The translations under genes and the position numbers were made by a program. A stretch of 64,000 bases of DNA from an uncultured Psychroserpens sp. (GTDB taxonomy: Bacteria; Bacteroidota; Bacteroidia; Flavobacteriales; Flavobacteriaceae), in NCBI GenBank assembly GCA_947488655.1, contig CANKZZ010000003.1, positions 558,001-622,000 of the forward strand. Direction: 5' to 3'. The stretch's first letter is position 1, and every line of letters starts with the position of its first letter. The notes under the pieces are model-generated. The model was not told the DNA's origin, made no database searches, and saw only the letters and a program-made list of their open reading frames with translations. Shown here one piece after another: positions 1-64,000 of this stretch.

Positions 1-108
1 TGATTTTACCCATTAATTGATTTGGTTTTATTAATTGTAAAAATACAATTATTTGTGAGTTTTGGAAATTGAAGTTGTTAACAGTTAGTTAAGCCCTTGG
101 CTTTTAAT

Positions 109-531
109 TTAAGCGTTATCTAGTGTCTTTTCTTTTAAGGGTTTAATTAATTTAACTAATTCAATTTCATGCATTTTAGCGACACAAACAATCTCATTTT
201 CTCCTTTAGAATCTTCTATTACAAGTTTGTAAATAGTATCATCTACATAACCAACTGGATTTTTTGCAGAATTAATTATATCAAATGTTTTGGTTTTATG
301 TTGATCTTTAAACCAACCATAGTTTGCTACATAAGTACACTGGTTATGAGAAATTACAATTTCTTACTTACCATATGTATTCAAAAACGAAACACATAAA
401 AGGTAAAAACTTATTAACCCAAAAATAAAAATACTTACAAATAATTTGGCGTGTAATCTTTTTTCTGCGGAAATATAACATATCATGCTAATAACAGGCA
501 GAGTAAATAGAATGAAGCTAAAAACAATCAT
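109..531 (-). pseudogene. Small membrane protein gene interrupted by one in-frame stop
   Basis: On the minus strand one frame runs from an ATG at 531 to a TAA at 109-111, 141 codons, broken only by a TAA at 364-366. The first 55 codons encode two hydrophobic segments (starting MIVFSFILFTLPVIS) separated by a short basic loop. The last 84 codons encode a soluble segment with good coding character (GWFKDQHKTKTFDI, then KNPVGYVDD and VIEDSKGENEIVCV). Frame is kept across the stop, which points to a single nonsense change, or to a sequencing error, in a protein of about 140 aa. Alternatively only the 55-aa two-helix peptide is made. I do not recognise a family. The plus-strand frame over the same bases looks like a shadow. 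Confidence 0.55.
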
Positions 532-648
532 TATAATTCTCGTAAAAATAGGAGAGGGTTCTATATAATGTGAATTTATTATCTATAAGCCTGCAATGAT
601 TTATTTAAAAACCAACACAAAATTGCTGTTAATAATAAGAATACTCTT

Positions 649-1818
649 TTAATTACTTAGGTTAAAAATATAAGATGCTTTTAGTGCTATTACACGAGTA
701 TCTACCTCTAAGTCTAGAGAGTTGTTTACAAAAATAGAATATGTTTGTTGAGAATTTGGTTGATATAGTATGGCCAACTCAAAGGATTTATATAGTTGTA
801 AACCAGCTTCAAAACCATAAGAAAAACTTGAATTTGACCCTGAACTATCTGAAAAAACAGACGCTCTATTTACCTTAAAATCATAATTAGTATAATTGTA
901 TCCAAAGTTAATACGAGCAAAAGGATTTATGTTTTTATCATTTCTAAAATAATATGTAGGTGAAAAATTTAATATAAGTGAACTTCTACTAATATCATAA
1001 TATTCATTTTTAAAAGCTGGAGCAGTATTATAAGATAAAGAAATATCAAAATAAAGCTTACTATATAAATTTTTAAAATATGTTGGAGATGTATTTAAAC
1101 TTAAAAATATAATATATCCTTTATTATTACTTATTGATGGTTCCTGTTGTATACCAGTAATATTAGATTCATAATTATTAAATGTGATACCACCTCCAAA
1201 ATCTAATGTATAAAGTGATTTTAGCTCATTGTATTTTTGATCTCTTATTTGTTTTGTGGTTAATTCATAACCCTCAGAGTATGAAGCACAATTGTTGTAT
1301 TCATTAGTTAATTTAATAACTAGTGTTTTAGTAATATTTTGATTTTTTAATTGCGATCTCACGTTGATGCAATCTTCATAAATTACTGATAAAATACCTA
1401 AATTTCTTTTACTATTGCTTGTGTTATCAAAATTTTCGAGCTTAATAAGCTTTGAATTTTTAGAGAGATTTTGAATATAAAAATCTTTTGATTTTCGATC
1501 ACTGTAAAACGAGGTTTTACCATCAATTATTAAAATTAATGGCTGTATATAGCCATCTGCATATAACGTTTTATAAGTTAGATTGTCTGAATTGATTTTA
1601 AAAACTACATTTTCTAATTGGCTGAGATTAATGATACTATCGCTCTCTGCAAATTTAAAACTAAGTACGTTGTTGTGATCGCTTATTTCGTTAGAAAAGA
1701 ATCCTTCTTTAAATTCTCCATCGGTTAAAACCTCTCCAGGTATTGAATAGGTTTGTGAGAATAAGACATTAATATTTACTACTAATAAGAAGCCAAAAAC
1801 AAGGTAGTTTTTAATCAT
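649..1818 (-). CDS. Outer membrane beta-barrel protein
   Basis: A 389-aa exported protein. I choose the ATG at 1818 because it starts directly at a signal peptide (MIKNYLVFGFLLVV, cut after about VLFSQ); the longer frame to 1890 adds 24 residues with no export character. After an N-terminal soluble half with two cysteines (about 150-190), the C-terminal half alternates aromatic and polar residues in paired strands (for example LYFDISLSYN, PFARINFGYNYTNYDF) and ends in a hydrophobic strand, as in porin-like OMP_b-brl barrels of Bacteroidota. The ligand is unknown. It lies downstream of mutB on the same strand, about 135 bases away, so it probably has its own promoter, though I see no convincing one. 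Confidence 0.7.
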   Translation of the reverse strand: MIKNYLVFGFLLVVNINVLFSQTYSIPGEVLTDGEFKEGFFSNEISDHNNVLSFKFAESDSIINLSQLENVVFKINSDNLTYKTLYADGYIQPLILIIDGKTSFYSDRKSKDFYIQNLSKNSKLIKLENFDNTSNSKRNLGILSVIYEDCINVRSQLKNQNITKTLVIKLTNEYNNCASYSEGYELTTKQIRDQKYNELKSLYTLDFGGGITFNNYESNITGIQQEPSISNNKGYIIFLSLNTSPTYFKNLYSKLYFDISLSYNTAPAFKNEYYDISRSSLILNFSPTYYFRNDKNINPFARINFGYNYTNYDFKVNRASVFSDSSGSNSSFSYGFEAGLQLYKSFELAILYQPNSQQTYSIFVNNSLDLEVDTRVIALKASYIFNLSN

Positions 1819-1952
1819 AGATTTGAGGTTTAAATATGTAAGATTGTTTAAAAAATAAAAATAGGGTAGCAATCTACTATTTAATATCAATTAAGTATTA
1901 ATAATTTAAATATTATTTAGAAGGAATCTTATGATTAGGAAATATTATGAAT

Positions 1953-4073
1953 TTAATCAAGCAAAATCTCTAAAATTTTAATCGCAGCATCACTAATTTT
2001 AGTTCCAGGTCCAAAAACCGCAACTGCACCAGCATCAAATAAATATTGATAATCTTGCTTTGGTATGACGCCTCCAACAATAACCATGATGTCATCACGA
2101 CCGTATTTTTTGAGTTCATTTATAACTTGAGGAACTAACGTCTTATGGCCTGCAGCTAAGGATGATACACCTAGAATATGCACATCGTTTTCAACAGCTT
2201 GCTTAGCAGCTTCTTTTGGAGTTTGAAACAGCGGACCAATATCTACATCAAAACCTACATCTGCGTAACCAGTAGCTACAACCTTGGCTCCACGATCATG
2301 ACCATCTTGTCCCATTTTAGCAATCATGATGCGAGGTCTACGACCGTCTTGCTCTGCAAATTTATCAGCTAGTTCTCTTGCTTTTTGAAAACTACTATCG
2401 TCTTTTATTTCTTTACTATACACTCCCGAAAATGTTTTTATTTGTGCTTTGTAACGTCCAAAAACTTCTTCTAGAGCGTCACTAATCTCTCCTAAAGTTG
2501 CACGTTCTCTGGCAGCATTTACAGCTAAAGCTAATAAATTTTCTTGTTTTGAGCGTGCTGCTTCTGTTAATTTGGCAAGTGCCATCGTTACAGCTTTATT
2601 ATTTCTCGTTGCCTTAATATGTTCTAAACGTTTTATTTGTCCGTTTCTAACTGTTTGATTATCTACTTCTAATGTAGATATTGGGTCTTCCTCGTCTAAA
2701 CGATATTTGTTAACGCCTACAATTACATCCTGATTAGAATCTATTCGAGCTTGTTTTCTAGCAGCAGCCTCTTCAATTCGCAATTTTGGTATGCCTGCTT
2801 CTATGGCTTTAGTCATTCCGCCAAGTTCTTCTACTTCTTCAATCAAACTCCAAGCTTTTTGAGCAATATCATGGGTTAGTTTTTCTACGTAGTAGCTTCC
2901 TGCCCACGGATCTACTGTTTTGGTGATGCCTGTTTCGGCTTGTAAAAATATTTGAGTATTTCTTGCTATTCGAGCAGAAAAATCTGTTGGTAAGGCAATA
3001 GCTTCATCTAAAGCATTTGTATGTAAACTTTGTGTGCCACCAAAGGCAGCTGCGGTAGCTTCTATAGTGGTTCTGGCTACATTATTAAAAGGATCTTGCT
3101 CTGTCAAACTCCAGCCTGAGGTTTGACAATGGGTGCGCAATGCTAATGATTTTTGATTTTTTGGATTAAACTGACTAACTATTTTTGCCCACAACATTCT
3201 TGCTGCACGCATTTTTGCAATTTCCATAAAATGGTTCATACCAATGGCCCAAAAGAAGGATAATCTTGGAGCAAATGTATCTATGTCCATTCCTGCTTCT
3301 AATCCTTTTTTAATATACTCTAACCCATCAGCTAATGTGTATGCCAATTCAATATCACAAGTTGCACCAGCTTCTTGCATGTGATACCCTGAAATACTTA
3401 TACTATTGAACTTTGGCATATTCTTGCTCGTATATTCAAAAATATCTGATATGATTTTCATGGATGGTGTAGGAGGATAGATGTAAGTGTTCCTTACCAT
3501 AAACTCTTTAAGAATATCGTTTTGGATAGTTCCTGCCAAATCTTTTTTATCAACCCCTTGCTCTTCAGCAGCAACAATATAAAACGCCATAATGGGTAAT
3601 ACTGCACCATTCATGGTCATAGAAACCGACATTTTATCTAATGGGATTTGGTCAAATAGAATTTTCATGTCTTCTACCGAGTCTATGGCTACACCAGCTT
3701 TTCCTACATCACCTACAACACGCTCATGGTCTGAATCATAACCTCTATGCGTAGCTAAATCAAACGCTACAGAAAGTCCCTTTTGACCTGCAGCGAGATT
3801 TCTTCTGTAGAATGCATTACTATCTTCGGCTGTCGAAAAACCAGCATATTGTCTAATTGTCCAAGGTCTACGAACATACATTGTAGAATATGGTCCACGA
3901 AGATTTGGCGCTATTCCTGCTGCGAAACCTAAATGCTCTAAATCCTTGAGATCTTCTTTAGAGTAAGAGGATTGTATGTCAATATCTTCGGCTGTTTTAA
4001 ATACAGTTTTATCTTCTTGTTTTAAACTGGAAGTAGTAGAATCTATGGTTATATGTTGTATCTCTTTTCGCAT
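1953..4073 (-). CDS. scpA: Methylmalonyl-CoA mutase, large (catalytic) subunit
   Basis: A 706-aa cytosolic enzyme that interconverts methylmalonyl-CoA and succinyl-CoA using adenosylcobalamin; it links propionate or odd-chain and branched amino-acid breakdown to the TCA cycle. The N-terminal TIM barrel (about 40-550) has the substrate region [20 protein letters not shown]. The C-terminal B12 domain (about 578-706) carries the base-off motif DGHDRG (590-595, axial His592), then GVSSLAAGH and the GG of IVGGV. Length is normal for the family. Its ATG overlaps the stop of the upstream lipoprotein gene by one base (TAATG), so the two are probably translationally coupled. The partner subunit lies at 5374-6735 with two lipoprotein genes between. 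mutB is a synonym. Confidence 0.96.
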
Positions 4074-4681
4074 TATCTTACGACTATTTTTTCAATATAT
4101 GAATTGTAATTGGTATTATTAGTAGAAAAAATGTTAATTGAAAATGTTTTATTATTTGATGTAATAATATACATAGTATTAAAATTAGAATACCCATTTT
4201 CATTACTAATTTTATATGTTGCTTTAAAAACCTTAGTTTTTGATAAGCCAGAAAATCCTGCACTTATTTTTTCGCAATACATATTGACTTTTTCGGCATA
4301 ACTACTACATGTGTTTGACATCATGCTCAATAAATAAGATGATTCTTCTTTTGTGAAATCTATATATTCACTCATTTTTACTCCAATTAGTGTAGAGGAA
4401 GAAACATCTTTATAATAATAAATGTTGCCTTTAGAATATTTTAGATAATTAAAATACTGTCTCTCAATATTTTTAGATTCAGAGGGAGGCATTTCATTTA
4501 TAACTTTATCATATTCATCTTCTGAGAAGACTCTAAAGTTTAATGGTAAAAAAAGATCAATATTATCTTTATCTAATGTGTAATAATCTCCTAAAAGTTC
4601 ATTTTCTACTAGAGTTGACTTTGTTTCATTACATGAAATAAGCATGGTTATTATACCTATTAATATTAATCTATTTATCAT
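4073..4681 (-). CDS. Predicted lipoprotein of unknown function
   Basis: A 202-aa protein with a lipoprotein signal peptide ([17 protein letters not shown]; lipid-modified Cys17) and a mature acidic, Ser/Asn/Tyr-rich domain with two further cysteines around [16 protein letters not shown] recognise no family. It sits between the two subunits of methylmalonyl-CoA mutase, starting 2 bases after the stop of the next lipoprotein gene and overlapping the mutB start by one base, so it is an operon member. Nothing in the sequence ties it to the mutase; co-transcription may be incidental. Confidence 0.75.
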
Positions 4682-4683
4682 TT

Positions 4684-5352
4684 TTAATGGTTGTGTCCAT
4701 CGTGGTTGGTATGCTCTTTCTCTTCTGTTGGTTCAACTATATTTCCATTTTTAGCATTTAATTCGTTTTCGAAGATTTTTCCGTAGTAAAACGCTAAGGC
4801 AACATAAGTCGCTAGATACTTATCATCTTTCATCCCAAAGGTTTTGCGTCTTAGCTGGCCCTCAATCATTCTAATGCTCATGCTATTTGTAGCAATGAGC
4901 GCACTAAATGTTTTTTGTAATTGCTCATCTTTGATATTGTTGCCAATACATTTAAAGATAGGATGGTTGAAATTTATTTGACTTCCATCAGGATTTGTGG
5001 TCCATAAAGATTCATCTTGTTTTAAGGCCTCTAATACTTTTTTAGAATGTGGAGAAACCATTTTTGTGTAATCTACTTTATTAGCAATAGCTTGGCTTAC
5101 AAATAAACTATAGCCACGAGAAAGTATTGGTTTGCCAGGTGTATAAAAGTTGCCTAAATCTTCTTCAAAAGATTGAACTGCTTCTTGAAATAATTTATTA
5201 TCTACGCCTTCACAATCAACAAGTTTTTGCACACTAGGAAATTTATAATCAAATTCTACAATGTTGATTTGTGTTTGGTCTTTTGTTGCTGATTCTTCTT
5301 TACAAGTAAAAAAGCATAGAGATAAGGCAACTAACGCTAATTTTAATTTCAT
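4684..5352 (-). CDS. Predicted lipoprotein with His-rich C-terminus
   Basis: A 222-aa protein with a lipoprotein signal (MKLKLALVALSLCFFTC; Cys17) and an alpha-helical looking mature part. The C-terminus, HTNHDGHNH, holds four histidines in nine residues and could bind a metal, but that is inference from composition only. Two cysteines occur at VDCEG and FKCIGN. I do not recognise a named domain. It is 21 bases after mutA and 2 bases before the next lipoprotein gene in one transcription unit, an odd cargo between the mutase subunits. Confidence 0.75.
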   Translation of the reverse strand: MKLKLALVALSLCFFTCKEESATKDQTQINIVEFDYKFPSVQKLVDCEGVDNKLFQEAVQSFEEDLGNFYTPGKPILSRGYSLFVSQAIANKVDYTKMVSPHSKKVLEALKQDESLWTTNPDGSQINFNHPIFKCIGNNIKDEQLQKTFSALIATNSMSIRMIEGQLRRKTFGMKDDKYLATYVALAFYYGKIFENELNAKNGNIVEPTEEKEHTNHDGHNH

Positions 5353-5373
5353 GATTGTAATTTTATTGGTTGT

Positions 5374-6735
5374 TTATTCTTTATCTAATCGATCTTGTTC
5401 TAGTGATTCTGCAAGGCGTCTTTCAATGATGGGCTCTATTAAGGTCTTAACAGGATTTGTCTTTATGAAAGGATAAAGTTCTAAGTTATCTTTCATTTTG
5501 TCTTGCATATTTGGATGTTTATTTGTGCCTAGTAGCGTGATGTCACCAGCCATAAATTGTTCATGCTCCTTTGCTATATTTTCTTTTATTTTTTTCTGAA
5601 TCGTGCCAGCTTTAAGCTGTGATAAAAATCCGCCATTTTGCTCTATATCTTTAAATAATTCTAAAGCTTTATCAGATAATTGTGAGGTTAACGACTCTAT
5701 ATAATATGCACCATCAGCTGGGTTATCTACTTTGTCAAAATAGCTTTCATTTTTTAATACCAGCAATTGATTTCGAGCTATGCGTTCTCCAAACTCATTG
5801 TCTTTATGATAAATAGCGTCGTAAGCTAAATTGGTAATTCTATTGGCACCTCCCAAAATAGCACTCATACATTCGGTTGTAGTACGAAGCATATTGGTGT
5901 TATAATCGTAAATTGTTTTATTACGCTTGGTAGGTGTAACATTTATTTGGCAATTAGGGTTGAAACCATACTCATGAGATAAGGTTGCAAACAAAATTCT
6001 AAATGCTCTTAATTTTGCTATTTCAAAAAAATAATTTGTACCTACCGATGCATTTATTATAATCTTAAAATCTTTTTTAAGGGGTGATTTAACTATAGCA
6101 TCTAGATGATTATAATATTCGTTTATATGAGCCAATGTGTATGCTAGCTCTTGTACCATGGTTGCTCCAGCATTTTGATATAAACTGGAATTAATACTTA
6201 ATGTATTGGTTTGACCAATTATAGCTTCTAATTGTAAGTGATCTTCTTTAAGATTTTTAAACCAATTTCCTGTTTTTGCAAGATTGCCAATAATATCAGT
6301 TTGAATAGCTACATTTTTATGTTTTGGGATCGTATTAACGTAATCTGAAGATAAAAAAAGTAATATAAAAGAGATAGGAGTAGAGTTAGGCTCTATATTT
6401 TGTAACAAATCGTCAATATTTATAGTTTCCGAAGAAATTATAAATTCTATACTCTCTGCACCTTTGGCTATGGCGTCTATGGCTTTTTCGTTAGATTTTT
6501 TAGTTTTTGCCACAAATATAGATTGGCAAATTTTAAATTGGGTTACTTTTGAATTTACAGCAATGTGATCTTTTTCAAACTCATCGGCATGATAAAAAGG
6601 TTTTACATTAATACCTTCATTGGTGTGCCAAATTAAGGTTTCGTTATAATCTGCACCTTTTAAGTCGACATGTATTTTTTGCTTCCATTGTTTAGAAGAT
6701 ACGTTATCAAAATCATTAAATAGTGTTTTACTCAT
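5374..6735 (-). CDS. mutA: Methylmalonyl-CoA mutase, small subunit
   Basis: A 453-aa protein with the fold of the mutase barrel (for example YQNAGATMVQELAYTLAHIN, which parallels the large-subunit helix [15 protein letters not shown]). It ends shortly after the barrel and lacks the C-terminal B12-binding domain; no DxHxxG motif is present. This matches the shortened small subunit of the flavobacterial heterodimer, which supports the catalytic large subunit but does not bind cobalamin. It overlaps the upstream divIC-like gene by 8 bases. A copy of the repeated 9-mer TTTCCGAAG lies at 6426-6434, read here as SSET. Confidence 0.93.
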   Translation of the reverse strand: MSKTLFNDFDNVSSKQWKQKIHVDLKGADYNETLIWHTNEGINVKPFYHADEFEKDHIAVNSKVTQFKICQSIFVAKTKKSNEKAIDAIAKGAESIEFIISSETINIDDLLQNIEPNSTPISFILLFLSSDYVNTIPKHKNVAIQTDIIGNLAKTGNWFKNLKEDHLQLEAIIGQTNTLSINSSLYQNAGATMVQELAYTLAHINEYYNHLDAIVKSPLKKDFKIIINASVGTNYFFEIAKLRAFRILFATLSHEYGFNPNCQINVTPTKRNKTIYDYNTNMLRTTTECMSAILGGANRITNLAYDAIYHKDNEFGERIARNQLLVLKNESYFDKVDNPADGAYYIESLTSQLSDKALELFKDIEQNGGFLSQLKAGTIQKKIKENIAKEHEQFMAGDITLLGTNKHPNMQDKMKDNLELYPFIKTNPVKTLIEPIIERRLAESLEQDRLDKE

Positions 6736-7030
6736 CCTTTTGTTCTAGTTTTAGGCTGTCTTCATATTCAATAATGTAAATGTCTTCATTTTCTTTCTTC
6801 ATATAGTATTTCTCGCGCGCCATTTTTTCTATACCTTCATCTGTACTAAGCTCTTTTATTGCCTTATTATCTTTTTCAATCTCATTTCTATAATATGTTT
6901 TTTCATTCTCTAAATCTGTAATATCTTCATTTAGATCTTGATGAATTAATAATGAGTTTGAATCAAAAAATAGCATCCATATTGCGAAAACTACAAATAC
7001 AATTACAAATATGTTTCTAAATTTTTTGAT
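6728..7030 (-). CDS. DivIC/FtsB-type septum formation initiator, start codon unclear
   Basis: A short bitopic protein: an N-terminal membrane segment (FRNIFVIVFVVFAIW), then a charged coiled coil (about DLNEDITDLENEKTYYRNE) and a conserved end ELSTDEGIEKMAREKYYMKK. The family stabilises the FtsQ/FtsL-type division complex. The only ATG, at 6976, starts after the membrane helix and would give an 82-aa protein without an anchor. The frame is open upstream to a TAA inside the udk end, but contains no ATG, GTG or TTG; I place the start tentatively at the ATC at 7030, just after the udk stop. The gene overlaps mutA by 8 bases. Confidence 0.75.
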   Translation of the reverse strand: MKKFRNIFVIVFVVFAIWMLFFDSNSLLIHQDLNEDITDLENEKTYYRNEIEKDNKAIKELSTDEGIEKMAREKYYMKKENEDIYIIEYEDSLKLEQKDE

Positions 7031-7032
7031 GG

Positions 7033-7641
7033 CTAATTGAGTTTTTCGTTAATGATAGTCTTAACTATATTTACTGCTACTGTATTGTATTTATTATTTG
7101 GTATTATTATATCTGCATATTCTTTCATAGGTTCTATAAATTGCTGATGCATAGGCTTTAAAGTCGTTTGATAACGTGATAAAACCTCGTCAATATCACG
7201 ACCACGCTCTGTAATGTCTCTTTTTAATCTCCTAATTAGTCGCTCATCACTGTCTGCATGAACAAATATTTTAATATCAAACATTTTTCGTAATTCTGGG
7301 TTTGTGAGAATTAAAATACCTTCAACAATAATAACCTTTCTAGGTTTAGTTTTTATTGTATCACCTGTTCTATTATGTTTCACAAATGAATATACAGGTT
7401 GATCTATTGCGCGACCTGCTTTCAATTCTTTTAAATGATTTTCTAACAACTCAAAATCTATAGATCTAGGGTGATCAAAATTGATTTTCACGCGTTCTTC
7501 ATAGCTCAAATGCGTGGTATCCATATAATATGAATCTTGAGATATAATCCCAACTTCACCTTCTGGTAGTTCATTAAGTATTTGATTTACAACAGTTGTT
7601 TTACCGCAGCCTGTTCCTCCCGCAATTCCAATAATAAGCAT
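7033..7641 (-). CDS. udk: Uridine kinase
   Basis: A 202-aa soluble P-loop kinase that phosphorylates uridine and cytidine in pyrimidine salvage. Walker A is GGTGCGKTT (8-16). Further family signs are SQDSYYMDTTHLSYEERV, NFDHPRSIDFELL, the VIIVEGILIL strand and the lid-like RRLKRDITERGRDIDEVL. The length is typical. It is followed with no gap by the divIC-like gene and then mutA, an order I recall as common in Flavobacteriaceae. Confidence 0.96.
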   Translation of the reverse strand: MLIIGIAGGTGCGKTTVVNQILNELPEGEVGIISQDSYYMDTTHLSYEERVKINFDHPRSIDFELLENHLKELKAGRAIDQPVYSFVKHNRTGDTIKTKPRKVIIVEGILILTNPELRKMFDIKIFVHADSDERLIRRLKRDITERGRDIDEVLSRYQTTLKPMHQQFIEPMKEYADIIIPNNKYNTVAVNIVKTIINEKLN

Positions 7642-7690
7642 ATATAAAGACTAAAATTTAATGAACAAATTTAGCAATAATGATGTAAAA

Positions 7691-8146
7691 TCAAGGTTGA
7701 ATTTTCGAAACTTCCTCCACTGTGATTAATTTATCATTAGAATTGCCCCAACTATTTGTAATATAGTTCATTATATCTGCAATTTCATCGTCTTCTAATC
7801 CTAAAGGCGCCATAGACCCATTGTAGGTAACACCATTAACAATAATTTCTCCAGATTGACCATATTTTATAGCCTTAATGCTCTCTTGACGTTTATTCAT
7901 TAAATAATCTGATTTAGCTAAAGGAGGAAATGTTTTAGCTACTCCTTTTCCGTTTGGTAAATGACAAGAGACGCAAAAATCGGTATACAAAGATTTACCA
8001 CGAAGCATACTCTCCTTTAATTTTGGGTTTTGGTTTGTAACTTTTTCTTCGGAAATTATAACTTTTGAAATTTCTTTCTTTTTTTCAGAAGAATTACAAG
8101 ATACTATCAGCAGTGTTATTAATGTTGTATAAAATATTCTCATCAT
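7691..8146 (-). CDS. Cytochrome c lipoprotein
   Basis: A 151-aa class I c-type cytochrome on a lipid anchor: signal MMRIFYTTLITLLIVSC (Cys17), a charged linker, the haem-binding motif CVSCH (58-62) and a probable axial Met in GSMAPL (112). It should accept electrons in the periplasm. Its ATG overlaps the end of the sugar dehydrogenase gene by 4 bases, so it is the likely electron acceptor of that enzyme. The linker contains a 9-mer copy at 8047-8055 (read as ISEE). Confidence 0.92.
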   Translation of the reverse strand: MMRIFYTTLITLLIVSCNSSEKKKEISKVIISEEKVTNQNPKLKESMLRGKSLYTDFCVSCHLPNGKGVAKTFPPLAKSDYLMNKRQESIKAIKYGQSGEIIVNGVTYNGSMAPLGLEDDEIADIMNYITNSWGNSNDKLITVEEVSKIQP

Positions 8147-9249
8147 TTTGTTTTAATCAGTTTAACTATTCCTAAATTTTCTATTCCTACGTATATATAA
8201 CCATCTGGACCTTGGTTTATTGATCTCACACGTCCAAGACCATCTAAAAGCCTTTCTTCTTTAATAATTTGACCATCTTTAATATAGCAATTATCTAAAT
8301 ACTCAAATTTTAAAGATCCAACCAAAAGGTTGTTTTCCCAGCCTTTATACTTATCACTAGAGATAAATTCCATCCCACTTGGAGCTATTGATGGCGTCCA
8401 ATAATGTATAGGTTGCTCCATACCTGGTTTTGCGGTCTCATCTGTTATTTTAGTACCAATGTAGTTTACACCATACGTAATTACTGGCCAACCATAATTT
8501 AATCCAGGTTTAATAATATTTATTTCGTCTCCTCCTTTAGGACCATGTTCGTGAGTCCAAATTTCTCGGGTTTCAGGATGAATTACCATACCTTGAGGGT
8601 TTCTATGACCATATGAGTAGATTGCTGTTTTGGCATTATCTTTATCTATAAACGGATTGTCATTAGGTATAGAACCATCATCATTTAAACGGTAAACTTT
8701 ACCGCCATCTCTTGTAATATCTTGTGGATTTTCATCTCTATTACCACGCTCACCAATTGTAAAAAAAAGATAGCCATTATCATCAAATACAATTCGAGAT
8801 CCAAAATGCTGCCCTTTAGTTGTGTTTGGAGATGCCTTATATAACAACTCACTTTCTACTAAAGAATCGTTTTTAAGTTTTGCGCGCATAATCGCTGTAT
8901 GTCCACCTTTTTCTTCACCATCGGTAGAAGAATACGAGAAATAAATCCATCCATTATCTTCATAATTTGGGTGTAACTTTACATCTAATAATCCACCTTG
9001 ACCTCTATTATACACTTTTGGAGCACCTTTAATTTCTGTCTTTACTCCATCTTTGAAGTTTATAATTCGACCTTCTTTTTCATTTATAAGCATTGAACCA
9101 TTTGGCATAAATGTAAAACCCCAAGGGTTAATTAATTCGTTCACAACAAGTTCGTAAGAATGTTCTTTATTTATTGGATTCTTATCTTGTGCACAAGCAA
9201 CAAAGCTTAATAAACCCGTAATAATAAAAGTTTGCAGTAGAAATTTCAT
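8143..9249 (-). CDS. PQQ-dependent sugar dehydrogenase family lipoprotein
   Basis: A 368-aa periplasmic six-bladed propeller of the glucose/sorbosone dehydrogenase (GSDH, YliI/GdhB) family. A lipoprotein signal (MKFLLQTFIITGLLSFVAC, Cys19) precedes the blades: NELINPWGFTFMPNGSMLI, GGLLDVKLHP, GSRIVFDDNGYLFFTIGERG, YSYGHRNPQG, HEHGPKGGDEINII and NYGWP, all characteristic. It probably oxidises an aldose or similar polyol with PQQ and passes electrons to the cytochrome encoded just downstream. The true substrate cannot be told from sequence, and I see no PQQ biosynthesis gene here. Confidence 0.92.
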   Translation of the reverse strand: MKFLLQTFIITGLLSFVACAQDKNPINKEHSYELVVNELINPWGFTFMPNGSMLINEKEGRIINFKDGVKTEIKGAPKVYNRGQGGLLDVKLHPNYEDNGWIYFSYSSTDGEEKGGHTAIMRAKLKNDSLVESELLYKASPNTTKGQHFGSRIVFDDNGYLFFTIGERGNRDENPQDITRDGGKVYRLNDDGSIPNDNPFIDKDNAKTAIYSYGHRNPQGMVIHPETREIWTHEHGPKGGDEINIIKPGLNYGWPVITYGVNYIGTKITDETAKPGMEQPIHYWTPSIAPSGMEFISSDKYKGWENNLLVGSLKFEYLDNCYIKDGQIIKEERLLDGLGRVRSINQGPDGYIYVGIENLGIVKLIKTK

Positions 9250-9284
9250 GAAATTTAATTTTATGTTTAAATTTAATAATAAAA

Positions 9285-9317
9285 GTTGTCAAATTTTAAA
9301 GAAAAGATATATATTTG
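9285..9317 (+). promoter_or_regulatory. Promoter of the tRNA-Pro/tRNA-Arg operon
   Basis: Bacteroidota-type promoter: TTG at 9286-9288 (in GTTGTC) as the -33 element, 21 bases, then TATATTTG at 9310-9317, matching the -7 consensus TAnnTTTG. It lies 54 bases before tRNA-Pro. Confidence 0.75.
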
Positions 9318-9371
9318 CACCTCGAAATTTTGAGTGATATAGTAATTACTTAAAATTAGAGATAACCAATT

Positions 9372-9446
9372 CGGGGTGTAGCGTAGCCCGGTTATCGCGC
9401 CACGTTTGGGACGTGGAGGCCGCAGGTTCGAATCCTGCCACCCCGA
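9372..9446 (+). tRNA. tRNA-Pro (anticodon TGG)
   Basis: 75 bases fold as a complete cloverleaf: acceptor CGGGGTG (9372-9378) with CACCCCG (9439-9445), anticodon stem CCACG/CGTGG with loop TTTGGGA and anticodon TGG at 9407-9409, and T-arm GCAGG-TTCGAAT-CCTGC. Discriminator is A; CCA is not encoded. Confidence 0.97.
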
Positions 9447-9456
9447 CTTTTATTGA

Positions 9457-9530
9457 GGGCTCTTAGCTCAGCTGGATAGAGCACCTCCCTTCTAAGGAGG
9501 CGGTCGAAGGTTCGAATCCTTCAGGGCTCA
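9457..9530 (+). tRNA. tRNA-Arg (anticodon TCT)
   Basis: 74 bases with D-arm TAGCTCAGCTGGATAGAGC, anticodon stem CCTCC/GGAGG with loop CTTCTAA and anticodon TCT at 9491-9493 (reads AGA/AGG), and T-arm GAAGG-TTCGAAT-CCTTC. The acceptor stem pairs GGGCTCT with AGGGCTC using two G-U pairs. CCA is not encoded. It is 10 bases after tRNA-Pro and is surely co-transcribed. Confidence 0.97.
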
Positions 9531-9531
9531 C

Positions 9532-9565
9532 AAAAAGTCTTACCTTAATTGGTAAGACTTTTTTG
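9532..9565 (+). terminator. Terminator of the tRNA operon
   Basis: A hairpin AAAAAGTCTTACC (9532-9544), loop TTAATT, then GGTAAGACTTTTTT ends in a T run two bases after tRNA-Arg. Confidence 0.9.
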
Positions 9566-10134
9566 TTTCTATACATTTTTAACTACGTAGCTGTTATATT
9601 TCTAATAAAGATGTATTGATTTAAACAAAAGATTTAAATTATTTAAAAATTAATAATTGTACTGATTTATGATGTATTAAATAGTAGGCTAAGGAATAGT
9701 ACTTTGCTCTAAAGACATATAAATTATTTTCATTACAATGAAAATTAAATATCACTATCTACAAAAATAAAAATGATTAAAAAGCAGTTTTAATCGTATC
9801 GAAACGATGGATTAGCTTTTGTGAACGTAAAGAAAATAGATACTAATGGATATGATTTAGCTCGTTTATTGAGTTATATCAATAATTTAGAAGTTAAGCG
9901 TTAAGCAAATGTATTTCTAGCTTCATCTAAGTAATTATAATCCAAATTATTATGACAATTAGCACTAATGGCATCCAATATTAATGGTGTTTTTTATACA
10001 ATACTAAAAATTATATTATCTCATACTTAATCTTTCTTAATATTATATAAGAATTTACATAGGTAGTTCGTCGATTTAACCTATCATAAAATGTATTTCA
10101 TCGAATATTTGGTATATTTAATCGATAAAATAGC
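9566..10134. other. 569-base gene-poor stretch after the tRNA operon
   Basis: No intact gene is visible in either strand. It is very AT-rich, with scattered stops in all frames. The only coding-like piece is the remnant at 9773-9904. I looked for a second copy of the tRNA-Arg 3' end (TTCGAATCC) that would mark an integration site and found none. Confidence 0.6.
9773..9904 (+). pseudogene. Decayed short coding remnant
   Basis: From an ATG at 9773 the frame reads MIKKQF, a TAA at 9791-9793, then 36 codons of plausible protein (SYRNDGLAFVNVKK, then IDTNGYDLARLLSYINNL) to a TAA at 9902-9904. An internal GTG at 9821 could start a 27-aa peptide. I do not recognise a family; the composition is more protein-like than the surrounding DNA, which suggests the tail of a lost gene beside the tRNA operon. 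Confidence 0.3.
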
Positions 10135-10164
10135 TTGTTTTATTGAATTTAAGGTTTATCTTTG
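10135..10164 (+). promoter_or_regulatory. Promoter of the lipoprotein gene at 10192
   Basis: TTG at 10135-10137, 19 bases, then TATCTTTG at 10157-10164: a full match to the Bacteroidota -33/-7 pattern, 27 bases upstream of the ATG. Confidence 0.75.
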
Positions 10165-10191
10165 CCCTGAATTTCATTAAACCCCAAATCG

Positions 10192-10629
10192 ATGAAAAAC
10201 CTACTTACTAATGCAATTGCATGCGCAATTGTTATGACTTCGCTTTTTAGTTGTTCTGTTGAATCAATTGAAAATGAACAATTAGAAGAAGCTCTTCTAA
10301 CTACAACTGATACAGTTGTAACACCAAATACAGAAAGTTGTATTGACCAAGATCCACAAGCAAGAATTACTAATAACGGTACTATTACGCTTACATTGCA
10401 AATTGCATCAACAGATGGGACGATTTTGCATACTGTAGAAAATATTGCTGCTGGTACGTCTTCTGGATATTTAACTTTTGCTCCAGATGAAGTTGTTTTT
10501 AACATTGTTAAAAATACAACTGGTATTCAGGATGATAAGGTTGTTTTTACTATGGGACAATGTATGAGTTATGATATGGTTGTTGGAGCTGATAACAATT
10601 TAATTGCTGGCGCTCCTGTAAGTCTTTAG
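10192..10629 (+). CDS. Small predicted lipoprotein of unknown function
   Basis: A 145-aa protein with a lipoprotein signal (MKNLLTNAIACAIVMTSLFSC, Cys21), an acidic Thr-rich linker, then a beta-rich domain (ITNNGTITLTLQIASTDGT, GYLTFAPDEVVFNIV) with two cysteines (SCIDQ near 49 and GQCMS near 126) that could form a disulfide. It has its own strong promoter and no partners on the same strand, so it is probably a monocistronic surface or periplasmic lipoprotein. No family recognised. Confidence 0.8.
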   Translation: MKNLLTNAIACAIVMTSLFSCSVESIENEQLEEALLTTTDTVVTPNTESCIDQDPQARITNNGTITLTLQIASTDGTILHTVENIAAGTSSGYLTFAPDEVVFNIVKNTTGIQDDKVVFTMGQCMSYDMVVGADNNLIAGAPVSL

Positions 10630-10632
10630 TAT

Positions 10633-11814
10633 TTAACATATCTTAGTACAGACAATAACTATTTTGGCATTTAAAAGGTTTGTTGTAAAAAAGATGTAGA
10701 TATTACCACCATCTTTAATACGATGCTTTTTACGAATATTATTTACTGTATCAGGAAAATTTCTCACCGTAATATTGGCTTGTGATATATTAAGTTCTTT
10801 TAAGTTTTTTTTATTGTAATCTATAATGTTTTCAATTTTAAAAGATCTTCCAGGAAATGTTAATATGTCGTTATTTGTATATAAGTGAGAATGCTTATGG
10901 AGTTTAGCTACTTTATAATATTCTGAAATACTACCAAAAGCACCAGCTTTAAGAATTGCTGCATTTGGCTCGTACAAATAAGTTAATGGTTTACTATAGT
11001 TTACTTTGCAAGTAGCTTCATCTTTTAATTTAAAATCAAAAGATTCAATTTTAGTATCAATAATATTAGCGGTTTTGATGGTGATTTCACCTTCAAAACC
11101 GTTTTCAAGTATCCATAGAAGTTCTTTTACTTCATTCTTAACCGCGATGATATGAACTTCTTTTACATGTTTTAATTCAGTAATACCAATTGTTAAGTCT
11201 AATAATGGCGATGTTTTTACAGCAATATTATTTGCTTTTTTAAATAATATTTCTAGATGGAGAGGAACGTTAGGTAAGCAATCTTTAAGAAAAAACACTT
11301 TTCCTTTGCTCTCATGTCTTCGAGAAGGATCTACATAAATATAGTCGTAAACTTTTTTATTAGACTGTAAATAATCTATTCCATCTACATTTTTTGTTTT
11401 TACATTTTCTATATTTAATTGTGGATAGTTATATGCAACTATTTGAGATAATTTCTCATTTAATTCACAATGCGTTACATCTTCAAAATAATTAGCAAAG
11501 TAAAAGCAATCCACTCCAAAACCTCCAGTAATGTCAATGATAGATTTTCCTTTAAATAATTGAGCTTTATAATTTGCTGTAATTTCAGATGAAGTTTGCT
11601 CAATATTTAACTTATTTGGATAGTATATCTTTTCCGAAGAAAACCAAGTTGGAAGTTTCTTTTTAGATTTATTTTTAGCTTCAATTTGCTCTATAATCTC
11701 TTTGGTTGTTACGTTATTAAAGCTAGTTCCTTTTAAAATTAATTTAGAAATATCCAGATTGAGATTTTTTGAGATAAAATCCTGAATTTCGGTATTTAAA
11801 ATTTCAGTGTTCAA
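10633..11814 (-). CDS. Class I SAM-dependent methyltransferase with THUMP-like domain
   Basis: A 393-aa cytosolic protein. SAM motif I is IDITGGFGVDCFYFA (about 94-108), followed by the acidic motif HCELNE and the motif YIYVDPSRRH, which replaces the usual NPPY and is characteristic of a Bacteroidota THUMP-like methyltransferase family. The C-terminal part (about 290-393) has RSFKIENI and ITVRNFPDTVNNIRKK, the THUMP-like end; an RNA substrate is likely but not shown. The start is a TTG at 11812-11814 directly after the stop of the permease gene, with no ATG nearby. A 9-mer copy lies at 11631-11639 (read FSSEK). Confidence 0.85.
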   Translation of the reverse strand: MNTEILNTEIQDFISKNLNLDISKLILKGTSFNNVTTKEIIEQIEAKNKSKKKLPTWFSSEKIYYPNKLNIEQTSSEITANYKAQLFKGKSIIDITGGFGVDCFYFANYFEDVTHCELNEKLSQIVAYNYPQLNIENVKTKNVDGIDYLQSNKKVYDYIYVDPSRRHESKGKVFFLKDCLPNVPLHLEILFKKANNIAVKTSPLLDLTIGITELKHVKEVHIIAVKNEVKELLWILENGFEGEITIKTANIIDTKIESFDFKLKDEATCKVNYSKPLTYLYEPNAAILKAGAFGSISEYYKVAKLHKHSHLYTNNDILTFPGRSFKIENIIDYNKKNLKELNISQANITVRNFPDTVNNIRKKHRIKDGGNIYIFFTTNLLNAKIVIVCTKIC

Positions 11815-12903
11815 TTATAATCCTTTAGTTAATTTTTTTACCAAGATGTTGTCTGATAAAAACTCTTTTAATATCACCTTAATCGCAGTGTAAAACGGTA
11901 CCGCTACAATCATCCCTACAACTCCAAATATTAGTCCAGCTATAATAATGATTAAGAAAATTTCTAATGGATGAGACTTAACGCTTTTAGAAAATATAAA
12001 TGGCTGACTAAAGAAGTTATCTACCAATTGGGCGATTGATATAATAAGAAATGTGTATAATAATTTTGGCATCACCACATCGCTAAAACTTTCTCCCAAA
12101 TTGTTAGTCATTACCAAAAACATCATCAAAACCCCTCCAATTAATGGACCTAGATATGGAATTAAATTAATTAAAGCACACAAAAACGCAATGACTATGG
12201 CATTTTTTACGCCAATAATTAATAAGCCTATTGTGTAAATTACAAAGAGAATAAATATTTGTAAGAACAAACCAACAAAATAACGAGATAATAAGTCTGA
12301 TATTTTAGTGATAGATCGTTTGGTATTAGTTTCTTTATCGTTAGGCACAAATGTTAAGATCCCTTGTTGAAATAGATTGCTATCTTTTAAAAAGAAAAAG
12401 GCTATAAATAAAACAGACATTAAACCAATACTAAAACTTCCAAAGCCAGAAACTACACTATTTAAAAAGTTAGGTAAAATGCTATAATCTAAATTAGATA
12501 AAATTTTAGACTCTTTAATTGCTTGCTCTGCATCTATATTATTTATTTCTAAATACTTAATAGTTTCGGTATACAAAGACTCAATATTATTTTTTAACTG
12601 ATCTATATCTAATAGCGATAAATTTTGACCTTGCTCGACAATTAGCGGTATTAAAAGACTAATAATACCAGCAAAAACACCTACTACAATTACCATTGTT
12701 GTTATGACAGCTATGGTATTATTAAATTTTAAACGTCTGCGTAGGAACAAAACTATTGGTCTGCCAATAAGAGATATCACTCCTGCTATAAGAATATAAA
12801 CAATTACAGATTGTATTTTGTATAAAAAGAATAATACAAGTGCAATAGCCACAATTACGCCAACTGCTCTAAGTATTCCGTTTGCAATAATTTTAGAGTT
12901 CAT
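11815..12903 (-). CDS. AI-2E/PerM family membrane permease
   Basis: A 362-aa inner-membrane protein with about seven to eight hydrophobic helices in the AI-2E transporter arrangement: an N-terminal pair (IVAIALVLFFLYKIQSVIVY), a soluble middle (about 95-150), then conserved helices including FLCALINLIPYLGPLIGGV and GLIFGVVGMIVAVPFYTAIK. The family was named for autoinducer-2 export, but members have varied roles (including sodium/proton exchange), so the cargo is not assigned. It directly abuts the methyltransferase gene. Confidence 0.9.
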   Translation of the reverse strand: MNSKIIANGILRAVGVIVAIALVLFFLYKIQSVIVYILIAGVISLIGRPIVLFLRRRLKFNNTIAVITTMVIVVGVFAGIISLLIPLIVEQGQNLSLLDIDQLKNNIESLYTETIKYLEINNIDAEQAIKESKILSNLDYSILPNFLNSVVSGFGSFSIGLMSVLFIAFFFLKDSNLFQQGILTFVPNDKETNTKRSITKISDLLSRYFVGLFLQIFILFVIYTIGLLIIGVKNAIVIAFLCALINLIPYLGPLIGGVLMMFLVMTNNLGESFSDVVMPKLLYTFLIISIAQLVDNFFSQPFIFSKSVKSHPLEIFLIIIIAGLIFGVVGMIVAVPFYTAIKVILKEFLSDNILVKKLTKGL

Positions 12904-12925
12904 GCAGTAAATATAATCACTTTAG

Positions 12926-13447
12926 TTAAGATTTATTTAGTTGTTTGGTTAATTCGTACAAAGATATACTTGTTGCTTGTACAACATTCATACTACTATT
13001 TTGGCCAAACATATCTATATGTATTATTGCATCGCATAAATTTAATATAGCGTCTTGAACTCCAAAATTTTCATCACCAATAACTAATGCAATAGGTTTA
13101 TTCGTTGGAAATTGAAAATCTATCAAAGCCTCGCTTTTTGAAGTTATCTCTAAAGCAATTATAAAATAACCTGTTGCTTTTAATTGTGAAATAACAGGTT
13201 GGGCATTATTTTCTAATCTGTACTTTACAGTCTTTTCGGTAGCTCTAGATGTTTTTGTCATCTTTCTACCTAATGGTATATTACTACCACAAAACACTAG
13301 CTCTTCAACACCAAAAGCATCGGCAGTTCTAAATAAACTTCCAATATTTGGTGCATTAGTTACATTCTCGCAAATTACTTTGACAGGGAATATTTGTTTA
13401 TTAAAATTAGTAGAGTAATGGTCTAGTTGCATGTTTTTATTAATCAC
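12926..13447 (-). CDS. TrmH/SpoU family RNA 2'-O-methyltransferase
   Basis: A 173-aa SPOUT enzyme. Motif 1 is NVTNAPNIGSLFRTADAFGVEEL, motif 2 IALVIGDENFGV and motif 3 MFGQNSSMNVVQATSISLYEL, where the knot binds SAM. It should methylate a ribose in tRNA or rRNA; the exact site is not clear. It begins the minus-strand set with the permease and the THUMP-like methyltransferase. An internal ATG at 13432 is an alternative start, only five codons in. Confidence 0.92.
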   Translation of the reverse strand: MINKNMQLDHYSTNFNKQIFPVKVICENVTNAPNIGSLFRTADAFGVEELVFCGSNIPLGRKMTKTSRATEKTVKYRLENNAQPVISQLKATGYFIIALEITSKSEALIDFQFPTNKPIALVIGDENFGVQDAILNLCDAIIHIDMFGQNSSMNVVQATSISLYELTKQLNKS

Positions 13448-13582
13448 AAACTTTAAATATATATCAAATAGTTTTATCTAACCATCAAGATTGTACGAAT
13501 TTGTAAAAAAAGATTGTGATTTGAAAATTATCTTAAAAACAAAAAGTTGCCTGGCGTTTGCTTTTTATAGATGACATTAAAG

Positions 13583-13606
13583 ATTTATAATTTTAAAATT
13601 ATAAAT
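13583..13606. promoter_or_regulatory. Perfect 24-bp palindrome, candidate operator
   Basis: The half-site ATTTATAATTTT is followed directly by its exact reverse complement, giving 12 perfect pairs with no spacer. It lies 11 bases upstream of a TAnnTTTG -7 element and covers the place where the -33 element would be, so a bound dimeric repressor would block the promoter of the 13642/14438 cassette. It is all A and T, so a cruciform or nucleoid-protein site is also possible. Confidence 0.5.
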
Positions 13607-13616
13607 TAATATATAT

Positions 13617-13624
13617 TACATTTG
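13617..13624 (+). promoter_or_regulatory. -7 element of the sulfotransferase/JmjC-like cassette
   Basis: TACATTTG matches TAnnTTTG, 17 bases before the ATG at 13642. No clear TTG stands at the usual -33 distance, where the palindrome lies instead. Confidence 0.45.
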
Positions 13625-13641
13625 TTTAAACACTTATTTAT

Positions 13642-14436
13642 ATGCTTTCAATTTTCTCGAAAAAGAAAAACAGTCATATTAAAGAATCTGTTTTTTTACA
13701 TATCCCAAAATCTGGTGGTTCTACGTTTGTAGGGTTATTGCAAGTTTCATTAAAAGATGGGAAAACAAATTCAATTGACAGTCCAACACACAAAACAGAT
13801 AGAGTTGGTAGCACTACGATTTTTCATTTAGATTTTTTAGATTCTTCAAGACGATTTAAAGGCGCTCATATTTTTAATGAATCCCAAAAAGAAATGTATA
13901 GCAATAGCTCTCTTTTTCTTTTACTGAGAAATCCAATAGATAGATTGGTTTCAGAATTTAATTTTCAATATCATATTCTTGATGGTAAAAATGGAAATAG
14001 TAAGGCGGCTATCTTAACGAGATTAAAGCAAAAACCTAAAACTTTAAAGGAATATATTGAATGTAAAGAAACTCAAAATTATCAATTAAAATTTTTATTG
14101 GGAAGACCAATTAATGACCAAAAAAAAGTAGCTGATAAAGAATTTAAAACAGTTCTTGAAAAAATAAAAACATTGCCTATACATTGTGGAGTTACAGATG
14201 AATACTCTAGTTTCTTAAATTTATTCGAAGAAAAAACAGGGAACAAGTTATCTAAAAAAGTAATTGTTAGAAAAAAAACACCTTTTATTTATGAAGAATT
14301 CCTTGATGAAGAGACTAAATCACGGATTATTCAACTTAATGAATTTGACTATAAATTATATACTTATGTAAAAAGTAAAGTTATTGTCAACAACAAAAAA
14401 TTTAAATTTGTTCAATCAGATAAATTTATAGTTTAA
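13642..14436 (+). CDS. Sulfotransferase-like P-loop protein
   Basis: A 264-aa protein with the two PAPS-binding signatures of the sulfotransferase family 2 type: FLHIPKSGGSTFVGLL (5'-phosphosulfate loop PKSGGST at 22-28) and LFLLLRNPIDRLVSEF (3'-phosphate motif at about 96-106). There is no signal peptide or membrane helix, so it should act in the cytosol. The acceptor (sugar, lipid or protein tyrosine) cannot be told. The JmjC/cupin-like gene starts one base after its stop, so the two likely form one operon and one pathway. The coding sequence is notably rich in Lys, Asn and A/T, more than its neighbours, a possible sign of transfer. Confidence 0.8.
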   Translation: MLSIFSKKKNSHIKESVFLHIPKSGGSTFVGLLQVSLKDGKTNSIDSPTHKTDRVGSTTIFHLDFLDSSRRFKGAHIFNESQKEMYSNSSLFLLLRNPIDRLVSEFNFQYHILDGKNGNSKAAILTRLKQKPKTLKEYIECKETQNYQLKFLLGRPINDQKKVADKEFKTVLEKIKTLPIHCGVTDEYSSFLNLFEEKTGNKLSKKVIVRKKTPFIYEEFLDEETKSRIIQLNEFDYKLYTYVKSKVIVNNKKFKFVQSDKFIV

Positions 14437-14437
14437 A

Positions 14438-15172
14438 ATGGGAATATTTAATTTTTTAAAAAGTAATCAAAAAGAAATGATAACACTTGATGAGTTTGAT
14501 AATCAAGATGGTGCTTTATTTCTATCAAATTACAAAATACCACGAGTGCCAGTCCTTTTAAAAGGAGCAGCTAACAAATGGCCTTTAATGTCAAAGTGGG
14601 ATAAAGATTATATTGTTAATAATATGGGTGGATATGTGTGTAAAATCATTGAAGATTCAAGACCTGCGTATTCAAAAGAGCAAACAACATTAAAATTTTA
14701 TTTTGAAAAACTAAAAGATGTAAGTACATTGACATTAGACCCTTTTAACCCCAAAAAACCGCCACTGTTTTATAAGGATATTGAAGCTTCCAACTCGTTT
14801 TTTAAAACTACAGATATTCAGCGCTTTTTCTTTTTTCATTCTGTTAAAGACGCAGGTACATTACCTCATATACATGGTAATGCTTTTAATATACTTCAAA
14901 GTGGAACAAAAGAATGGGTTTTTTATGACGCAAGTGAAAATAATAATCCAAAAGGCTATAAATTATTAAAAGACTTTAATAAAAAATATACGATAGGAAC
15001 TCACGCAAAAGATTGGTTTAAAAAAGAAGTACCTAAGCTAACTAGAAAGCATGATAAAGTTTACTGTTGCACACAAGAAGCAGGTGATATCGTGTTTATA
15101 CCTAATGGTTATTGCCATGCTGTTCTAAACAAATCTGAAGTGATGGGTATTGTTTTTGAAACGAGTTCGTAG
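14438..15172 (+). CDS. Cupin-like (JmjC-type) protein, possible hydroxylase
   Basis: A 244-aa protein with the Cupin_8/JmjC layout: N-terminal RVPVLLKGAANKWPLMSKWD, double-stranded helix strands with LPHIHGNAFNILQSGTKEW (His144 and His146) and the distal EAGDIVFIPNGYCHAV (His227). Canonical members bind Fe(II) with HxD...H; here the middle ligand is His-Ile-His followed by Gly, so iron or 2-oxoglutarate use is uncertain. Relatives hydroxylate protein side chains. It sits one base after the sulfotransferase-like gene, which hints at a shared substrate. There is no export signal. Confidence 0.75.
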   Translation: MGIFNFLKSNQKEMITLDEFDNQDGALFLSNYKIPRVPVLLKGAANKWPLMSKWDKDYIVNNMGGYVCKIIEDSRPAYSKEQTTLKFYFEKLKDVSTLTLDPFNPKKPPLFYKDIEASNSFFKTTDIQRFFFFHSVKDAGTLPHIHGNAFNILQSGTKEWVFYDASENNNPKGYKLLKDFNKKYTIGTHAKDWFKKEVPKLTRKHDKVYCCTQEAGDIVFIPNGYCHAVLNKSEVMGIVFETSS

Positions 15173-15241
15173 AGCTATGATCTAATTGCATTTAGTTTAT
15201 TTCGCAAATACCCAGAGACGCAGAGCTGTTATTATAATAAA

Positions 15242-15436
15242 TTAATACAAGTGAAAACTTTCATCGCAGGTATGAACTGAGTGCATTATTATCACAGGGC
15301 CAAAAAATTGATAAAAGTATTCAGAATGAAAAGTTCCTGTTCCTAAAGTATAGGTGTGACTATTAATTTTACTTAAAGATTTAAAAGTGAATGTCAAAAT
15401 CAAAACAATAGCAACAACTTTATATCTTAAACTCAT
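15242..15436 (-). CDS. Small predicted exported protein
   Basis: A 64-aa frame starting 10 bases after the DUF4159 gene on the same strand. The N-terminus (MSLRYKVVAIVLILTFTF) resembles a signal peptide or membrane anchor; the rest is short with several aromatic and His residues and one Cys. No family recognised. Close spacing supports it as an operon member, but it is short and unsupported by homology. Confidence 0.4.
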   Translation of the reverse strand: MSLRYKVVAIVLILTFTFKSLSKINSHTYTLGTGTFHSEYFYQFFGPVIIMHSVHTCDESFHLY

Positions 15437-15446
15437 ATTCTAATTA

Positions 15447-16118
15447 TTAATTCTCAAAAGCATATTTCACAATATTAGCTCCCATTTTAAGCGCTTTTTC
15501 TCTAACATCTGCTGGGTCGTTATGAACTTCAGGGTCTTCCCATCCATCTCCAAGATCGCTTTCAAAAGTGAATAGTAAAACGAGTCTGTTTTTATAAAAT
15601 ATTCCTAGAGCTTGTGGTCGTTTACCATCATGTTCATGAATTTTAGGTAAACCTTCTGGGAATTTATAAGCAGTATTAAAAATCTCATGGTTTTTGGGTA
15701 ATTCTAATAATTCTAAATTTGGGAATACTTTTTTGAGCTCCTTTTTGATGTATGGTTCCATACCGTAATTATCATCTATATGTAAAAAACCTCCTGAGGT
15801 TAAGTACTTTCTTAGGTTTTCGGCATCTTCATCAGAAAAAAACACATTACCATGACCTGTCATGTGCAACATTGGAAATTGAAAAATGTCAATACTACCA
15901 ACTTCTACAACTTGAGGTTTGCTTTCCATTTTGGTTTTAATATTTGCATTGCAAAAACTAATCAAATTTGGAAGTGCTGTTGGGTTGCTATACCAATCTC
16001 CACCGCCTTTGTATTTGACAATTGCGAGGTCTTGAGCGTTTACAGTAACGATTGTTAAAGTTGTCACAAGCGTTAATATAATTGTAAGTATTCTAAATTT
16101 TGGCGTACTAAAACTCAT
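15447..16118 (-). CDS. DUF4159 domain exported protein
   Basis: A 223-aa protein with a signal peptide (cut near TVNAQ, about 29) and one DUF4159 domain: IVKYKGGGDWY, then FPMLHMTGHGNVFFSDEDAE, LTSGGFLHIDDNYG and the C-terminal ALKMGANIVKYAFEN. The domain resembles a glutamine-amidotransferase-like fold also found beside gliding or aerotolerance-type loci; its activity is unknown. It diverges from the DUF1223 gene with only 25 bases between the starts; CAAAAATA at 16123-16130 (TATTTTTG on this strand) could be its -7 element, which would make the mRNA almost leaderless. Confidence 0.85.
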   Translation of the reverse strand: MSFSTPKFRILTIILTLVTTLTIVTVNAQDLAIVKYKGGGDWYSNPTALPNLISFCNANIKTKMESKPQVVEVGSIDIFQFPMLHMTGHGNVFFSDEDAENLRKYLTSGGFLHIDDNYGMEPYIKKELKKVFPNLELLELPKNHEIFNTAYKFPEGLPKIHEHDGKRPQALGIFYKNRLVLLFTFESDLGDGWEDPEVHNDPADVREKALKMGANIVKYAFEN

Positions 16119-16143
16119 ATATCAAAAATAGAAAATAAGTGCT

Positions 16144-16863
16144 ATGAAACATATCCTTTTAACTTTATTTATGATCCCTTTGTTTTTTTCTTCGGAAACA
16201 ACTCAAACGTATCCACCTGTGACTGTTTTAGAATTATTTACATCACAAGGTTGTTCTAGTTGTCCACCTGCAGATAAATTACTAACCCAAGTTCAAAATA
16301 ATAAAGATGTAATTGCACTATCTTATCATGTAGATTACTGGAATTATATAGGTTGGAAAGACCCTTTTAGTAAAGAAAAATTTAGTAATAAGCAACGTAA
16401 GTATGGACAAAAATTTAATAGTAGCACTATTTATACGCCTCAAGTTGTCATAAATGGGAAAGAACATTTTGTAGGTTCTAATGTTGATATTATGAATTCT
16501 AAACTTAAACATTACAGTAAAATTGCAGCAAAAAACACTATAGTAGTATCTAATATTGATAGTGCAAATAATAAAATATCTTTCGATTATAGTATAGAAG
16601 GAGACATTAAAAATAAGTCTCTAAAAGTTATTTTGGTAATTGAAGAGCGCATCACAAATATCTCTAAGGGAGAAAATAGAAATCGTACCTTAAAAAACTC
16701 AAACATTGTAGTTCTAGAAGATACACTTATGCTTAATAGTAAATCTGGAAAACAAACAATATCAATTACTGATCTTGTAAAAAAAACCGATAAATTAAAA
16801 CTAATAACATTAATTCAAACCTCTAATTTAGATATAGTTGGAGCTAATCAAATAAAGTTATAG
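16144..16863 (+). CDS. DUF1223 thioredoxin-like exported protein
   Basis: A 239-aa protein with a signal peptide (MKHILLTLFMIPLFF) and the DUF1223 signature VLELFTSQGCSSCPPADKLL, where Cys37 and Cys40 form a thioredoxin-type CxxC. Later DUF1223 elements include YHVDYWNYIGWKDPFS and TIYTPQVVINGKE. The family is a periplasmic thioredoxin-fold protein of unknown substrate. The end overlaps the convergent rsmE gene by 6 bases. A 9-mer copy at 16190-16198 falls at the signal peptide end (SSET). Confidence 0.9.
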   Translation: MKHILLTLFMIPLFFSSETTQTYPPVTVLELFTSQGCSSCPPADKLLTQVQNNKDVIALSYHVDYWNYIGWKDPFSKEKFSNKQRKYGQKFNSSTIYTPQVVINGKEHFVGSNVDIMNSKLKHYSKIAAKNTIVVSNIDSANNKISFDYSIEGDIKNKSLKVILVIEERITNISKGENRNRTLKNSNIVVLEDTLMLNSKSGKQTISITDLVKKTDKLKLITLIQTSNLDIVGANQIKL

Positions 16864-17565
16864 TTCATTAGTAAAAGCTACAGAGTGGCATGCTACTATA
16901 GCTGCTGTTTCTGTTCTTAATCGAGTATCTCCCAGCATGACAGCTTTAAAATCGTGTTGCAGTGCTAACTCAATCTCTTTAGTGCTAAAATCACCTTCAG
17001 GACCAATTAAAACTGTAATAGTTTCATTAGGTTTAATAAGTTGTTTTAATGATTTTTTATCTGTTTCCTCACAATGTGCTATAAATGTTAGTCCGTTAAA
17101 ATCTTTAGAAATAAAGTCTTTAAATGTAATAGCTTCATTAAGTTTTGGTAAATAGCAATTTAATGATTGTTTCATGGCAGATTGTATGATTTTCTCATAA
17201 CGTTCTGCTTTTATAACCTTACGCTCGCTATTATCGCAGATAATAGGTGTGATAGTGTCTATGCCAATTTCTGTGGCTTTTTCTAAAAACCATTCATAAC
17301 GATCATTCATTTTTGTTGGAGCAACAGCTAAATGAAGATTGTAATGACGTTTAGGTTGTAATGTGCTTGAGGTAATATTGGCGATGCAATTTTTTACATC
17401 TGCAATTGTAATTTCTGCGGTAAATAAATAACCATCGCCATTTGTAATATGCAAAATATCTCCAATAGATTTACGCAATACCTTTATAATATGCCTACTT
17501 TCTTCTTTAGTAAAACGTATTACACTATCTAATTGCGCTAAGTCTTTATTGTAGAAAAGTTGCAT
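16858..17565 (-). CDS. rsmE: 16S rRNA (uracil-1498-N3)-methyltransferase
   Basis: A 235-aa SPOUT-fold enzyme that methylates U1498 of 16S rRNA. An N-terminal PUA-like part (HIIKVLRKSIGDILHITNGDG) is followed by the catalytic domain: APTKMNDRYEWFLEKATEIG, PIICDNSERKV, the SAM knot ITVLIGPEGDFSTKEIELA and the end LGDTRLRTETAAIVA. Length is typical. It starts at the last base of the upstream parvulin gene, so the two are probably in one unit. Confidence 0.96.
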   Translation of the reverse strand: MQLFYNKDLAQLDSVIRFTKEESRHIIKVLRKSIGDILHITNGDGYLFTAEITIADVKNCIANITSSTLQPKRHYNLHLAVAPTKMNDRYEWFLEKATEIGIDTITPIICDNSERKVIKAERYEKIIQSAMKQSLNCYLPKLNEAITFKDFISKDFNGLTFIAHCEETDKKSLKQLIKPNETITVLIGPEGDFSTKEIELALQHDFKAVMLGDTRLRTETAAIVACHSVAFTNEL

Positions 17566-18206
17566 TATCTTAAAGGTTCTGTAACTTTTAAAACTTTAGA
17601 TTCTTTTATTAATCGTTTGTCTTGAGTTACTAAGACAACGTAATAGGCATTGATTTCTGGAATATCAATTTTAAAAATATCACCTTTTGAGTAGTTTCCT
17701 TCTATAATTGGTGTTTCAAACTCTGGATGTAAGTCTCCATTTGTAAACCAACCCAAATCTCCTCCTTGTTTGGCTGAGTTATCCATAGAATATTGTTTGG
17801 CTAAATCTGTAAATCTATAACCGTCTTGGTACTTGGCTATAATTTGATTTCTAATAATATTGATATCCTTAATTGAGTTCTTACTGCCATCTAAATACAC
17901 ACAACTGACTCTGTAGTACGGGATTTCGAATTTATCAATTATTTTATAATACGTTTTTTGAGGAGCATCTTTAAAATATTTTTTAGAGCCAACACCCATA
18001 TTTAAAATATCTTGAGCCATACGAGTTTTGTGCTTTTCTTCATTAAAGACAATTACTTTGCCTTTAATAGTTTTATTCTTTTTAAAGAAAAGATTTACAT
18101 CATCTAAGGTTTGAATAGAGTCTAATGATTTTTCAAAGTCTTTTTGTGCTACGACTAATGATGTCGTTAAAAGTAGGGTAGTAGTAATAAGTAGATTTTT
18201 AAGCAT
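17565..18206 (-). CDS. Parvulin-type peptidylprolyl isomerase, exported
   Basis: I choose the ATG at 18206, which opens a clear signal peptide (MLKNLLITTTLLLTTSLVVAQ); the longer frame to 18269 adds 21 residues with no export sense. The mature 190 aa hold a rotamase core: AKYQDGYRFTDLAKQYSMD, AKQGGDLGWFTNGDLHPEFE and KGDIFKIDIPEINAYYVVLV. It should help fold periplasmic or outer-membrane proteins, consistent with lptD and ridA upstream on the same strand. Confidence 0.88.
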   Translation of the reverse strand: MLKNLLITTTLLLTTSLVVAQKDFEKSLDSIQTLDDVNLFFKKNKTIKGKVIVFNEEKHKTRMAQDILNMGVGSKKYFKDAPQKTYYKIIDKFEIPYYRVSCVYLDGSKNSIKDINIIRNQIIAKYQDGYRFTDLAKQYSMDNSAKQGGDLGWFTNGDLHPEFETPIIEGNYSKGDIFKIDIPEINAYYVVLVTQDKRLIKESKVLKVTEPLR

Positions 18207-18336
18207 AATTTGGTTTTTTATTATTTTATTCAAAAATAATAGCTTGCTACAACAATAAAACTGTTGCAAAATGAAGTTTTAAAGAAATGATTGTTTATAA
18301 CTTTAAAGTATTTAATCTTTTGATTTTAAAATACTG

Positions 18337-18717
18337 TTATTTAACTGCTATCATGCTAATTTCTACATTTACAAATTTAGGTAAATTAGCAACTTCTACA
18401 GTTTCTCTAGCAGGAGCAGTATCTGCATCAAAATAGTTACTATAAACAGCATTGATATGACTAAAGTTATTCATATCGCTAATAAATATTGAAGATTTTA
18501 TTACATTATCAAAAGTCATATCTGCTGCTTCTAATACAGCTTTCAAATTTTGCATGACTTGTTCCGTTTCCGAAGAAATAGAATCTAAAACTAGTTCTCC
18601 AGAGTTTACATTAATCGCAATTTGTCCTGATGTATATAACGTGTTTCCTGTTAAGACAGCTTGATTATATGGTCCAATTGGAGCAGGAGCATTGGGTGTG
18701 TTAATTATAGTTTTCAT
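18337..18717 (-). CDS. ridA: RidA family imine deaminase
   Basis: A 126-aa YjgF/YER057c/UK114 protein that hydrolyses reactive enamine/imine intermediates formed by PLP enzymes. Signature parts: NAPAPIGPYNQAVLTGNTLYTSGQI, MQNLKAVLEAADMTFDNVIK and APARETVEVANLPK, whose Arg is the substrate-binding residue. It is 10 bases downstream of lptD and likely co-transcribed. The middle contains a 9-mer copy at 18567-18575 (SSET). Confidence 0.95.
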   Translation of the reverse strand: MKTIINTPNAPAPIGPYNQAVLTGNTLYTSGQIAINVNSGELVLDSISSETEQVMQNLKAVLEAADMTFDNVIKSSIFISDMNNFSHINAVYSNYFDADTAPARETVEVANLPKFVNVEISMIAVK

Positions 18718-18727
18718 TATGTATATA

Positions 18728-21493
18728 TTATAGTTGTTGGTCTCTTTGTTTACGCTTATCGTATTTAAGATCTTTTAGTAAGCTAGATTTGATACCTATA
18801 AAGAAGTTCCAAGATTCGTTTCGTCCAAATGGTACCCAAGTAAAATTCATTCTCCAACTTAATAAATCGCGTTCAAAACGAAGTTGTGTTTGTGTAAAAC
18901 CTTGGTTAACAAAATCATATCCTGATGAAGCACCAACAGACCACATTGGAGAAAGCTCTATATCGCCAGAAAACATTAATGAATTACTGGTAATTGCGTT
19001 TTGTCTGGCTGCATTACCATAGTTTACTGTATATGCGAGACGTAAACTCCACGGTATTTTATAATTGTAAAGTTCTGACGTTGTACCTTTTTTATCCTTA
19101 TCATCTGCATCATCTGTTAAACGCTGGTCTGCAAAGTCCTGCGGTTTTCCAAATAAATCATCTGCTCGACCACCACTTCTTAAATTATCCTGTAATGCAG
19201 GATCATCATCAACGCCAGAGCCTTCAAACGTAGAACTAGAGAGGGAGTAACCAACTGTAAGATTTGCAGAGGTTAGTCTAAATAAACTACCACCATTATC
19301 AATATTAAATTTATCAATTTTATTATTGTTATTGTCTAACGCATAAGGATCTAATACCATCCCAAAATTAATATTCATCTTATCTTTTAGTATTGTGGTA
19401 CCTCCAGAAACTCTCAACGGACTCCATTGTAAAGAGTCACCTGCAAAATTATAAGATGTAGAAAAGTTTAAGTTATTTAAAAGTTTTATTTTTTTAGGTT
19501 CTGTTGCAGTACTGTCTCTATCTCTAACTTTAGCTTCAAAGTTATTTCCTAAAGAAATCCCCATTGAACTAGAAAACGTTTTATTTGGTGTGCCAAAGAG
19601 CGAACCTTCAAACCTTGTAAATTCTCTATTAACTTCGTCTACGGTAACACCATCTGCATTGGCTGGCTCAAACGTATCATAATATTGATCAAAAGCTGGA
19701 TTTATATTGTAGCTTATAGATGGACGCATAACATGCCTTACCTGCTGTATTCTAGATTTGCTATCTTCTTTACCAAACATACCGTAAACGGTTGTACCAA
19801 TACTAGTACTAAAGTTATAGGTAAAGAAACGATCAAATTGATTTAAATCTTCGGTTATTACCGTACCATCTTCGTCTTCAAATTTGTTAATCGTATTAAG
19901 TGTCCAATTTTCTTCTAAATTCATATTAGCACTCATGCTAAAATATTTAAACACTTTAAAATTTGTTGAGACAGGAATAGAATGTAAAGCACCTACTTGT
20001 GCATCATCAAACATTTCAGACTTAAAAAATAAGGAATCTGTAGTTTGTATTCTATTTTCTCCTCTTACATTGTATTGAAAGTTTATATTTTGAATTATAC
20101 CTTTCTTAGAACCTGTTTTTGGAGCAAAAGGAAATACTCTACTAACACTAGCTTGTACTGTTGGTAGTGTCATATTAATAATTTGTGTGTTTGTATTTTG
20201 AGAATGTGTTGCTGTAACATTCATATTTACTTGTGGCTCTCCTTGAAATGTTTTAGAATAAGAAACCGATGATGATAATGTGTTATTTAATGAACTAGCA
20301 AGGTTTAATTGATTTATAGATTGCCTATAATATTGACTACTTCCTAAATTTACAGAAGCCGAGAATCTAGAATTAGGATTTGCTTTAGCGTCTTGGCTAT
20401 GAGACCATCTAATATTGTATATCGTTGATTTTGCAAAATCAGGAAAACCTGGTTCACTATTTATCAAATTTTCATATCTAAAACTTAAGTTACCTCTAAA
20501 CTTATAACGCAGTGCATAATTAGATTCTAATCTTAAACCATAACTACCATTGGTGTAGTAATCTCCCAATACTGCTAAATCGACATAATCACTAATAGCA
20601 AAATAATAACCTCCATTTTGTAAAAAGTAACCTCTGTCATTTGCTAATTCTTGTCCAGGAGTTGGCATGATAACTCCAGATGATCTCGTTTTTGTCATAG
20701 GAAAATATGCAAATGGCAAACCTATAGGAGTAGGTACATCATAAATAAACAGGTTTGTTAAACCTGTAACGACTTTAACTCCAGGAACAACTTTTGCTGT
20801 TCTCATTAAGAAATAGTATTCTGGGTCATCAAGATTCTCTGATGTAGTAAATTTACCATCTTTTATAAAGAGGGTAGAGTCGTTTTCTCTCTTAGTAACT
20901 GCTGCAATTATGGTACCTCCACTTTGCTCAGTTTTAGAATTAAAAATAATAGCTTTTTTGGTTACTGTATTAAAAATAACAGAGTCTGGCTCAACAACAC
21001 TTTGGCCTTGTGTAAAAATAGGAGCTTGAGAATAGTTGCCTAAACTATCCTTTACACGACCAGCATACACCAAATCTTTACCATGATTAATCACAATAAT
21101 ACCAGCTTTTATATTCATGTCGCCATAATTAACTTCGGCTTCATTAAAAAGTGTAGTTGTGTTTTTTCTTTGATTTAAGCGCACATAGTCTTTGGCTTTA
21201 TAATCTACAATGCTACTTAGGATCTCTTTTTTCTTAGGTATAGAATCTGTTTTTGTACTATCAGATTCTTTATTATTTTTTGGTGTCTCAATAATGTTAC
21301 CAATATTAACAACAGTAGTATCATTTTTTGTTGTAGGTTTTATTGGTTCCTGAGATTTAGGCAATTCTTGAGCCAAGCAAAACATGTTAATAAACATGGT
21401 AAAACTTAGAGTAAAAAGTATGTGTAAGCTTTTTGTACGCAATGCTTTTAAATGTATTTTTGCTAAAGTATGGCTCGGTTTTTGAATTCCCAA
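18728..21493 (-). CDS. lptD: LptD-like LPS assembly outer membrane protein
   Basis: A 921-aa Bacteroidota OstA/LptD homologue that inserts lipopolysaccharide in the outer leaflet. After an N-terminal signal region (hydrophobic LHILFTLSFTMFINMFCLAQ, about 24-43) and an acidic linker comes the periplasmic OstA part (INHGKDLVYAGRVKDSLGNY), the plug region with PTPIGLPFAYFPMTKTRSSGVIMPTPG, then a large beta barrel to the C-terminus. The start is uncertain: the N-terminus before the signal is long and TAATTTTG (21498-21491 on this strand) overlaps the ATG. It is divergent from the amidase gene, an arrangement I regard as common in this family. Confidence 0.9.
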   Translation of the reverse strand: MGIQKPSHTLAKIHLKALRTKSLHILFTLSFTMFINMFCLAQELPKSQEPIKPTTKNDTTVVNIGNIIETPKNNKESDSTKTDSIPKKKEILSSIVDYKAKDYVRLNQRKNTTTLFNEAEVNYGDMNIKAGIIVINHGKDLVYAGRVKDSLGNYSQAPIFTQGQSVVEPDSVIFNTVTKKAIIFNSKTEQSGGTIIAAVTKRENDSTLFIKDGKFTTSENLDDPEYYFLMRTAKVVPGVKVVTGLTNLFIYDVPTPIGLPFAYFPMTKTRSSGVIMPTPGQELANDRGYFLQNGGYYFAISDYVDLAVLGDYYTNGSYGLRLESNYALRYKFRGNLSFRYENLINSEPGFPDFAKSTIYNIRWSHSQDAKANPNSRFSASVNLGSSQYYRQSINQLNLASSLNNTLSSSVSYSKTFQGEPQVNMNVTATHSQNTNTQIINMTLPTVQASVSRVFPFAPKTGSKKGIIQNINFQYNVRGENRIQTTDSLFFKSEMFDDAQVGALHSIPVSTNFKVFKYFSMSANMNLEENWTLNTINKFEDEDGTVITEDLNQFDRFFTYNFSTSIGTTVYGMFGKEDSKSRIQQVRHVMRPSISYNINPAFDQYYDTFEPANADGVTVDEVNREFTRFEGSLFGTPNKTFSSSMGISLGNNFEAKVRDRDSTATEPKKIKLLNNLNFSTSYNFAGDSLQWSPLRVSGGTTILKDKMNINFGMVLDPYALDNNNNKIDKFNIDNGGSLFRLTSANLTVGYSLSSSTFEGSGVDDDPALQDNLRSGGRADDLFGKPQDFADQRLTDDADDKDKKGTTSELYNYKIPWSLRLAYTVNYGNAARQNAITSNSLMFSGDIELSPMWSVGASSGYDFVNQGFTQTQLRFERDLLSWRMNFTWVPFGRNESWNFFIGIKSSLLKDLKYDKRKQRDQQL

Positions 21494-21615
21494 AATTACA
21501 TAGATTTTTTATGATTAATTTATAATTCAATCAATTTATATCAAGCATCAAAACATTACTAATCCTAATGCTATGATTCTTAAAATAAAACGAGTTGATA
21601 AAACGTTAAACACGT

Positions 21616-22731
21616 ATGAAAACGACATCACATTATATATTCGTATTGGTAGGTTTCTTATTTACCAGTATTTTAACATCTGCAAATGCTTTTCAAAAAG
21701 ATAAGGATAAATTTGTAGTGGTTCTAGATGCTGGACATGGTGGACATGATTCTGGAAATCTAGGTAACGGTCACAAAGAAAGCGATATAGCACTTAACAT
21801 AGTTTTAAATCTGGGTAAGGATTTAGAAAAAAACAAAGATATTAAGGTAATTTATACTAGAAAAAAAGATGTATTTGTAACTCTAAGAGGTCGTGCTAAA
21901 ATTGCAAATGATGCAGATGCAGACCTTTTTGTGTCTGTACATTGCAATGCACACAGCTCTCAAGCATCTGGTACCGAAACATTTGTACTAGGTGTAGCAA
22001 ATACAAAACGTAATATGGAGATTGCTAAAAAAGAGAATGAGGTTATTTTTCTTGAGGCAGATTATGAAAAGCACTACGAAGGTTTTGACCCAAATTCTCC
22101 AGAGTCATTAATAACACTTAGCTTTTTGCAAGAAGAATATACAGAGAACAGTATCAAACTGGCAAGATTAGTTGAGGATAATTTCGAAATGGGCCTTAAC
22201 CGTAAAAGTAGAGGCTTAAAACAAGCAAGTCTTTGGGTACTTCACAATACATATATGCCTAGTGTGCTAATAGAAGTTGGATTTTTAACTAATAAAGCCG
22301 AAGGTAAATTTTTAAATACAAAAGCTGGTCAGTCTAAAATGGCATCAGGCATTAAAAAAGCCATTTACAGTTACAAATCATATATAGAACAAAATATTGG
22401 TGAAAACATCTATCAAGGCACAGAGGTTGAAACTATAGAGTCTGCAGGTGATCCTCAAATTATAGAAAACGTGGTATTTAAAGTGCAAATTGCAGCGAGT
22501 TCTAGAGAAATCCCACCTAAATCATACAACTTTAAAGGCTTGTTAGATATTTCTAGAGAGAAAGTTGGCAAGGTTTACAAGTATTATTATGGTTATACTT
22601 CAGATTATAATGCTATCAAACAAATGCAAATAAAAGCAGTATCTAAGGGTTATAAAGACTGTTTTATAGTGGCTTATAAGGATGGAAATAAAATAGATGT
22701 TTCGCAAGCAATACAATCGACCTCTAATTAG
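21616..22731 (+). CDS. N-acetylmuramoyl-L-alanine amidase
   Basis: A 371-aa exported amidase_3 enzyme that cuts the bond between MurNAc and L-Ala in peptidoglycan. Signal peptide to about residue 25. Zinc ligands lie in VVLDAGHGGHDSGNLGNGHKESD (His and Glu) and SVHCNAH; the catalytic Glu is in VLIEVGFLTNKAEG. A C-terminal SPOR-like segment (FKVQIAASSREIPPKSYNFK to about 360) may direct it to septal glycan. The MCE gene follows after 55 bases. Confidence 0.94.
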   Translation: MKTTSHYIFVLVGFLFTSILTSANAFQKDKDKFVVVLDAGHGGHDSGNLGNGHKESDIALNIVLNLGKDLEKNKDIKVIYTRKKDVFVTLRGRAKIANDADADLFVSVHCNAHSSQASGTETFVLGVANTKRNMEIAKKENEVIFLEADYEKHYEGFDPNSPESLITLSFLQEEYTENSIKLARLVEDNFEMGLNRKSRGLKQASLWVLHNTYMPSVLIEVGFLTNKAEGKFLNTKAGQSKMASGIKKAIYSYKSYIEQNIGENIYQGTEVETIESAGDPQIIENVVFKVQIAASSREIPPKSYNFKGLLDISREKVGKVYKYYYGYTSDYNAIKQMQIKAVSKGYKDCFIVAYKDGNKIDVSQAIQSTSN

Positions 22732-22755
22732 AAACATTCTTTATATTTTTATTGT

Positions 22756-22763
22756 TAATTTTG
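22756..22763 (+). promoter_or_regulatory. Possible -7 element before the MCE gene
   Basis: TAATTTTG matches TAnnTTTG, 23 bases before the TTG start at 22787; no clear TTG is seen at the -33 position. Confidence 0.3.
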
Positions 22764-22786
22764 TTTTAACCTCAAAATTGTAAAAT

Positions 22787-23740
22787 TTGAAAATTTCAAG
22801 AGAAGTAAAAGCTGCAATACTCGTACTTTCGGGTATTTTGTTAATGATATTTTTAATCAACTATCTCAATGGTAAGAACCTTTTAAGTTCAAAAGACACT
22901 TATTATACAGAGTTTGAATATAATGCATTATCAAAAGCATCACCAGTTACTGTGAAAGGTAACAATGTGGGTAAAATTGTAGATATTGTTTACGATTTCA
23001 ATACAGGAAAAACGAGAATTTCATTTACTGTAGATGAGCAACTAAACTTCACTAAGCAATCAAAAGTTAGACTTTATAAAACAGGTTTAATGGGTGGCAA
23101 TGCTTTAGCAATTGTAGTAAGTAAAGATGGTGAGAAAGCTAAACCAGGAGATTTTATCGCATCTGAGGTAGAAGAAGATTTAGTTACTAATCTTACAAAT
23201 AGCTTCTCCGATATAAGCGGTAATTTAGATGCTACACTATCATCTGCAGATTCATTACTAATTAATCTTAATGGTTTAGTACTCGATGATTCTGAAAACG
23301 GAATTAAAAATGCTATTGCAGAGTTAAATGCTACAATGAAATCGTTTCAATCTGTTTCTTATTCTGTAAATAATCTAATTAAAGATAATGATGATAAACT
23401 TAGTGCTGTTCTTAGTAACTTCGACACCATCACAAGAGACTTAGCAGTAATAACAGGAGATTTAAAAGATGTTAAGCTATCTAAAACTGTAGCTAATCTA
23501 GATAATACATTAGCAACTGTAAATAATTTAATGACTAGCATAGAAAATGGAGAAGGTTCTATAGGAAAGCTTTTAAAAGATGAAGGCCTATATCAAAATC
23601 TTGAAGGCGCAGCATTGCAAATGGAGCAATTGTTAGAAGACATGAAATTAAATCCTAAGCGATATGTACATTTTTCTATCTTCGGAAAAAAACCAAAACG
23701 TTACGACGCAGATGGAAACGAAATAAAGGATAAAGACTAA
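22787..23740 (+). CDS. MCE/MlaD family lipid-transport protein
   Basis: A 317-aa protein with an N-terminal membrane anchor (AAILVLSGILLMIFLINYL, about 9-27) and one MCE domain (about 38-115; YNALSKASPVTVKGNNVGKI, TGLMGGNALAIVV), then a long helical region suited to a hexameric tunnel that carries phospholipid across the periplasm. The start is a TTG at 22787; the next Met is inside the membrane helix, so TTG is the sensible choice. The ABC partners (MlaE/MlaF) are not in this window. A 9-mer copy is near the C-terminus at 23680-23688 (FGKK). Confidence 0.9.
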   Translation: MKISREVKAAILVLSGILLMIFLINYLNGKNLLSSKDTYYTEFEYNALSKASPVTVKGNNVGKIVDIVYDFNTGKTRISFTVDEQLNFTKQSKVRLYKTGLMGGNALAIVVSKDGEKAKPGDFIASEVEEDLVTNLTNSFSDISGNLDATLSSADSLLINLNGLVLDDSENGIKNAIAELNATMKSFQSVSYSVNNLIKDNDDKLSAVLSNFDTITRDLAVITGDLKDVKLSKTVANLDNTLATVNNLMTSIENGEGSIGKLLKDEGLYQNLEGAALQMEQLLEDMKLNPKRYVHFSIFGKKPKRYDADGNEIKDKD

Positions 23741-23754
23741 TAAACCAATCACGT

Positions 23755-25083
23755 ATGGGTATTTTACCACAAATATTATTTGCCATTGCACTATTTATAG
23801 GCATTGGTTATTTTGCCAATAATGTTAGAAAATTGGCACGTAATATCAAACTTGGTCAAGATGTAGACACAAGTGACGACAAGCCTCAACGCTGGAAAAA
23901 TATGGCAAGGATTGCCTTCGGGCAAAGTAAAATGGTTAAACGACCAATTGCAGGGTTTTTACACATTATAGTTTATGTAGGTTTTGTCATTATCAATATA
24001 GAAGTTTTAGAAATTATTATTGATGGTTTAACAGGAAAGCATAGAATTTTTTCTGGAGCAGGTCAACTTTACGATATTCTAATAGGTTCGTTTGAGTTAT
24101 TAGCATTTGCTGTATTAGTTTCTGTAATTATTTTCTGGATAAGAAGAAACATCATAAAACTAAAACGCTTTATGAGTTCTGAGATGAAAGGATGGCCAAA
24201 AAGCGACGGTAATATTATTTTATATTTTGAGGTTGTGCTTATGTGCCTTTTCTTAACTATGAATGGCGCAGATTTACAATTACAACTTAATGGCGCAGCA
24301 GGTTATCATACTGCAGGCTCTTTTCCTATAAGTCAATGGTTACTACCAATTTTTGATGGATTATCAAATGCTACTCTAATTATAATAGAACGTACAGCTT
24401 GGTGGTTGCACATCATTGGTATTTTAGCCTTTTTAAATTACTTATACTTTTCTAAACACTTACATATTTTATTAGCATTTCCTAACACATTTTATGGTAG
24501 GCTAAAACCTAAAGGTCAGTTCGAAAATTTAGACGCAGTAACTACAGAAGTTATGATGATGATGGATCCTAATGCAGATCCTTTTGCAGCTGCACCAGAA
24601 GGAGCAGAAGATGAAGTACCTGCAAAATTTGGTGCCAGTGACGTACAAGATTTAACTTGGGTAAACTTATTAAACGCATATACATGTACAGAGTGTGGAC
24701 GATGCACAAGTGAGTGTCCTGCAAATAAAACAGGCAAAAAACTGTCGCCTCGTAAAATTATGATGGATACAAGAGATCGTCTTGTAGAAGTAGGTCAAAA
24801 CATAGATGCAAACAAAGGAGAGTTTGTAGATGATGGTAAACAACTATTAGGAGATTACATTACTAAAGAAGAGCTTTGGGCTTGTACAAGTTGTAATGCT
24901 TGTGTAGAAGCTTGTCCTGTTAGCATTGACCCATTGCATATTATTATGCAAATGCGTCAATATCTTGTAATGGAGCAAAGTGCAGCACCAATGGAACTCA
25001 ATAATATGATGACCAATATAGAAAACAATGGAGCACCTTGGCCTTACAACCAAATGGACCGTTTAAACTGGAAAGACGAATAG
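23755..25083 (+). CDS. Membrane iron-sulfur oxidoreductase, HdrC-like
   Basis: A 442-aa protein with five membrane helices in the first 260 residues (a NarI/HdrE-like cytochrome b type arrangement) and a C-terminal dicluster ferredoxin: CTECGRCTSECP and CTSCNACVEACP bind two [4Fe-4S] clusters. It likely passes electrons between a quinone and the CCG-domain protein encoded downstream (25487). Such HdrC/HdrB pairs are common in Flavobacteriia, but the reaction is not defined. The gene starts 14 bases after the MCE gene. Confidence 0.9.
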   Translation: MGILPQILFAIALFIGIGYFANNVRKLARNIKLGQDVDTSDDKPQRWKNMARIAFGQSKMVKRPIAGFLHIIVYVGFVIINIEVLEIIIDGLTGKHRIFSGAGQLYDILIGSFELLAFAVLVSVIIFWIRRNIIKLKRFMSSEMKGWPKSDGNIILYFEVVLMCLFLTMNGADLQLQLNGAAGYHTAGSFPISQWLLPIFDGLSNATLIIIERTAWWLHIIGILAFLNYLYFSKHLHILLAFPNTFYGRLKPKGQFENLDAVTTEVMMMMDPNADPFAAAPEGAEDEVPAKFGASDVQDLTWVNLLNAYTCTECGRCTSECPANKTGKKLSPRKIMMDTRDRLVEVGQNIDANKGEFVDDGKQLLGDYITKEELWACTSCNACVEACPVSIDPLHIIMQMRQYLVMEQSAAPMELNNMMTNIENNGAPWPYNQMDRLNWKDE

Positions 25084-25085
25084 AT

Positions 25086-25427
25086 ATGAGATATTTTCTT
25101 CGGAAATATCAACTCTTAATACTCATAGTCTTTCTATTAAATACTATGTCATTAAGTGCGCAATCCTATAGAAAAGATTCATTACAAATTAAATCATATA
25201 CACTCGTTCAATACCGTCAAAACGAAGTAAAAGAAGTAAAATTAATCAAAGTGCTATGTGATTATTGTTCAGATTTGCAAAAAGAAGTTATTGGTATAGA
25301 AGCCATGAGACGAGCAAAATCTGAAAGTTATGATCCAAAAAACAGAATAAAAGAAGGCGATAAAAAATTAGCAATATATATTAGAATAGCTAAAAAAGAT
25401 TTTGTGGCAATTAAAGAAGACGAATAA
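25086..25427 (+). CDS. Small exported protein between the Hdr-like genes
   Basis: A 113-aa protein. I choose the ATG at 25086, two bases after the upstream stop, because it opens a signal peptide (MRYFLRKYQLLILIVFLLNT, cut near SLSAQ). The mature part is basic with one CDYC motif (near residue 58) and no known family. It sits inside the iron-sulfur operon, so it may be a periplasmic accessory. A 9-mer copy at 25098-25106 lies in codons 5-7 (LRK). Confidence 0.75.
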   Translation: MRYFLRKYQLLILIVFLLNTMSLSAQSYRKDSLQIKSYTLVQYRQNEVKEVKLIKVLCDYCSDLQKEVIGIEAMRRAKSESYDPKNRIKEGDKKLAIYIRIAKKDFVAIKEDE

Positions 25428-25486
25428 TATATTACTACTGGTAAAGATATTTTTATACCAATAGATAAAAAGATAAACTTAAAATT

Positions 25487-26278
25487 ATGAGCGAATTACT
25501 CAAAGTGCCAACTATGGCAGAATTTATGGCAGCAGGAAAACAACCCGAAGTATTATTTTGGGTAGGTTGTGCAGGAAGCTTTGATGACAGAGCAAAAAAA
25601 ATAACAAAAGCATTTGTTAAATTACTTAATAAAGCAAACGTAGAATTTGCAGTATTAGGTACCGAAGAAAGTTGTACAGGAGATCCTGCAAAACGATCTG
25701 GTAATGAGTTTTTGTTTCAAATGCAGGCAGTTACAAATATAGAAGTGATGAATGCTTATGAAATAAAAAAAATTGTAACCGCATGTCCGCATTGCTTTAA
25801 TACCATAAAAAATGAATATCCAGGATTAGGTGGTAATTATGAGGTAATGCATCATACACAATTTTTAAAATCACTATTATCCGAAGGTCGCTTAACCATA
25901 GAAGGCGGTCAATATAAAGGAAAGCGAATTACATTTCATGACCCATGTTATTTAGGACGTGCAAATGAAGTTTATGAAGCACCAAGAGATTTAATTAGAA
26001 AATTAGATGCAGAGCTTGTAGAAATGAAGAGCTGTAAATCTCGTGGTTTATGTTGTGGAGCTGGAGGAGCCCAAATGTTTAAAGAACCAGAACCTGGAAA
26101 TAAAGACATAAACATAAAACGTACAGAGCAGGCTTTAGAAACAAAACCTCAAATTATAGCAGCTGGTTGTCCTTTTTGTAATACAATGATGACAGATGGC
26201 GTTAAAAATAAAGAGAAAGAAGACCAGGTAGAAGTGATGGACATTGCAGAGTTAATTGCAAATGCACAAGATCTCTAA
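25487..26278 (+). CDS. CCG-domain iron-sulfur protein, HdrB-like
   Basis: A 263-aa soluble protein with two cysteine-rich CCG-type domains of the HdrB/LutA/GlpC group: FWVGCAGSFDDRA with ESCTGDPAKRSGNEFLF and TACPHCFNTIKNEYP, then FHDPCYLGRANEVYEAPRDL and LCCGAGGAQMFKE with AAGCPFCNTMM. These bind a non-cubane or [4Fe-4S] cluster. With the HdrC-like protein it should form an electron-transfer complex; the substrate is unknown. Confidence 0.92.
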   Translation: MSELLKVPTMAEFMAAGKQPEVLFWVGCAGSFDDRAKKITKAFVKLLNKANVEFAVLGTEESCTGDPAKRSGNEFLFQMQAVTNIEVMNAYEIKKIVTACPHCFNTIKNEYPGLGGNYEVMHHTQFLKSLLSEGRLTIEGGQYKGKRITFHDPCYLGRANEVYEAPRDLIRKLDAELVEMKSCKSRGLCCGAGGAQMFKEPEPGNKDINIKRTEQALETKPQIIAAGCPFCNTMMTDGVKNKEKEDQVEVMDIAELIANAQDL

Positions 26279-26279
26279 C

Positions 26280-26480
26280 ATGCCAGAAATTAATAAAAAA
26301 AGAGTTTTTACAGCAGGATTAATAGGAGGTACAATTTTCTCATTAGTTATAACCTTGTTCGATTATTTCTTCGGAAGAGAATTCTCCTGGAGCAGAGTAG
26401 TATTTTATTTCGTTTTTGGATGTTTAATGTATAGCTTTTTAACTTATAGAAATTTTAAAAAGCATAATAAAAAACGGTAA
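26280..26480 (+). CDS. Small two-helix membrane protein
   Basis: A 66-aa protein beginning at the ATG at 26280, one base after the upstream stop; the frame can be extended eight codons back into that gene, which I think is spurious. Two hydrophobic helices (VFTAGLIGGTIFSLVITLF and VVFYFVFGCLMYSFLTY) flank a short loop, and the ends are basic. Function unknown. A one-base variant of the 9-mer (CTTCGGAAG) is at 26369-26377. Confidence 0.65.
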   Translation: MPEINKKRVFTAGLIGGTIFSLVITLFDYFFGREFSWSRVVFYFVFGCLMYSFLTYRNFKKHNKKR

Positions 26481-26483
26481 TTA

Positions 26484-27245
26484 TTATTGATTTTTAAAGA
26501 CTGCATAATTTAAAGCCCAATCAATAGAGAAGTTTTTATGACCTTCTTTTTTGCCAAAGTTTAAGATCTTTTTTGCTTCTTTTAAAATAGATACTTCATC
26601 TGCCTTATCAATACCAAACATTAACTTTAAATAGGTAATAGAATCTTCTAGGCTGTCTGTAAATACCCAAGGGAACTCAACAAAATTAGTCATATCTGCC
26701 TTTAATGTAGACGTTTCATAGGTATTAGAGAAATCGTCATCCATGAACTCGCCATTATGTCCCAAAGAGTTATAGGTGTCAACAAATTGATTTAAAAACT
26801 CATCAATTGAAGTTCCCAATTTAACATCTGCAATAACTAATTTACCATTAGATTTTAATACTCTAGACGCTTCATTCATAAATTTGCGTCTATCGTTCTC
26901 TACAACATGATGAAAAGCTGCACAACAAAATATTATATCTGCGCTATTATCTTTAAGAGGTAAAGTAGACCAATCACAAATTTGAGAGTCACCAATTTTT
27001 GCAAAAACTTCAGATGTTTCTAAAGGAATAACAGTGACATCATTCTTTAAATATTTAGATAAATAATTCCCTCCTGATGGAACGTCTACAATAACCATGT
27101 TATCTTTTATATCAACCTGGTTTAATAAACTATTAAACTCATAATCTCTAGCAGATGGGATTAGTTTCATTGCACTATGATAATCGTCACCACGTTTATT
27201 AAATATTTCAGAATAATTAAAATTATTATCTTCGTACAAATTCAT
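26484..27245 (-). CDS. Class I SAM-dependent methyltransferase
   Basis: A 253-aa soluble Methyltransf_11/25 type protein. Motif I is VIVDVPSGGNYLSKYL (about 53-68), then IPLETS, IIFCCAAFHHV and the post-motif RVLKSNGKLVIADVK. Small-molecule methylation is likely, but no substrate is evident. It diverges from the CapK/PaaK-like ligase gene across 42 bases, and the two may be a small accessory pair. Confidence 0.85.
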   Translation of the reverse strand: MNLYEDNNFNYSEIFNKRGDDYHSAMKLIPSARDYEFNSLLNQVDIKDNMVIVDVPSGGNYLSKYLKNDVTVIPLETSEVFAKIGDSQICDWSTLPLKDNSADIIFCCAAFHHVVENDRRKFMNEASRVLKSNGKLVIADVKLGTSIDEFLNQFVDTYNSLGHNGEFMDDDFSNTYETSTLKADMTNFVEFPWVFTDSLEDSITYLKLMFGIDKADEVSILKEAKKILNFGKKEGHKNFSIDWALNYAVFKNQ

Positions 27246-27287
27246 ATTTATTTAAGTGTAATTAATTAAGTCATAAATTTATAACTA

Positions 27288-28586
27288 TTGATGACAATTT
27301 TAGAGCGTAGTAGAAGTTTTATTTTTTGGTCTCTAGATAGCATCAAGGGTAATCGTATAAAAAAGCACTATAAAGAGATTAAATTTATAAACGAGAATCC
27401 TACTCATACAGCTGCAGTTGTTAGAAAAAAAGAACTGGTTTCAAACTTAATTACTCACGCAAAAAATTCTACAGCGTATTATACTAAGATAACAAGCAAT
27501 AAACTTGAAGATTTTCCTGTAATAGATAAAAAAATCATGTTAGAGCAATTTGATGATTTTATGTCAAACAAATATGACCGTAATACATTAAGTAAATCAA
27601 CAACTAGTGGTTCTACAGGAATTCCGTTTACAATTTACAAAGACAAAAATAAACTTTATAGAAACTCGGCAGATACAATGTATTTCTCGCAATTAGCACA
27701 ATATACATTAGGTAGTAAGTTATTTTATGTAAGGTTATGGTCTAAAAAATTCATGAAAAGTAAACTGGAGTTTTTCTCTAAAAATATAGTCCCTCATAAT
27801 ATTTTAAATAATGCAGATGATGATATCAAAGAACTATTAGAAAAACTTCAATCATCAAAATCAGAAAAAACGTTGATGATTTATCCTTCATACTTAGAAG
27901 AGGTATGCATCTTTTTAGATAAGAACTCATATCAACTTAAAGAAACAAATGTACAATCTATCATTGCTACATCAGAGAAATTAAATGATTACGAAAAGAA
28001 ACAATCACAGCATTATTTTAATTGCCCAATTTATGGTCGTTACTCAAATGCAGACAATGGTATTATTGCCCAAAACACCGTTAATCATCCTCAAGATTTT
28101 CAAATAAATCATGCGAGTTATCATGTTGAAATTTTAGATGTAAATACAAATAAACACGTAAAGAATGGTGAAGTTGGTAAAATTGTAGTTACAGATTTAT
28201 TTAATTACTCTATGCCATTTATAAGATACGATACAGGGGATCTTGCGATGTATAACGCAATAGATAATAAATATGCTGTATTATCTAAAATCTACGGACG
28301 TCGAATGGATGCCATTTATAATACCAACGGAAAATTTGTATCACCTCACATATTTTATAAAATCTCTCATTATTCTAAATTGAAACAATATCAATTTATT
28401 CAAACGTCTAAAACAGCTTATGTTTTTAGACTTAATGCACAAAAGGATGAGACTAATGAAGAAGCTATGATAGATTATTTTAAAACCATCTTAGGTAATG
28501 ATGCTACTTTTAATTTTGAGTATGTTGATGAAATAATGCAGCTAGCATCTGGTAAGCGTAAAAAAGTGGTTAATTTAATGTCATAA
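27288..28586 (+). CDS. CapK/PaaK-like adenylate-forming protein
   Basis: A 432-aa protein of the phenylacetate-CoA ligase/CapK branch of adenylating enzymes. The ATP loop is TTSGSTGIPFTIYKD (about 104-118), followed by YGRYSNADNGIIAQ, FIRYDTGDLAMY and YGRRMDAIYNTNGK near the mobile C-terminal domain. CapK relatives occur in capsule or exopolysaccharide loci. The acid substrate is not known and no CoA- or carrier-linked gene is close. Two in-frame ATG codons at the start are adjacent; either may be used. Confidence 0.82.
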   Translation: MMTILERSRSFIFWSLDSIKGNRIKKHYKEIKFINENPTHTAAVVRKKELVSNLITHAKNSTAYYTKITSNKLEDFPVIDKKIMLEQFDDFMSNKYDRNTLSKSTTSGSTGIPFTIYKDKNKLYRNSADTMYFSQLAQYTLGSKLFYVRLWSKKFMKSKLEFFSKNIVPHNILNNADDDIKELLEKLQSSKSEKTLMIYPSYLEEVCIFLDKNSYQLKETNVQSIIATSEKLNDYEKKQSQHYFNCPIYGRYSNADNGIIAQNTVNHPQDFQINHASYHVEILDVNTNKHVKNGEVGKIVVTDLFNYSMPFIRYDTGDLAMYNAIDNKYAVLSKIYGRRMDAIYNTNGKFVSPHIFYKISHYSKLKQYQFIQTSKTAYVFRLNAQKDETNEEAMIDYFKTILGNDATFNFEYVDEIMQLASGKRKKVVNLMS

Positions 28587-28648
28587 GTTATACTTTGTTA
28601 ATCATTTAATTATCTTTAATCTCAATATATTAAGCACCACCTAATATC

Positions 28649-29164
28649 ATGTTTATTAACCAACAAGTAGAAATAGAAACACTTCCTAAGCTGTCAACTA
28701 TAGATTTAAAACCTATATCTGGTCAATATTTTAAAATTGTAATTTTTAATAAGCTTATTATTTATAGTCTTTTTATTGGTTTGGTTATTGCTGGGAAATT
28801 TATAGTACAAAAAGACTTTTTTCAAACTAACTATACTATTATAATTGGTGTCGTGATTTTATGTTGTTTAATAAACTTCGTGTTAGCAAGATTAGCTTTT
28901 AAAAAAAGAAAATATGCAATAAGAAATAAGGATGTCATTTATTCTAAAGGCTTAATAGTAAACTCAATAACCACTGTGCCAATTTCTAGAATACAACATA
29001 TAGAAGAGTCTCGTAGTTGGTTAGCTAGACAACTACATCTGGCTACACTTAAAATTTTTACAGCAGGAGAGTCTGGTAGCGATTTAAAAATAGACGGTTT
29101 ACCATTAGAAGAAGCAAGACAAATTAATGACTTTTTAAGTAATAAGGTAAATGAAAATAACTGA
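28649..29164 (+). CDS. Bacterial PH-domain membrane protein, YdbS-like
   Basis: A 171-aa protein with two membrane helices (about 35-75) and one bPH2 domain (SKGLIVNSITTVPISRIQHIEE, FTAGESGSDLKIDGL). It overlaps the next gene by 14 bases, as ydbS and ydbT do in other bacteria. Function is not well known; the pair is thought to affect the membrane. Confidence 0.88.
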   Translation: MFINQQVEIETLPKLSTIDLKPISGQYFKIVIFNKLIIYSLFIGLVIAGKFIVQKDFFQTNYTIIIGVVILCCLINFVLARLAFKKRKYAIRNKDVIYSKGLIVNSITTVPISRIQHIEESRSWLARQLHLATLKIFTAGESGSDLKIDGLPLEEARQINDFLSNKVNENN

Positions 29165-30644
29165 TTTCTCTCAACCGATTAGGCAATCGTCAAAAGGAAT
29201 CATAATCATTTTTGCGTTTAATGCTTATAAATTTTTTAAGCGCTTTTTTGTGCTTTTCATTGCGTTTGGTGTGTCGTTAGCAAGAAAAAAAACCTTCGCA
29301 AGTTTAACACCACAAACAATTATTTTAATAATTATTGGTGTTTTAATTATTATACTCATAATTGCAATATTAAAATACCTTAATTTCAAGTTTTATTTAA
29401 GTAATGATGATTTTCACTTGTCTACAGGAATCTTAAATAAAGACAATACAATTATTCCTAAATCAAAAATTCAAAATGTTTATATCAAACAAAACTTTTT
29501 ACAGCAAATTATTAATGTTGTATCCTTAAATATTGAAACTGCAGGAGATGAAAAATCCGAAATAGAGATTAAAGCTTTAGATAAAGCAACTGCATTATTA
29601 CTTAAAGAAGAACTCTTTACAACCTCAAATATTAGGAGTGAAGAGATAGAGACAAACGCTAATGTTAGAGTGTTCTTTAAAGTCTCTCCTAAACGCTTAT
29701 TGTTAGAAGGTATATCTCAAAATCATTTTAGAAGTTTTATAATAATTGCTTCGTTTGTATTTGGTTTCTATTATGAGTTTAAAGATTATTTTAGAGAGCT
29801 AAAGCTAAAACAACGATTAGAAGATTTTATAACTATTGATGGAGACAATATTGTTAATTTTTTAATTATTAACACACTATTCATTATTGTAGCAATTATA
29901 GTTTCATTGTTCTTTTCCGTAGTAAAAACATTTATTACCAACTATAATTTAGAAGTATTAGAACACAACACAAAAATTGAAATTAATAAGGGACTTTTTA
30001 ACAAACTTTCATTAAGCTTAACACCAAATAGAATTCAAAACTTAATAATTAAAACCAATCGGTTAAAAGCTTATTTTGGGTTATACACATTGTCGGTAAA
30101 ACAAGCAATGGTGCAGGCAAAGCAACAAAAGAATTATAAAATTGTTGCTATGGAAAAAGCACAAACTAAAAATCTGGTTTTAAAAATTTTTAAGTCTTAT
30201 AATGAAGATGTCAAAGCTCATAAACCAAAAAAATATTACAAATATATTTTAGCTTATAGAGCTCTTTTATTGACATGTATACTTAATATTCCAGCATTTT
30301 TTCTCTTCGGAAATAAATTCTGGTTAATAAATATTGTCTTAGTATTTACTTGTTTTCTATACGTTACATTTAAATATCGTAAAGCATATTATAAAATAGA
30401 TGAAGAGTATGTAACTGTAGGACGTGGTTACATTGATACGATAACAGAGATTTTTGAAATTCATAAAATTCAATCAATAGAGTTGAAACAAAATTTGTTT
30501 CAAAAACGAAAAAATATAGCATCCTTAAATATAGCTACAGCATCAGAAGAAACAACTATACCTTACATAGATAAAACTGATGCTATGTTAATCTATGATT
30601 ATTTATTATTTAAGGTAGAATCTCAAGATAGAGATTGGATGTAA
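29151..30644 (+). CDS. Multi-PH-domain membrane protein, YdbT-like
   Basis: A 497-aa protein with three bPH2 repeats, each following hydrophobic helix pairs: STGILNKDNTIIPKSKIQNV (about 93-112), INKGLFNKLSLSLTPNRIQN (about 277-296) and VGRGYIDTITEIFEIHKIQS (about 423-442). The architecture matches YdbT partners of YdbS. It ends just before the conserved gene at 30680. A 9-mer copy is at 30305-30313 within a membrane helix (FGNK). Confidence 0.88.
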   Translation: MKITDFSQPIRQSSKGIIIIFAFNAYKFFKRFFVLFIAFGVSLARKKTFASLTPQTIILIIIGVLIIILIIAILKYLNFKFYLSNDDFHLSTGILNKDNTIIPKSKIQNVYIKQNFLQQIINVVSLNIETAGDEKSEIEIKALDKATALLLKEELFTTSNIRSEEIETNANVRVFFKVSPKRLLLEGISQNHFRSFIIIASFVFGFYYEFKDYFRELKLKQRLEDFITIDGDNIVNFLIINTLFIIVAIIVSLFFSVVKTFITNYNLEVLEHNTKIEINKGLFNKLSLSLTPNRIQNLIIKTNRLKAYFGLYTLSVKQAMVQAKQQKNYKIVAMEKAQTKNLVLKIFKSYNEDVKAHKPKKYYKYILAYRALLLTCILNIPAFFLFGNKFWLINIVLVFTCFLYVTFKYRKAYYKIDEEYVTVGRGYIDTITEIFEIHKIQSIELKQNLFQKRKNIASLNIATASEETTIPYIDKTDAMLIYDYLLFKVESQDRDWM

Positions 30645-30649
30645 AATTG

Positions 30650-30657
30650 TATTTTTG
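30650..30657 (+). promoter_or_regulatory. Possible -7 element before the gene at 30680
   Basis: TATTTTTG fits TAnnTTTG, 22 bases before the ATG. No TTG at proper -33 spacing, so weak. Confidence 0.3.
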
Positions 30658-30679
30658 TTTTTAGAAAAATTGAAGAATT

Positions 30680-31165
30680 ATGTTAGTTGATTTTAATACA
30701 CTTCCCGAAGAATCTCGTGTTTGGATTTATCAAGCCAATAGATCATTCACAGATGAAGAGCTTAATGAAATAAAAGATAGACTTAATATATTTATTGAAA
30801 ACTGGACTGCACACGGTAGTGATTTACAATCTGGTTATACAATTGAATACAAGCGATTTATTGTAATTGCTCTAAACCAAAGCTTAAATAAAGCTACTGG
30901 TTGTAGTATTGATGCGTCTGTTCATTTTATACAACAATTAGAGAAAGACTATAACGTTGATTTAATGGATAAAATGAATGTCTCTTACAAACAAGGAGAG
31001 TATGTGGCTCATAAAACATTAATAGATTTTAGGAAAATGGCAAAAGACAAAGCGGTTTCTAAAAACACCATAGTATTTAATAATATGGTTAATAATATTG
31101 CTGAGTTTAGAGAAAACTGGGAAGTACCAGCAAGCGAAAGTTGGCATAGTCGTTTTTTAAAGTAA
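30680..31165 (+). CDS. Conserved Bacteroidota protein of unknown function
   Basis: A 161-aa soluble protein (LPEESRVWIYQANRSFTDEE, FIENWTAHGSDLQSGYTIEY, SIDASVHFIQQLEKDY, ESWHSRFLK). Relatives are often labelled ABC transporter ATPase in databases, but I see no Walker A, Walker B or signature motif, so that name is misleading. It precedes serB by 21 bases and is probably co-transcribed. Confidence 0.8.
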   Translation: MLVDFNTLPEESRVWIYQANRSFTDEELNEIKDRLNIFIENWTAHGSDLQSGYTIEYKRFIVIALNQSLNKATGCSIDASVHFIQQLEKDYNVDLMDKMNVSYKQGEYVAHKTLIDFRKMAKDKAVSKNTIVFNNMVNNIAEFRENWEVPASESWHSRFLK

Positions 31166-31186
31166 AATACCATTAGCCTATAACAA

Positions 31187-32461
31187 ATGAATAAAAGTAA
31201 AGCAGCTGTTTTAAAGGATTTGGAAGAAAATATCATGTCTAATGAAATTTTCTTACTTAATATATCAGGACAAGATAAACCAGGTTTAACCTCTAGTTTA
31301 ACCAGTGTTTTGGCAGATTATGATGCCAAAATTTTAGATATAGGACAAGCAAATATTCATGACACCTTATCCCTTGGTATCTTGTTTGAGGTACAATCTG
31401 GTGAAAATTCTGCATCAGTTTTAAAAGAATTATTGTTTAGAGCATATGAGCTTGGTATTTCGGCAAAGTTTAGTCCAATTACTTCAGATAATTATGAAAA
31501 TTGGGTAAAACAACAAGGAAAAGACAAGTATATTATTACAATTCTTGGCGAAAAATTATCTGCAGAGCAAATTTCCGAAGTCACTAAAGTTATTTCAGAA
31601 ATTAACCTAAATATTGATGCCATTAAACGTCTTACAGGTAGAGTATCACTTTTAAGTAATGAGGATTATCCACGCTCTTCAATACAATTATCTGTTAGAG
31701 GTAAAATAGATTGCAAAGAAGAGGTTACTAAAAAATTCATGCAAATTTCGAGAGATTTAGATGTAGATATTGCGTTTCAAGAAGATAATATTTATAGAAG
31801 AAATAGACGTTTGGTGTGTTTTGATATGGACTCTACATTAATACAGGCCGAAGTTATTGATAAACTTGCAGAACTGGCAGGTGTTGGCGACGAAGTTAAA
31901 GCCATTACAGAGTCTGCAATGCAAGGAGAAATAGATTTTAATGAAAGTTTTAAACAACGCATGAAACTATTAAAGGGTTTAAGCGAAGATGTTTTGCATG
32001 ACGTAGCAATAAACTTACCAATTACAAATGGTGCCAAACGATTAATCGATACTTTAAGAAGCTACGGTTTTAAAACAGCAATTCTCTCTGGTGGTTTTAC
32101 TTATTTTGGTCATTATTTGCAAAAAGAACTTGGGATCGATTATGTTTATGCCAACCAACTAGAGATCAAAGATGGTGTTTTAACTGGTGGTTATTTAGGT
32201 GATATTGTTGACGGAAATAAAAAAGCAGAGTATTTAAAAGAAATAGCGAAAAAAGAAGGTATACATATAGATCAAACCATTGCAGTTGGTGATGGCGCAA
32301 ATGACCTACCAATGCTCAATCTAGCAGGACTTGGCATTGCATTTCATGCAAAACCTAAAGTAAAAGATAGTGCTCAAAGCTCTATTTCTAGTGTAGGTTT
32401 AGATGGTGTGTTATATTTATTAGGTTATCACGATAGGCATATTGATTTATTAGATCAATGA
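31187..32461 (+). CDS. serB: Phosphoserine phosphatase with N-terminal ACT domains
   Basis: A 424-aa enzyme for the last step of serine synthesis. Two ACT-like regulatory domains (about 17-190; FLLNISGQDKPGLTSSL) precede the HAD domain with CFDMDSTLIQAEVID (nucleophile Asp213, acid Asp215), the KTAILSGGFTYFG motif and VGDGANDLPML. An internal ATG at 31235 fits homologue starts at least as well, so the first 16 residues are doubtful. The stop overlaps the start of the PhzF gene. A reverse 9-mer copy is at 31572-31580 (ISE). Confidence 0.94.
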   Translation: MNKSKAAVLKDLEENIMSNEIFLLNISGQDKPGLTSSLTSVLADYDAKILDIGQANIHDTLSLGILFEVQSGENSASVLKELLFRAYELGISAKFSPITSDNYENWVKQQGKDKYIITILGEKLSAEQISEVTKVISEINLNIDAIKRLTGRVSLLSNEDYPRSSIQLSVRGKIDCKEEVTKKFMQISRDLDVDIAFQEDNIYRRNRRLVCFDMDSTLIQAEVIDKLAELAGVGDEVKAITESAMQGEIDFNESFKQRMKLLKGLSEDVLHDVAINLPITNGAKRLIDTLRSYGFKTAILSGGFTYFGHYLQKELGIDYVYANQLEIKDGVLTGGYLGDIVDGNKKAEYLKEIAKKEGIHIDQTIAVGDGANDLPMLNLAGLGIAFHAKPKVKDSAQSSISSVGLDGVLYLLGYHDRHIDLLDQ

Positions 32462-33249
32462 TGTTTAAATTTTATCAAATAGATGCTTTTACAGATACGA
32501 TTTTTAAAGGAAATCCTGCATGTGTGGTCCCTCTAAAAAAATGGTTGCCAGACGATATACTTTTAAAAATCACTAAAGAAAATGCAGTGGCAGAAACTGC
32601 TTTTTTTATTGATAATGGAGAAAAAATACATTTAAGATGGTTTACTCCAGAAACCGAAATGGATTTATGTGGTCATGCCACCTTAGCTACATCACATTGT
32701 TTAAAATCTATTTTAAACTACCCAAAAGACACCATAATTTTCGAAACTCTTAGTGGAGATTTAACCGTAGCTGCATCCAATGGTATGTATCATTTAGACT
32801 TTCCGTCAAGAATGCCAATACCAGCAGAATTACCAAAAAATATAAAACAATCTTTAAATATTCTTCCTACTGAAATATTAAAATCTAGAGACTATGTTCT
32901 GGTTTATGAATCTGAAGAACAAATTAAAAATATCAAAATAGACAGCGCTAAATTTGATGAAATAAACCTTGATCCAGGTGGTGTTGTTGTAACAGCAAAA
33001 GGTAATACTTGTGATTTTGTTTCCCGTTTTTTTACACCACAAGCGTCTATTTTAGAAGATCCAGTAACAGGCTCTGCGCATTGTTCTTTAGTACCGTTTT
33101 GGGCATCAAGACTTAAAAAAGATATGCTTTTTGCAGAGCAACTATCAAAAAGAACAGGGAAATTACAATGTCAAAATTTAGAAAATAGAGTAATCATTTC
33201 TGGTAAAGCAAAAACGTATTCTGCTGGACAATTTTGGATAGATTGTTAG
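32458..33249 (+). CDS. PhzF family isomerase
   Basis: A 263-aa two-domain PhzF/YddE fold protein. The catalytic Glu is in NAVAETAFF; CGHATLATSHC and EDPVTGSAHCSLVPFWA are the two matching loops of the fold. The family isomerises or epimerises small carboxylic acids; no phenazine genes are present, so the substrate is unknown. It overlaps serB by 4 bases. Confidence 0.92.
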   Translation: MMFKFYQIDAFTDTIFKGNPACVVPLKKWLPDDILLKITKENAVAETAFFIDNGEKIHLRWFTPETEMDLCGHATLATSHCLKSILNYPKDTIIFETLSGDLTVAASNGMYHLDFPSRMPIPAELPKNIKQSLNILPTEILKSRDYVLVYESEEQIKNIKIDSAKFDEINLDPGGVVVTAKGNTCDFVSRFFTPQASILEDPVTGSAHCSLVPFWASRLKKDMLFAEQLSKRTGKLQCQNLENRVIISGKAKTYSAGQFWIDC

Positions 33250-33397
33250 TTACGTTCTAAATTACTCATTTTGTTTACAACCTTCTTTATAAATCTATCT
33301 TAAAGTCTTTCTTTGTTCGTCTCAAAAATACTATTTTGGCATAGTTTTTAGTTCTATATAATAGTACTAAAAAAACAACTTAATAAGATTCATTTCT

Positions 33398-36349
33398 ATG
33401 CGATATATATTGTCCCTCATATTTATAATTACCTACACTTCAACTCTTGTAGCTCAAGATGCAACTCACCCATTAGCACACAAAGATTTACAAGCTCAGC
33501 AAAAATGGGTAGATAGTGTATATAAAACAATGTCTATTCAAGAAAAAGTTGGTCAATTATTTATGGTTAGGGCATTTTCTGATGCTAAAAAATCTAATCA
33601 AAATGAAGTTGCACAGCTCATAAACAATTATCATATTGGCGGACTTATTTTTTCTTCAGGAGGACCAATCGCCCAAGCCAAACAAAATAATTTATATCAA
33701 GCTATTTCTAAAACACCGTTATTAATTGGTATGGATGCAGAATGGGGTTTAAGCATGCGATTAGATTCTACCTATGCTTTTCCTTGGAATATGACTTTGG
33801 GAGCTATTAAAGATAATAATCTGGTAGAACGCACAGGTTATCACATTGGTGAACATTGCAAACGTATTGGTGTTCATTTTAATTTTGCACCAGTAGTAGA
33901 TATTAATACAAATCCTAAAAACCCAATAATTGGTAACCGCTCATTTGGAGAAGATAGAGACAATGTTACTCAAAAAGGTTTAGCATTTATGAAAGGAATG
34001 CAAGATGCTGGAGTATTAGCTAATGCTAAACATTTTCCTGGTCATGGAGATACAGATAGTGATTCTCATAAAACCTTACCAACCATTAATTTTAATGAAA
34101 AGAGAATAGACTCTATTGAGCTATATCCATATCGAGAACTTATCAAAAAAGGATTGTCTAGTGTAATGGTAGCACATCTAAATGTGCCAAGCTTAGAGCC
34201 ACGTGATGGATTTCCTTCATCATTATCTAAACATATTGTTACAGATATTTTAAAAGATACTTTAGGGTTTAAGGGACTTATTTTTACTGATGCTTTAGAG
34301 ATGAAAGGTGTCTCAAACTATAGTACACCTGGTGAGATAGATTTGGCTGCTTTAAAAGCTGGTAATGACGTGTTGCTCATTTCAGAAGATGTACCAAAAG
34401 CAATTGAAAAAATAATAGAAGCTTACAATACTAAAGATATTACCGAAGAACGCCTAGCACACTCAGTCAAGAAAATATTAATGGCAAAATATAAAGTAGG
34501 TTTAAATAATTATGAACCTATTGGCACAGTGACGTTATTAGATGATTTAAATCGTTTACAAGATGATTTACTTTATGAAGAATTGATGGAAGCGTCAACA
34601 ACTGTACTCAAAAATAAGGAAAATTTATTACCGCTTCGCAACTTAGAAACTAAAAAAATTGCCTACGTAGAATTGGGTGATAGTTCTGGTTCTTCATTTT
34701 ACAATGAATTAAAAAAGTATACTAAAGTACATAAAATTGAAGCCGAAAAATTAGATGAATTAATTACTAAACTTCAAAATTATAACACTGTTATAGTAGG
34801 TTTCCATAAAAAAAATGATAATCCTTGGCAAGGATATAAATTTACCGATAAAGAGATGGTCTGGCTTTATGAAATTGCCAGAACTAATACAGTAGTATTA
34901 GATGTTTTTGCGATGCCTTATGCCATGATTGATCTCAGCACTATTTCTAACATAGAAAGTGTTGTAATGAGTTATCAAAATAGTGATATTGCGCAACAAA
35001 AATCTGCTCAAATAATATTCGGTGCTATCGCTGCAAAAGGACATGTACCTGTAACTTTGGGAGAAAATTTTAATGTTGGTGATGGCATTACATATCCAGC
35101 AATACAATCTCTTAGTTATGGTTTGCCAGAGCGCGTAGGTATGAGCTCTAAAAAATTAGAACGCTTAGATTCTATCGCACAGTATGCTGTTGATCAAAAA
35201 ATGACACCTGGTATTCAGTTATTAGTAGCTAGAAAAGGTAAGGTGATTTATAACAAGAACTTTGGTAAACATACATATGATGGTAGTGATAAGGTGAAAT
35301 TTGAAGACATGTATGATGTTGCTTCATTAACCAAAATATTAGCAACGCTTCCTTTGTTGATGGAGCTGGAAGAGAAGAAAGCCTTATCATTAAATTCTAA
35401 ATTATCAAAACTGTTACCAGAGTTTTCATCTACAAACAAAAAGGATGTTACAATTAAGCAAATGTTATCTCATTATGCTAGATTAAGACCTTGGGTGCCA
35501 TTTTACGTAGCAACTCTAGACTCTACAACCAGAAAGCCAGACCCTAAATACTATAGAAGAGCAGCAACACCAAAATTTAACATTAAAGTTGCAGAGCAAA
35601 TGTATTTGAGACACGATTACCCAGACTCTATTCAAAAAATAATTAGAGAAACAGAGTTACTCTCAACACAACGTTATCGTTACAGTGATTTACCTTATTA
35701 TATTTTAAAAAAATACATTGAAGGGTATTATAAAAAGCCATTAGATGAATTGGTACAAGAGCATTTTTATCAATCGTTAGGTGCCAACTACACAACTTAT
35801 AATCCGTCATCAAAGTTTTCAGATAGAAATTTAATTCCTACTGAGGTTGACGATTATTTTAGATATAAAGAAGTACATGGTTATGTACATGATATGGGAG
35901 CTGCTATGCAAAATGGAGTAGGTGGTCATGCAGGAGTTTTTAGTAATGCTAATGATGTAGCTAAAATTATGCAAATGTATCTCCAAAAAGGATTTTATGG
36001 TGGTAAGCGTTATTTAAAAACCGAAACCATAGACAAATTTAATACGACATATTACAGACATAAAAATGTAAGGAGAGGAATTGGTTTCGACAAACCACAA
36101 TTAGGAGATGAAGGTCCAACCTGTGGTTGTATATCCATGAAGAGCTTTGGGCATTCAGGATTTACAGGAACATACGCTTGGGCAGATCCCGACGAAGAAA
36201 TAGTATATATCTTTTTAGCAAATAGAACTTACCCAAAAGCAGGTAAAAACTTATTGCTTAGAGAAAATATTAGAACAGAAATACAACGACTAATTTACGA
36301 AGCCATCATTGAAGATGAAATTGAAGTAGATGTAACTCAAAGTAATTAG
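33398..36349 (+). CDS. GH3 beta-N-acetylhexosaminidase fused to a serine hydrolase
   Basis: A 983-aa exported protein (signal peptide to about SLVAQ, 19) joining two enzymes. The GH3 domain (about 40-370) has KHFPGHGDTDSDSHKTLP and FTDALEMKGV with nucleophile Asp298, like NagZ. A GH3 C-terminal part leads to a beta-lactamase/AmpC-type domain (about 590-970) with SxxK at Ser643 (ASLTKI), a Tyr motif YSDLPYY and HSGFTGT in place of the KTG box. The fusion is widespread in Bacteroidetes and likely recycles or trims peptidoglycan. bshA follows after 23 bases. Confidence 0.93.
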   Translation: MRYILSLIFIITYTSTLVAQDATHPLAHKDLQAQQKWVDSVYKTMSIQEKVGQLFMVRAFSDAKKSNQNEVAQLINNYHIGGLIFSSGGPIAQAKQNNLYQAISKTPLLIGMDAEWGLSMRLDSTYAFPWNMTLGAIKDNNLVERTGYHIGEHCKRIGVHFNFAPVVDINTNPKNPIIGNRSFGEDRDNVTQKGLAFMKGMQDAGVLANAKHFPGHGDTDSDSHKTLPTINFNEKRIDSIELYPYRELIKKGLSSVMVAHLNVPSLEPRDGFPSSLSKHIVTDILKDTLGFKGLIFTDALEMKGVSNYSTPGEIDLAALKAGNDVLLISEDVPKAIEKIIEAYNTKDITEERLAHSVKKILMAKYKVGLNNYEPIGTVTLLDDLNRLQDDLLYEELMEASTTVLKNKENLLPLRNLETKKIAYVELGDSSGSSFYNELKKYTKVHKIEAEKLDELITKLQNYNTVIVGFHKKNDNPWQGYKFTDKEMVWLYEIARTNTVVLDVFAMPYAMIDLSTISNIESVVMSYQNSDIAQQKSAQIIFGAIAAKGHVPVTLGENFNVGDGITYPAIQSLSYGLPERVGMSSKKLERLDSIAQYAVDQKMTPGIQLLVARKGKVIYNKNFGKHTYDGSDKVKFEDMYDVASLTKILATLPLLMELEEKKALSLNSKLSKLLPEFSSTNKKDVTIKQMLSHYARLRPWVPFYVATLDSTTRKPDPKYYRRAATPKFNIKVAEQMYLRHDYPDSIQKIIRETELLSTQRYRYSDLPYYILKKYIEGYYKKPLDELVQEHFYQSLGANYTTYNPSSKFSDRNLIPTEVDDYFRYKEVHGYVHDMGAAMQNGVGGHAGVFSNANDVAKIMQMYLQKGFYGGKRYLKTETIDKFNTTYYRHKNVRRGIGFDKPQLGDEGPTCGCISMKSFGHSGFTGTYAWADPDEEIVYIFLANRTYPKAGKNLLLRENIRTEIQRLIYEAIIEDEIEVDVTQSN

Positions 36350-36372
36350 TTTTAAAATATAGAACCTAAAAC

Positions 36373-37509
36373 ATGCGAATAGGAATTGTTTGTTACCCAA
36401 CATTTGGCGGAAGTGGAGTAGTAGCTACAGAGTTAGGATTAGAATTATCTAAACGAGGTCACGAAATTCATTTTATAACCTACAGCCAGCCAGTACGATT
36501 AGAGTTGTTGAGTCACAATGTACATTACCATGAAGTAAACGTACCAGAGTATCCATTGTTTTTATATCAACCTTATGAATTAGCCTTATCTAGTAAATTA
36601 GTAGATATGGTAAAGCTCCATAAAATAGAGATTTTGCATGTACACTATGCAATTCCTCACGCATATGCAGCATATATGGCTAAAAAAATGTTACAAGAAG
36701 AAGGTATTTACGTACCAATTGTAACAACGCTTCATGGTACAGATATTACGCTTGTTGGTAGTCATCCTCATTATAAACCTGCAGTTACTTTTAGTATCAA
36801 CAAATCTGATGCAGTTACCTCTGTATCTCAAAGTTTAAAGGAAGATACCATGCGTTTATTTTCTATAAAAAAAGATATTCATGTGGTGCCAAACTTTATA
36901 GATTTAGTCAAATACGCTCCAAAATTTACAGATTGCCAACGTGCAATGATGGCAACAGATAATGAGAAAATCATTACACATATATCTAATTTTAGAGAAG
37001 TAAAACAAATACCAGATGTTATAAAAATATTCTATAACATTCAAAAAGAAATTCCAGCTAAATTAATGATGGTTGGAGAAGGACCAGAGCGCGAGCCAGC
37101 AGAGCGTTTATGTGAACAACTAGGAATAAGTGATAAAGTTGTTTTCTTCGGAAATAGTAATGAAATAGATAAAATTCTCTGTTTTAGTGATCTATTTCTG
37201 TTACCATCTTTAACCGAAAGTTTTGGACTTTCTGCATTAGAGGCGATGGCATCAGGAGTACCGGTAATTTCTAGTAATACAGGAGGAATTCCTGAGGTTA
37301 ATGTACATGGAGTTTCTGGATATTTAAGTGAAATAAACGATGTAGAGGATATGTCTAAAAACGCGCTTCAAATTTTAAAGAATGACGCCTTATTGTTGGA
37401 GTTTAAAACTAATGCTAAGCTTGTAGCGAATAAGTTTGGTATTCAAGAAATTGTACCTCAATATGAAGCTATTTATGAAGAAACATTAAAACAGTGTTCG
37501 ATGTCTTAA
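36373..37509 (+). CDS. bshA: N-acetyl-alpha-D-glucosaminyl L-malate synthase
   Basis: A 378-aa GT-B, GT4-family enzyme that joins GlcNAc from UDP-GlcNAc to L-malate, the first step of bacillithiol synthesis. Signs: IGIVCYPTFGGSGVVATELG, VHYAIPHAYAAYMAK, TTLHGTDITLVGSHP, VPNFIDLVKY, and the C-terminal ESFGLSALEAMASGVPVISS with TGGIPEV. Length is typical. bshB and bshC are not in this window. A 9-mer copy is at 37146-37154 (FFGN). Confidence 0.95.
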   Translation: MRIGIVCYPTFGGSGVVATELGLELSKRGHEIHFITYSQPVRLELLSHNVHYHEVNVPEYPLFLYQPYELALSSKLVDMVKLHKIEILHVHYAIPHAYAAYMAKKMLQEEGIYVPIVTTLHGTDITLVGSHPHYKPAVTFSINKSDAVTSVSQSLKEDTMRLFSIKKDIHVVPNFIDLVKYAPKFTDCQRAMMATDNEKIITHISNFREVKQIPDVIKIFYNIQKEIPAKLMMVGEGPEREPAERLCEQLGISDKVVFFGNSNEIDKILCFSDLFLLPSLTESFGLSALEAMASGVPVISSNTGGIPEVNVHGVSGYLSEINDVEDMSKNALQILKNDALLLEFKTNAKLVANKFGIQEIVPQYEAIYEETLKQCSMS

Positions 37510-37529
37510 GACTATAAATTTTACTTAGA

Positions 37530-38039
37530 TTAAAAATCCATAATCCAATCATCAATCTCTTTATCATCACTTCCATGAAGTACAGATATATCGCCTGTAG
37601 ATTCAAAAACAACTGCTTTAACTTCAGAGAGTTGTATTACATTTGCTTCGCGTAATTTTGCTTTTAAATCAGATGCTGTGACCTTACATTTTTCGAGGCT
37701 ACCTTCTATCACTTCGCCATCCTTCATTAGTAGCGTTGGTTTATTGTCCATAAGTTGTTGGATAGGTTTCATTCGTCTAGCAAATGCTACTATCATTTGT
37801 ATGGCATAAATTGCTATTAAACCTACAATACCATCTAATAATGAAACCGATTTTGATACCATTACTGTTGCCATTACAGAACCTATAGCAACTGTCATTG
37901 CAAAATCAAAGCTAGACAATTTTGAGAAACTTCGCTTTCCGCTTATTCGTGTTAAAACAACAAGCGCAAAGTATATTCCAATAGCAGTAAGTAGTATTGC
38001 CATTAAACTTTCCGTAGAACTTGTAAACCACTCTTTCAT
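37530..38039 (-). CDS. DUF421 (YetF-like) membrane protein
   Basis: A 169-aa protein with three N-terminal membrane helices (about 10-85) and a cytosolic DUF421 domain (KRSFSKLSSFDFAMTVAIGS, NKPTLLMKDGEVI, ASDLKAKLREANV). YetF homologues are of unknown function; some relate to spore germination in Bacilli. It is convergent with bshA and 3 bases downstream of the EEP gene. Confidence 0.9.
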   Translation of the reverse strand: MKEWFTSSTESLMAILLTAIGIYFALVVLTRISGKRSFSKLSSFDFAMTVAIGSVMATVMVSKSVSLLDGIVGLIAIYAIQMIVAFARRMKPIQQLMDNKPTLLMKDGEVIEGSLEKCKVTASDLKAKLREANVIQLSEVKAVVFESTGDISVLHGSDDKEIDDWIMDF

Positions 38040-38042
38040 ACT

Positions 38043-39122
38043 TTATAATTTTAATTTTTCAGTTTGATATTTATCTATTTGGTCTTGTGCAGATTTTAGA
38101 TCTACTAATGATGGAAATGCCAATTGTTGTAATTCATGATCTTCTGGCTCAAAACTTATCTCAGTATACAAGGGATAATGATCTGAGTTTATATCTTCAC
38201 AACGTTGTATTTTCTTCACTTTAAACGCGCTAGAAATAAATATATGGTCTAAAGGCCATCTCATAATATAACTATCTGCACTGTAAGTATTATATAAACC
38301 TCTACCTTTTCGCATATCTAATAATCTGCTTACACGTTGAAATAATTTAGAAGTTTGCGACCATGCCACATCATTAAAATCGCCAATAACAATTACAGGG
38401 TATTTTGAGTCTAATGCCATTTTAGCAATCATCATCATCTCTGCATCTCTATCTGTAGACAAAGGGTTTTCTTGAGGCATAGGAGGAGTTGGATGTATTG
38501 CATATAGTTGTATGGTATCACTAGATGCTAATTTAACTTTAGCATGTATTGAAGGTACACTGTCACTCACTAAATATTTTACTTCTGTATCAAAAAGCTC
38601 AAGTTTAGAATATAGTAACATACCATAAGTGTTATCTTTAGGCACTTCTACATTAGATATATAACTAGAATTTAATTCGTTTTTTATTGCAGACATCCAA
38701 ATACGATCGGTCTCAGTAAACAACATAATATCTGAATCTAGATTTTTATACATATCCTGTAATAGATTATGCTTATCGTTTTTTTGAAGAACATTTGCGG
38801 TAAATAAACTTAAACTTTTACTACTATCAACAGTATTTAAAACTTCATACTTTGCGAACGTAGTGTACGGGTAAATTTTACTAAACTGGTACAATGAGCA
38901 TAAGACGAGTACACCTGTAAAGACATAATCTCTCCACGCTCTAAAATCAAATTTTATTACATAAGTGAGTACTGCCAAAACAGTTAAGAATGTGAGCTGT
39001 AGATGTGGAAAATCAAACATTCGAATCCACCAATAATCTAATGCAACAAATGGCAGTAATGTAAAAATGATAGCAATCATTCCAAAGAGGGTAAGCAGAT
39101 TTTTAAGTTGTAGTCGTTTCAA
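38043..39122 (-). CDS. Membrane-anchored endonuclease/exonuclease/phosphatase family protein
   Basis: A 359-aa protein with three N-terminal membrane helices (about 10-80) and an EEP domain outside: LFTETDR, YAIHPTPPMP, VIVIGDFND and SDHYPLYTEI hold the metal and catalytic residues. Substrate may be nucleic acid or a phosphodiester lipid. A conserved flavobacterial arrangement with DUF421 downstream. Confidence 0.9.
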   Translation of the reverse strand: MKRLQLKNLLTLFGMIAIIFTLLPFVALDYWWIRMFDFPHLQLTFLTVLAVLTYVIKFDFRAWRDYVFTGVLVLCSLYQFSKIYPYTTFAKYEVLNTVDSSKSLSLFTANVLQKNDKHNLLQDMYKNLDSDIMLFTETDRIWMSAIKNELNSSYISNVEVPKDNTYGMLLYSKLELFDTEVKYLVSDSVPSIHAKVKLASSDTIQLYAIHPTPPMPQENPLSTDRDAEMMMIAKMALDSKYPVIVIGDFNDVAWSQTSKLFQRVSRLLDMRKGRGLYNTYSADSYIMRWPLDHIFISSAFKVKKIQRCEDINSDHYPLYTEISFEPEDHELQQLAFPSLVDLKSAQDQIDKYQTEKLKL

Positions 39123-39272
39123 TTAGTGTTAGTTTAGATGTCCAATATACATTATAAAAACTAAAATTTAACATATGTTAGCGTATGGGTTAATTGTTTT
39201 TCTATTTGCATTACTCACTGGTAATATTGTTCATTAATTTCGAGTCAATTAGTAATTTTAAAATTCTTAATT

Positions 39273-39590
39273 ATGAATATCAAATATAAAAGTGCCATAG
39301 AAGCATGTCAAAAATGTTTAATAGATTGTCAAGATTGCCTCATGCAAATGGCAGGTCAAGAGAGCATGAATGATTGTCCAAAATGTTGTGTTCAATGTAT
39401 AGATGCTTGTCATATATGTATCAAAATGATGGCAGGAGATAGTGCTTTTGCTAAGCAATATGCCTTGTTATGTGCAGAGTTGTGTGATTATTGTGCAGAT
39501 CATTGCGAACAACATGATCATGACCACTGTAAAACGTGTGCAGAGTCTTGTAGAAAATGTGCAGAAGAGTGTAGAAAAATAGCAGCTTAA
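39273..39590 (+). CDS. Four-helix bundle copper-binding protein (Csp-like)
   Basis: A 105-aa helical protein with 19 cysteines, many as CxxC or CxxxC (ACQKCLIDCQDC, CPKCCVQCIDAC, CAELCDYCADHC, CAESCRKCAEEC) plus a HDHDH patch: the Csp family that binds many Cu(I) ions in the core of a four-helix bundle. No signal peptide, so it is a cytosolic store (Csp3 type). The flavin-binding gene follows after 10 bases. Confidence 0.93.
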   Translation: MNIKYKSAIEACQKCLIDCQDCLMQMAGQESMNDCPKCCVQCIDACHICIKMMAGDSAFAKQYALLCAELCDYCADHCEQHDHDHCKTCAESCRKCAEECRKIAA

Positions 39591-39600
39591 AATTAATATC

Positions 39601-40107
39601 ATGAAAGACGAATCACAAGATTTAATAGGACAGGAGGCTATATCAAAAATAGCTGCATTACTAGATAACAATAAATTAGCTATGATGGCTACAAAGCTGG
39701 ATAGTATGCCTTTTTCCGTTTGCCCAATGACAACTCAAGAAATTGATAATACTGGCAAACTGTGGTTTTTTACTGGTAAATCTAGTGAGCATTATAAATA
39801 CTTACAAAAAGATAACAGACTTCATTTAACATACGCTAATCAAAGTAATCAAGAATATTTATCGGTTTATGGAACTGCACAACTTTTGGTAGACAAACAA
39901 AAAATAGATGCGTTATGGTCTCCAATATTAAAAGTATGGTTTGATGGTAAAGATGATCCTAATTTAGCCTTACTTTGCGTAACAATAAAAGACGCCTATT
40001 ATTGGGATCAAAAATACAATAAAGCAGTAACCATTTTTAAGATGGCAAAAGCAGCAGTTACTGGAGAAGAAAGTGACACTAACAATCAAGGCGAATTGAC
40101 AATATAA
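39601..40107 (+). CDS. Pyridoxamine 5'-phosphate oxidase family protein
   Basis: A 168-aa split-barrel flavin-binding protein of the general-stress-protein type (KLAMMATKLDSMPFSVCPMTTQ, GKLWFFTGKSSEHYKYLQ, YLSVYGTAQLLVDKQKI, WDQKYNKAV). It may reduce or bind FMN or F420. Operon spacing to the copper-binding gene and to the following acyl ligase (10 bases each) suggests co-transcription. Confidence 0.88.
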   Translation: MKDESQDLIGQEAISKIAALLDNNKLAMMATKLDSMPFSVCPMTTQEIDNTGKLWFFTGKSSEHYKYLQKDNRLHLTYANQSNQEYLSVYGTAQLLVDKQKIDALWSPILKVWFDGKDDPNLALLCVTIKDAYYWDQKYNKAVTIFKMAKAAVTGEESDTNNQGELTI

Positions 40108-40117
40108 AATAATTTAG

Positions 40118-41644
40118 ATGGCCATAATAGGAAGTATTATTAAAGGAATTATCGATTTAAGAGATACGTTTTCTTCGGAAACGTCGCCTGTAGAAAATCA
40201 ACATAAAATATTAAAAATGTTGCTTGAAAAAGCAAAGGACACACAGTTTGGAAAACACTATAAATTTGAAAGTATTTTAGATTCTCAAAATGTTGAAAAA
40301 TCGTTTAGCGAAACAGTGCCATATTTTGATTATAATAAAATAAATGATGAGTGGTGGCATAAACTTCATGAAGATGAAAGCGATGTTACCTGGCCAGGCA
40401 ACCCATCATATTTTGCTCTAAGCTCTGGTACAACTGGTAAAACAAGTAAAAGAATTCCTGTAACAGATGATATGATTGATGCAATTAGACAATCTGGTAT
40501 TAAACAGGTATTTGCTCTATCTAATTTTAACTTACCTGCAGATTTTTTTGAGAAAGGAATTATGATGCTAGGGAGTTCTACAGATTTAGCTGAAAAAGAT
40601 GATCATTTAGAAGGAGAAATAAGTGGTATCTCAGCGAGTAATATTCCAACATGGTTTAAAGGTTTTTACAAACCAGGAGAAGATATTTCTAAAATTGATG
40701 ATTGGGATGAGCGTGTGCAAAAAATTGCTGAGCAAGCTAAAGATTGGGATATTGGAGCTTTAAGCGGTATTCCTTCTTGGATTGAATTGATGCTGCAAGA
40801 AGTCATAGAATATCATAACTTAAATCATATTCATGAAATTTGGCCAAACCTTCAAGTATACACTTCAGGAGGTGTAGCTTTTGGACCTTATGAGAAGAGT
40901 TTTAATAAATTAATGGGTAAACCTGTAACGGTTATTGATACCTATTTAGCGAGTGAAGGTTACATAGCCACTCAAGTGCGTCCAGATACTGATGCAATGC
41001 AATTAAATACAGATAACGGTATTTATTTTGAGTTTGTACCGTTTAAACCAGAATATATTAATGAAGATGGATCGTTAACAAATGATGCACCAGCCATTAC
41101 ATTGGCAGATGTTGAGCTCAATCAGGATTATGTGTTAATCATTAGTACCGTTAGTGGTGCTTGGCGCTACTTAATTGGTGATACTATAGAATTTACAGAC
41201 GTAGAACGTGCCGAAATTAAAATTACAGGACGAACTAAATTTTTTCTGAATACAGTAGGTTCTCAATTATCGGTTAATAAAATGGATGCAGCACTTAGAG
41301 ATTTAGAAAAAGAATTTAAAACTACAATTCCTGAGTATACCATTTGTGCTAAACGAGGAGATGATGGTGAGTTTTATCATTTTTGGTATTTAGGTACAGA
41401 ATTAGAAAACACCGATGAAATTGCAATAGCAAATGCCTTAGACAAAAGCTTAAAAGAGGCAAATAAAAATTACAAGGTAGCTAGAACTAAAGCTCTTAAA
41501 GGTGTTGAAGTTACTTTAATTCCACCAGGAAAATTTTATGACTGGAATGCCAATAATAAGAAAAAAGGCGGACAAGTAAAGATGGAACGCGTTATGGGCG
41601 AAGATAAATTTGCAGACTGGGAGACATTTGTAACTAAAAATTAA
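40118..41644 (+). CDS. GH3 auxin-responsive-promoter family acyl-adenylating protein
   Basis: A 508-aa protein of the plant-GH3-like ANL superfamily. The ATP loop is FALSSGTTGKTSKRIPV (about 105-121); WPNLQVYTSGGVAFGPY, TYLASEGYIATQ and YLIGDTIEFTDVE are conserved, as is the C-terminal VKMERVMG. Bacterial members probably join an acid to an amino acid or amine, but substrates are unknown. It overlaps the convergent protein gene at 41641 by 4 bases. A 9-mer copy is at 40173-40181 (SSET). Confidence 0.88.
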   Translation: MAIIGSIIKGIIDLRDTFSSETSPVENQHKILKMLLEKAKDTQFGKHYKFESILDSQNVEKSFSETVPYFDYNKINDEWWHKLHEDESDVTWPGNPSYFALSSGTTGKTSKRIPVTDDMIDAIRQSGIKQVFALSNFNLPADFFEKGIMMLGSSTDLAEKDDHLEGEISGISASNIPTWFKGFYKPGEDISKIDDWDERVQKIAEQAKDWDIGALSGIPSWIELMLQEVIEYHNLNHIHEIWPNLQVYTSGGVAFGPYEKSFNKLMGKPVTVIDTYLASEGYIATQVRPDTDAMQLNTDNGIYFEFVPFKPEYINEDGSLTNDAPAITLADVELNQDYVLIISTVSGAWRYLIGDTIEFTDVERAEIKITGRTKFFLNTVGSQLSVNKMDAALRDLEKEFKTTIPEYTICAKRGDDGEFYHFWYLGTELENTDEIAIANALDKSLKEANKNYKVARTKALKGVEVTLIPPGKFYDWNANNKKKGGQVKMERVMGEDKFADWETFVTKN

Positions 41645-42249
41645 TCGTTAGCCATTTCTAAATCTCTAGTTTTAACCAACTCCATAATTTCCTCTGGAGA
41701 CAAGTAGTATTTCTTAATTCTATCTTTATACGAGGTGGTTATATTAGCATGATTAAGAATAAAATCTTTCGTTTTAAGTATATAATCTTCCATACCATGA
41801 GCTACTGCAAAACCATCTGCAGCACGTTCTGCTTCAATAATATGATTGTCTGAAAGGAGATATTTTATACCAAACCATATTAAATCTGGCTTGCTTCTAT
41901 CTTGATAATCCATTATATGACCCAATTCATGACCAATCCAGCCTGTAAAAATGTCAAAAGGAATATCTCTAGTTCTAAATGTGGTGTCAGATATTTTAAA
42001 AGTCTCACTTATTAAAATCACATATCTTCGATTTTTTTTACTTCGGAAAAAACTTCCAAAAGTAGGTCGTGCTTGCATCGTAGATTTTTTTATATTTTTT
42101 TTAAATCTAAACTCAATATTAATAGTGTCTAATTGCGGATAATAAGAAAGGGCAGTCGTTACTTCTCGTTCTATAGAATCTGGTATAATATGTTGTGAAC
42201 TCATAAAAAGGCTTGTTGATAATATTAAAAATTGTATTAATAATTTCAT
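41641..42249 (-). CDS. Exported putative zinc metalloprotease
   Basis: A 202-aa protein with a signal peptide (MKLLIQFLILSTSLFMSS). It carries HELGH at 107-111 (in GWIGHELGHIMDY) and a possible third ligand in EAERAADGFA (Glu139-Asp145), as in M48-like peptidases, so zinc binding is likely; activity and target are unknown. A 9-mer copy is at 42041-42049 (FRS). Confidence 0.7.
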   Translation of the reverse strand: MKLLIQFLILSTSLFMSSQHIIPDSIEREVTTALSYYPQLDTINIEFRFKKNIKKSTMQARPTFGSFFRSKKNRRYVILISETFKISDTTFRTRDIPFDIFTGWIGHELGHIMDYQDRSKPDLIWFGIKYLLSDNHIIEAERAADGFAVAHGMEDYILKTKDFILNHANITTSYKDRIKKYYLSPEEIMELVKTRDLEMAND

Positions 42250-42406
42250 TGACTCTAGTATAGCAATCTTCTGCCATAATGATTACAATATTTAATGTAA
42301 TTTTTAACTCATATAAAATATATCAATTTTTTCAACATATGTTTTAATTTTATTAGTATAATGTTTGAATAATAACGATATTTATACTCTTAAATTAATC
42401 CTACTT

Positions 42407-43669
42407 ATGTCTTTTGAACGTACCCAAGAAAAATTAAAAATATTAGCAGATGCAGCAAAATATGATGTGTCTTGCTCCTCAAGTGGCAGCAATAGATCGA
42501 ATAAAAATAAGGGCTTAGGAGATTCTACAGGAATGGGGATTTGTCATTCTTATACAGAGGATGGTCGTTGTGTGTCTTTACTAAAAATATTACTTACAAA
42601 CTACTGTATTTTTGATTGTGCCTATTGTGTTACCAGAAAAAGTAACGACATAAAACGTGCTGCATTTAAGGTGCAAGAGGTTGTTGATTTAACAATTAAT
42701 TTTTACCGTCGTAATTATATAGAAGGGTTATTTCTTAGTTCTGGGATTTTTAAAAGTGCCGATTATACGATGGAGCGCTTAGTTGCAGTAGCTAAAAAAT
42801 TAAGATTAGAAGAAAATTTTAATGGTTACATACATTTAAAATCTATTCCTGGAGCATCAGATGAATTAATGAGAGAAGCAGGTTTGTATGCAGACCGTTT
42901 AAGTGTTAATATAGAAATACCAACAAAAGCTGGACTTAAAAAACTGGCACCAGATAAAAACCGCGAAGATTTCATTAAACCAATGGTAAAGGTTAAAAAT
43001 GAAATTATACAATATAAGGCCGAAAAGAAAATCATAAAAAGCACGCCCAAATATGCGCCAGCAGGTCAAAGTACTCAAATGATAATTGGCGCTAGTGGAG
43101 AAAATGATTTTCAAATTATGCAAACCTCTAATCATTTCTATAAAAACTATAATCTTAAGCGTGTCTATTACTCTGGATATGTACCAATTAGTTATGATGA
43201 TAGATTACCACAAATAGGAAGCGCAGTACCAATGATGCGAGAAAATAGATTATATCAAACCGATTGGCTCATGCGATTTTATGGCTTTGATGTTAGCGAA
43301 ATATTAAACGCACAACATCAAAATCTTGATTTAGATATAGATCCAAAACTGGGATGGGCTTTGCGTAATCTTCACGAATTTCCTGTTGATGTTAATACTG
43401 CAGATAAACGTATGCTTGCAAGAATTCCTGGCTTGGGAATGAAATCTGTATATAAAATTATTAATGCAAGACGCTTTAGAAGACTAAATTGGGATCACCT
43501 TAAAAAGATAGGTATTGCTTTAAATAGAGCTCAATACTTTATGATTTGTGATAGTAATCAATTTGAAAGACGAGATCTTTCTGCGGAAAAAATAAAAGGT
43601 TTAATACTCCAAAACTCAACCAGTAAGTATACTAAAACTTTAAGTAATCAATTGAGTCTTTTTGGATAA
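42407..43669 (+). CDS. Putative DNA modification/repair radical SAM protein
   Basis: A 420-aa enzyme of the TIGR03916 type. I choose the ATG at 42407 (MSFERTQEKL), as the frame further upstream has no support. The radical SAM cluster is CIFDCAYC (Cys67, Cys71, Cys74). A C-terminal helix-hairpin-helix (ADKRMLARIPGLGMKSVYK) suggests DNA binding. In other bacteria the gene is next to TIGR03915, as here; the reaction is unproven. Confidence 0.92.
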   Translation: MSFERTQEKLKILADAAKYDVSCSSSGSNRSNKNKGLGDSTGMGICHSYTEDGRCVSLLKILLTNYCIFDCAYCVTRKSNDIKRAAFKVQEVVDLTINFYRRNYIEGLFLSSGIFKSADYTMERLVAVAKKLRLEENFNGYIHLKSIPGASDELMREAGLYADRLSVNIEIPTKAGLKKLAPDKNREDFIKPMVKVKNEIIQYKAEKKIIKSTPKYAPAGQSTQMIIGASGENDFQIMQTSNHFYKNYNLKRVYYSGYVPISYDDRLPQIGSAVPMMRENRLYQTDWLMRFYGFDVSEILNAQHQNLDLDIDPKLGWALRNLHEFPVDVNTADKRMLARIPGLGMKSVYKIINARRFRRLNWDHLKKIGIALNRAQYFMICDSNQFERRDLSAEKIKGLILQNSTSKYTKTLSNQLSLFG

Positions 43670-43670
43670 G

Positions 43671-44444
43671 ATGCAAGAGAAAAAACTAATATACGACGGT
43701 ACGTTTGATGGCTTTTTAAGCGCAGTATTTTATGTGTTTGAGCATAAAATAAAACTGGCAAGTATAGAGAATGAGTTTGTTGCTCAAAACGGTTTATTTT
43801 CTGAAGATATCATAATTATAACAGAAGAGGATAAGGCTAATAGACTGTGGACTGGGCTAAAATCTAAAGTATCCTCACAAGGAAGTTACCAAATTTATTA
43901 TGCTTTTTTGAGTGAACAATTAGGTGTAGAAAATATATTGTTAGATTATATTCGTTATGCCTTTTCAAGTACATTAAAAGTAGATAAAAATTATGCGCAT
44001 CCATCGGTTTTAAAAATAGCTCAAATAGCTAAGATGGTGGGCAGAGAAAAGCATCGCATGGAGGCATTTGTAAGATTTAGATTAACAAAAGATGATGTTT
44101 ATTTTGCAAACATAGAACCAGATTTTAATGTGTTGCCACTTATTTCTAAACATTTTAAACGTAGGTATGCAGACCAAAAATGGATGATTTATGATATAAG
44201 TCGTCATTATGGTTTGTATTATGATTTAAATAAAGTAGAAATTATAAATATGGAATTTCCTAAACATTTTGACTTTACAAAAACAGATGAAAATCTTTTT
44301 AAAGAGCAAGAGTTTGAATTTCAGAAATTATGGCAAGATTATTTTAAAAGCACCAATATTGAGTCTCGCAAAAACATGAAACTTCATATAAGACATGTAC
44401 CTAAGCGTTACTGGAAATATTTAAGCGAGAAGCAACCAGATTAG
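43671..44444 (+). CDS. TIGR03915 (DUF4130) family DNA metabolism protein
   Basis: A 257-aa protein starting at the ATG at 43671, one base after the upstream stop; a TTG at 43662 would overlap the upstream gene and is less likely. Signs: LIYDGTFDGFLSAVFYVFEHK, KVSSQGSYQIYYAFLSEQ, VGREKHRMEAFVRFRL and RHYGLYYDL. It resembles uracil-DNA glycosylase-linked DUF4130 proteins and works with the radical SAM partner. The stop overlaps the convergent gene at 44441 by 4 bases. Confidence 0.9.
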   Translation: MQEKKLIYDGTFDGFLSAVFYVFEHKIKLASIENEFVAQNGLFSEDIIIITEEDKANRLWTGLKSKVSSQGSYQIYYAFLSEQLGVENILLDYIRYAFSSTLKVDKNYAHPSVLKIAQIAKMVGREKHRMEAFVRFRLTKDDVYFANIEPDFNVLPLISKHFKRRYADQKWMIYDISRHYGLYYDLNKVEIINMEFPKHFDFTKTDENLFKEQEFEFQKLWQDYFKSTNIESRKNMKLHIRHVPKRYWKYLSEKQPD

Positions 44445-46156
44445 TTTAGTTTATTTACAAAGGATTGTGCATAATCTTCAATTCGGTCACCAAAACATTC
44501 TAAAATTGCATCAACACCAATAACACTTCCTTTAGCTAAACGACCTAAAACTGCTACAGGTAATTGTTTGTTTTTATTTGAAGATTTAACATAACCGTTT
44601 TTAAAGGTTTCTATGCCTAATTTTGTATGTATAGGCTCAATTAAATCATCTTTAAGTAAATTAACGATAATAGATGAGTTGACATCTAACAACTTTGGAG
44701 CATCTAGTACAGAATTAATCATAACTGTAGCAGTGATAGATTGGTTGGTGTCATTTTTTAGTTCCCAACCTTTATCTTTCATAAGTATATCAGGATCATT
44801 TACATAATCTAGAGACAACACCTTTGCATCTACCAAAGCAAGAATTTGTTGCATACTTTCAATTGGAGGTCCGTAAGAGTAACGTTTTGTACTTTCATCT
44901 AGGGCAATGACATCTTCAATTAATTCGTCATCTAGTTTAGAATGTGATAATGTTTTATATAAGGTTGGCTGGCAATGTCTCCAAACTTGACCAATACAAA
45001 AATCTAAACTAATAGATTGTTCTCCCAAAGCCATTTCAATGTATGAACTTATTAATTTATAAGAGTCAATTGTAGTGTCTTGAATAAGCACATGATCATA
45101 ATCTTGATTTTTTAACCAAATTAATACTACTGTTTCTATATGCTTAGCATCTAATTTATGCGATATAGCTTTTGAGCTTAAATCTAAATAAATGCGAGCT
45201 ACAATTTTAGCTATGGGCTCAATTAAAAAATCTATAGAATTTGCATTCTCTTGTATTTTAGCGTGTGTTTCAATAGTATATTTTAAATGAGCTATTTCTT
45301 CATCTGTAGGCTTGTACCATTCATCTATTTCTGGATTTAGTGGTTTTGGCACCATTGGTAATCCGTCGAGAGAAAATGGAACAAGTTTTAAGTTTTGCTT
45401 TTTACTTTTAAAATATATGGTTTCAAAGGTTGATGGATTGGTAGTTTTAAAATTTCCGAAGTTATTAATAACCAAAGCTCTCATGACGTCAATCATTGCC
45501 AAACCAAATCCTCTTAAGCCAATTGTAACATCGGTTTTATTTTTAAGTTCATCAAATTGAGACACAGGATATGCATCATTAAACATTTGCAAATTATCTC
45601 TCGTTTTGGCGTGTGATGTCCAAGACACTATTTGTTTAGAAGGCTCTGTTGGTTGATGACCAATTGTAATTAAAGCATCATCGCAACTGTAAGTGTTTTC
45701 ATTTGCATGTATAATAAACTTATCATTTTCATATTTAATAATATCTACTTTAGATGGTATTAACTCAAAATGTGGGTTAGTAGTCAATGCATTTTTTAGA
45801 GACATAAAACGTTCATGGAGATATGTACCTACTTTATTTCTAGGAGGAAAAGTATCTGGCTGAGTAGGTTTTTGAGTATAATTAGCCCATTCTTTATACG
45901 AAGGAAAGGACGGGATTTCATGATTAAAATATGTAATTCTTGGTCTTTCGTTAATATCACCAAGTGCTCGCTCTGTGATGTTAATCCAATTAGAATCTTT
46001 TTGTTCGAGATTCCAAACTGGTCCAGTACCAGGATATTTTGATGGTTCAAAAAGTATTATTTGTAAAGCTTTTTTAGCTGTACATAGGTTTTCTAATACA
46101 TTTTCTAAGGCAAATAAACCTCTTGGACCTAAACCTATAATTGCTAATGTTTTCAA
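44441..46156 (-). CDS. FAD/NAD(P)-binding family oxidoreductase
   Basis: A 571-aa soluble protein of the PF13454 type. The N-terminal Rossmann motif is AIIGLGPRGLFALENVLENL (dinucleotide GxGxxG), followed by FEPSKYPGTGPVWNLEQ, DALITIGHQP and VTIGLRGFGLAMIDVMRALV. The family is related to FAD-dependent monooxygenases and FAD/NAD reductases of unclear substrate. It is monocistronic between the DNA-repair pair and DUF1853. A 9-mer copy is at 45453-45461 (FGN). Confidence 0.85.
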   Translation of the reverse strand: MKTLAIIGLGPRGLFALENVLENLCTAKKALQIILFEPSKYPGTGPVWNLEQKDSNWINITERALGDINERPRITYFNHEIPSFPSYKEWANYTQKPTQPDTFPPRNKVGTYLHERFMSLKNALTTNPHFELIPSKVDIIKYENDKFIIHANENTYSCDDALITIGHQPTEPSKQIVSWTSHAKTRDNLQMFNDAYPVSQFDELKNKTDVTIGLRGFGLAMIDVMRALVINNFGNFKTTNPSTFETIYFKSKKQNLKLVPFSLDGLPMVPKPLNPEIDEWYKPTDEEIAHLKYTIETHAKIQENANSIDFLIEPIAKIVARIYLDLSSKAISHKLDAKHIETVVLIWLKNQDYDHVLIQDTTIDSYKLISSYIEMALGEQSISLDFCIGQVWRHCQPTLYKTLSHSKLDDELIEDVIALDESTKRYSYGPPIESMQQILALVDAKVLSLDYVNDPDILMKDKGWELKNDTNQSITATVMINSVLDAPKLLDVNSSIIVNLLKDDLIEPIHTKLGIETFKNGYVKSSNKNKQLPVAVLGRLAKGSVIGVDAILECFGDRIEDYAQSFVNKLN

Positions 46157-46241
46157 ATGATAAACGGTTAATTAGTTTTTGCTAATCTACCATGAATAAA
46201 TTATAAAAGTTAACTGTAATGCTAATTTTACTAACTTCAAT

Positions 46242-47054
46242 TTACCACCAAACTAAAAATGCCTTGCTGAGTTCTCCTGTTTGATTTTTTAACCAAAATA
46301 GAGGTGATTGCTTGTTATCTAAAAATAATTTTGATTCGCTTCGGAAATTTGAAAACTCCAACCATTCAACATTTTCATGAGGTTTTAGAAACCAATCCAA
46401 CTTTTTTGGAATATAAAACTTATAATTTTTAAAAATTTCTATTTGAGATGCATGAATATAAAAACCACAAACACATGCCTTATTAATAAGCTCAAATTTT
46501 ATAGATTTTTGATATGGTACAAATAGTTGAGCCTTAAATAGCACACGTTGTTTAAAATTATGATTTTCTAGTTTTAAGGTATTTAATGTGTTTTGACAAT
46601 CATGAGAATAGAGTAGTGGTAATTGTTTGTTTGTTAGCTTATTGAGTTTATCTTTTAGACTATCTTTTCGGTTGGGACCAATCCAACTCTCAATTTCTAA
46701 ATTATCTAAAGTATCATCATACACATAAAATTTATATACAATTTCTAAATGAATTGGTGTTTTATCTGCTAATAACAAAGCATCTAACTCACCTAAAGTT
46801 CGTTTGTTTTTTTGAATTTGAATATTCTCTGCAAGTATTGTAGTTGTTGTACTCGTATCTAATTGGTTAAAAACAAACTGTTCTGCCAATTGTCCTAATC
46901 GAAGTTGTTTGTCTAATTTCCGAAGAAAAACAGTATTATAATCGTTAAGTGACTTTAATTGTTTGAGGTTATTAATGTCGGCATGTTTCCAGAGTAAAGG
47001 AGTTTTACAAAAGGCTTCATATAAAGCTTGTAGATGTTGCGAACTTATATTCAT
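46242..47054 (-). CDS. DUF1853 family protein
   Basis: A 270-aa soluble protein with the DUF1853 features LGQLAEQFVFNQLDT, KRTLGELDALLL and IHLEIVYKFYVYD, which hint at a restriction-endonuclease-like fold (E...D...ExK pattern in GELDALL and HLEIVYK). Whether it cuts DNA is not known. Two 9-mer copies lie inside, at 46339-46347 (FRS) and 46917-46925 (LRK). Confidence 0.85.
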   Translation of the reverse strand: MNISSQHLQALYEAFCKTPLLWKHADINNLKQLKSLNDYNTVFLRKLDKQLRLGQLAEQFVFNQLDTSTTTTILAENIQIQKNKRTLGELDALLLADKTPIHLEIVYKFYVYDDTLDNLEIESWIGPNRKDSLKDKLNKLTNKQLPLLYSHDCQNTLNTLKLENHNFKQRVLFKAQLFVPYQKSIKFELINKACVCGFYIHASQIEIFKNYKFYIPKKLDWFLKPHENVEWLEFSNFRSESKLFLDNKQSPLFWLKNQTGELSKAFLVWW

Positions 47055-47116
47055 ATAAAAATCGAAATTACAAATAACTTTTGATATTTAATTCTTTAAA
47101 ACCTAAGTAATAACAA

Positions 47117-47124
47117 TACCTTTG
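47117..47124 (+). promoter_or_regulatory. -7 element of the DEAD-box helicase gene
   Basis: TACCTTTG matches TAnnTTTG, 19 bases before the ATG at 47144. A TTG exists upstream but too far to be the paired -33 element. Confidence 0.45.
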
Positions 47125-47143
47125 CAGACAATTACAATTTATT

Positions 47144-48265
47144 ATGGATACTACATTTTTTGAATTAGGAATTTCTAAACCTCTCATTAAAGGTTTAAAA
47201 GAACTCAACATAAAAACGCCAACTCAAATACAAGAAGAAGCGATACCAGTTTTACTTAACAAAGGCACAGATTTTATTGGTCTGGCACAAACAGGTACTG
47301 GTAAAACTGCAGCTTTTGGATTACCAATATTGCAAAATATTAATCCTAAAAAGGATCATATACAAGCTTTAATTTTAGCACCTACCAGAGAGTTAGTGCA
47401 ACAAATACAAAAACAACTCTTTAAGTTTACAAAATACAGCGAGCATAAAATTTTTGCAGAAGGTGTGTATGGTGGAGAAAAAATGGATGTGCAGTTAAAG
47501 AGATTACAGAGAACAACTCATATCGCAGTTGCAACTCCAGGACGTTTGCTAGATTTTATTGAGCGTGGTGAAATTGATATTAAAAATATTAATACGCTAG
47601 TTATGGATGAAGCAGATGAGATGCTTAGTATGGGTTTTAAGCAGGATTTAAATAAAATTTTGGCTTATACAAAAGGGTCTAGAAATACATGGTTATTTTC
47701 TGCAACAATGCCAGAAGAGATACAAAGTATTGTAAAAACCTACATGTCTCCAAGTGCTGTACGCGTAGAAATTGATAAAAACAGCTTAGTTAATGCTAAT
47801 ATAAGTCATCATTATATTGTGACCTCTATTAAAGAAAAAACCAATGTCGTTACACGGTTATTAGATAAATATAGTGATGATAGAGGTATTATTTTTTGTA
47901 GAACTAAAGCAGGAACCGTTCAATTAACAGAGAAATTAAAGGAAGAGGGTTTCTCTGTAGATGCACTACAAGGCGATATGCAGCAAAAAGAACGAGATAA
48001 GGTAATGAGAGCATTTAAAAATGGGTCATTACAATTTTTGGTTTCTACAGATGTATCTGCCAGAGGTATTGACGTTAATAATTTGGCATTTATTATACAC
48101 CATCAATTACCAGATCAATTAGAATACTACACACATAGGAGCGGTAGAACTGCCAGAGCAGGTAAAACAGGAGAATCAATTGTATTGATAATCTCTGGAG
48201 AAGAACAAGATATTCAAAAGATTCAAAAAGATTTAGATATTAAGTTTAAACAAATGACATTTTAA
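47144..48265 (+). CDS. DEAD-box RNA helicase
   Basis: A 373-aa helicase core without a C-terminal extension. Q-motif GISKPLIKGLKELNIKTPTQIQ, Walker A AQTGTGKTA, PTRELVQQI, TPGRLLDFI, DEAD in VMDEADEML, SAT in LFSATMP, IIFCRTK, VSTDVSARGIDV and HRSGRTARAG are all present. It should unwind RNA in ribosome assembly or mRNA decay, like RhlE/CshA. The absence of a basic tail makes it a minimal member. Confidence 0.94.
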   Translation: MDTTFFELGISKPLIKGLKELNIKTPTQIQEEAIPVLLNKGTDFIGLAQTGTGKTAAFGLPILQNINPKKDHIQALILAPTRELVQQIQKQLFKFTKYSEHKIFAEGVYGGEKMDVQLKRLQRTTHIAVATPGRLLDFIERGEIDIKNINTLVMDEADEMLSMGFKQDLNKILAYTKGSRNTWLFSATMPEEIQSIVKTYMSPSAVRVEIDKNSLVNANISHHYIVTSIKEKTNVVTRLLDKYSDDRGIIFCRTKAGTVQLTEKLKEEGFSVDALQGDMQQKERDKVMRAFKNGSLQFLVSTDVSARGIDVNNLAFIIHHQLPDQLEYYTHRSGRTARAGKTGESIVLIISGEEQDIQKIQKDLDIKFKQMTF

Positions 48266-48304
48266 AATATTATTTAAAAAATAGCGTCTGTAGTCATTAA
48301 TTTA

Positions 48305-48400
48305 GATTACTTTCGCAGCCACTTAAATGAGTAGCAATACTTATTTAAGTATTACACAAATAGAACTCCTTAGTATGGTCACTAAGGAGTTCGCTTTTTT
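48305..48400 (+). ncRNA. Candidate small RNA or structured leader with terminator
   Basis: Between the two helicases: a near-consensus -7 element TTACTTTCG (about 48308-48316), a hairpin ACTTAAAT/ATTTAAGT (48321-48328 with 48343-48350), and a strong terminator (48363-48400). Together these could make a transcript of roughly 80-90 nt. It could also be the 3' end of the upstream mRNA. No coding sense is seen. Confidence 0.35.
48363..48400 (+). terminator. Strong intrinsic terminator
   Basis: GAACTCCTTAG (48363-48373), loop TATGGTCA, CTAAGGAGTTC (48382-48392), then GCTTTTTT. Eleven perfect pairs and a T run. Confidence 0.92.
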
Positions 48401-48493
48401 ATACCAATTTGGTTCTATGATTTTGAAATAATTTTCAAAAAAATTCGATAAACACTGATAAAGGTTTTAATTTTGCAAATCTTAAAACATAGT

Positions 48494-50047
48494 ATGAGCC
48501 AAGATAAATTAGCACTTCAAGATAAAAAAACAGATAAAGAATTATATAGTTATCAAAAAGGAGCCATTGATCAAATTTTTGAAAAATTTGAGACAGCACC
48601 AGATGATTATCATTTACTATATCAATTACCAACAGGAGGTGGTAAAACGGTTATTTTTTCTGAAATTGTTCGTCAATACCTAAAAACACATAAGAAAAAA
48701 GTACTTGTAATGACTCACAGAGTTGAGCTTTGTAAGCAAACATCTGTGATGTTAACTAGCTTTGGTGTTACCAATAAAGTTGTTGATAGTAAAGCAAATT
48801 TAGATGACCAAGATGAGTATAGCTGCTACGTTGCTATGGTAGAAACATTAAATAATCGTCTTAATGATGATATTCTAGATATATCTGATGTTGGTTTGGT
48901 GATTATTGATGAGGCACATTACAACTCATTTACAAAATTGTTTAAGTTTTTTGAAAACTCATTTATCTTAGGAGTTACTGCAACGCCTTTAAGTTCTAAC
49001 AAAGATTTACCTATGAAAGGTAATTACAGCGAGCTTATTGCAGGTGAGACTATAGAGTCTTTGATAGAAAATGAGTTTTTGGCAAGAGCAGAAGTATACC
49101 AGTATGACATGGGATTAACCTCTTTAGAGGTTGGAAGTAATGGAGATTATACAGTAAAGTCTTCAGAAGATTTATATTCTAGTCCAGCCATGTTAGATAA
49201 ATTGTTGGAGGCTTATAAAAAACATTCTTCAGGAAAAAAAGCGTTGATTTTTAATAATGGTATTAATACATCAATAATGGTGTATCATACTTTTAGAGAA
49301 GCAGGTTTACCAATTATGCATTTAGATAATACTGCGACAAAAAAACAGCGTAAACAAATATTAAAATGGTTTAAAGACACTCCAGATGCTATTTTGACCT
49401 CTGTGAGTATTTTAACTACAGGTTTTGATGAGCCAACTATTGATACGATAATTCTTAACAGAGCAACAAAATCTCTTACCTTATATTACCAGATGATTGG
49501 TAGAGGTTCTCGTATTTTAAATAACAAATCTAAATTTACGGTTATAGATTTAGGAAATAATAATTATAGATTTGGGCCTTGGGGAGCAGATTTAGATTGG
49601 CAGACGATATTTAGATCTCCAAATTATTTCATGGATAAACTGTCTGATGACGAAACTATAGAAAGTAACTTTAGACATGAAATGTCTGAAGAGCTGAGAA
49701 AAGAATTTTCAAATTCTGAAGAAGTTTATTTTGATATTAAACAAGTTTATAAAGATGCTACGTTTAAGGGTGAGTCATCAAAGGTAGTACTAGAACGCTC
49801 TATTGAGCAACATGCAAAAATATGTATAGAGAATAGTGAAGATGTTTATGATGCTCTAGCTTTAGCAAAGCAACTAGGAGAAGATATAGATGTAAGAATT
49901 GATGTGTATGCAAAATGTATAAGTAAAAGTACTTATAACTTTTTGAGCTGGTTGAGAGATGATTATCGCAAAAAATTAAATAGCTACTTAAGAGCTAATT
50001 TTGATGAAGTTTTTGAACAAATACATGGTCATCCACCAGAGGATTAA
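48494..50047 (+). CDS. DEAH-box superfamily 2 helicase (ResIII-like)
   Basis: A 517-aa protein. I choose the ATG at 48494 (MSQDKLALQD); a frame from 48473 adds seven unsupported residues. Walker A is LPTGGGKTVIF, motif II DEAH in LVIIDEAHYNSF, GVTATPL, IFNNGINTS, SILTTGFDEPTIDTII and the motif VI-like MIGRGSRI. Its extra C-terminal part (about 390-517) has no domain known to me. It is related to UvrB/ResIII helicases that handle DNA or stalled complexes; no nuclease domain is visible. Confidence 0.9.
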   Translation: MSQDKLALQDKKTDKELYSYQKGAIDQIFEKFETAPDDYHLLYQLPTGGGKTVIFSEIVRQYLKTHKKKVLVMTHRVELCKQTSVMLTSFGVTNKVVDSKANLDDQDEYSCYVAMVETLNNRLNDDILDISDVGLVIIDEAHYNSFTKLFKFFENSFILGVTATPLSSNKDLPMKGNYSELIAGETIESLIENEFLARAEVYQYDMGLTSLEVGSNGDYTVKSSEDLYSSPAMLDKLLEAYKKHSSGKKALIFNNGINTSIMVYHTFREAGLPIMHLDNTATKKQRKQILKWFKDTPDAILTSVSILTTGFDEPTIDTIILNRATKSLTLYYQMIGRGSRILNNKSKFTVIDLGNNNYRFGPWGADLDWQTIFRSPNYFMDKLSDDETIESNFRHEMSEELRKEFSNSEEVYFDIKQVYKDATFKGESSKVVLERSIEQHAKICIENSEDVYDALALAKQLGEDIDVRIDVYAKCISKSTYNFLSWLRDDYRKKLNSYLRANFDEVFEQIHGHPPED

Positions 50048-50070
50048 TTGTTTTACTATTATAAATTAAA

Positions 50071-50108
50071 AAAGACTACTAATATGATTTAGTAGTCTTT
50101 CTTTTTTT
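50071..50108. terminator. Bidirectional terminator between convergent genes
   Basis: AAAGACTACTAA (50071-50082), loop TATGAT, TTAGTAGTCTTT (50089-50100), then a T-rich run; on the other strand the A run before the stem serves the minus-strand gene. Confidence 0.85.
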
Positions 50109-50124
50109 CATAGCAATTGTACGG

Positions 50125-50421
50125 TTATTCTTTTAAATGCTCAGTTGTTTGTTCTAAACTCTCGTTTGAAGCTCCACCTTGACTGTACAGCTGGTTTTCT
50201 TCATCTTTTAACTTCGTATTTGCCTTCTTATTGGTTAAATTTCTACCAGGAATATCTAAATCCTTTCCCGTAAAATCAACCGGCTTTTCTCTATTTTTAA
50301 GTAACTCATCATCACTTAATTCGGTTTTTAGATTACCAGCCTTGTCTCCTAAAGCTTTTTTATCTGCCTCGGTAATTTCTGGATTATAATCTAATTTTTC
50401 TTTATCAGTTTGATTTTTCAT
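50125..50421 (-). CDS. Small hydrophilic protein, probably disordered
   Basis: A 98-aa protein almost without hydrophobic stretches, rich in Lys, Glu, Asp, Asn (ITEADKKALGDKAGNLKTEL, KPVDFTGKDLDIPGRNL). Such proteins are common and conserved in flavobacteria and are often stress-related, but I know of no function. It is 12 bases downstream of the YqaE gene on the same strand, so a stress operon is a reasonable guess. Confidence 0.7.
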   Translation of the reverse strand: MKNQTDKEKLDYNPEITEADKKALGDKAGNLKTELSDDELLKNREKPVDFTGKDLDIPGRNLTNKKANTKLKDEENQLYSQGGASNESLEQTTEHLKE

Positions 50422-50433
50422 AATAATGATTTT

Positions 50434-50586
50434 TTATTTGTTAACTATCAATGCGTGTATTACGCCAGGAAGCCATCCCAAAATAGTTAGTAGTACATTT
50501 ATTAAAAATTGCTTACCTAATCCATGTTCCATAAATACTGCAACTGGTGGTAATAAAATGCTTAAGATTATTGTTAATATCGACAT
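50434..50586 (-). CDS. YqaE/Pmp3 family small membrane protein
   Basis: A 50-aa protein missed by length filters: two membrane helices (MSILTIILSILLPPVAVF and FLINVLLTILGWLPGVIHA) around EHGLGK. The PPVAVF and GW.PG.IHA signature is that of the YqaE/Pmp3 proteins, which modulate membrane potential and respond to salt or cold stress. It precedes the 98-aa protein gene in one unit. Confidence 0.9.
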   Translation of the reverse strand: MSILTIILSILLPPVAVFMEHGLGKQFLINVLLTILGWLPGVIHALIVNK

Positions 50587-50623
50587 TGTTTTAAAGTTTT
50601 AAATTAGTTAATTCGTTCTACTT

Positions 50624-50631
50624 CAAAGATA
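50624..50631 (-). promoter_or_regulatory. -7 element of the YqaE operon
   Basis: CAAAGATA reads TATCTTTG on the minus strand, a TAnnTTTG match 38 bases before the YqaE start. No clear -33 partner. Confidence 0.45.
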
Positions 50632-50784
50632 CAGTGTTATACCAGAGTGGTTTGCTCATATAGATTAAACTATTAGTTCATATGATAAATGCAAATATTT
50701 TATGTAGTACAATTAATGTATACAATTATAGCGATACAGTTAGTCTTAATAGTTAATGAGCAAAATCCCCTTTTATCTAATAAA

Positions 50785-50792
50785 TATCTTTG
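50785..50792 (+). promoter_or_regulatory. -7 element of the PepSY-like gene
   Basis: TATCTTTG matches TAnnTTTG, 23 bases before the ATG at 50816. The -33 position lacks a clear TTG. Confidence 0.5.
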
Positions 50793-50815
50793 TATAACAT
50801 AAAACTTAAATAACT

Positions 50816-51244
50816 ATGAAAAAGAATATCATATTAATAGCACTAATTACATTAACAGTTTATGCTTGTCAAAATACAGTTAAAGCTCAAGCTCCAGATG
50901 CTGTAAAAGCAACATTTCAAAAAATGTATCCAGGAGAAAATGATCCAGATTGGCATAAAGATGATAATGGTAATTACGAGTCCAATTTTAAAATTGATGG
51001 TGTAAAATACAGAGCAGATTTTTCTCCTAACGGAAATTGGATTGAAACAGAAACTAGTATAGATGTAAAAGATTTACCTAAAGCTATACGAGATAAAATA
51101 AAAGAAGACTATGATAGTGAAGATATAACCGAAGTGGAAAAAGTAGAACACCACTCTAAAGGACTTTTCTATGATGTAGAGTTTAAACAAAAAGGAAAAA
51201 ATAAGGACGTTGAGTTTAAAGCCAACGGAACTATTATTAATTAA
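50816..51244 (+). CDS. PepSY-like (PF11396) exported protein
   Basis: A 142-aa protein with a lipoprotein-like or signal N-terminus (MKKNIILIALITLTVYAC, Cys18, though the signal may be cut later at VKAQA). Two copies of a beta-lactamase-inhibitor/PepSY-like fold follow: VKATFQKMYPGENDPDWHKD with YESNFKIDGVKYRADFSPNG, and IRDKIKEDYDSEDITEVEK with LFYDVEFKQKG. Such proteins probably bind an unfolded or peptide ligand in the periplasm. It has its own promoter and terminator. Confidence 0.85.
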   Translation: MKKNIILIALITLTVYACQNTVKAQAPDAVKATFQKMYPGENDPDWHKDDNGNYESNFKIDGVKYRADFSPNGNWIETETSIDVKDLPKAIRDKIKEDYDSEDITEVEKVEHHSKGLFYDVEFKQKGKNKDVEFKANGTIIN

Positions 51245-51256
51245 ATTATTTTAGCA

Positions 51257-51291
51257 AAAAAAACCGCAATTTAAAAGATTGCGGTTTTTTT
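51257..51291 (+). terminator. Intrinsic terminator of the PepSY-like gene
   Basis: AAAAAAACCGCAAT (51257-51270), a short loop, ATTGCGGTTTTTTT (51278-51291). A strong G+C core with A and T runs on either side. Confidence 0.92.
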
Positions 51292-51359
51292 ATGATATGT
51301 TAATTAATAATTATGTAAATCAATAAAATCGTATCTTATAGTCTATTAAATAAGTGGTT

Positions 51360-51911
51360 ATGAAAAATAAAGTTATTGTTATATTATTCCTATTTGGTTT
51401 ATGTTTTAATTGTAGCTCTTCTAAGACAGCAGCAACACCATCTCAAATAGCTGCATTAGATCAATTAGTAAAAAATCAATCATTTGTTATAGAATCAAAT
51501 TGGGCTTTGCCACAATCTACACGAAGTTTAATGGCATTACAAAACGCTGTTTTTTTTGCGCCTGGAGATAATGCAAGTAGTATAAGTTTAATAGGTAACC
51601 CAAATGAACTTAAAATTGATAAAGACAAAGTATCTTCTAAACTTCCGTTTTTTGGAGAAGTACAATCAACAACAGGATATAATGGGTCTGATAGTAGTAT
51701 TAGTTTTGATGGAGAAATAAAAGATTATCAAGTTATTAAAAACGAAAATAGTAGTTATACTATAAAATTTGATGCAAGAAGCAATTCAGAAAATTTTGAT
51801 GTCATCATCCATTTATATCCTAATTTAAGAAGTGAAATTATCTTAAAAGGAGCCAAGCGTTTTCCTATTAGCTATACAGGATTTGTTAGAGCAATTTCCG
51901 AAGAAAAATAG
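51360..51911 (+). CDS. DUF4251 domain lipoprotein
   Basis: A 183-aa protein. I choose the ATG at 51360, which opens a lipoprotein signal (MKNKVIVILFLFGLCFNC; Cys18); a GTG two codons earlier is less likely. The DUF4251 part covers most of the mature protein (SFVIESNWALPQSTRSLMAL, then LPFFGEVQSTTGYNGSDSSI and IIHLYPNLRSEIILKGAKR). Function unknown. The last codons hold a reverse 9-mer copy at 51895-51903 (ISEEK then stop). Confidence 0.88.
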   Translation: MKNKVIVILFLFGLCFNCSSSKTAATPSQIAALDQLVKNQSFVIESNWALPQSTRSLMALQNAVFFAPGDNASSISLIGNPNELKIDKDKVSSKLPFFGEVQSTTGYNGSDSSISFDGEIKDYQVIKNENSSYTIKFDARSNSENFDVIIHLYPNLRSEIILKGAKRFPISYTGFVRAISEEK

Positions 51912-51913
51912 TA

Positions 51914-52105
51914 TTATTTAATACCAAGTTCATCTTTTAATTTATCTAATTGTTTGGTAGCTTGGGATAGTGCAGTTTCATTATCTTTATATGAGAGCGT
52001 AATTTTTATATTGCAAGTCATACAATTATACGCTTTACCATCTAATATATCTTTTACATTAAATGTTATTTGTGTTTTGCATTTTGGACACGGAATAGAT
52101 GGCAT
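51914..52105 (-). CDS. Small zinc-ribbon-like protein
   Basis: A 63-aa protein with two CxxC pairs (Cys6, Cys9, Cys28, Cys31) in a zinc-ribbon layout, IPCPKCKTQITFNV and YNCMTCNIKITLSY, and a charged C-terminal helix. Conserved in flavobacteria by my recollection; role unknown. It is convergent with the DUF4251 gene. Confidence 0.75.
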   Translation of the reverse strand: MPSIPCPKCKTQITFNVKDILDGKAYNCMTCNIKITLSYKDNETALSQATKQLDKLKDELGIK

Positions 52106-52183
52106 AATTTATTTGTTTTTATGAAGGTAGTCATTAATTGATTCAATAAGCGGTAACTTTCAATAATCTAAAACCTTTATTTT

Positions 52184-52756
52184 ATGTCTTTAAAATTAAA
52201 TTGTCTTATCATTTTTTTATTGGGTTCTTTAACCATTGCAGCTCAAAATACGATTACACCAGCAAAACAATTTTGGAACACCTTACAAAGTCATTGCAAC
52301 AAAGCTTACGAAGGTCGCTTAGAGTTGCCAAAAGATGATAAAGATTTTGGTGGCAAGCAGCTAATTATGCACGTTAGAAAATGTACAGATCGAGAAATTA
52401 AAATCCCTTTTTTTGTTGGAGAAGATAAATCTAGAACATGGATTTTAACTTATGATAATGATCGCATCTCTCTAAAACATGATCATAGGCATAAAGATGG
52501 TAGCGAAGATGACATAAATTTTTATGGAGGCACTACAACAAATACTGGTAAAGCAAATATTCAAATTTTTTCGGCTAATGAACATACGCAACAATTAATA
52601 CCTGGAGCTGCAACTAATGTATGGTGGATAACAATAGACGACGATACTTTTACCTATAATTTAAGACGATTAGGCACAGAACGTGTTTTTAAAGTTGTTA
52701 TGGATTTAACTCAAACAATTGATACACCTGGTGCACCTTGGGGTTGGGAAGATTAA
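52184..52756 (+). CDS. Conserved exported protein of unknown function
   Basis: A 190-aa protein with a signal peptide (MSLKLNCLIIFLLGSLTIAAQ). The mature part has two cysteines (LQSHCNK and VRKCTDR), an acidic-basic loop DHRHKDGSEDDINFYGG and an end GAPWGWED. It resembles a conserved Bacteroidota family of secreted proteins without a name. It lies alone with its own terminator. Confidence 0.75.
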   Translation: MSLKLNCLIIFLLGSLTIAAQNTITPAKQFWNTLQSHCNKAYEGRLELPKDDKDFGGKQLIMHVRKCTDREIKIPFFVGEDKSRTWILTYDNDRISLKHDHRHKDGSEDDINFYGGTTTNTGKANIQIFSANEHTQQLIPGAATNVWWITIDDDTFTYNLRRLGTERVFKVVMDLTQTIDTPGAPWGWED

Positions 52757-52761
52757 TTTTA

Positions 52762-52792
52762 AAAAACGCCTCATTATTAATAAAGCGTTTTT
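52762..52792 (+). terminator. Likely terminator
   Basis: AAAAACGC (52762-52769) and GCGTTTTT (52785-52792), with TTATTAATAA pairing inside the loop. Confidence 0.5.
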
Positions 52793-52845
52793 ATAAATTT
52801 CTAAATGTTTAAATAACAATGATCTTAAACCAAAAGCAACAGCTA

Positions 52846-53409
52846 TTATAAACTTAATTTTACTTCAAATGCTATAGCATCAGATATAGCACCATCTTTC
52901 ATTTTACTATTATAGCTAACTCCCCAAAGCATTCTATCTATCTTAAATTTTGTAGTCATAACTTTATTTTTATAATCTACTTCTGCCTGAAAGGATATAG
53001 GATTTGTGATCCCCTTAATTGTTAAATCTGCAAAAATTTTCATTGTAGAATCATCATGATATTTTACACGATTTATCACTAGTTTAGCAGTATTAAAATT
53101 AGAGACATCAAAAAAATCTGGATCTTTTAAATGATTAACAAGACCTAAATTTCCTTCTTCATGGTCAATATCTAAGCATACTATAGAATTCATGTTTATT
53201 ATAAATTCTCCTCCAGAAATTACATCATTCGATTTAATAAAATAACCTTCTTTAAAATCAATTGTGCCATAATGTCCACCAAAATAAAAGGTGTACTCTC
53301 CAGACCATTTTAATTCGCTTTTATCTACATCAATTGGTAGTTTTTCTTGAGCATTCAAAACTGTAATCATACTTAAAGTAATGATTAGAAATAGAATTTT
53401 TGTTTTCAT
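52846..53409 (-). CDS. YceI family periplasmic lipid-binding protein
   Basis: A 187-aa exported protein with a signal peptide (cut near LNAQ, 21) and a YceI lipocalin-like barrel: IDVDKSELKWSGEYTFYFGG, IDFKEGYFIKSNDVISGGEF, FFDVSNFNTAKLVINRV and TIKGITNPISFQAEV. YceI proteins bind polyisoprenoids or amphiphiles. Its gene diverges from the winged-helix regulator gene, a plausible control link. Confidence 0.92.
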   Translation of the reverse strand: MKTKILFLIITLSMITVLNAQEKLPIDVDKSELKWSGEYTFYFGGHYGTIDFKEGYFIKSNDVISGGEFIINMNSIVCLDIDHEEGNLGLVNHLKDPDFFDVSNFNTAKLVINRVKYHDDSTMKIFADLTIKGITNPISFQAEVDYKNKVMTTKFKIDRMLWGVSYNSKMKDGAISDAIAFEVKLSL

Positions 53410-53539
53410 AATATTTATTTTTAATTAATATTTATGAAGTAAAACTAGATTTTGATGGTACTAAAAATGTCAAAAAAATGTAAAAGAAGTGTCAACAGAT
53501 GTAAAAAGTCGCTAATTATTGTGTTATTTACGGTTACAT

Positions 53540-54406
53540 ATGAAACTACCATATCTCTATATTAAAATTATACTTGTTGCATTTGCATTTTTATGCATGA
53601 CCTCATGTGAGGATAAAGATTTAAATGAAACATCTAGCAGAACGAAAGTTGCATTGAGAGAAGCAGGAAATCAATTATTACTTCGGAAATTGGATTCTTC
53701 ATCATTAATATTACCTATTAAAGAAATTACATCTAATACCTACAAAATATCGTTTGATAAACCTATTAGCTTTGAGCCAAATGATATAGTTACTGTAATT
53801 GATAGTAGTTTAAATTTGGCCAATTTATCTAAAAATTATCGGGTAGAAGTAGTGCAGTGTGCAGATGGAGAAGTTGCATACAGTTACCAAATTGATGTAG
53901 AGGAGGAGCAAACCATTATTCCTTGTGCAGGTCGAAATTTACCAGAGGCTTGTTATACAATCCAGATTAAATTCTTAGATATTGTGCCTTCGAGTACATT
54001 CAGAAAAAAGCATATACCTTTTTTATTATTATTTGGCATCTTCTTATTTATAGGTTTTAAATATTGGTTTAGGAGAAAATTAGAACCAGTTTCCGAAGAA
54101 AAAAATAGTAATTATTCTTCAATTGGGAGTTTTCAATTTTATCCAGAGCAGCATAAACTTGTTAAATCTGCAACAGAAATTAGTCTCTCTAAAAAGGAGT
54201 GCGAACTTCTCGAAATTTTTGTAGCAAATCCCAACCAAGTCATTAAACGAGATGAACTCACTAAAAAAGTGTGGGAAGATAATGGTGTTTTCGTAGGCAG
54301 AAGTCTAGATACATATATTTCTAAACTACGTAAAATCCTTAAAGACGATAACGCTGTAAGAATTACCAATGTGCATGGTGTAGGATACAAATTGGAGGTA
54401 GACTAA
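53540..54406 (+). CDS. Membrane-tethered winged-helix transcriptional regulator
   Basis: A 288-aa protein starting at the ATG at 53540 (a frame from 53519 adds seven residues). Order of parts: signal-like N-terminus with a lipobox-like end (AFAFLCMTSC, Cys23), a periplasmic domain (about 24-155, with a Cys pair QCADG/PCAGR), one membrane helix (PFLLLFGIFLFIGFKYWF, about 162-180), then a cytosolic OmpR/PhoB-type DNA-binding domain (LSKKECELLEIFVANPNQVI, KRDELTKKVW, SLDTYISKLRKIL). This is an N-out, C-in layout, the reverse of ToxR/CadC. It could sense an envelope signal. Two 9-mer copies lie inside. Confidence 0.85.
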   Translation: MKLPYLYIKIILVAFAFLCMTSCEDKDLNETSSRTKVALREAGNQLLLRKLDSSSLILPIKEITSNTYKISFDKPISFEPNDIVTVIDSSLNLANLSKNYRVEVVQCADGEVAYSYQIDVEEEQTIIPCAGRNLPEACYTIQIKFLDIVPSSTFRKKHIPFLLLFGIFLFIGFKYWFRRKLEPVSEEKNSNYSSIGSFQFYPEQHKLVKSATEISLSKKECELLEIFVANPNQVIKRDELTKKVWEDNGVFVGRSLDTYISKLRKILKDDNAVRITNVHGVGYKLEVD

Positions 54407-54412
54407 ACCTTA

Positions 54413-55420
54413 TTAGTATTTATAATTTGTACCGTTATTTTTATATTTTCTATAACTCGTTCCTTTTGTACAAGGACAATCACTAATACCTTGTAATAAA
54501 TCAATACCAATAGTAATACTATGTGTACCAGAGTTATATCCTGATAAATCATTAATAGTCATTTGGTACGAATAGGCAAAATAGAAGTTGTTTTTCATTA
54601 TACCAGCCATTGGACCAAGATTAAGAGGATTAAAAAATTGATCATTTAAAAAACGGTAAGATGCACCAACCCAATAATAATCTCCAGACCTATTAAATTT
54701 TCTATATTTAAAATTTAAGTCGGTTGCAGAGCGCTTATCGCTATGAAAATATTGAAAAAACATTGAAGGTTCAAACTCAACATCTTTACTAGTATTACTA
54801 TTAAATACGTAACCTGTATAAGCCTGAAAATTAAGTAAGTTTCTAGGTTCTACACCTATAAAGTCATCTACATCTTTATCTAAAATGTTGTTAGCATTAA
54901 CACTCAAATAATATCTATTTAGTCGATATAACAAACCTATGTCAAAATTGTTATTAGAAACAGCTCTATCATCTGTAATACTTGGGTCAATAATTGGTAT
55001 TTCTTCAGTTGGTTGAAAATTTTCTATATCAATTCTAAAGCTATTTATATTGTATGATAATCCAAACGATAAGTATTGCTTTGAAGTGTAATCTAAAATA
55101 ATATGATGTGCAAATGATAGTTTAGCACCTTTTTGACGCGTGTTACCATTTCTATCATTATACATTGTTAATCCAATACCAGATTGCTTAGCAATCCTAA
55201 AATCGGCATATAAAGCTTGATTATCTGGTGCGTTTTTAATGCCAACCCATTGTGTAAGACCATTTAATCTTACTTTAAGGTTATCACCAATTCCTGCATA
55301 CGTAGGAGAAATTACAAAATCATTATCTGCTAAATATTGTGTCCAAACAGGTAAGTTTAATTCTTGTGCATAGCCAAATGTGCAAGAAACTAAAACGAGA
55401 TATATTATAAGTTTTTTCAT
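54413..55420 (-). CDS. PorP/SprF family type IX secretion outer membrane protein
   Basis: A 335-aa protein with signal peptide (cut near FGYAQ, 18) and a C-terminal beta barrel: LPVWTQYLADNDFVISPTYAG, RLNGLTQWVGIKNAPDNQAL, SFAHHIILDY, DIGLLYRLNRYYLSVNANNI and the last strand HSITIGIDLLQG. This family is needed for secretion of proteins with type B C-terminal domains, such as the adhesin encoded directly upstream (31 bases). Confidence 0.95.
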   Translation of the reverse strand: MKKLIIYLVLVSCTFGYAQELNLPVWTQYLADNDFVISPTYAGIGDNLKVRLNGLTQWVGIKNAPDNQALYADFRIAKQSGIGLTMYNDRNGNTRQKGAKLSFAHHIILDYTSKQYLSFGLSYNINSFRIDIENFQPTEEIPIIDPSITDDRAVSNNNFDIGLLYRLNRYYLSVNANNILDKDVDDFIGVEPRNLLNFQAYTGYVFNSNTSKDVEFEPSMFFQYFHSDKRSATDLNFKYRKFNRSGDYYWVGASYRFLNDQFFNPLNLGPMAGIMKNNFYFAYSYQMTINDLSGYNSGTHSITIGIDLLQGISDCPCTKGTSYRKYKNNGTNYKY

Positions 55421-55451
55421 TTTTTAATCGTTTTTAATTTGAGGGTTTTAT

Positions 55452-58400
55452 TTACCTGTATAGTGTAAAATGTCCTACATAATCTTTTTCTAATAATGGA
55501 CTATTTGGTTTTACAACATACCAATAATCACCAGTAGGAAGTTCTTGCCCATTGTATCTACCATCCCAATATTGCCCAACTTTATAGGTAGCAACTTTAC
55601 GTCCATATCTATCAAAAATATCAAAGGTTAAATTAGGGTAATCTTCTATACAACCTGGTGCCCAAGTATCTGCTGTCCCATCTCCATTTGGTGTAAACCA
55701 ATTAGGAATGCAAGGTCCTAAGAACTCTAAATCTATAGTTGCTTCTGCTTGACAGCCACTACTGTCTGTTACAATTACAGTGTATGTACCTTCTTCTGTA
55801 ACTATATAAACATTAGTGTCTCCATAATCTTCTCCATTAAGTGTGTATTGGTAGTCTCCAGTACCACCAGTTGCGATAGCAATAATTTCTCCAGCTTCGT
55901 CTCCTTCCTGCAAGATTAGAGATAAAGGCTCAAATTCTCCAATATCAAATAATTGCGTAGTTTTTATACAGCCATTTGTATGTCTAACATTTATATAATG
56001 ATCTGTACCAGGAGTAACATTATTAAATGTATTACTTGCTTGATAATCTCCACCATTGAGCGAATAATCAAATTCTGAAAGATCTAAATCATCTTCACTC
56101 TCTAAAGTCACAGTTACAGTATTAACTGTGCTATTGTTTTCACATGCATATAGAACTTCAAGTATAGGTTCAAAACTTACCGAGTCTGGGAAGGTTATAT
56201 TCCATTCGGTTTCACATCCCTGAGCATCTCTAACATAAACCATATGATCACCTCCAGCTAAATTTGTAAAATCAAATTCAGTTTGTGTAGCAGATCCTGT
56301 TGTATAAGGACCATCATAATTATCTAAACTTACACTATAAGGCAATGTACCTCCAGATACCTCTATGCTAAACTCTGCATTTTCTTCTCCTTCACAAGTT
56401 TCTCCAAATAAAGAGTCTGGTACAATACTAAGTATCACTTGCTCTGGATTTGTGATTGTAAATTCAAAAATCTCATAACATCCCAATTCATCTTGTACAA
56501 TAACTGTATAAGTATTTGGTGCAAGATTCTCAAAAACGTTGGTTTCAAAAAATTGATCTAACTGTGGTGAAATAGCATACTTAATTACACCTGTTCCACC
56601 TGTAGCATTTATGGTTAATACTCCATCTTCATTGCCACTACATGTTACATCGTTTACAGTAAAATCAACTGTTAAAGGAGCTGTTGGTTCTGTTATAGTA
56701 ATAGGAGCAGAGGCAGTTTCACAATCACCACTTACAACATTTACTACATACGTACCTGCAACAAGATTAGTAAACACACCTGCAGTATCTTGAGTAGCGG
56801 TAATAGGATTACCCAAATTATCTTCTAAAGTATAAATATAGTTTCCTAAACCTCCTTGAGCATCTGCTACAATGGTACCTGTGTTATCACCTGCACAATT
56901 AATCGTAGGATTCATGCTCATTAAATTAATAGTCAAATCTAATAATGGATCTATTGTTATGTCATTTGATACATTGGCAACACAACCATTAGCATCTCTA
57001 ACATAATATTGATAAGTGCCAACAGGAACAGAAAATGTTGTAGAGTTGGTAAAAAATCCTAAAACCGTTGAGAAATTCTCGCTGTTACTATATTGATAAG
57101 TACCTGTACCACCAGAAGCACTTAATGTAATCGTAGATTCTACATCACAAGTTTGTGTTGTGGTTACGACTAAATTTGCTGTAATTGGTGTTGGTTCGGT
57201 TATTACAATTTCCGAAGATAAAAGAGAACATTCATTCCCATCACTTACTAAAATCGTATAAGTACCAACTCCTAAATCTGTAAATACATTTGACGTTTGA
57301 GGTCCAGATGTTGATGTTGCAGAATTCAATGTATAAATATAATCTACACCTTGACCACCTGTTACATTTGTTACTGTGATTGTTGCATTTTGATCTCCAA
57401 AACAAGCCAATGTTGAAACATTTGAAGTAAAAGTAGCATCTATTGGAGAAGGTTCTATAAGTGTTATAACTTCGGAAGCTATACAGCCTTCGGCATCTAT
57501 AACATTAACAGTGTATGTGCCTGCAGCCAAGTTTGAGAATGATCCGTTAGGAGAATACCCAACTGTTGCATCACCTGTTAATTCATATTGATAATCTCCC
57601 CAACCACCTGATGCGATTGCAGTAATTGTACCTTGGTTATTATCACAAGAAACATTAGATGTTTCTGAAACATTTAAAATTAAAGCTTCAGAAGGAGATG
57701 AAATAACAACATTTGCACTTGCATCACAAAACGGACTATCAGTTTCGGTGATTACAACCGTAAAACTTCCAGCGGTCATACCTGTAACTGTTAATGGATT
57801 GGTTGAGGTATTGGCATTTACAACACCAAAAACTGATGTTGACGTATTATCAAAAACTTCATAACTATAGGCTCCAGAATATCCGTTCACATTGATTTCA
57901 AAAGCACCAGTATTGTCTCCAAAACAAGTGACAGAAGTTGAGTTTGTTGTAAATGTTGGAGGTGTTGCAGCTTGTAAAGACACCGTCACATCCTTTGTAC
58001 ATGATGTCACTGTATCTGTAATAGTAACAGTGTAAACGCCTGAAGGTACCCCAGAAAATATTCCGCTAGTTTCTGTTATTGAGGCTGGATTTGGACTAAT
58101 ACTATATGTAAACGTTCCAGAACCACCAGACCCAGTAATTGTTATTTCTCCATCATCATCGTTACACGTTGCAGATGCCGAAATTGTAGGTGTAATTTCT
58201 AAAGGTGCTAAAATATCAACAGTTACTGAGTTTCCGCAACCGTTAGCATCTTGAATTTCTATAGTATGCGTACCAGAAAATAGATTAGAAATTGTAAATG
58301 GTGCAGATTGTGTTTGAAACGCTCCACCATCAATACTAAAGCTATAAGGTGCAATACCTGGTGAATCTAAAGTAACATCAATTTCATAATTACCATTTTC

Positions 58401-61400
58401 AATATCACATGTTGTATTAATTACTGCGGAAATATTAGGTTGATCATCCATAGGTAAAATAACCACAGGACTTGATACGATACAACCATAAGCATCAATA
58501 ACATGAACATAATAATTTCCTGCATCTCTATTAAATGTACTAGCTGATTCCCAATTGGCGTCAGTATCTAAAGGAGCAGTAGCTGTTGTTGTAATTTGAT
58601 ATTGATAAGGTGCAGTTCCATTTTGAGCAATAGCACTAATCACTCCTGAGTTGGCGTTACAATTTGCATTTTGATCTACAGATGTTTGTAATTCTAGTAA
58701 AAAAGCAGATTCTGTAATATTAAATGCAGTGGTAACCACTCCACATCCAGCATTTACACCTGTAGTTTCTGTAATGGCTACGAAATAATTTCCAAAAGGT
58801 AGTGGTCCTAAATTAGAGACAGTTAAATTTCCATTGGCTGTAACTGTTCCACTTCCAGAAATCCCTGTAGATTGTAAAGACAATGCATCAAATACTTCGT
58901 AACTAACATCAACATTAGATCCATACACACTGTTAATTGTAAATGAGACGTTACCATCATCACTTCCTGTACAGGTTATATTATTAGAACTTACAGCACT
59001 TAAAGTAAGTGACGAATTTGTTGGTATTGGTGCAGTTGCAGGTTCATAATAACTACATAGTGTAGACTCGTCATATACGATAAAAGTATAGGTGACACCA
59101 GGTATCAAGCCAGTAAATGTTGCAGATTGACTTCCAGTTGCATCTTCTGGTATCCAAGAACCAACAGGATCTGGATAGACAGTTGTGGGTCCTTCATAAA
59201 TTGCAAAATGAAAAGGACCAGAACTACCAAGAGAAGATCCAATACTTACAACAGCTTCTCCACCTGAAGAACAATCTACTGTAGTCGTAATATTGATATC
59301 TAAATCAGTAGGAGGAGAGGCAACTAAAACGTCTTGAGTTAAAATAGAACATCCGTTAGCGTCAACTACATTAATTTCATAGAGTCCAAAATCTACCACA
59401 TCAAAACTTACAGAGGTAGAACCAGTTGCATTAAGTTCCGTTTCTGCGTAACCATTACTTCCGGTTACAAAATAATTATAAGGCGCTGTACCTCCTGTAA
59501 CTGAGTTTATTATTACAGATCCTTGAGATATACCACCTGCAGTACAAGTTATGTCTACCGTATCATAATCTATAACAATTGGATCTGGTTGGTTAATAAT
59601 TATGGTTTCCGAAGTAAAACATAAATTAGCATCTGTAATAGTTACAGTATATGTTCCCGCTGTTAAACCAGAGGTTTGTGTGCCATAATCTGTACTAGTT
59701 GTATCGTTATTTACATTAATAATAAATGGAGGAGTTCCTACTGTATCATCAATTGTGATATCTAAAGCTCCGTTTTGATCTCCATTACATAAAATTGGCT
59801 GTGATTCTACAACCAAACTCAATGCTGGAGGTGTGATAGGATTTACAGTTATAGTACTTGATTCTGCAATACATCCATTTGCATCTGTAATTTGAAATTG
59901 ATAATCACCTGCCGAAGAGGTGTTATAGGTAAATGGTGTACCTGTAGTTCCTAAATTTGTATATGTACTGCCATTAAATGAAACTGCATAAGTAAATGGT
60001 GCAGTTCCAGTAATATCTCCTGTAAACATGGCATCTGGAGTTGCTGTACAATCTAACCCAGAGGTTAATACAACATTGACTGTTGGTGCTGGAATTGGGT
60101 CTATTGTAATTGACTCTGTATACTCACAATCGTTTTCATCCCTAACTTGAAATGTATATGTTCCAGGTTCTAAACCAGCAAAACTAGTTGTTGTTTGATA
60201 AGCTGTTGCACTTGCAGCAGGAGCAATAATTTGATATTCTAAAAGACCTGTTCCACCAACTGTATTTGTAATTGTAACTGTGGTTGTATTTGAAGGACAA
60301 GTTACTGGTGCAATATCAAATTCTAAATCTGTAGGTGGATTTAAAGCTTCAACAATAATCTCATTTGAAATTACCGTACAATCATTAGCATCTTTAATAG
60401 AAATAGTATAAGCTCCTGCGGTTAAACCCGAAAATTCATTACTGTTTTGGTAATTAACACCATCAATACTATACGTATAAGGTGCATCTCCACCTGTAAC
60501 CGTTGTTACTGTAATTGTTCCATTAGATGTACATGTAAAAGGAGCAGTTAATTCTGCTGTACCAGAAATTGCATTTGCTTCTAATATAGTTACTGTTTGA
60601 GCAACAGTTTCGCAATCTGAAGCTCCTATTGAGTAAGCTACAATAACATTATAATCTCCCGCAATAAGTCCAGTAAAGACTGGTGAGTTTACAAACGTTG
60701 TACCTCCATCTATACTGTAAGACAATGAATTTCCGTTTGTAGCAGTTACATTTATCGAAATAGAACCCGTATCTCCAGAACCACCACAAGCAATATCTGT
60801 AGTGTCTATTGTAAATTCTGGTTGATCAATAGCTTCAACTGTTATTGTTGTTTCAGCACTACAATTGTTAGAATCAACAACAAGTATATCATAAACTCCT
60901 GCAGTAGAAACCACTATTTCTGGAACCGTTTGAAAATCTGATGATCCATTTACAAAATAAAAGTAAGGAGGTGTACCACCAACAGGATATGCAGTAATTT
61001 CACCTTCTTCACAAGTAAGTGGTATTGTAATTGCTGCTGTTACTGTTAATAATGGTGGTTCAATAATTTCAATTTCTTCGGAATAAATACAACCATTTTC
61101 AGTCTCTACAGTAGCAGTATAAGTTCCTGGATTTAGATTCTCAAAAATATATGTGTTTTCTAAAATTGGACCAACACTATTTACCAATGTTCCACTTTCA
61201 CTTAATGTAAATGTGTATTGAGGGTCTACATCATTTGCAGCTAATTGAATACTTCCTTTATCTCCATAACACAAGGGTTGTAAGATGGTAGAAGACACTG
61301 TAAAATCTCTATCTCTAATTAATACGTCATGCACACTAAATACACATGGGTTAGTAGGTACACCAATTTGTCTAACATATACGGTATAAGTTCCTGCAGT

Positions 61401-63668
61401 ATCAATTGAAAACACATTACTTGTTTGATAAGTTGTACCATCTAAACTAAACTCATAACCAGAAGGCACATCCAAAACTGTTATACTACCTAAAGTTGTA
61501 CAAATAATATCTGTTGCTATTACACTTGGGTTTAGAACGTTTTGATAGACATTGAAATAAAATTGAACAAAACATCCACCTTCATAATTAATAGTAAGTC
61601 TGTATTGACCAGAAGTATCGACTAAAAAGTTAGGACCGTTGGCAACCTCATTCCAAGTACAAGAATCATCTTCGTTGGCACAATCTGTATCTAAAACAGC
61701 ATCACAACTAGACTCGTCTAATTTTTCCCATATAATGGAAGATGCGCCAGCTATATTTGTTTGTATATCTCTAGAATCGTTAGCACCACATAGAAATATA
61801 TTAGGTAATAATTTACCATCATTAGGACAAGTAACTACTTCGTCTGCATACGGAATTACTGGATTTTCTATATCACCTCCAAAAAGTTGCACAACATATT
61901 CTTGTACAATAGATTGACAAGGTGCCACAGCTGTATTAAAAGAATAATACGTACCAGTATCTGTTACTGTTATTGTTTGACCAGTTCCTATAACAGGAGT
62001 TCCTGTTGAACTTGTAGACCAAGAATAAGAATCATAACCATTTGCTGCTGTAATGTCTAAAGTGTTACCGCAAAGAATAAGATTTTCGGTAAACTGACAG
62101 TCTAAATCAGCTAAAAAATTAGTAGCTTGTGGAGATAATAAACAACCTGTATTACTATTTAAACTTGGGTCATCTGTAATTTGAAATGTAGGATTATAAA
62201 ATCCGTTATAGGTAGCGTACGCTTGATTATTAATAATATTGGAGCATGCATCTGCAAGCTGATTACACTCATCTACAACTTGTACTTCTATACGAATTTC
62301 ATAAACAGGATCATTCTCTTCAACAAGCGAGTTATCTATAGCTAAAATTAACTCACGAGTAGTTTCATTATAACTTACAACTGTTACACCTGGAGGCAAT
62401 ACTAAATCCGTAGGGTGATTATATATTATATTAATAGGAAGAATATCTCTAATTTGAAAATTGGTAGCATTATCGTTACCAGTGTTTTGAAAACCGATAA
62501 CATAATTTAATGAAGAACCAAGACCAACTGTTTGTCCGCCAATATCATTTCCAGCATCATCCTCTACAATTTTAGTTAGAACAATATTAGGCTCTATAAT
62601 ATCTACAGCAAATGCAAAGAAATAAGGAAAATAAGTATCTCCACTTGTCTCTAATCTTATTGATGCTGCTGTTGCATCATTAGCTATCACAGCATTTCCT
62701 GGATTAGGAATAGCCATAACTCCAGTATCAAATCCTAATGTGTTTGTACTATTAGGAACTCTATTATCTACAGGAGTCGCATCTAATTGTGTTACCGAAC
62801 TATTAAAGAAGTTTGCGACAGGACGATCTACAGTTGATAAACTCACACCATTTAATCGCAAACGGTCACCTAAAATTGGACTGTCGCCTTCTAAAGTTGC
62901 GAATGCAAAATTTGCTCTTACAGGAGCAGGTGCAGGCACTGTTCTAAATCCATCAACAGGAATATCTAATTGTGTATTATTACCTGCAACACTTATAGCA
63001 CTAAAACCGTCAAAACTTGTAATTGACTTACCAGGAAGGGTAGGATCTTCATAGACAATAAATAAAGACCAACCAGCCGATTGACCAGTACCATTGTACG
63101 GATTAAAATTAGCTGTTTCTCCAACTGCAGAAGACACATTGGCTACCGTATAAGTTCCTAAATCTGCTCCAGAACCAAAGCTTGTAACAATATCTGTAAC
63201 ATCAGCAAAGCATGCATAAGAAAAACTATCGCCTCCATCTACTGTTGTACCATTTGCATCATATATAATAGTTCCAGTAATATCATTGTAGCCTCCAGAA
63301 GGCCCTTTAAGTTTTACATCAGTAATTGTTTCTGCTCCCGGATTAACAGCTCCCCAATAAAGACCTGCATAAATAATTCTATAACAATTAGGATTAGGGA
63401 TATCTAAATCTGCACTAGATGAACTAAAGGTAGAACCGTCACTATCAATGTCGATATATTGCATATCAACATTATGATTATAGACTGTATTGTCATTAAA
63501 TGCGTTATTATTTGGTCCTAAAATATTATTACCAATTAATACGATATCACCTTTTAAATCTTCGTTAAATCGAGGTGTAAAGGGTTCGTAATTTTGAGCA
63601 AAAGATTGCAGGCCAATACATAATAATGAAATGATGATTATTAATTTTGAAAAAGTAGGTTTTTTCAT
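55452..63668 (-). CDS. SprB-like giant adhesin with T9SS type B sorting domain
   Basis: A 2738-aa cell-surface protein. It has a signal peptide (to about FAQN, 25), an N-terminal beta domain (about 30-355), a DUF11-like domain (VLTKIVEDDAGND..., about 360-470), then about 21-23 SprB-type repeats of roughly 75-80 aa (pattern GGT.PY.Y, for example GGDAPYTYSIDG) to about 2600, and the C-terminal gliding-motility domain (PNWFTPNGDGTADTWAP, FDIFDRYGRKVATYKVGQYW, GDYWYVVKP). That end directs export through T9SS and surface attachment, probably for gliding or adhesion. It carries several 9-mer copies. My domain limits are approximate. Confidence 0.94.
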   Translation of the reverse strand: MKKPTFSKLIIIISLLCIGLQSFAQNYEPFTPRFNEDLKGDIVLIGNNILGPNNNAFNDNTVYNHNVDMQYIDIDSDGSTFSSSSADLDIPNPNCYRIIYAGLYWGAVNPGAETITDVKLKGPSGGYNDITGTIIYDANGTTVDGGDSFSYACFADVTDIVTSFGSGADLGTYTVANVSSAVGETANFNPYNGTGQSAGWSLFIVYEDPTLPGKSITSFDGFSAISVAGNNTQLDIPVDGFRTVPAPAPVRANFAFATLEGDSPILGDRLRLNGVSLSTVDRPVANFFNSSVTQLDATPVDNRVPNSTNTLGFDTGVMAIPNPGNAVIANDATAASIRLETSGDTYFPYFFAFAVDIIEPNIVLTKIVEDDAGNDIGGQTVGLGSSLNYVIGFQNTGNDNATNFQIRDILPINIIYNHPTDLVLPPGVTVVSYNETTRELILAIDNSLVEENDPVYEIRIEVQVVDECNQLADACSNIINNQAYATYNGFYNPTFQITDDPSLNSNTGCLLSPQATNFLADLDCQFTENLILCGNTLDITAANGYDSYSWSTSSTGTPVIGTGQTITVTDTGTYYSFNTAVAPCQSIVQEYVVQLFGGDIENPVIPYADEVVTCPNDGKLLPNIFLCGANDSRDIQTNIAGASSIIWEKLDESSCDAVLDTDCANEDDSCTWNEVANGPNFLVDTSGQYRLTINYEGGCFVQFYFNVYQNVLNPSVIATDIICTTLGSITVLDVPSGYEFSLDGTTYQTSNVFSIDTAGTYTVYVRQIGVPTNPCVFSVHDVLIRDRDFTVSSTILQPLCYGDKGSIQLAANDVDPQYTFTLSESGTLVNSVGPILENTYIFENLNPGTYTATVETENGCIYSEEIEIIEPPLLTVTAAITIPLTCEEGEITAYPVGGTPPYFYFVNGSSDFQTVPEIVVSTAGVYDILVVDSNNCSAETTITVEAIDQPEFTIDTTDIACGGSGDTGSISINVTATNGNSLSYSIDGGTTFVNSPVFTGLIAGDYNVIVAYSIGASDCETVAQTVTILEANAISGTAELTAPFTCTSNGTITVTTVTGGDAPYTYSIDGVNYQNSNEFSGLTAGAYTISIKDANDCTVISNEIIVEALNPPTDLEFDIAPVTCPSNTTTVTITNTVGGTGLLEYQIIAPAASATAYQTTTSFAGLEPGTYTFQVRDENDCEYTESITIDPIPAPTVNVVLTSGLDCTATPDAMFTGDITGTAPFTYAVSFNGSTYTNLGTTGTPFTYNTSSAGDYQFQITDANGCIAESSTITVNPITPPALSLVVESQPILCNGDQNGALDITIDDTVGTPPFIINVNNDTTSTDYGTQTSGLTAGTYTVTITDANLCFTSETIIINQPDPIVIDYDTVDITCTAGGISQGSVIINSVTGGTAPYNYFVTGSNGYAETELNATGSTSVSFDVVDFGLYEINVVDANGCSILTQDVLVASPPTDLDINITTTVDCSSGGEAVVSIGSSLGSSGPFHFAIYEGPTTVYPDPVGSWIPEDATGSQSATFTGLIPGVTYTFIVYDESTLCSYYEPATAPIPTNSSLTLSAVSSNNITCTGSDDGNVSFTINSVYGSNVDVSYEVFDALSLQSTGISGSGTVTANGNLTVSNLGPLPFGNYFVAITETTGVNAGCGVVTTAFNITESAFLLELQTSVDQNANCNANSGVISAIAQNGTAPYQYQITTTATAPLDTDANWESASTFNRDAGNYYVHVIDAYGCIVSSPVVILPMDDQPNISAVINTTCDIENGNYEIDVTLDSPGIAPYSFSIDGGAFQTQSAPFTISNLFSGTHTIEIQDANGCGNSVTVDILAPLEITPTISASATCNDDDGEITITGSGGSGTFTYSISPNPASITETSGIFSGVPSGVYTVTITDTVTSCTKDVTVSLQAATPPTFTTNSTSVTCFGDNTGAFEINVNGYSGAYSYEVFDNTSTSVFGVVNANTSTNPLTVTGMTAGSFTVVITETDSPFCDASANVVISSPSEALILNVSETSNVSCDNNQGTITAIASGGWGDYQYELTGDATVGYSPNGSFSNLAAGTYTVNVIDAEGCIASEVITLIEPSPIDATFTSNVSTLACFGDQNATITVTNVTGGQGVDYIYTLNSATSTSGPQTSNVFTDLGVGTYTILVSDGNECSLLSSEIVITEPTPITANLVVTTTQTCDVESTITLSASGGTGTYQYSNSENFSTVLGFFTNSTTFSVPVGTYQYYVRDANGCVANVSNDITIDPLLDLTINLMSMNPTINCAGDNTGTIVADAQGGLGNYIYTLEDNLGNPITATQDTAGVFTNLVAGTYVVNVVSGDCETASAPITITEPTAPLTVDFTVNDVTCSGNEDGVLTINATGGTGVIKYAISPQLDQFFETNVFENLAPNTYTVIVQDELGCYEIFEFTITNPEQVILSIVPDSLFGETCEGEENAEFSIEVSGGTLPYSVSLDNYDGPYTTGSATQTEFDFTNLAGGDHMVYVRDAQGCETEWNITFPDSVSFEPILEVLYACENNSTVNTVTVTLESEDDLDLSEFDYSLNGGDYQASNTFNNVTPGTDHYINVRHTNGCIKTTQLFDIGEFEPLSLILQEGDEAGEIIAIATGGTGDYQYTLNGEDYGDTNVYIVTEEGTYTVIVTDSSGCQAEATIDLEFLGPCIPNWFTPNGDGTADTWAPGCIEDYPNLTFDIFDRYGRKVATYKVGQYWDGRYNGQELPTGDYWYVVKPNSPLLEKDYVGHFTLYR

Positions 63669-63741
63669 GATGCTAATTTTTTAGTTATCTCTGTATCAAC
63701 AAGGGCAGTGTCAATAAAGAGATAAGGCCTTATTATTATAT

Positions 63742-64000
63742 TTAATTCTCTATTTTCACCAGAGATAGATTTTTATTGTATGGTCGATTACCTTTTGATT
63801 CTAATGCTCGATTTGCGTCTTCGACACTTTCAAATTTGTCATAATAGATATAATATTTACTAGTGTTTACGTCATAGAAAAAATCTACATTTGAACGTCC
63901 CGACGCTACAACCTTAGTAACAAAATCGTTTCTCTTACTTACGTCTGTGTGTACAGCTAACACCAAGTAATATCCATTTTCTACATTTTGAACGTTTTCT
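63742..64000 (-). CDS. C-terminal part of a SPOR-like domain protein, cut by window end
   Basis: A frame open to the window edge; 86 codons are visible with stop at 63742-63744. ENVQNVENGYYLVLAVHTDV, then DFFYDVNTSKYYIYYDKFES and EDANRALESKGNRPYN fit a SPOR-like domain, as found at the C-terminus of an OmpA/PorE-like or SprD-type protein next to T9SS adhesins. The full protein and start lie outside the window, so the name is tentative. It is followed after 73 bases by the adhesin gene. Confidence 0.7.
   Translation of the reverse strand, partial: ENVQNVENGYYLVLAVHTDVSKRNDFVTKVVASGRSNVDFFYDVNTSKYYIYYDKFESVEDANRALESKGNRPYNKNLSLVKIEN

What the first reader, a model, noticed from the sequence alone, without database searches (positions are those of the whole stretch)
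6426..59614. Strongly over-represented 9-mer CTTCGGAAA across the window
I count 20 exact copies, 10 per strand. With independent bases at about one-third G+C the expected number for both strands is around 0.4 (0.165^4 x 0.335^5 x 64000 x 2). About 11 of 20 extend to TTTCTTCGGAAA on the motif strand. Copies are spread roughly every 3 kb, not in tight inverted pairs like terminators, and all lie inside genes. Dispersed, oriented short words of this kind are known as Chi sites, DNA uptake sequences, FtsK-orienting or nucleoid sites. I know of none described for Flavobacteriaceae with this word. This is my best candidate for a new system signal here.
Basis: partly seen in the sequence, partly recalled or inferred. 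Interest (0 to 1): 0.9.

Follow-up and report, generated by a model that had tools for sequence, protein, structure and literature searches.

The report
Probable DNA-uptake tag in flavobacteria
A short DNA word, CTTCGGAAA, is repeated hundreds of times all over this bacterium's genome and may be a self-recognition tag that helps the cell take up DNA of its own kind; that uptake role is inferred and still has to be tested.

Summary
Confirmed: 20 copies in the window (shuffle mean 0.26), 864 genome-wide against 51 for the reversed word, 95 against 3.9 in sampled coding DNA after synonymous codon shuffling. Copies are balanced relative to genes (49:46) and to GC skew (55:50 here, 139:143 in 12 relatives), denser outside ORFs, and preceded by a T-tract. 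Enrichment is patchy: 17 of 199 family genomes, 110 to 1347 copies in 23 species of the genus; 2 of 240 class genomes of other families pass the same cut-off, untested for composition. One related genus uses CTGCGGAT instead (777 against 32). Stretches around conjugative elements hold fewer copies; sites turn over quickly. Best reading (0.66): an uptake sequence for natural transformation; my searches found none in print for Bacteroidota. The genome carries the DUF5689 and outer-membrane protein pair essential for transformation in Riemerella; DUF5689 is predicted as tandem OB folds. FtsK-type polarity is excluded; Chi (AddAB) is disfavoured, not excluded. Uptake itself is untested.

The parts
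6426..6434 (-). CTTCGGAAA copy (full TTTCTTCGGAAA)
8047..8055 (+). CTTCGGAAA copy (full TTTCTTCGGAAA)
11631..11639 (-). CTTCGGAAA copy (full TTTCTTCGGAAA)
16190..16198 (+). CTTCGGAAA copy (full TTTCTTCGGAAA)
18567..18575 (-). CTTCGGAAA copy (full TTTCTTCGGAAA)
23680..23688 (+). CTTCGGAAA copy, intact in same-genus genome G045
25098..25106 (+). CTTCGGAAA copy (full TTTCTTCGGAAA), intact in G045
30305..30313 (+). CTTCGGAAA copy
31572..31580 (-). CTTCGGAAA copy
37146..37154 (+). CTTCGGAAA copy (full TTTCTTCGGAAA), intact in G045
40173..40181 (+). CTTCGGAAA copy (full TTTCTTCGGAAA)
42041..42049 (+). CTTCGGAAA copy
45453..45461 (-). CTTCGGAAA copy
46339..46347 (+). CTTCGGAAA copy
46917..46925 (-). 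CTTCGGAAA copy (full TTTCTTCGGAAA), intact in G045
51895..51903 (-). CTTCGGAAA copy (full TTTCTTCGGAAA)
53681..53689 (+). CTTCGGAAA copy
54090..54098 (-). CTTCGGAAA copy (full TTTCTTCGGAAA)
57209..57217 (-). CTTCGGAAA copy
59606..59614 (-). CTTCGGAAA copy

Best explanation
T-tract + CTTCGGAA(A) is a DNA uptake sequence (DUS/USS type) of a naturally transformable flavobacterium. Shown: a genome-wide, strand-symmetric, codon-independent, lineage-specific word with a T-tract flank, with a one-base dialect in a related genus, absence in near relatives, and fewer copies in stretches around conjugative elements. Inferred: a surface receptor binds duplex DNA carrying the word and passes it to an outer-membrane channel; ComEC, DprA and RecA bring it in and recombine it. 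Because tagged DNA is taken up and recombined more often, copies accumulate by molecular drive wherever mutation or recombination allows. Candidate machinery (inferred by domain make-up and gene pairing): the lipoprotein-like DUF5689 protein (G000:C1:465061-466491) and the carboxypeptidase-regulatory-like outer-membrane protein beside it (466548-469421), counterparts of RA0C_RS04920 and RA0C_RS04915 of Riemerella, both essential for transformation there. Which protein reads the word is a guess; the DUF5689 protein is my first choice.
For: Excess: 864 against 51 genome-wide; 95 against 3.9 in sampled ORFs by synonymous codon shuffle. DNA-level: 49 copies on the coding strand, 46 opposite; 0.463 per kb outside ORFs against 0.229 inside. 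Consensus: T-rich -8 to -1, peak T 136 of 162 at -3, then CTTCGGAA, then A 118, G 23, T 20, C 1. T is also preferred at -2 or -3 in G118, G101, G063, G039, G114, G076, G078 and G045, weakly in G012, not in G007. Single-mismatch excess is confined to a few positions: 3 (A, G), 4 (G), 9 (G, T), weakly 2 (G) and 7. No polarity. Patchy spread: 17 of 199 family genomes with at least 150 copies and 3 times the reversed control; 110 to 1347 copies among 23 species of the genus. Dialect: G118 has 777 CTGCGGAT against 32; 3 of 4 species of its genus have 416 to 777. Five stretches around conjugative elements, 195.5 kb: 6 copies, 29.3 expected from genome means. Turnover: 4 of 19 aligned sites intact in a same-genus genome at 75% identity. 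Machinery: DUF5689 in 182 of 199 family genomes, beside the outer-membrane gene in own genome and in 20 of 20 others examined; ComEC in own genome. DUF5689 part modelled with mean pLDDT 89.5; the 24 Foldseek hits at E 0.001 or better are by their titles mostly RPA, HIN-200/IFI16, Teb1, BRCA2 and a repair complex. Literature: Riemerella screen (PMC8459023, abstract and passages) and self-DNA preference of R. columbina (PMC7965970, abstract, passages, section 14).
Against: No uptake experiment exists for this organism, and competence of its genus is not shown. DUF5689 is nearly universal in the family while the word is patchy, and receptor similarity does not separate enriched from other genomes (identity of the outer-membrane protein to own: G068 70%, G059 61% without the word; G198 49%, G100 46% with it). 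The coding-orientation bias and, in Pasteurellaceae, gene-end bias reported for known uptake sequences (PMC2346458, abstract and section 3) are not seen: 49:46, and 20 of 95 in the terminal tenths against 19 expected. Density (about 240 per Mb) does not discriminate: PMC1939737 gives 1008 Chi in about 4.64 Mb and 438 A. pleuropneumoniae uptake words in about 2.28 Mb. Two class genomes of other families also pass my cut-off (G368 194/51, G384 172/4), untested for composition. The drop near conjugative elements is partly composition: the reversed 8-mer falls too, 10 against 22; G007 (4 against background 6) and G054 (1 against 2) contribute little.
Confidence: 0.66

Rival explanations
1. Chi-like recombination hotspot: the AddAB helicase-nuclease reads the word as single strand, stops degrading and loads RecA; copies are kept by selection on repair.
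For: Dispersion and density are Chi-like (E. coli: 1008 in about 4.64 Mb, PMC1939737 passages); the summed one-mismatch excess is modest (163 against 92); an AddB/AddA-like pair of matches is present in 14 of 14 genomes examined; Chi words differ between lineages (recalled); fewer copies near conjugative elements would also fit.
Against: No strand polarity: 55:50 here, 139:143 in 12 other genomes, although strongly polar 8-mers exist in the same sample. AddB of the window's genome is 60% and 61% identical to two close relatives that lack the word and 42% to a distant genome that has it. T-tract flank.
Confidence: 0.18
2. Binding site of an abundant chromosome-organising or other DNA-binding protein, spread over the chromosome.
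For: Duplex-like consensus with a T-tract and position-graded mismatch tolerance.
Against: 12-fold variation in copy number within the genus and near-absence in neighbours; random spacing, CV 1.06; poor positional conservation.
Confidence: 0.07
3. FtsK-orienting (KOPS/SRS-type) or replication-polar word.
For: Dispersed non-palindromic word.
Against: No polarity relative to GC skew in samples of 13 genomes.
Confidence: 0.01
4. RNA-level element (UUCG tetraloop hairpin, terminator or mRNA stability element).
For: TTTCTTCGGAAA can be drawn as a 4-bp stem with a UUCG loop; variants at the second loop base are among those enriched.
Against: Both orientations equal in genes; no compensatory pairing at -3/+8: T-A 102, T-G 19, T-T 14, A-T 4, C-G 1; no excess of close pairs (7 gaps under 200 bp, 5.6 expected).
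Confidence: 0.02
5. Mutational or repair by-product, or HIP1-like word tied to methylation.
For: TTCNGAA inside the word is palindromic, and CTTCGGAAG is enriched (21 against 1.2).
Against: Strong asymmetry of flanks and of position 9; a different centre (CTGCGGAT) is enriched in one genus.
Confidence: 0.04

Closest known systems
Uptake signal sequence (USS) of Pasteurellaceae, e.g. Haemophilus
   Same: Short non-palindromic core, hundreds of copies, both strands, rarer in coding DNA than expected (PMC2346458 section 3); a neighbouring A/T tract (recalled).
   Different: Unrelated word, other phylum; no coding-orientation or gene-end bias found here; smaller one-mismatch excess (against PMC1939737 passages); uptake not tested.
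DNA uptake sequence (DUS) and its dialects in Neisseriaceae
   Same: Lineage dialects (PMC3630211, abstract and outline) and atypical distribution in conjugative elements (PMC7371117, abstract and outline), as here.
   Different: Unrelated word; close inverted pairs not in excess; the receptor there is ComP (PMC3868556, start of abstract in a search listing), here unknown.
Riemerella natural transformation system (DUF5689 protein RA0C_RS04920, outer-membrane protein RA0C_RS04915, ComEC, DprA, ComF, RecA)
   Same: DUF5689 + carboxypeptidase-regulatory-like gene pair present in the window's genome; R. columbina prefers its own DNA (PMC7965970).
   Different: No uptake word has been defined there; the part of the authors' k-mer table that I saw lists A/T-rich words (PMC7965970 passages).
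Chi sites of RecBCD/AddAB
   Same: Density and dispersion; AddAB-like pair of matches present.
   Different: No strand polarity, T-tract flank.

Membership tests
DNA uptake sequence (DUS/USS) | Short word over-represented genome-wide beyond composition and codon use | tested here: met
   864 against 51 genome-wide; 95 against 3.9 in sampled ORFs
DNA uptake sequence (DUS/USS) | No general strand orientation bias along the chromosome | tested here: met
   (samples, not whole chromosomes)
DNA uptake sequence (DUS/USS) | DNA carrying the word is taken up or transforms preferentially | not testable with these tools
   needs uptake competition in a living strain
DNA uptake sequence (DUS/USS) | Host has a working transformation apparatus | tested here: inconclusive
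   ComEC and the DUF5689 + outer-membrane pair are present; DprA, ComF, type IV pilus genes and the helix-hairpin-helix protein were not searched; function not shown
DNA uptake sequence (DUS/USS) | A receptor that binds the word | not testable with these tools
   candidate only: tandem-OB DUF5689 model
Chi site (RecBCD/AddAB) | Recognised by the host's RecBCD or AddAB enzyme | not testable with these tools
   AddB/AddA-like matches in 14 of 14 genomes, RecC in 0 of 31
Chi site (RecBCD/AddAB) | Preferred on the leading strand (known for E. coli Chi; recalled, not general) | tested here: not met
   55:50 and 139:143
FtsK-orienting polar sequence (KOPS/SRS) | Strong strand polarity towards the terminus | tested here: not met
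HIP1-like palindrome | Palindromic word | tested here: not met
   CTTCGGAAA is not palindromic and its flanks are asymmetric
RNA hairpin / intrinsic terminator | One orientation relative to transcription, paired arms co-vary | tested here: not met
   49:46; no covariation at the outer pair tested

The most novel reading that the evidence does not exclude
Flavobacteria have their own self-DNA recognition system that does not use a type IV pilus: a surface lipoprotein with two DNA-binding OB folds (DUF5689) sits on an outer-membrane channel as a DNA-capturing lid, in the manner of SusC/SusD pairs, reads T-tract + CTTCGGAA (or a lineage dialect such as CTGCGGAT), and feeds tagged DNA through the channel to ComEC; dialect changes and losses set barriers to gene exchange between lineages.
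Probability: 0.33. Interest if true: 0.93.

Novelty: new variant of a known kind. Interest (0 to 1): 0.78.

Why it matters
From what I recall, uptake sequences are established only in Pasteurellaceae and Neisseriaceae, both read through type IV pilus machinery. A third, unrelated case in Bacteroidota would show that self-tagging of DNA can evolve with another import apparatus, would give a testable ligand for the unexplained Riemerella transformation proteins, and would predict gene-flow barriers among flavobacteria from their genome words alone.
Full report
Observation. CTTCGGAAA occurs 20 times in the window, 10 per strand, against a shuffle mean of 0.26, and is the top 9-mer by over-representation. 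The window lies at G000:C3:558001-622000 of a 3.6 Mb, 20-contig genome that holds 436 + 428 copies against 26 + 25 of the reversed word. I sampled 400 kb from five other contigs and used 464 kb with the window: 118 copies, 95 within ORFs of 80 aa or more. In these ORFs 100 synonymous codon shuffles give mean 3.9, sd 1.9, largest 10. Density outside ORFs is 0.463 per kb, inside 0.229 (ORFs found mechanically, so the boundary is rough).

What the signal looks like. 162 CTTCGGAA sites in the sample show T preference from -8 to -1, strongest at -3 (136 of 162), then at position 9 A 118, G 23, T 20, C 1. Among 27 single-mismatch variants in coding DNA, clear excess is limited to position 3 (CTACGGAAA 17 against 2.0; CTGCGGAAA 9 against 1.1), position 4 (CTTGGGAAA 21 against 8.2) and position 9 (G 21 against 1.2; T 19 against 1.3); CGTCGGAAA (3 against 0.5), CTTCGGCAA (7 against 2.5) and CTTCGGTAA (7 against 3.3) are slightly raised; the rest are near or below expectation. 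The sum is 163 against 92, a modest excess: the uptake word of A. pleuropneumoniae stands 10.0 above expectation at one mismatch and E. coli Chi 1.47 in a table of PMC1939737 (passages), with another way of computing expectation. The profile is that of a protein-read duplex site with a core and a T-tract. Pairing of -3 with +8 shows no compensation.

Orientation and place. Relative to genes: 49 same strand, 46 opposite. Relative to the G-rich strand: 55:50 here (23 in stretches of ambiguous skew set aside), 139:143 in 12 other genomes (8-mer or 7-mer cores, 100 ambiguous set aside). Spacing is random. No end-of-gene bias, a weak 5' tendency (mean relative position 0.44, KS p 0.051). This excludes FtsK-orienting words and RNA-level readings, and disfavours Chi.

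Distribution. In 199 genomes of the family (198 genera), 17 have at least 150 copies and at least three times the reversed control: G000, G045, G007, G012, G027, G039, G054, G058, G062, G063, G076, G078, G090, G100, G101, G114, G198 (my count from the table). Several more are weaker (G073, G074, G096, G031). Of 247 genomes drawn from the class, 7 belong to the family (the window's genome among them) and 240 to other families. None of the 240 exceeds 203 copies, and that one is 7.7 Mb with a control of 131, but two pass the same cut-off: G368 (194/51) and G384 (172/4). I suspect composition there and could not test it; so restriction to the family is likely, not shown. On a MutA tree (45 rows) 13 enriched or weakly enriched genera plus G118 form one supported clade; others sit near Salegentibacter, near Aquimarina and near Polaribacter, and the window's genus lies among neighbours without the word (G175, G125, G059, G068 by whole-genome counts; Psychroserpens mesophilus and Flaviramulus multivorans judged on 22 kb only). 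Within the window's genus (23 genomes) counts run from 110 to 1347; 15 of 23 reach three times the control, 21 of 23 two times. Common ancestry with repeated weakening, or repeated gain, cannot be told apart here.

Dialect. G118, inside the enriched clade but poor in CTTCGGAAA (38 against 94), has CTGCGGA 69 against 14 and CTGCGGAT 38 against 4.8 in coding DNA and 777 CTGCGGAT genome-wide against 32; the next genomes have about 200 (G094 202/27, G007 197/17, G077 191/26). Three of four species of its genus have 416 to 777, the fourth 28. Flanks again prefer T at -2 (59%). G101 carries CTTCGGAA and also CTTCAGAAA (10 against 1.1). Lineage dialects are what is reported for Neisseriaceae (PMC3630211, abstract and outline seen).

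Conjugative elements. TraM (PF12508) hits were found in 4 of 14 genomes asked, five places, none in the window's genome. In 195.5 kb around them there are 6 CTTCGGAAA, 29.3 expected from genome means (Poisson 2e-7). The 8-mer gives 19 against 83 in 200 kb of background from the same four genomes, the reversed 8-mer 10 against 22, so part of the drop is composition; element boundaries were not determined; G101 and G114 carry the effect, G007 and G054 contribute little. The comparable use of uptake sequences to spot conjugative elements in Neisseriaceae is PMC7371117 (abstract and outline).

Turnover. Against same-genus G045 (75% identity over 53.4 kb) 19 of 20 window sites align and 4 are intact (21%; any 9-mer 10%); of 9 sites in the 80 kb G045 stretch 4 are intact in the window. 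A dispersed tag, not fixed regulatory sites.

Chi rival. RecC is absent in 31 of 31 genomes; two PDDEXK_1 matches of AddB and AddA size (about 930 and 1060 aa) are present in 14 of 14, about 5 kb apart in 13 of them (PF12705 is a broad family, so the naming is inferred). AddB identity follows kinship: own against G175 59.5%, G059 60.6% (no word), G076 42.5% (same word), G118 37.4% (dialect). The outer-membrane protein does not: G175 53%, G125 52%, against G076 59%, G012 60%, G073 62%, G074 63%, G062 66%; but G068 70% and G059 61% lack the word and G063 56%, G198 49%, G100 46% have it, so this is suggestive at most.

Conclusion. The word is real, genome-wide and lineage-specific. An uptake sequence of a transformation system is the best-supported reading (0.66); Chi is the main rival (0.18). 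Steps shown: excess, symmetry, consensus, dialect, absence in neighbours, turnover, presence of the gene pair. Steps inferred: uptake bias, receptor, independence of pili (pilus genes were not searched), molecular drive.

Noticed in passing
window 55452-63668 (-) and 54413-55420 (-): A 2738-aa repetitive protein with a gliding-motility-type C-terminal end beside a 335-aa PorP/SprF-like protein (names from recall, no family search run; ORFs).
   Followed up: no
L232-L235, L167-L168, L212 (G068): TGGTGGCG (16 against 1.1) and TGGCGGA (27 against 4.3) are over-represented after codon shuffle in a close relative lacking CTTCGGAAA: another dialect or a Chi-like word.
   Followed up: partly
L138-L139 (G101): CTTCAGAAA is enriched beside CTTCGGAA (10 against 1.1; TTCAGAAA 24 against 3.9), suggesting a broader dialect.
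   Followed up: partly
G368 and G384 (class genomes of other families): CTTCGGAAA 194/51 and 172/4 against the reversed word: composition or a second, distant use of the word.
   Followed up: no
L082 (Pontibacter fetidus): The words AACTATAG (42 in 22 kb, 0.85 expected) and ACTATAGT (32) are very frequent, like cyanobacterial HIP1.
   Followed up: no
L159-L160 (G021) and L144-L145 (G027): CATTAGAC (9 against 0.6) and TTAGACAA (11 against 1.5) share the core TTAGAC; not among the top words of G021 after codon shuffle.
   Followed up: partly
L143 (G045:C1): 18.8 kb contig with 9 to 12 copies of words such as ACAACGTGTA and CCGAGTACAC: probably a local repeat gene.
   Followed up: no
L215, L220, L222, L223 (G076, G114, G073, G074): The DUF5689 protein is 703 to 728 aa with two DUF5689 matches in these genera with the word; double matches also occur in genomes without it (G003, G043, G128).
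   Followed up: no
L217, L218 (G021, G056): In these genomes without the word the C-terminal part of the DUF5689 protein is of another type, resembling a lamin-tail domain by eye.
   Followed up: no
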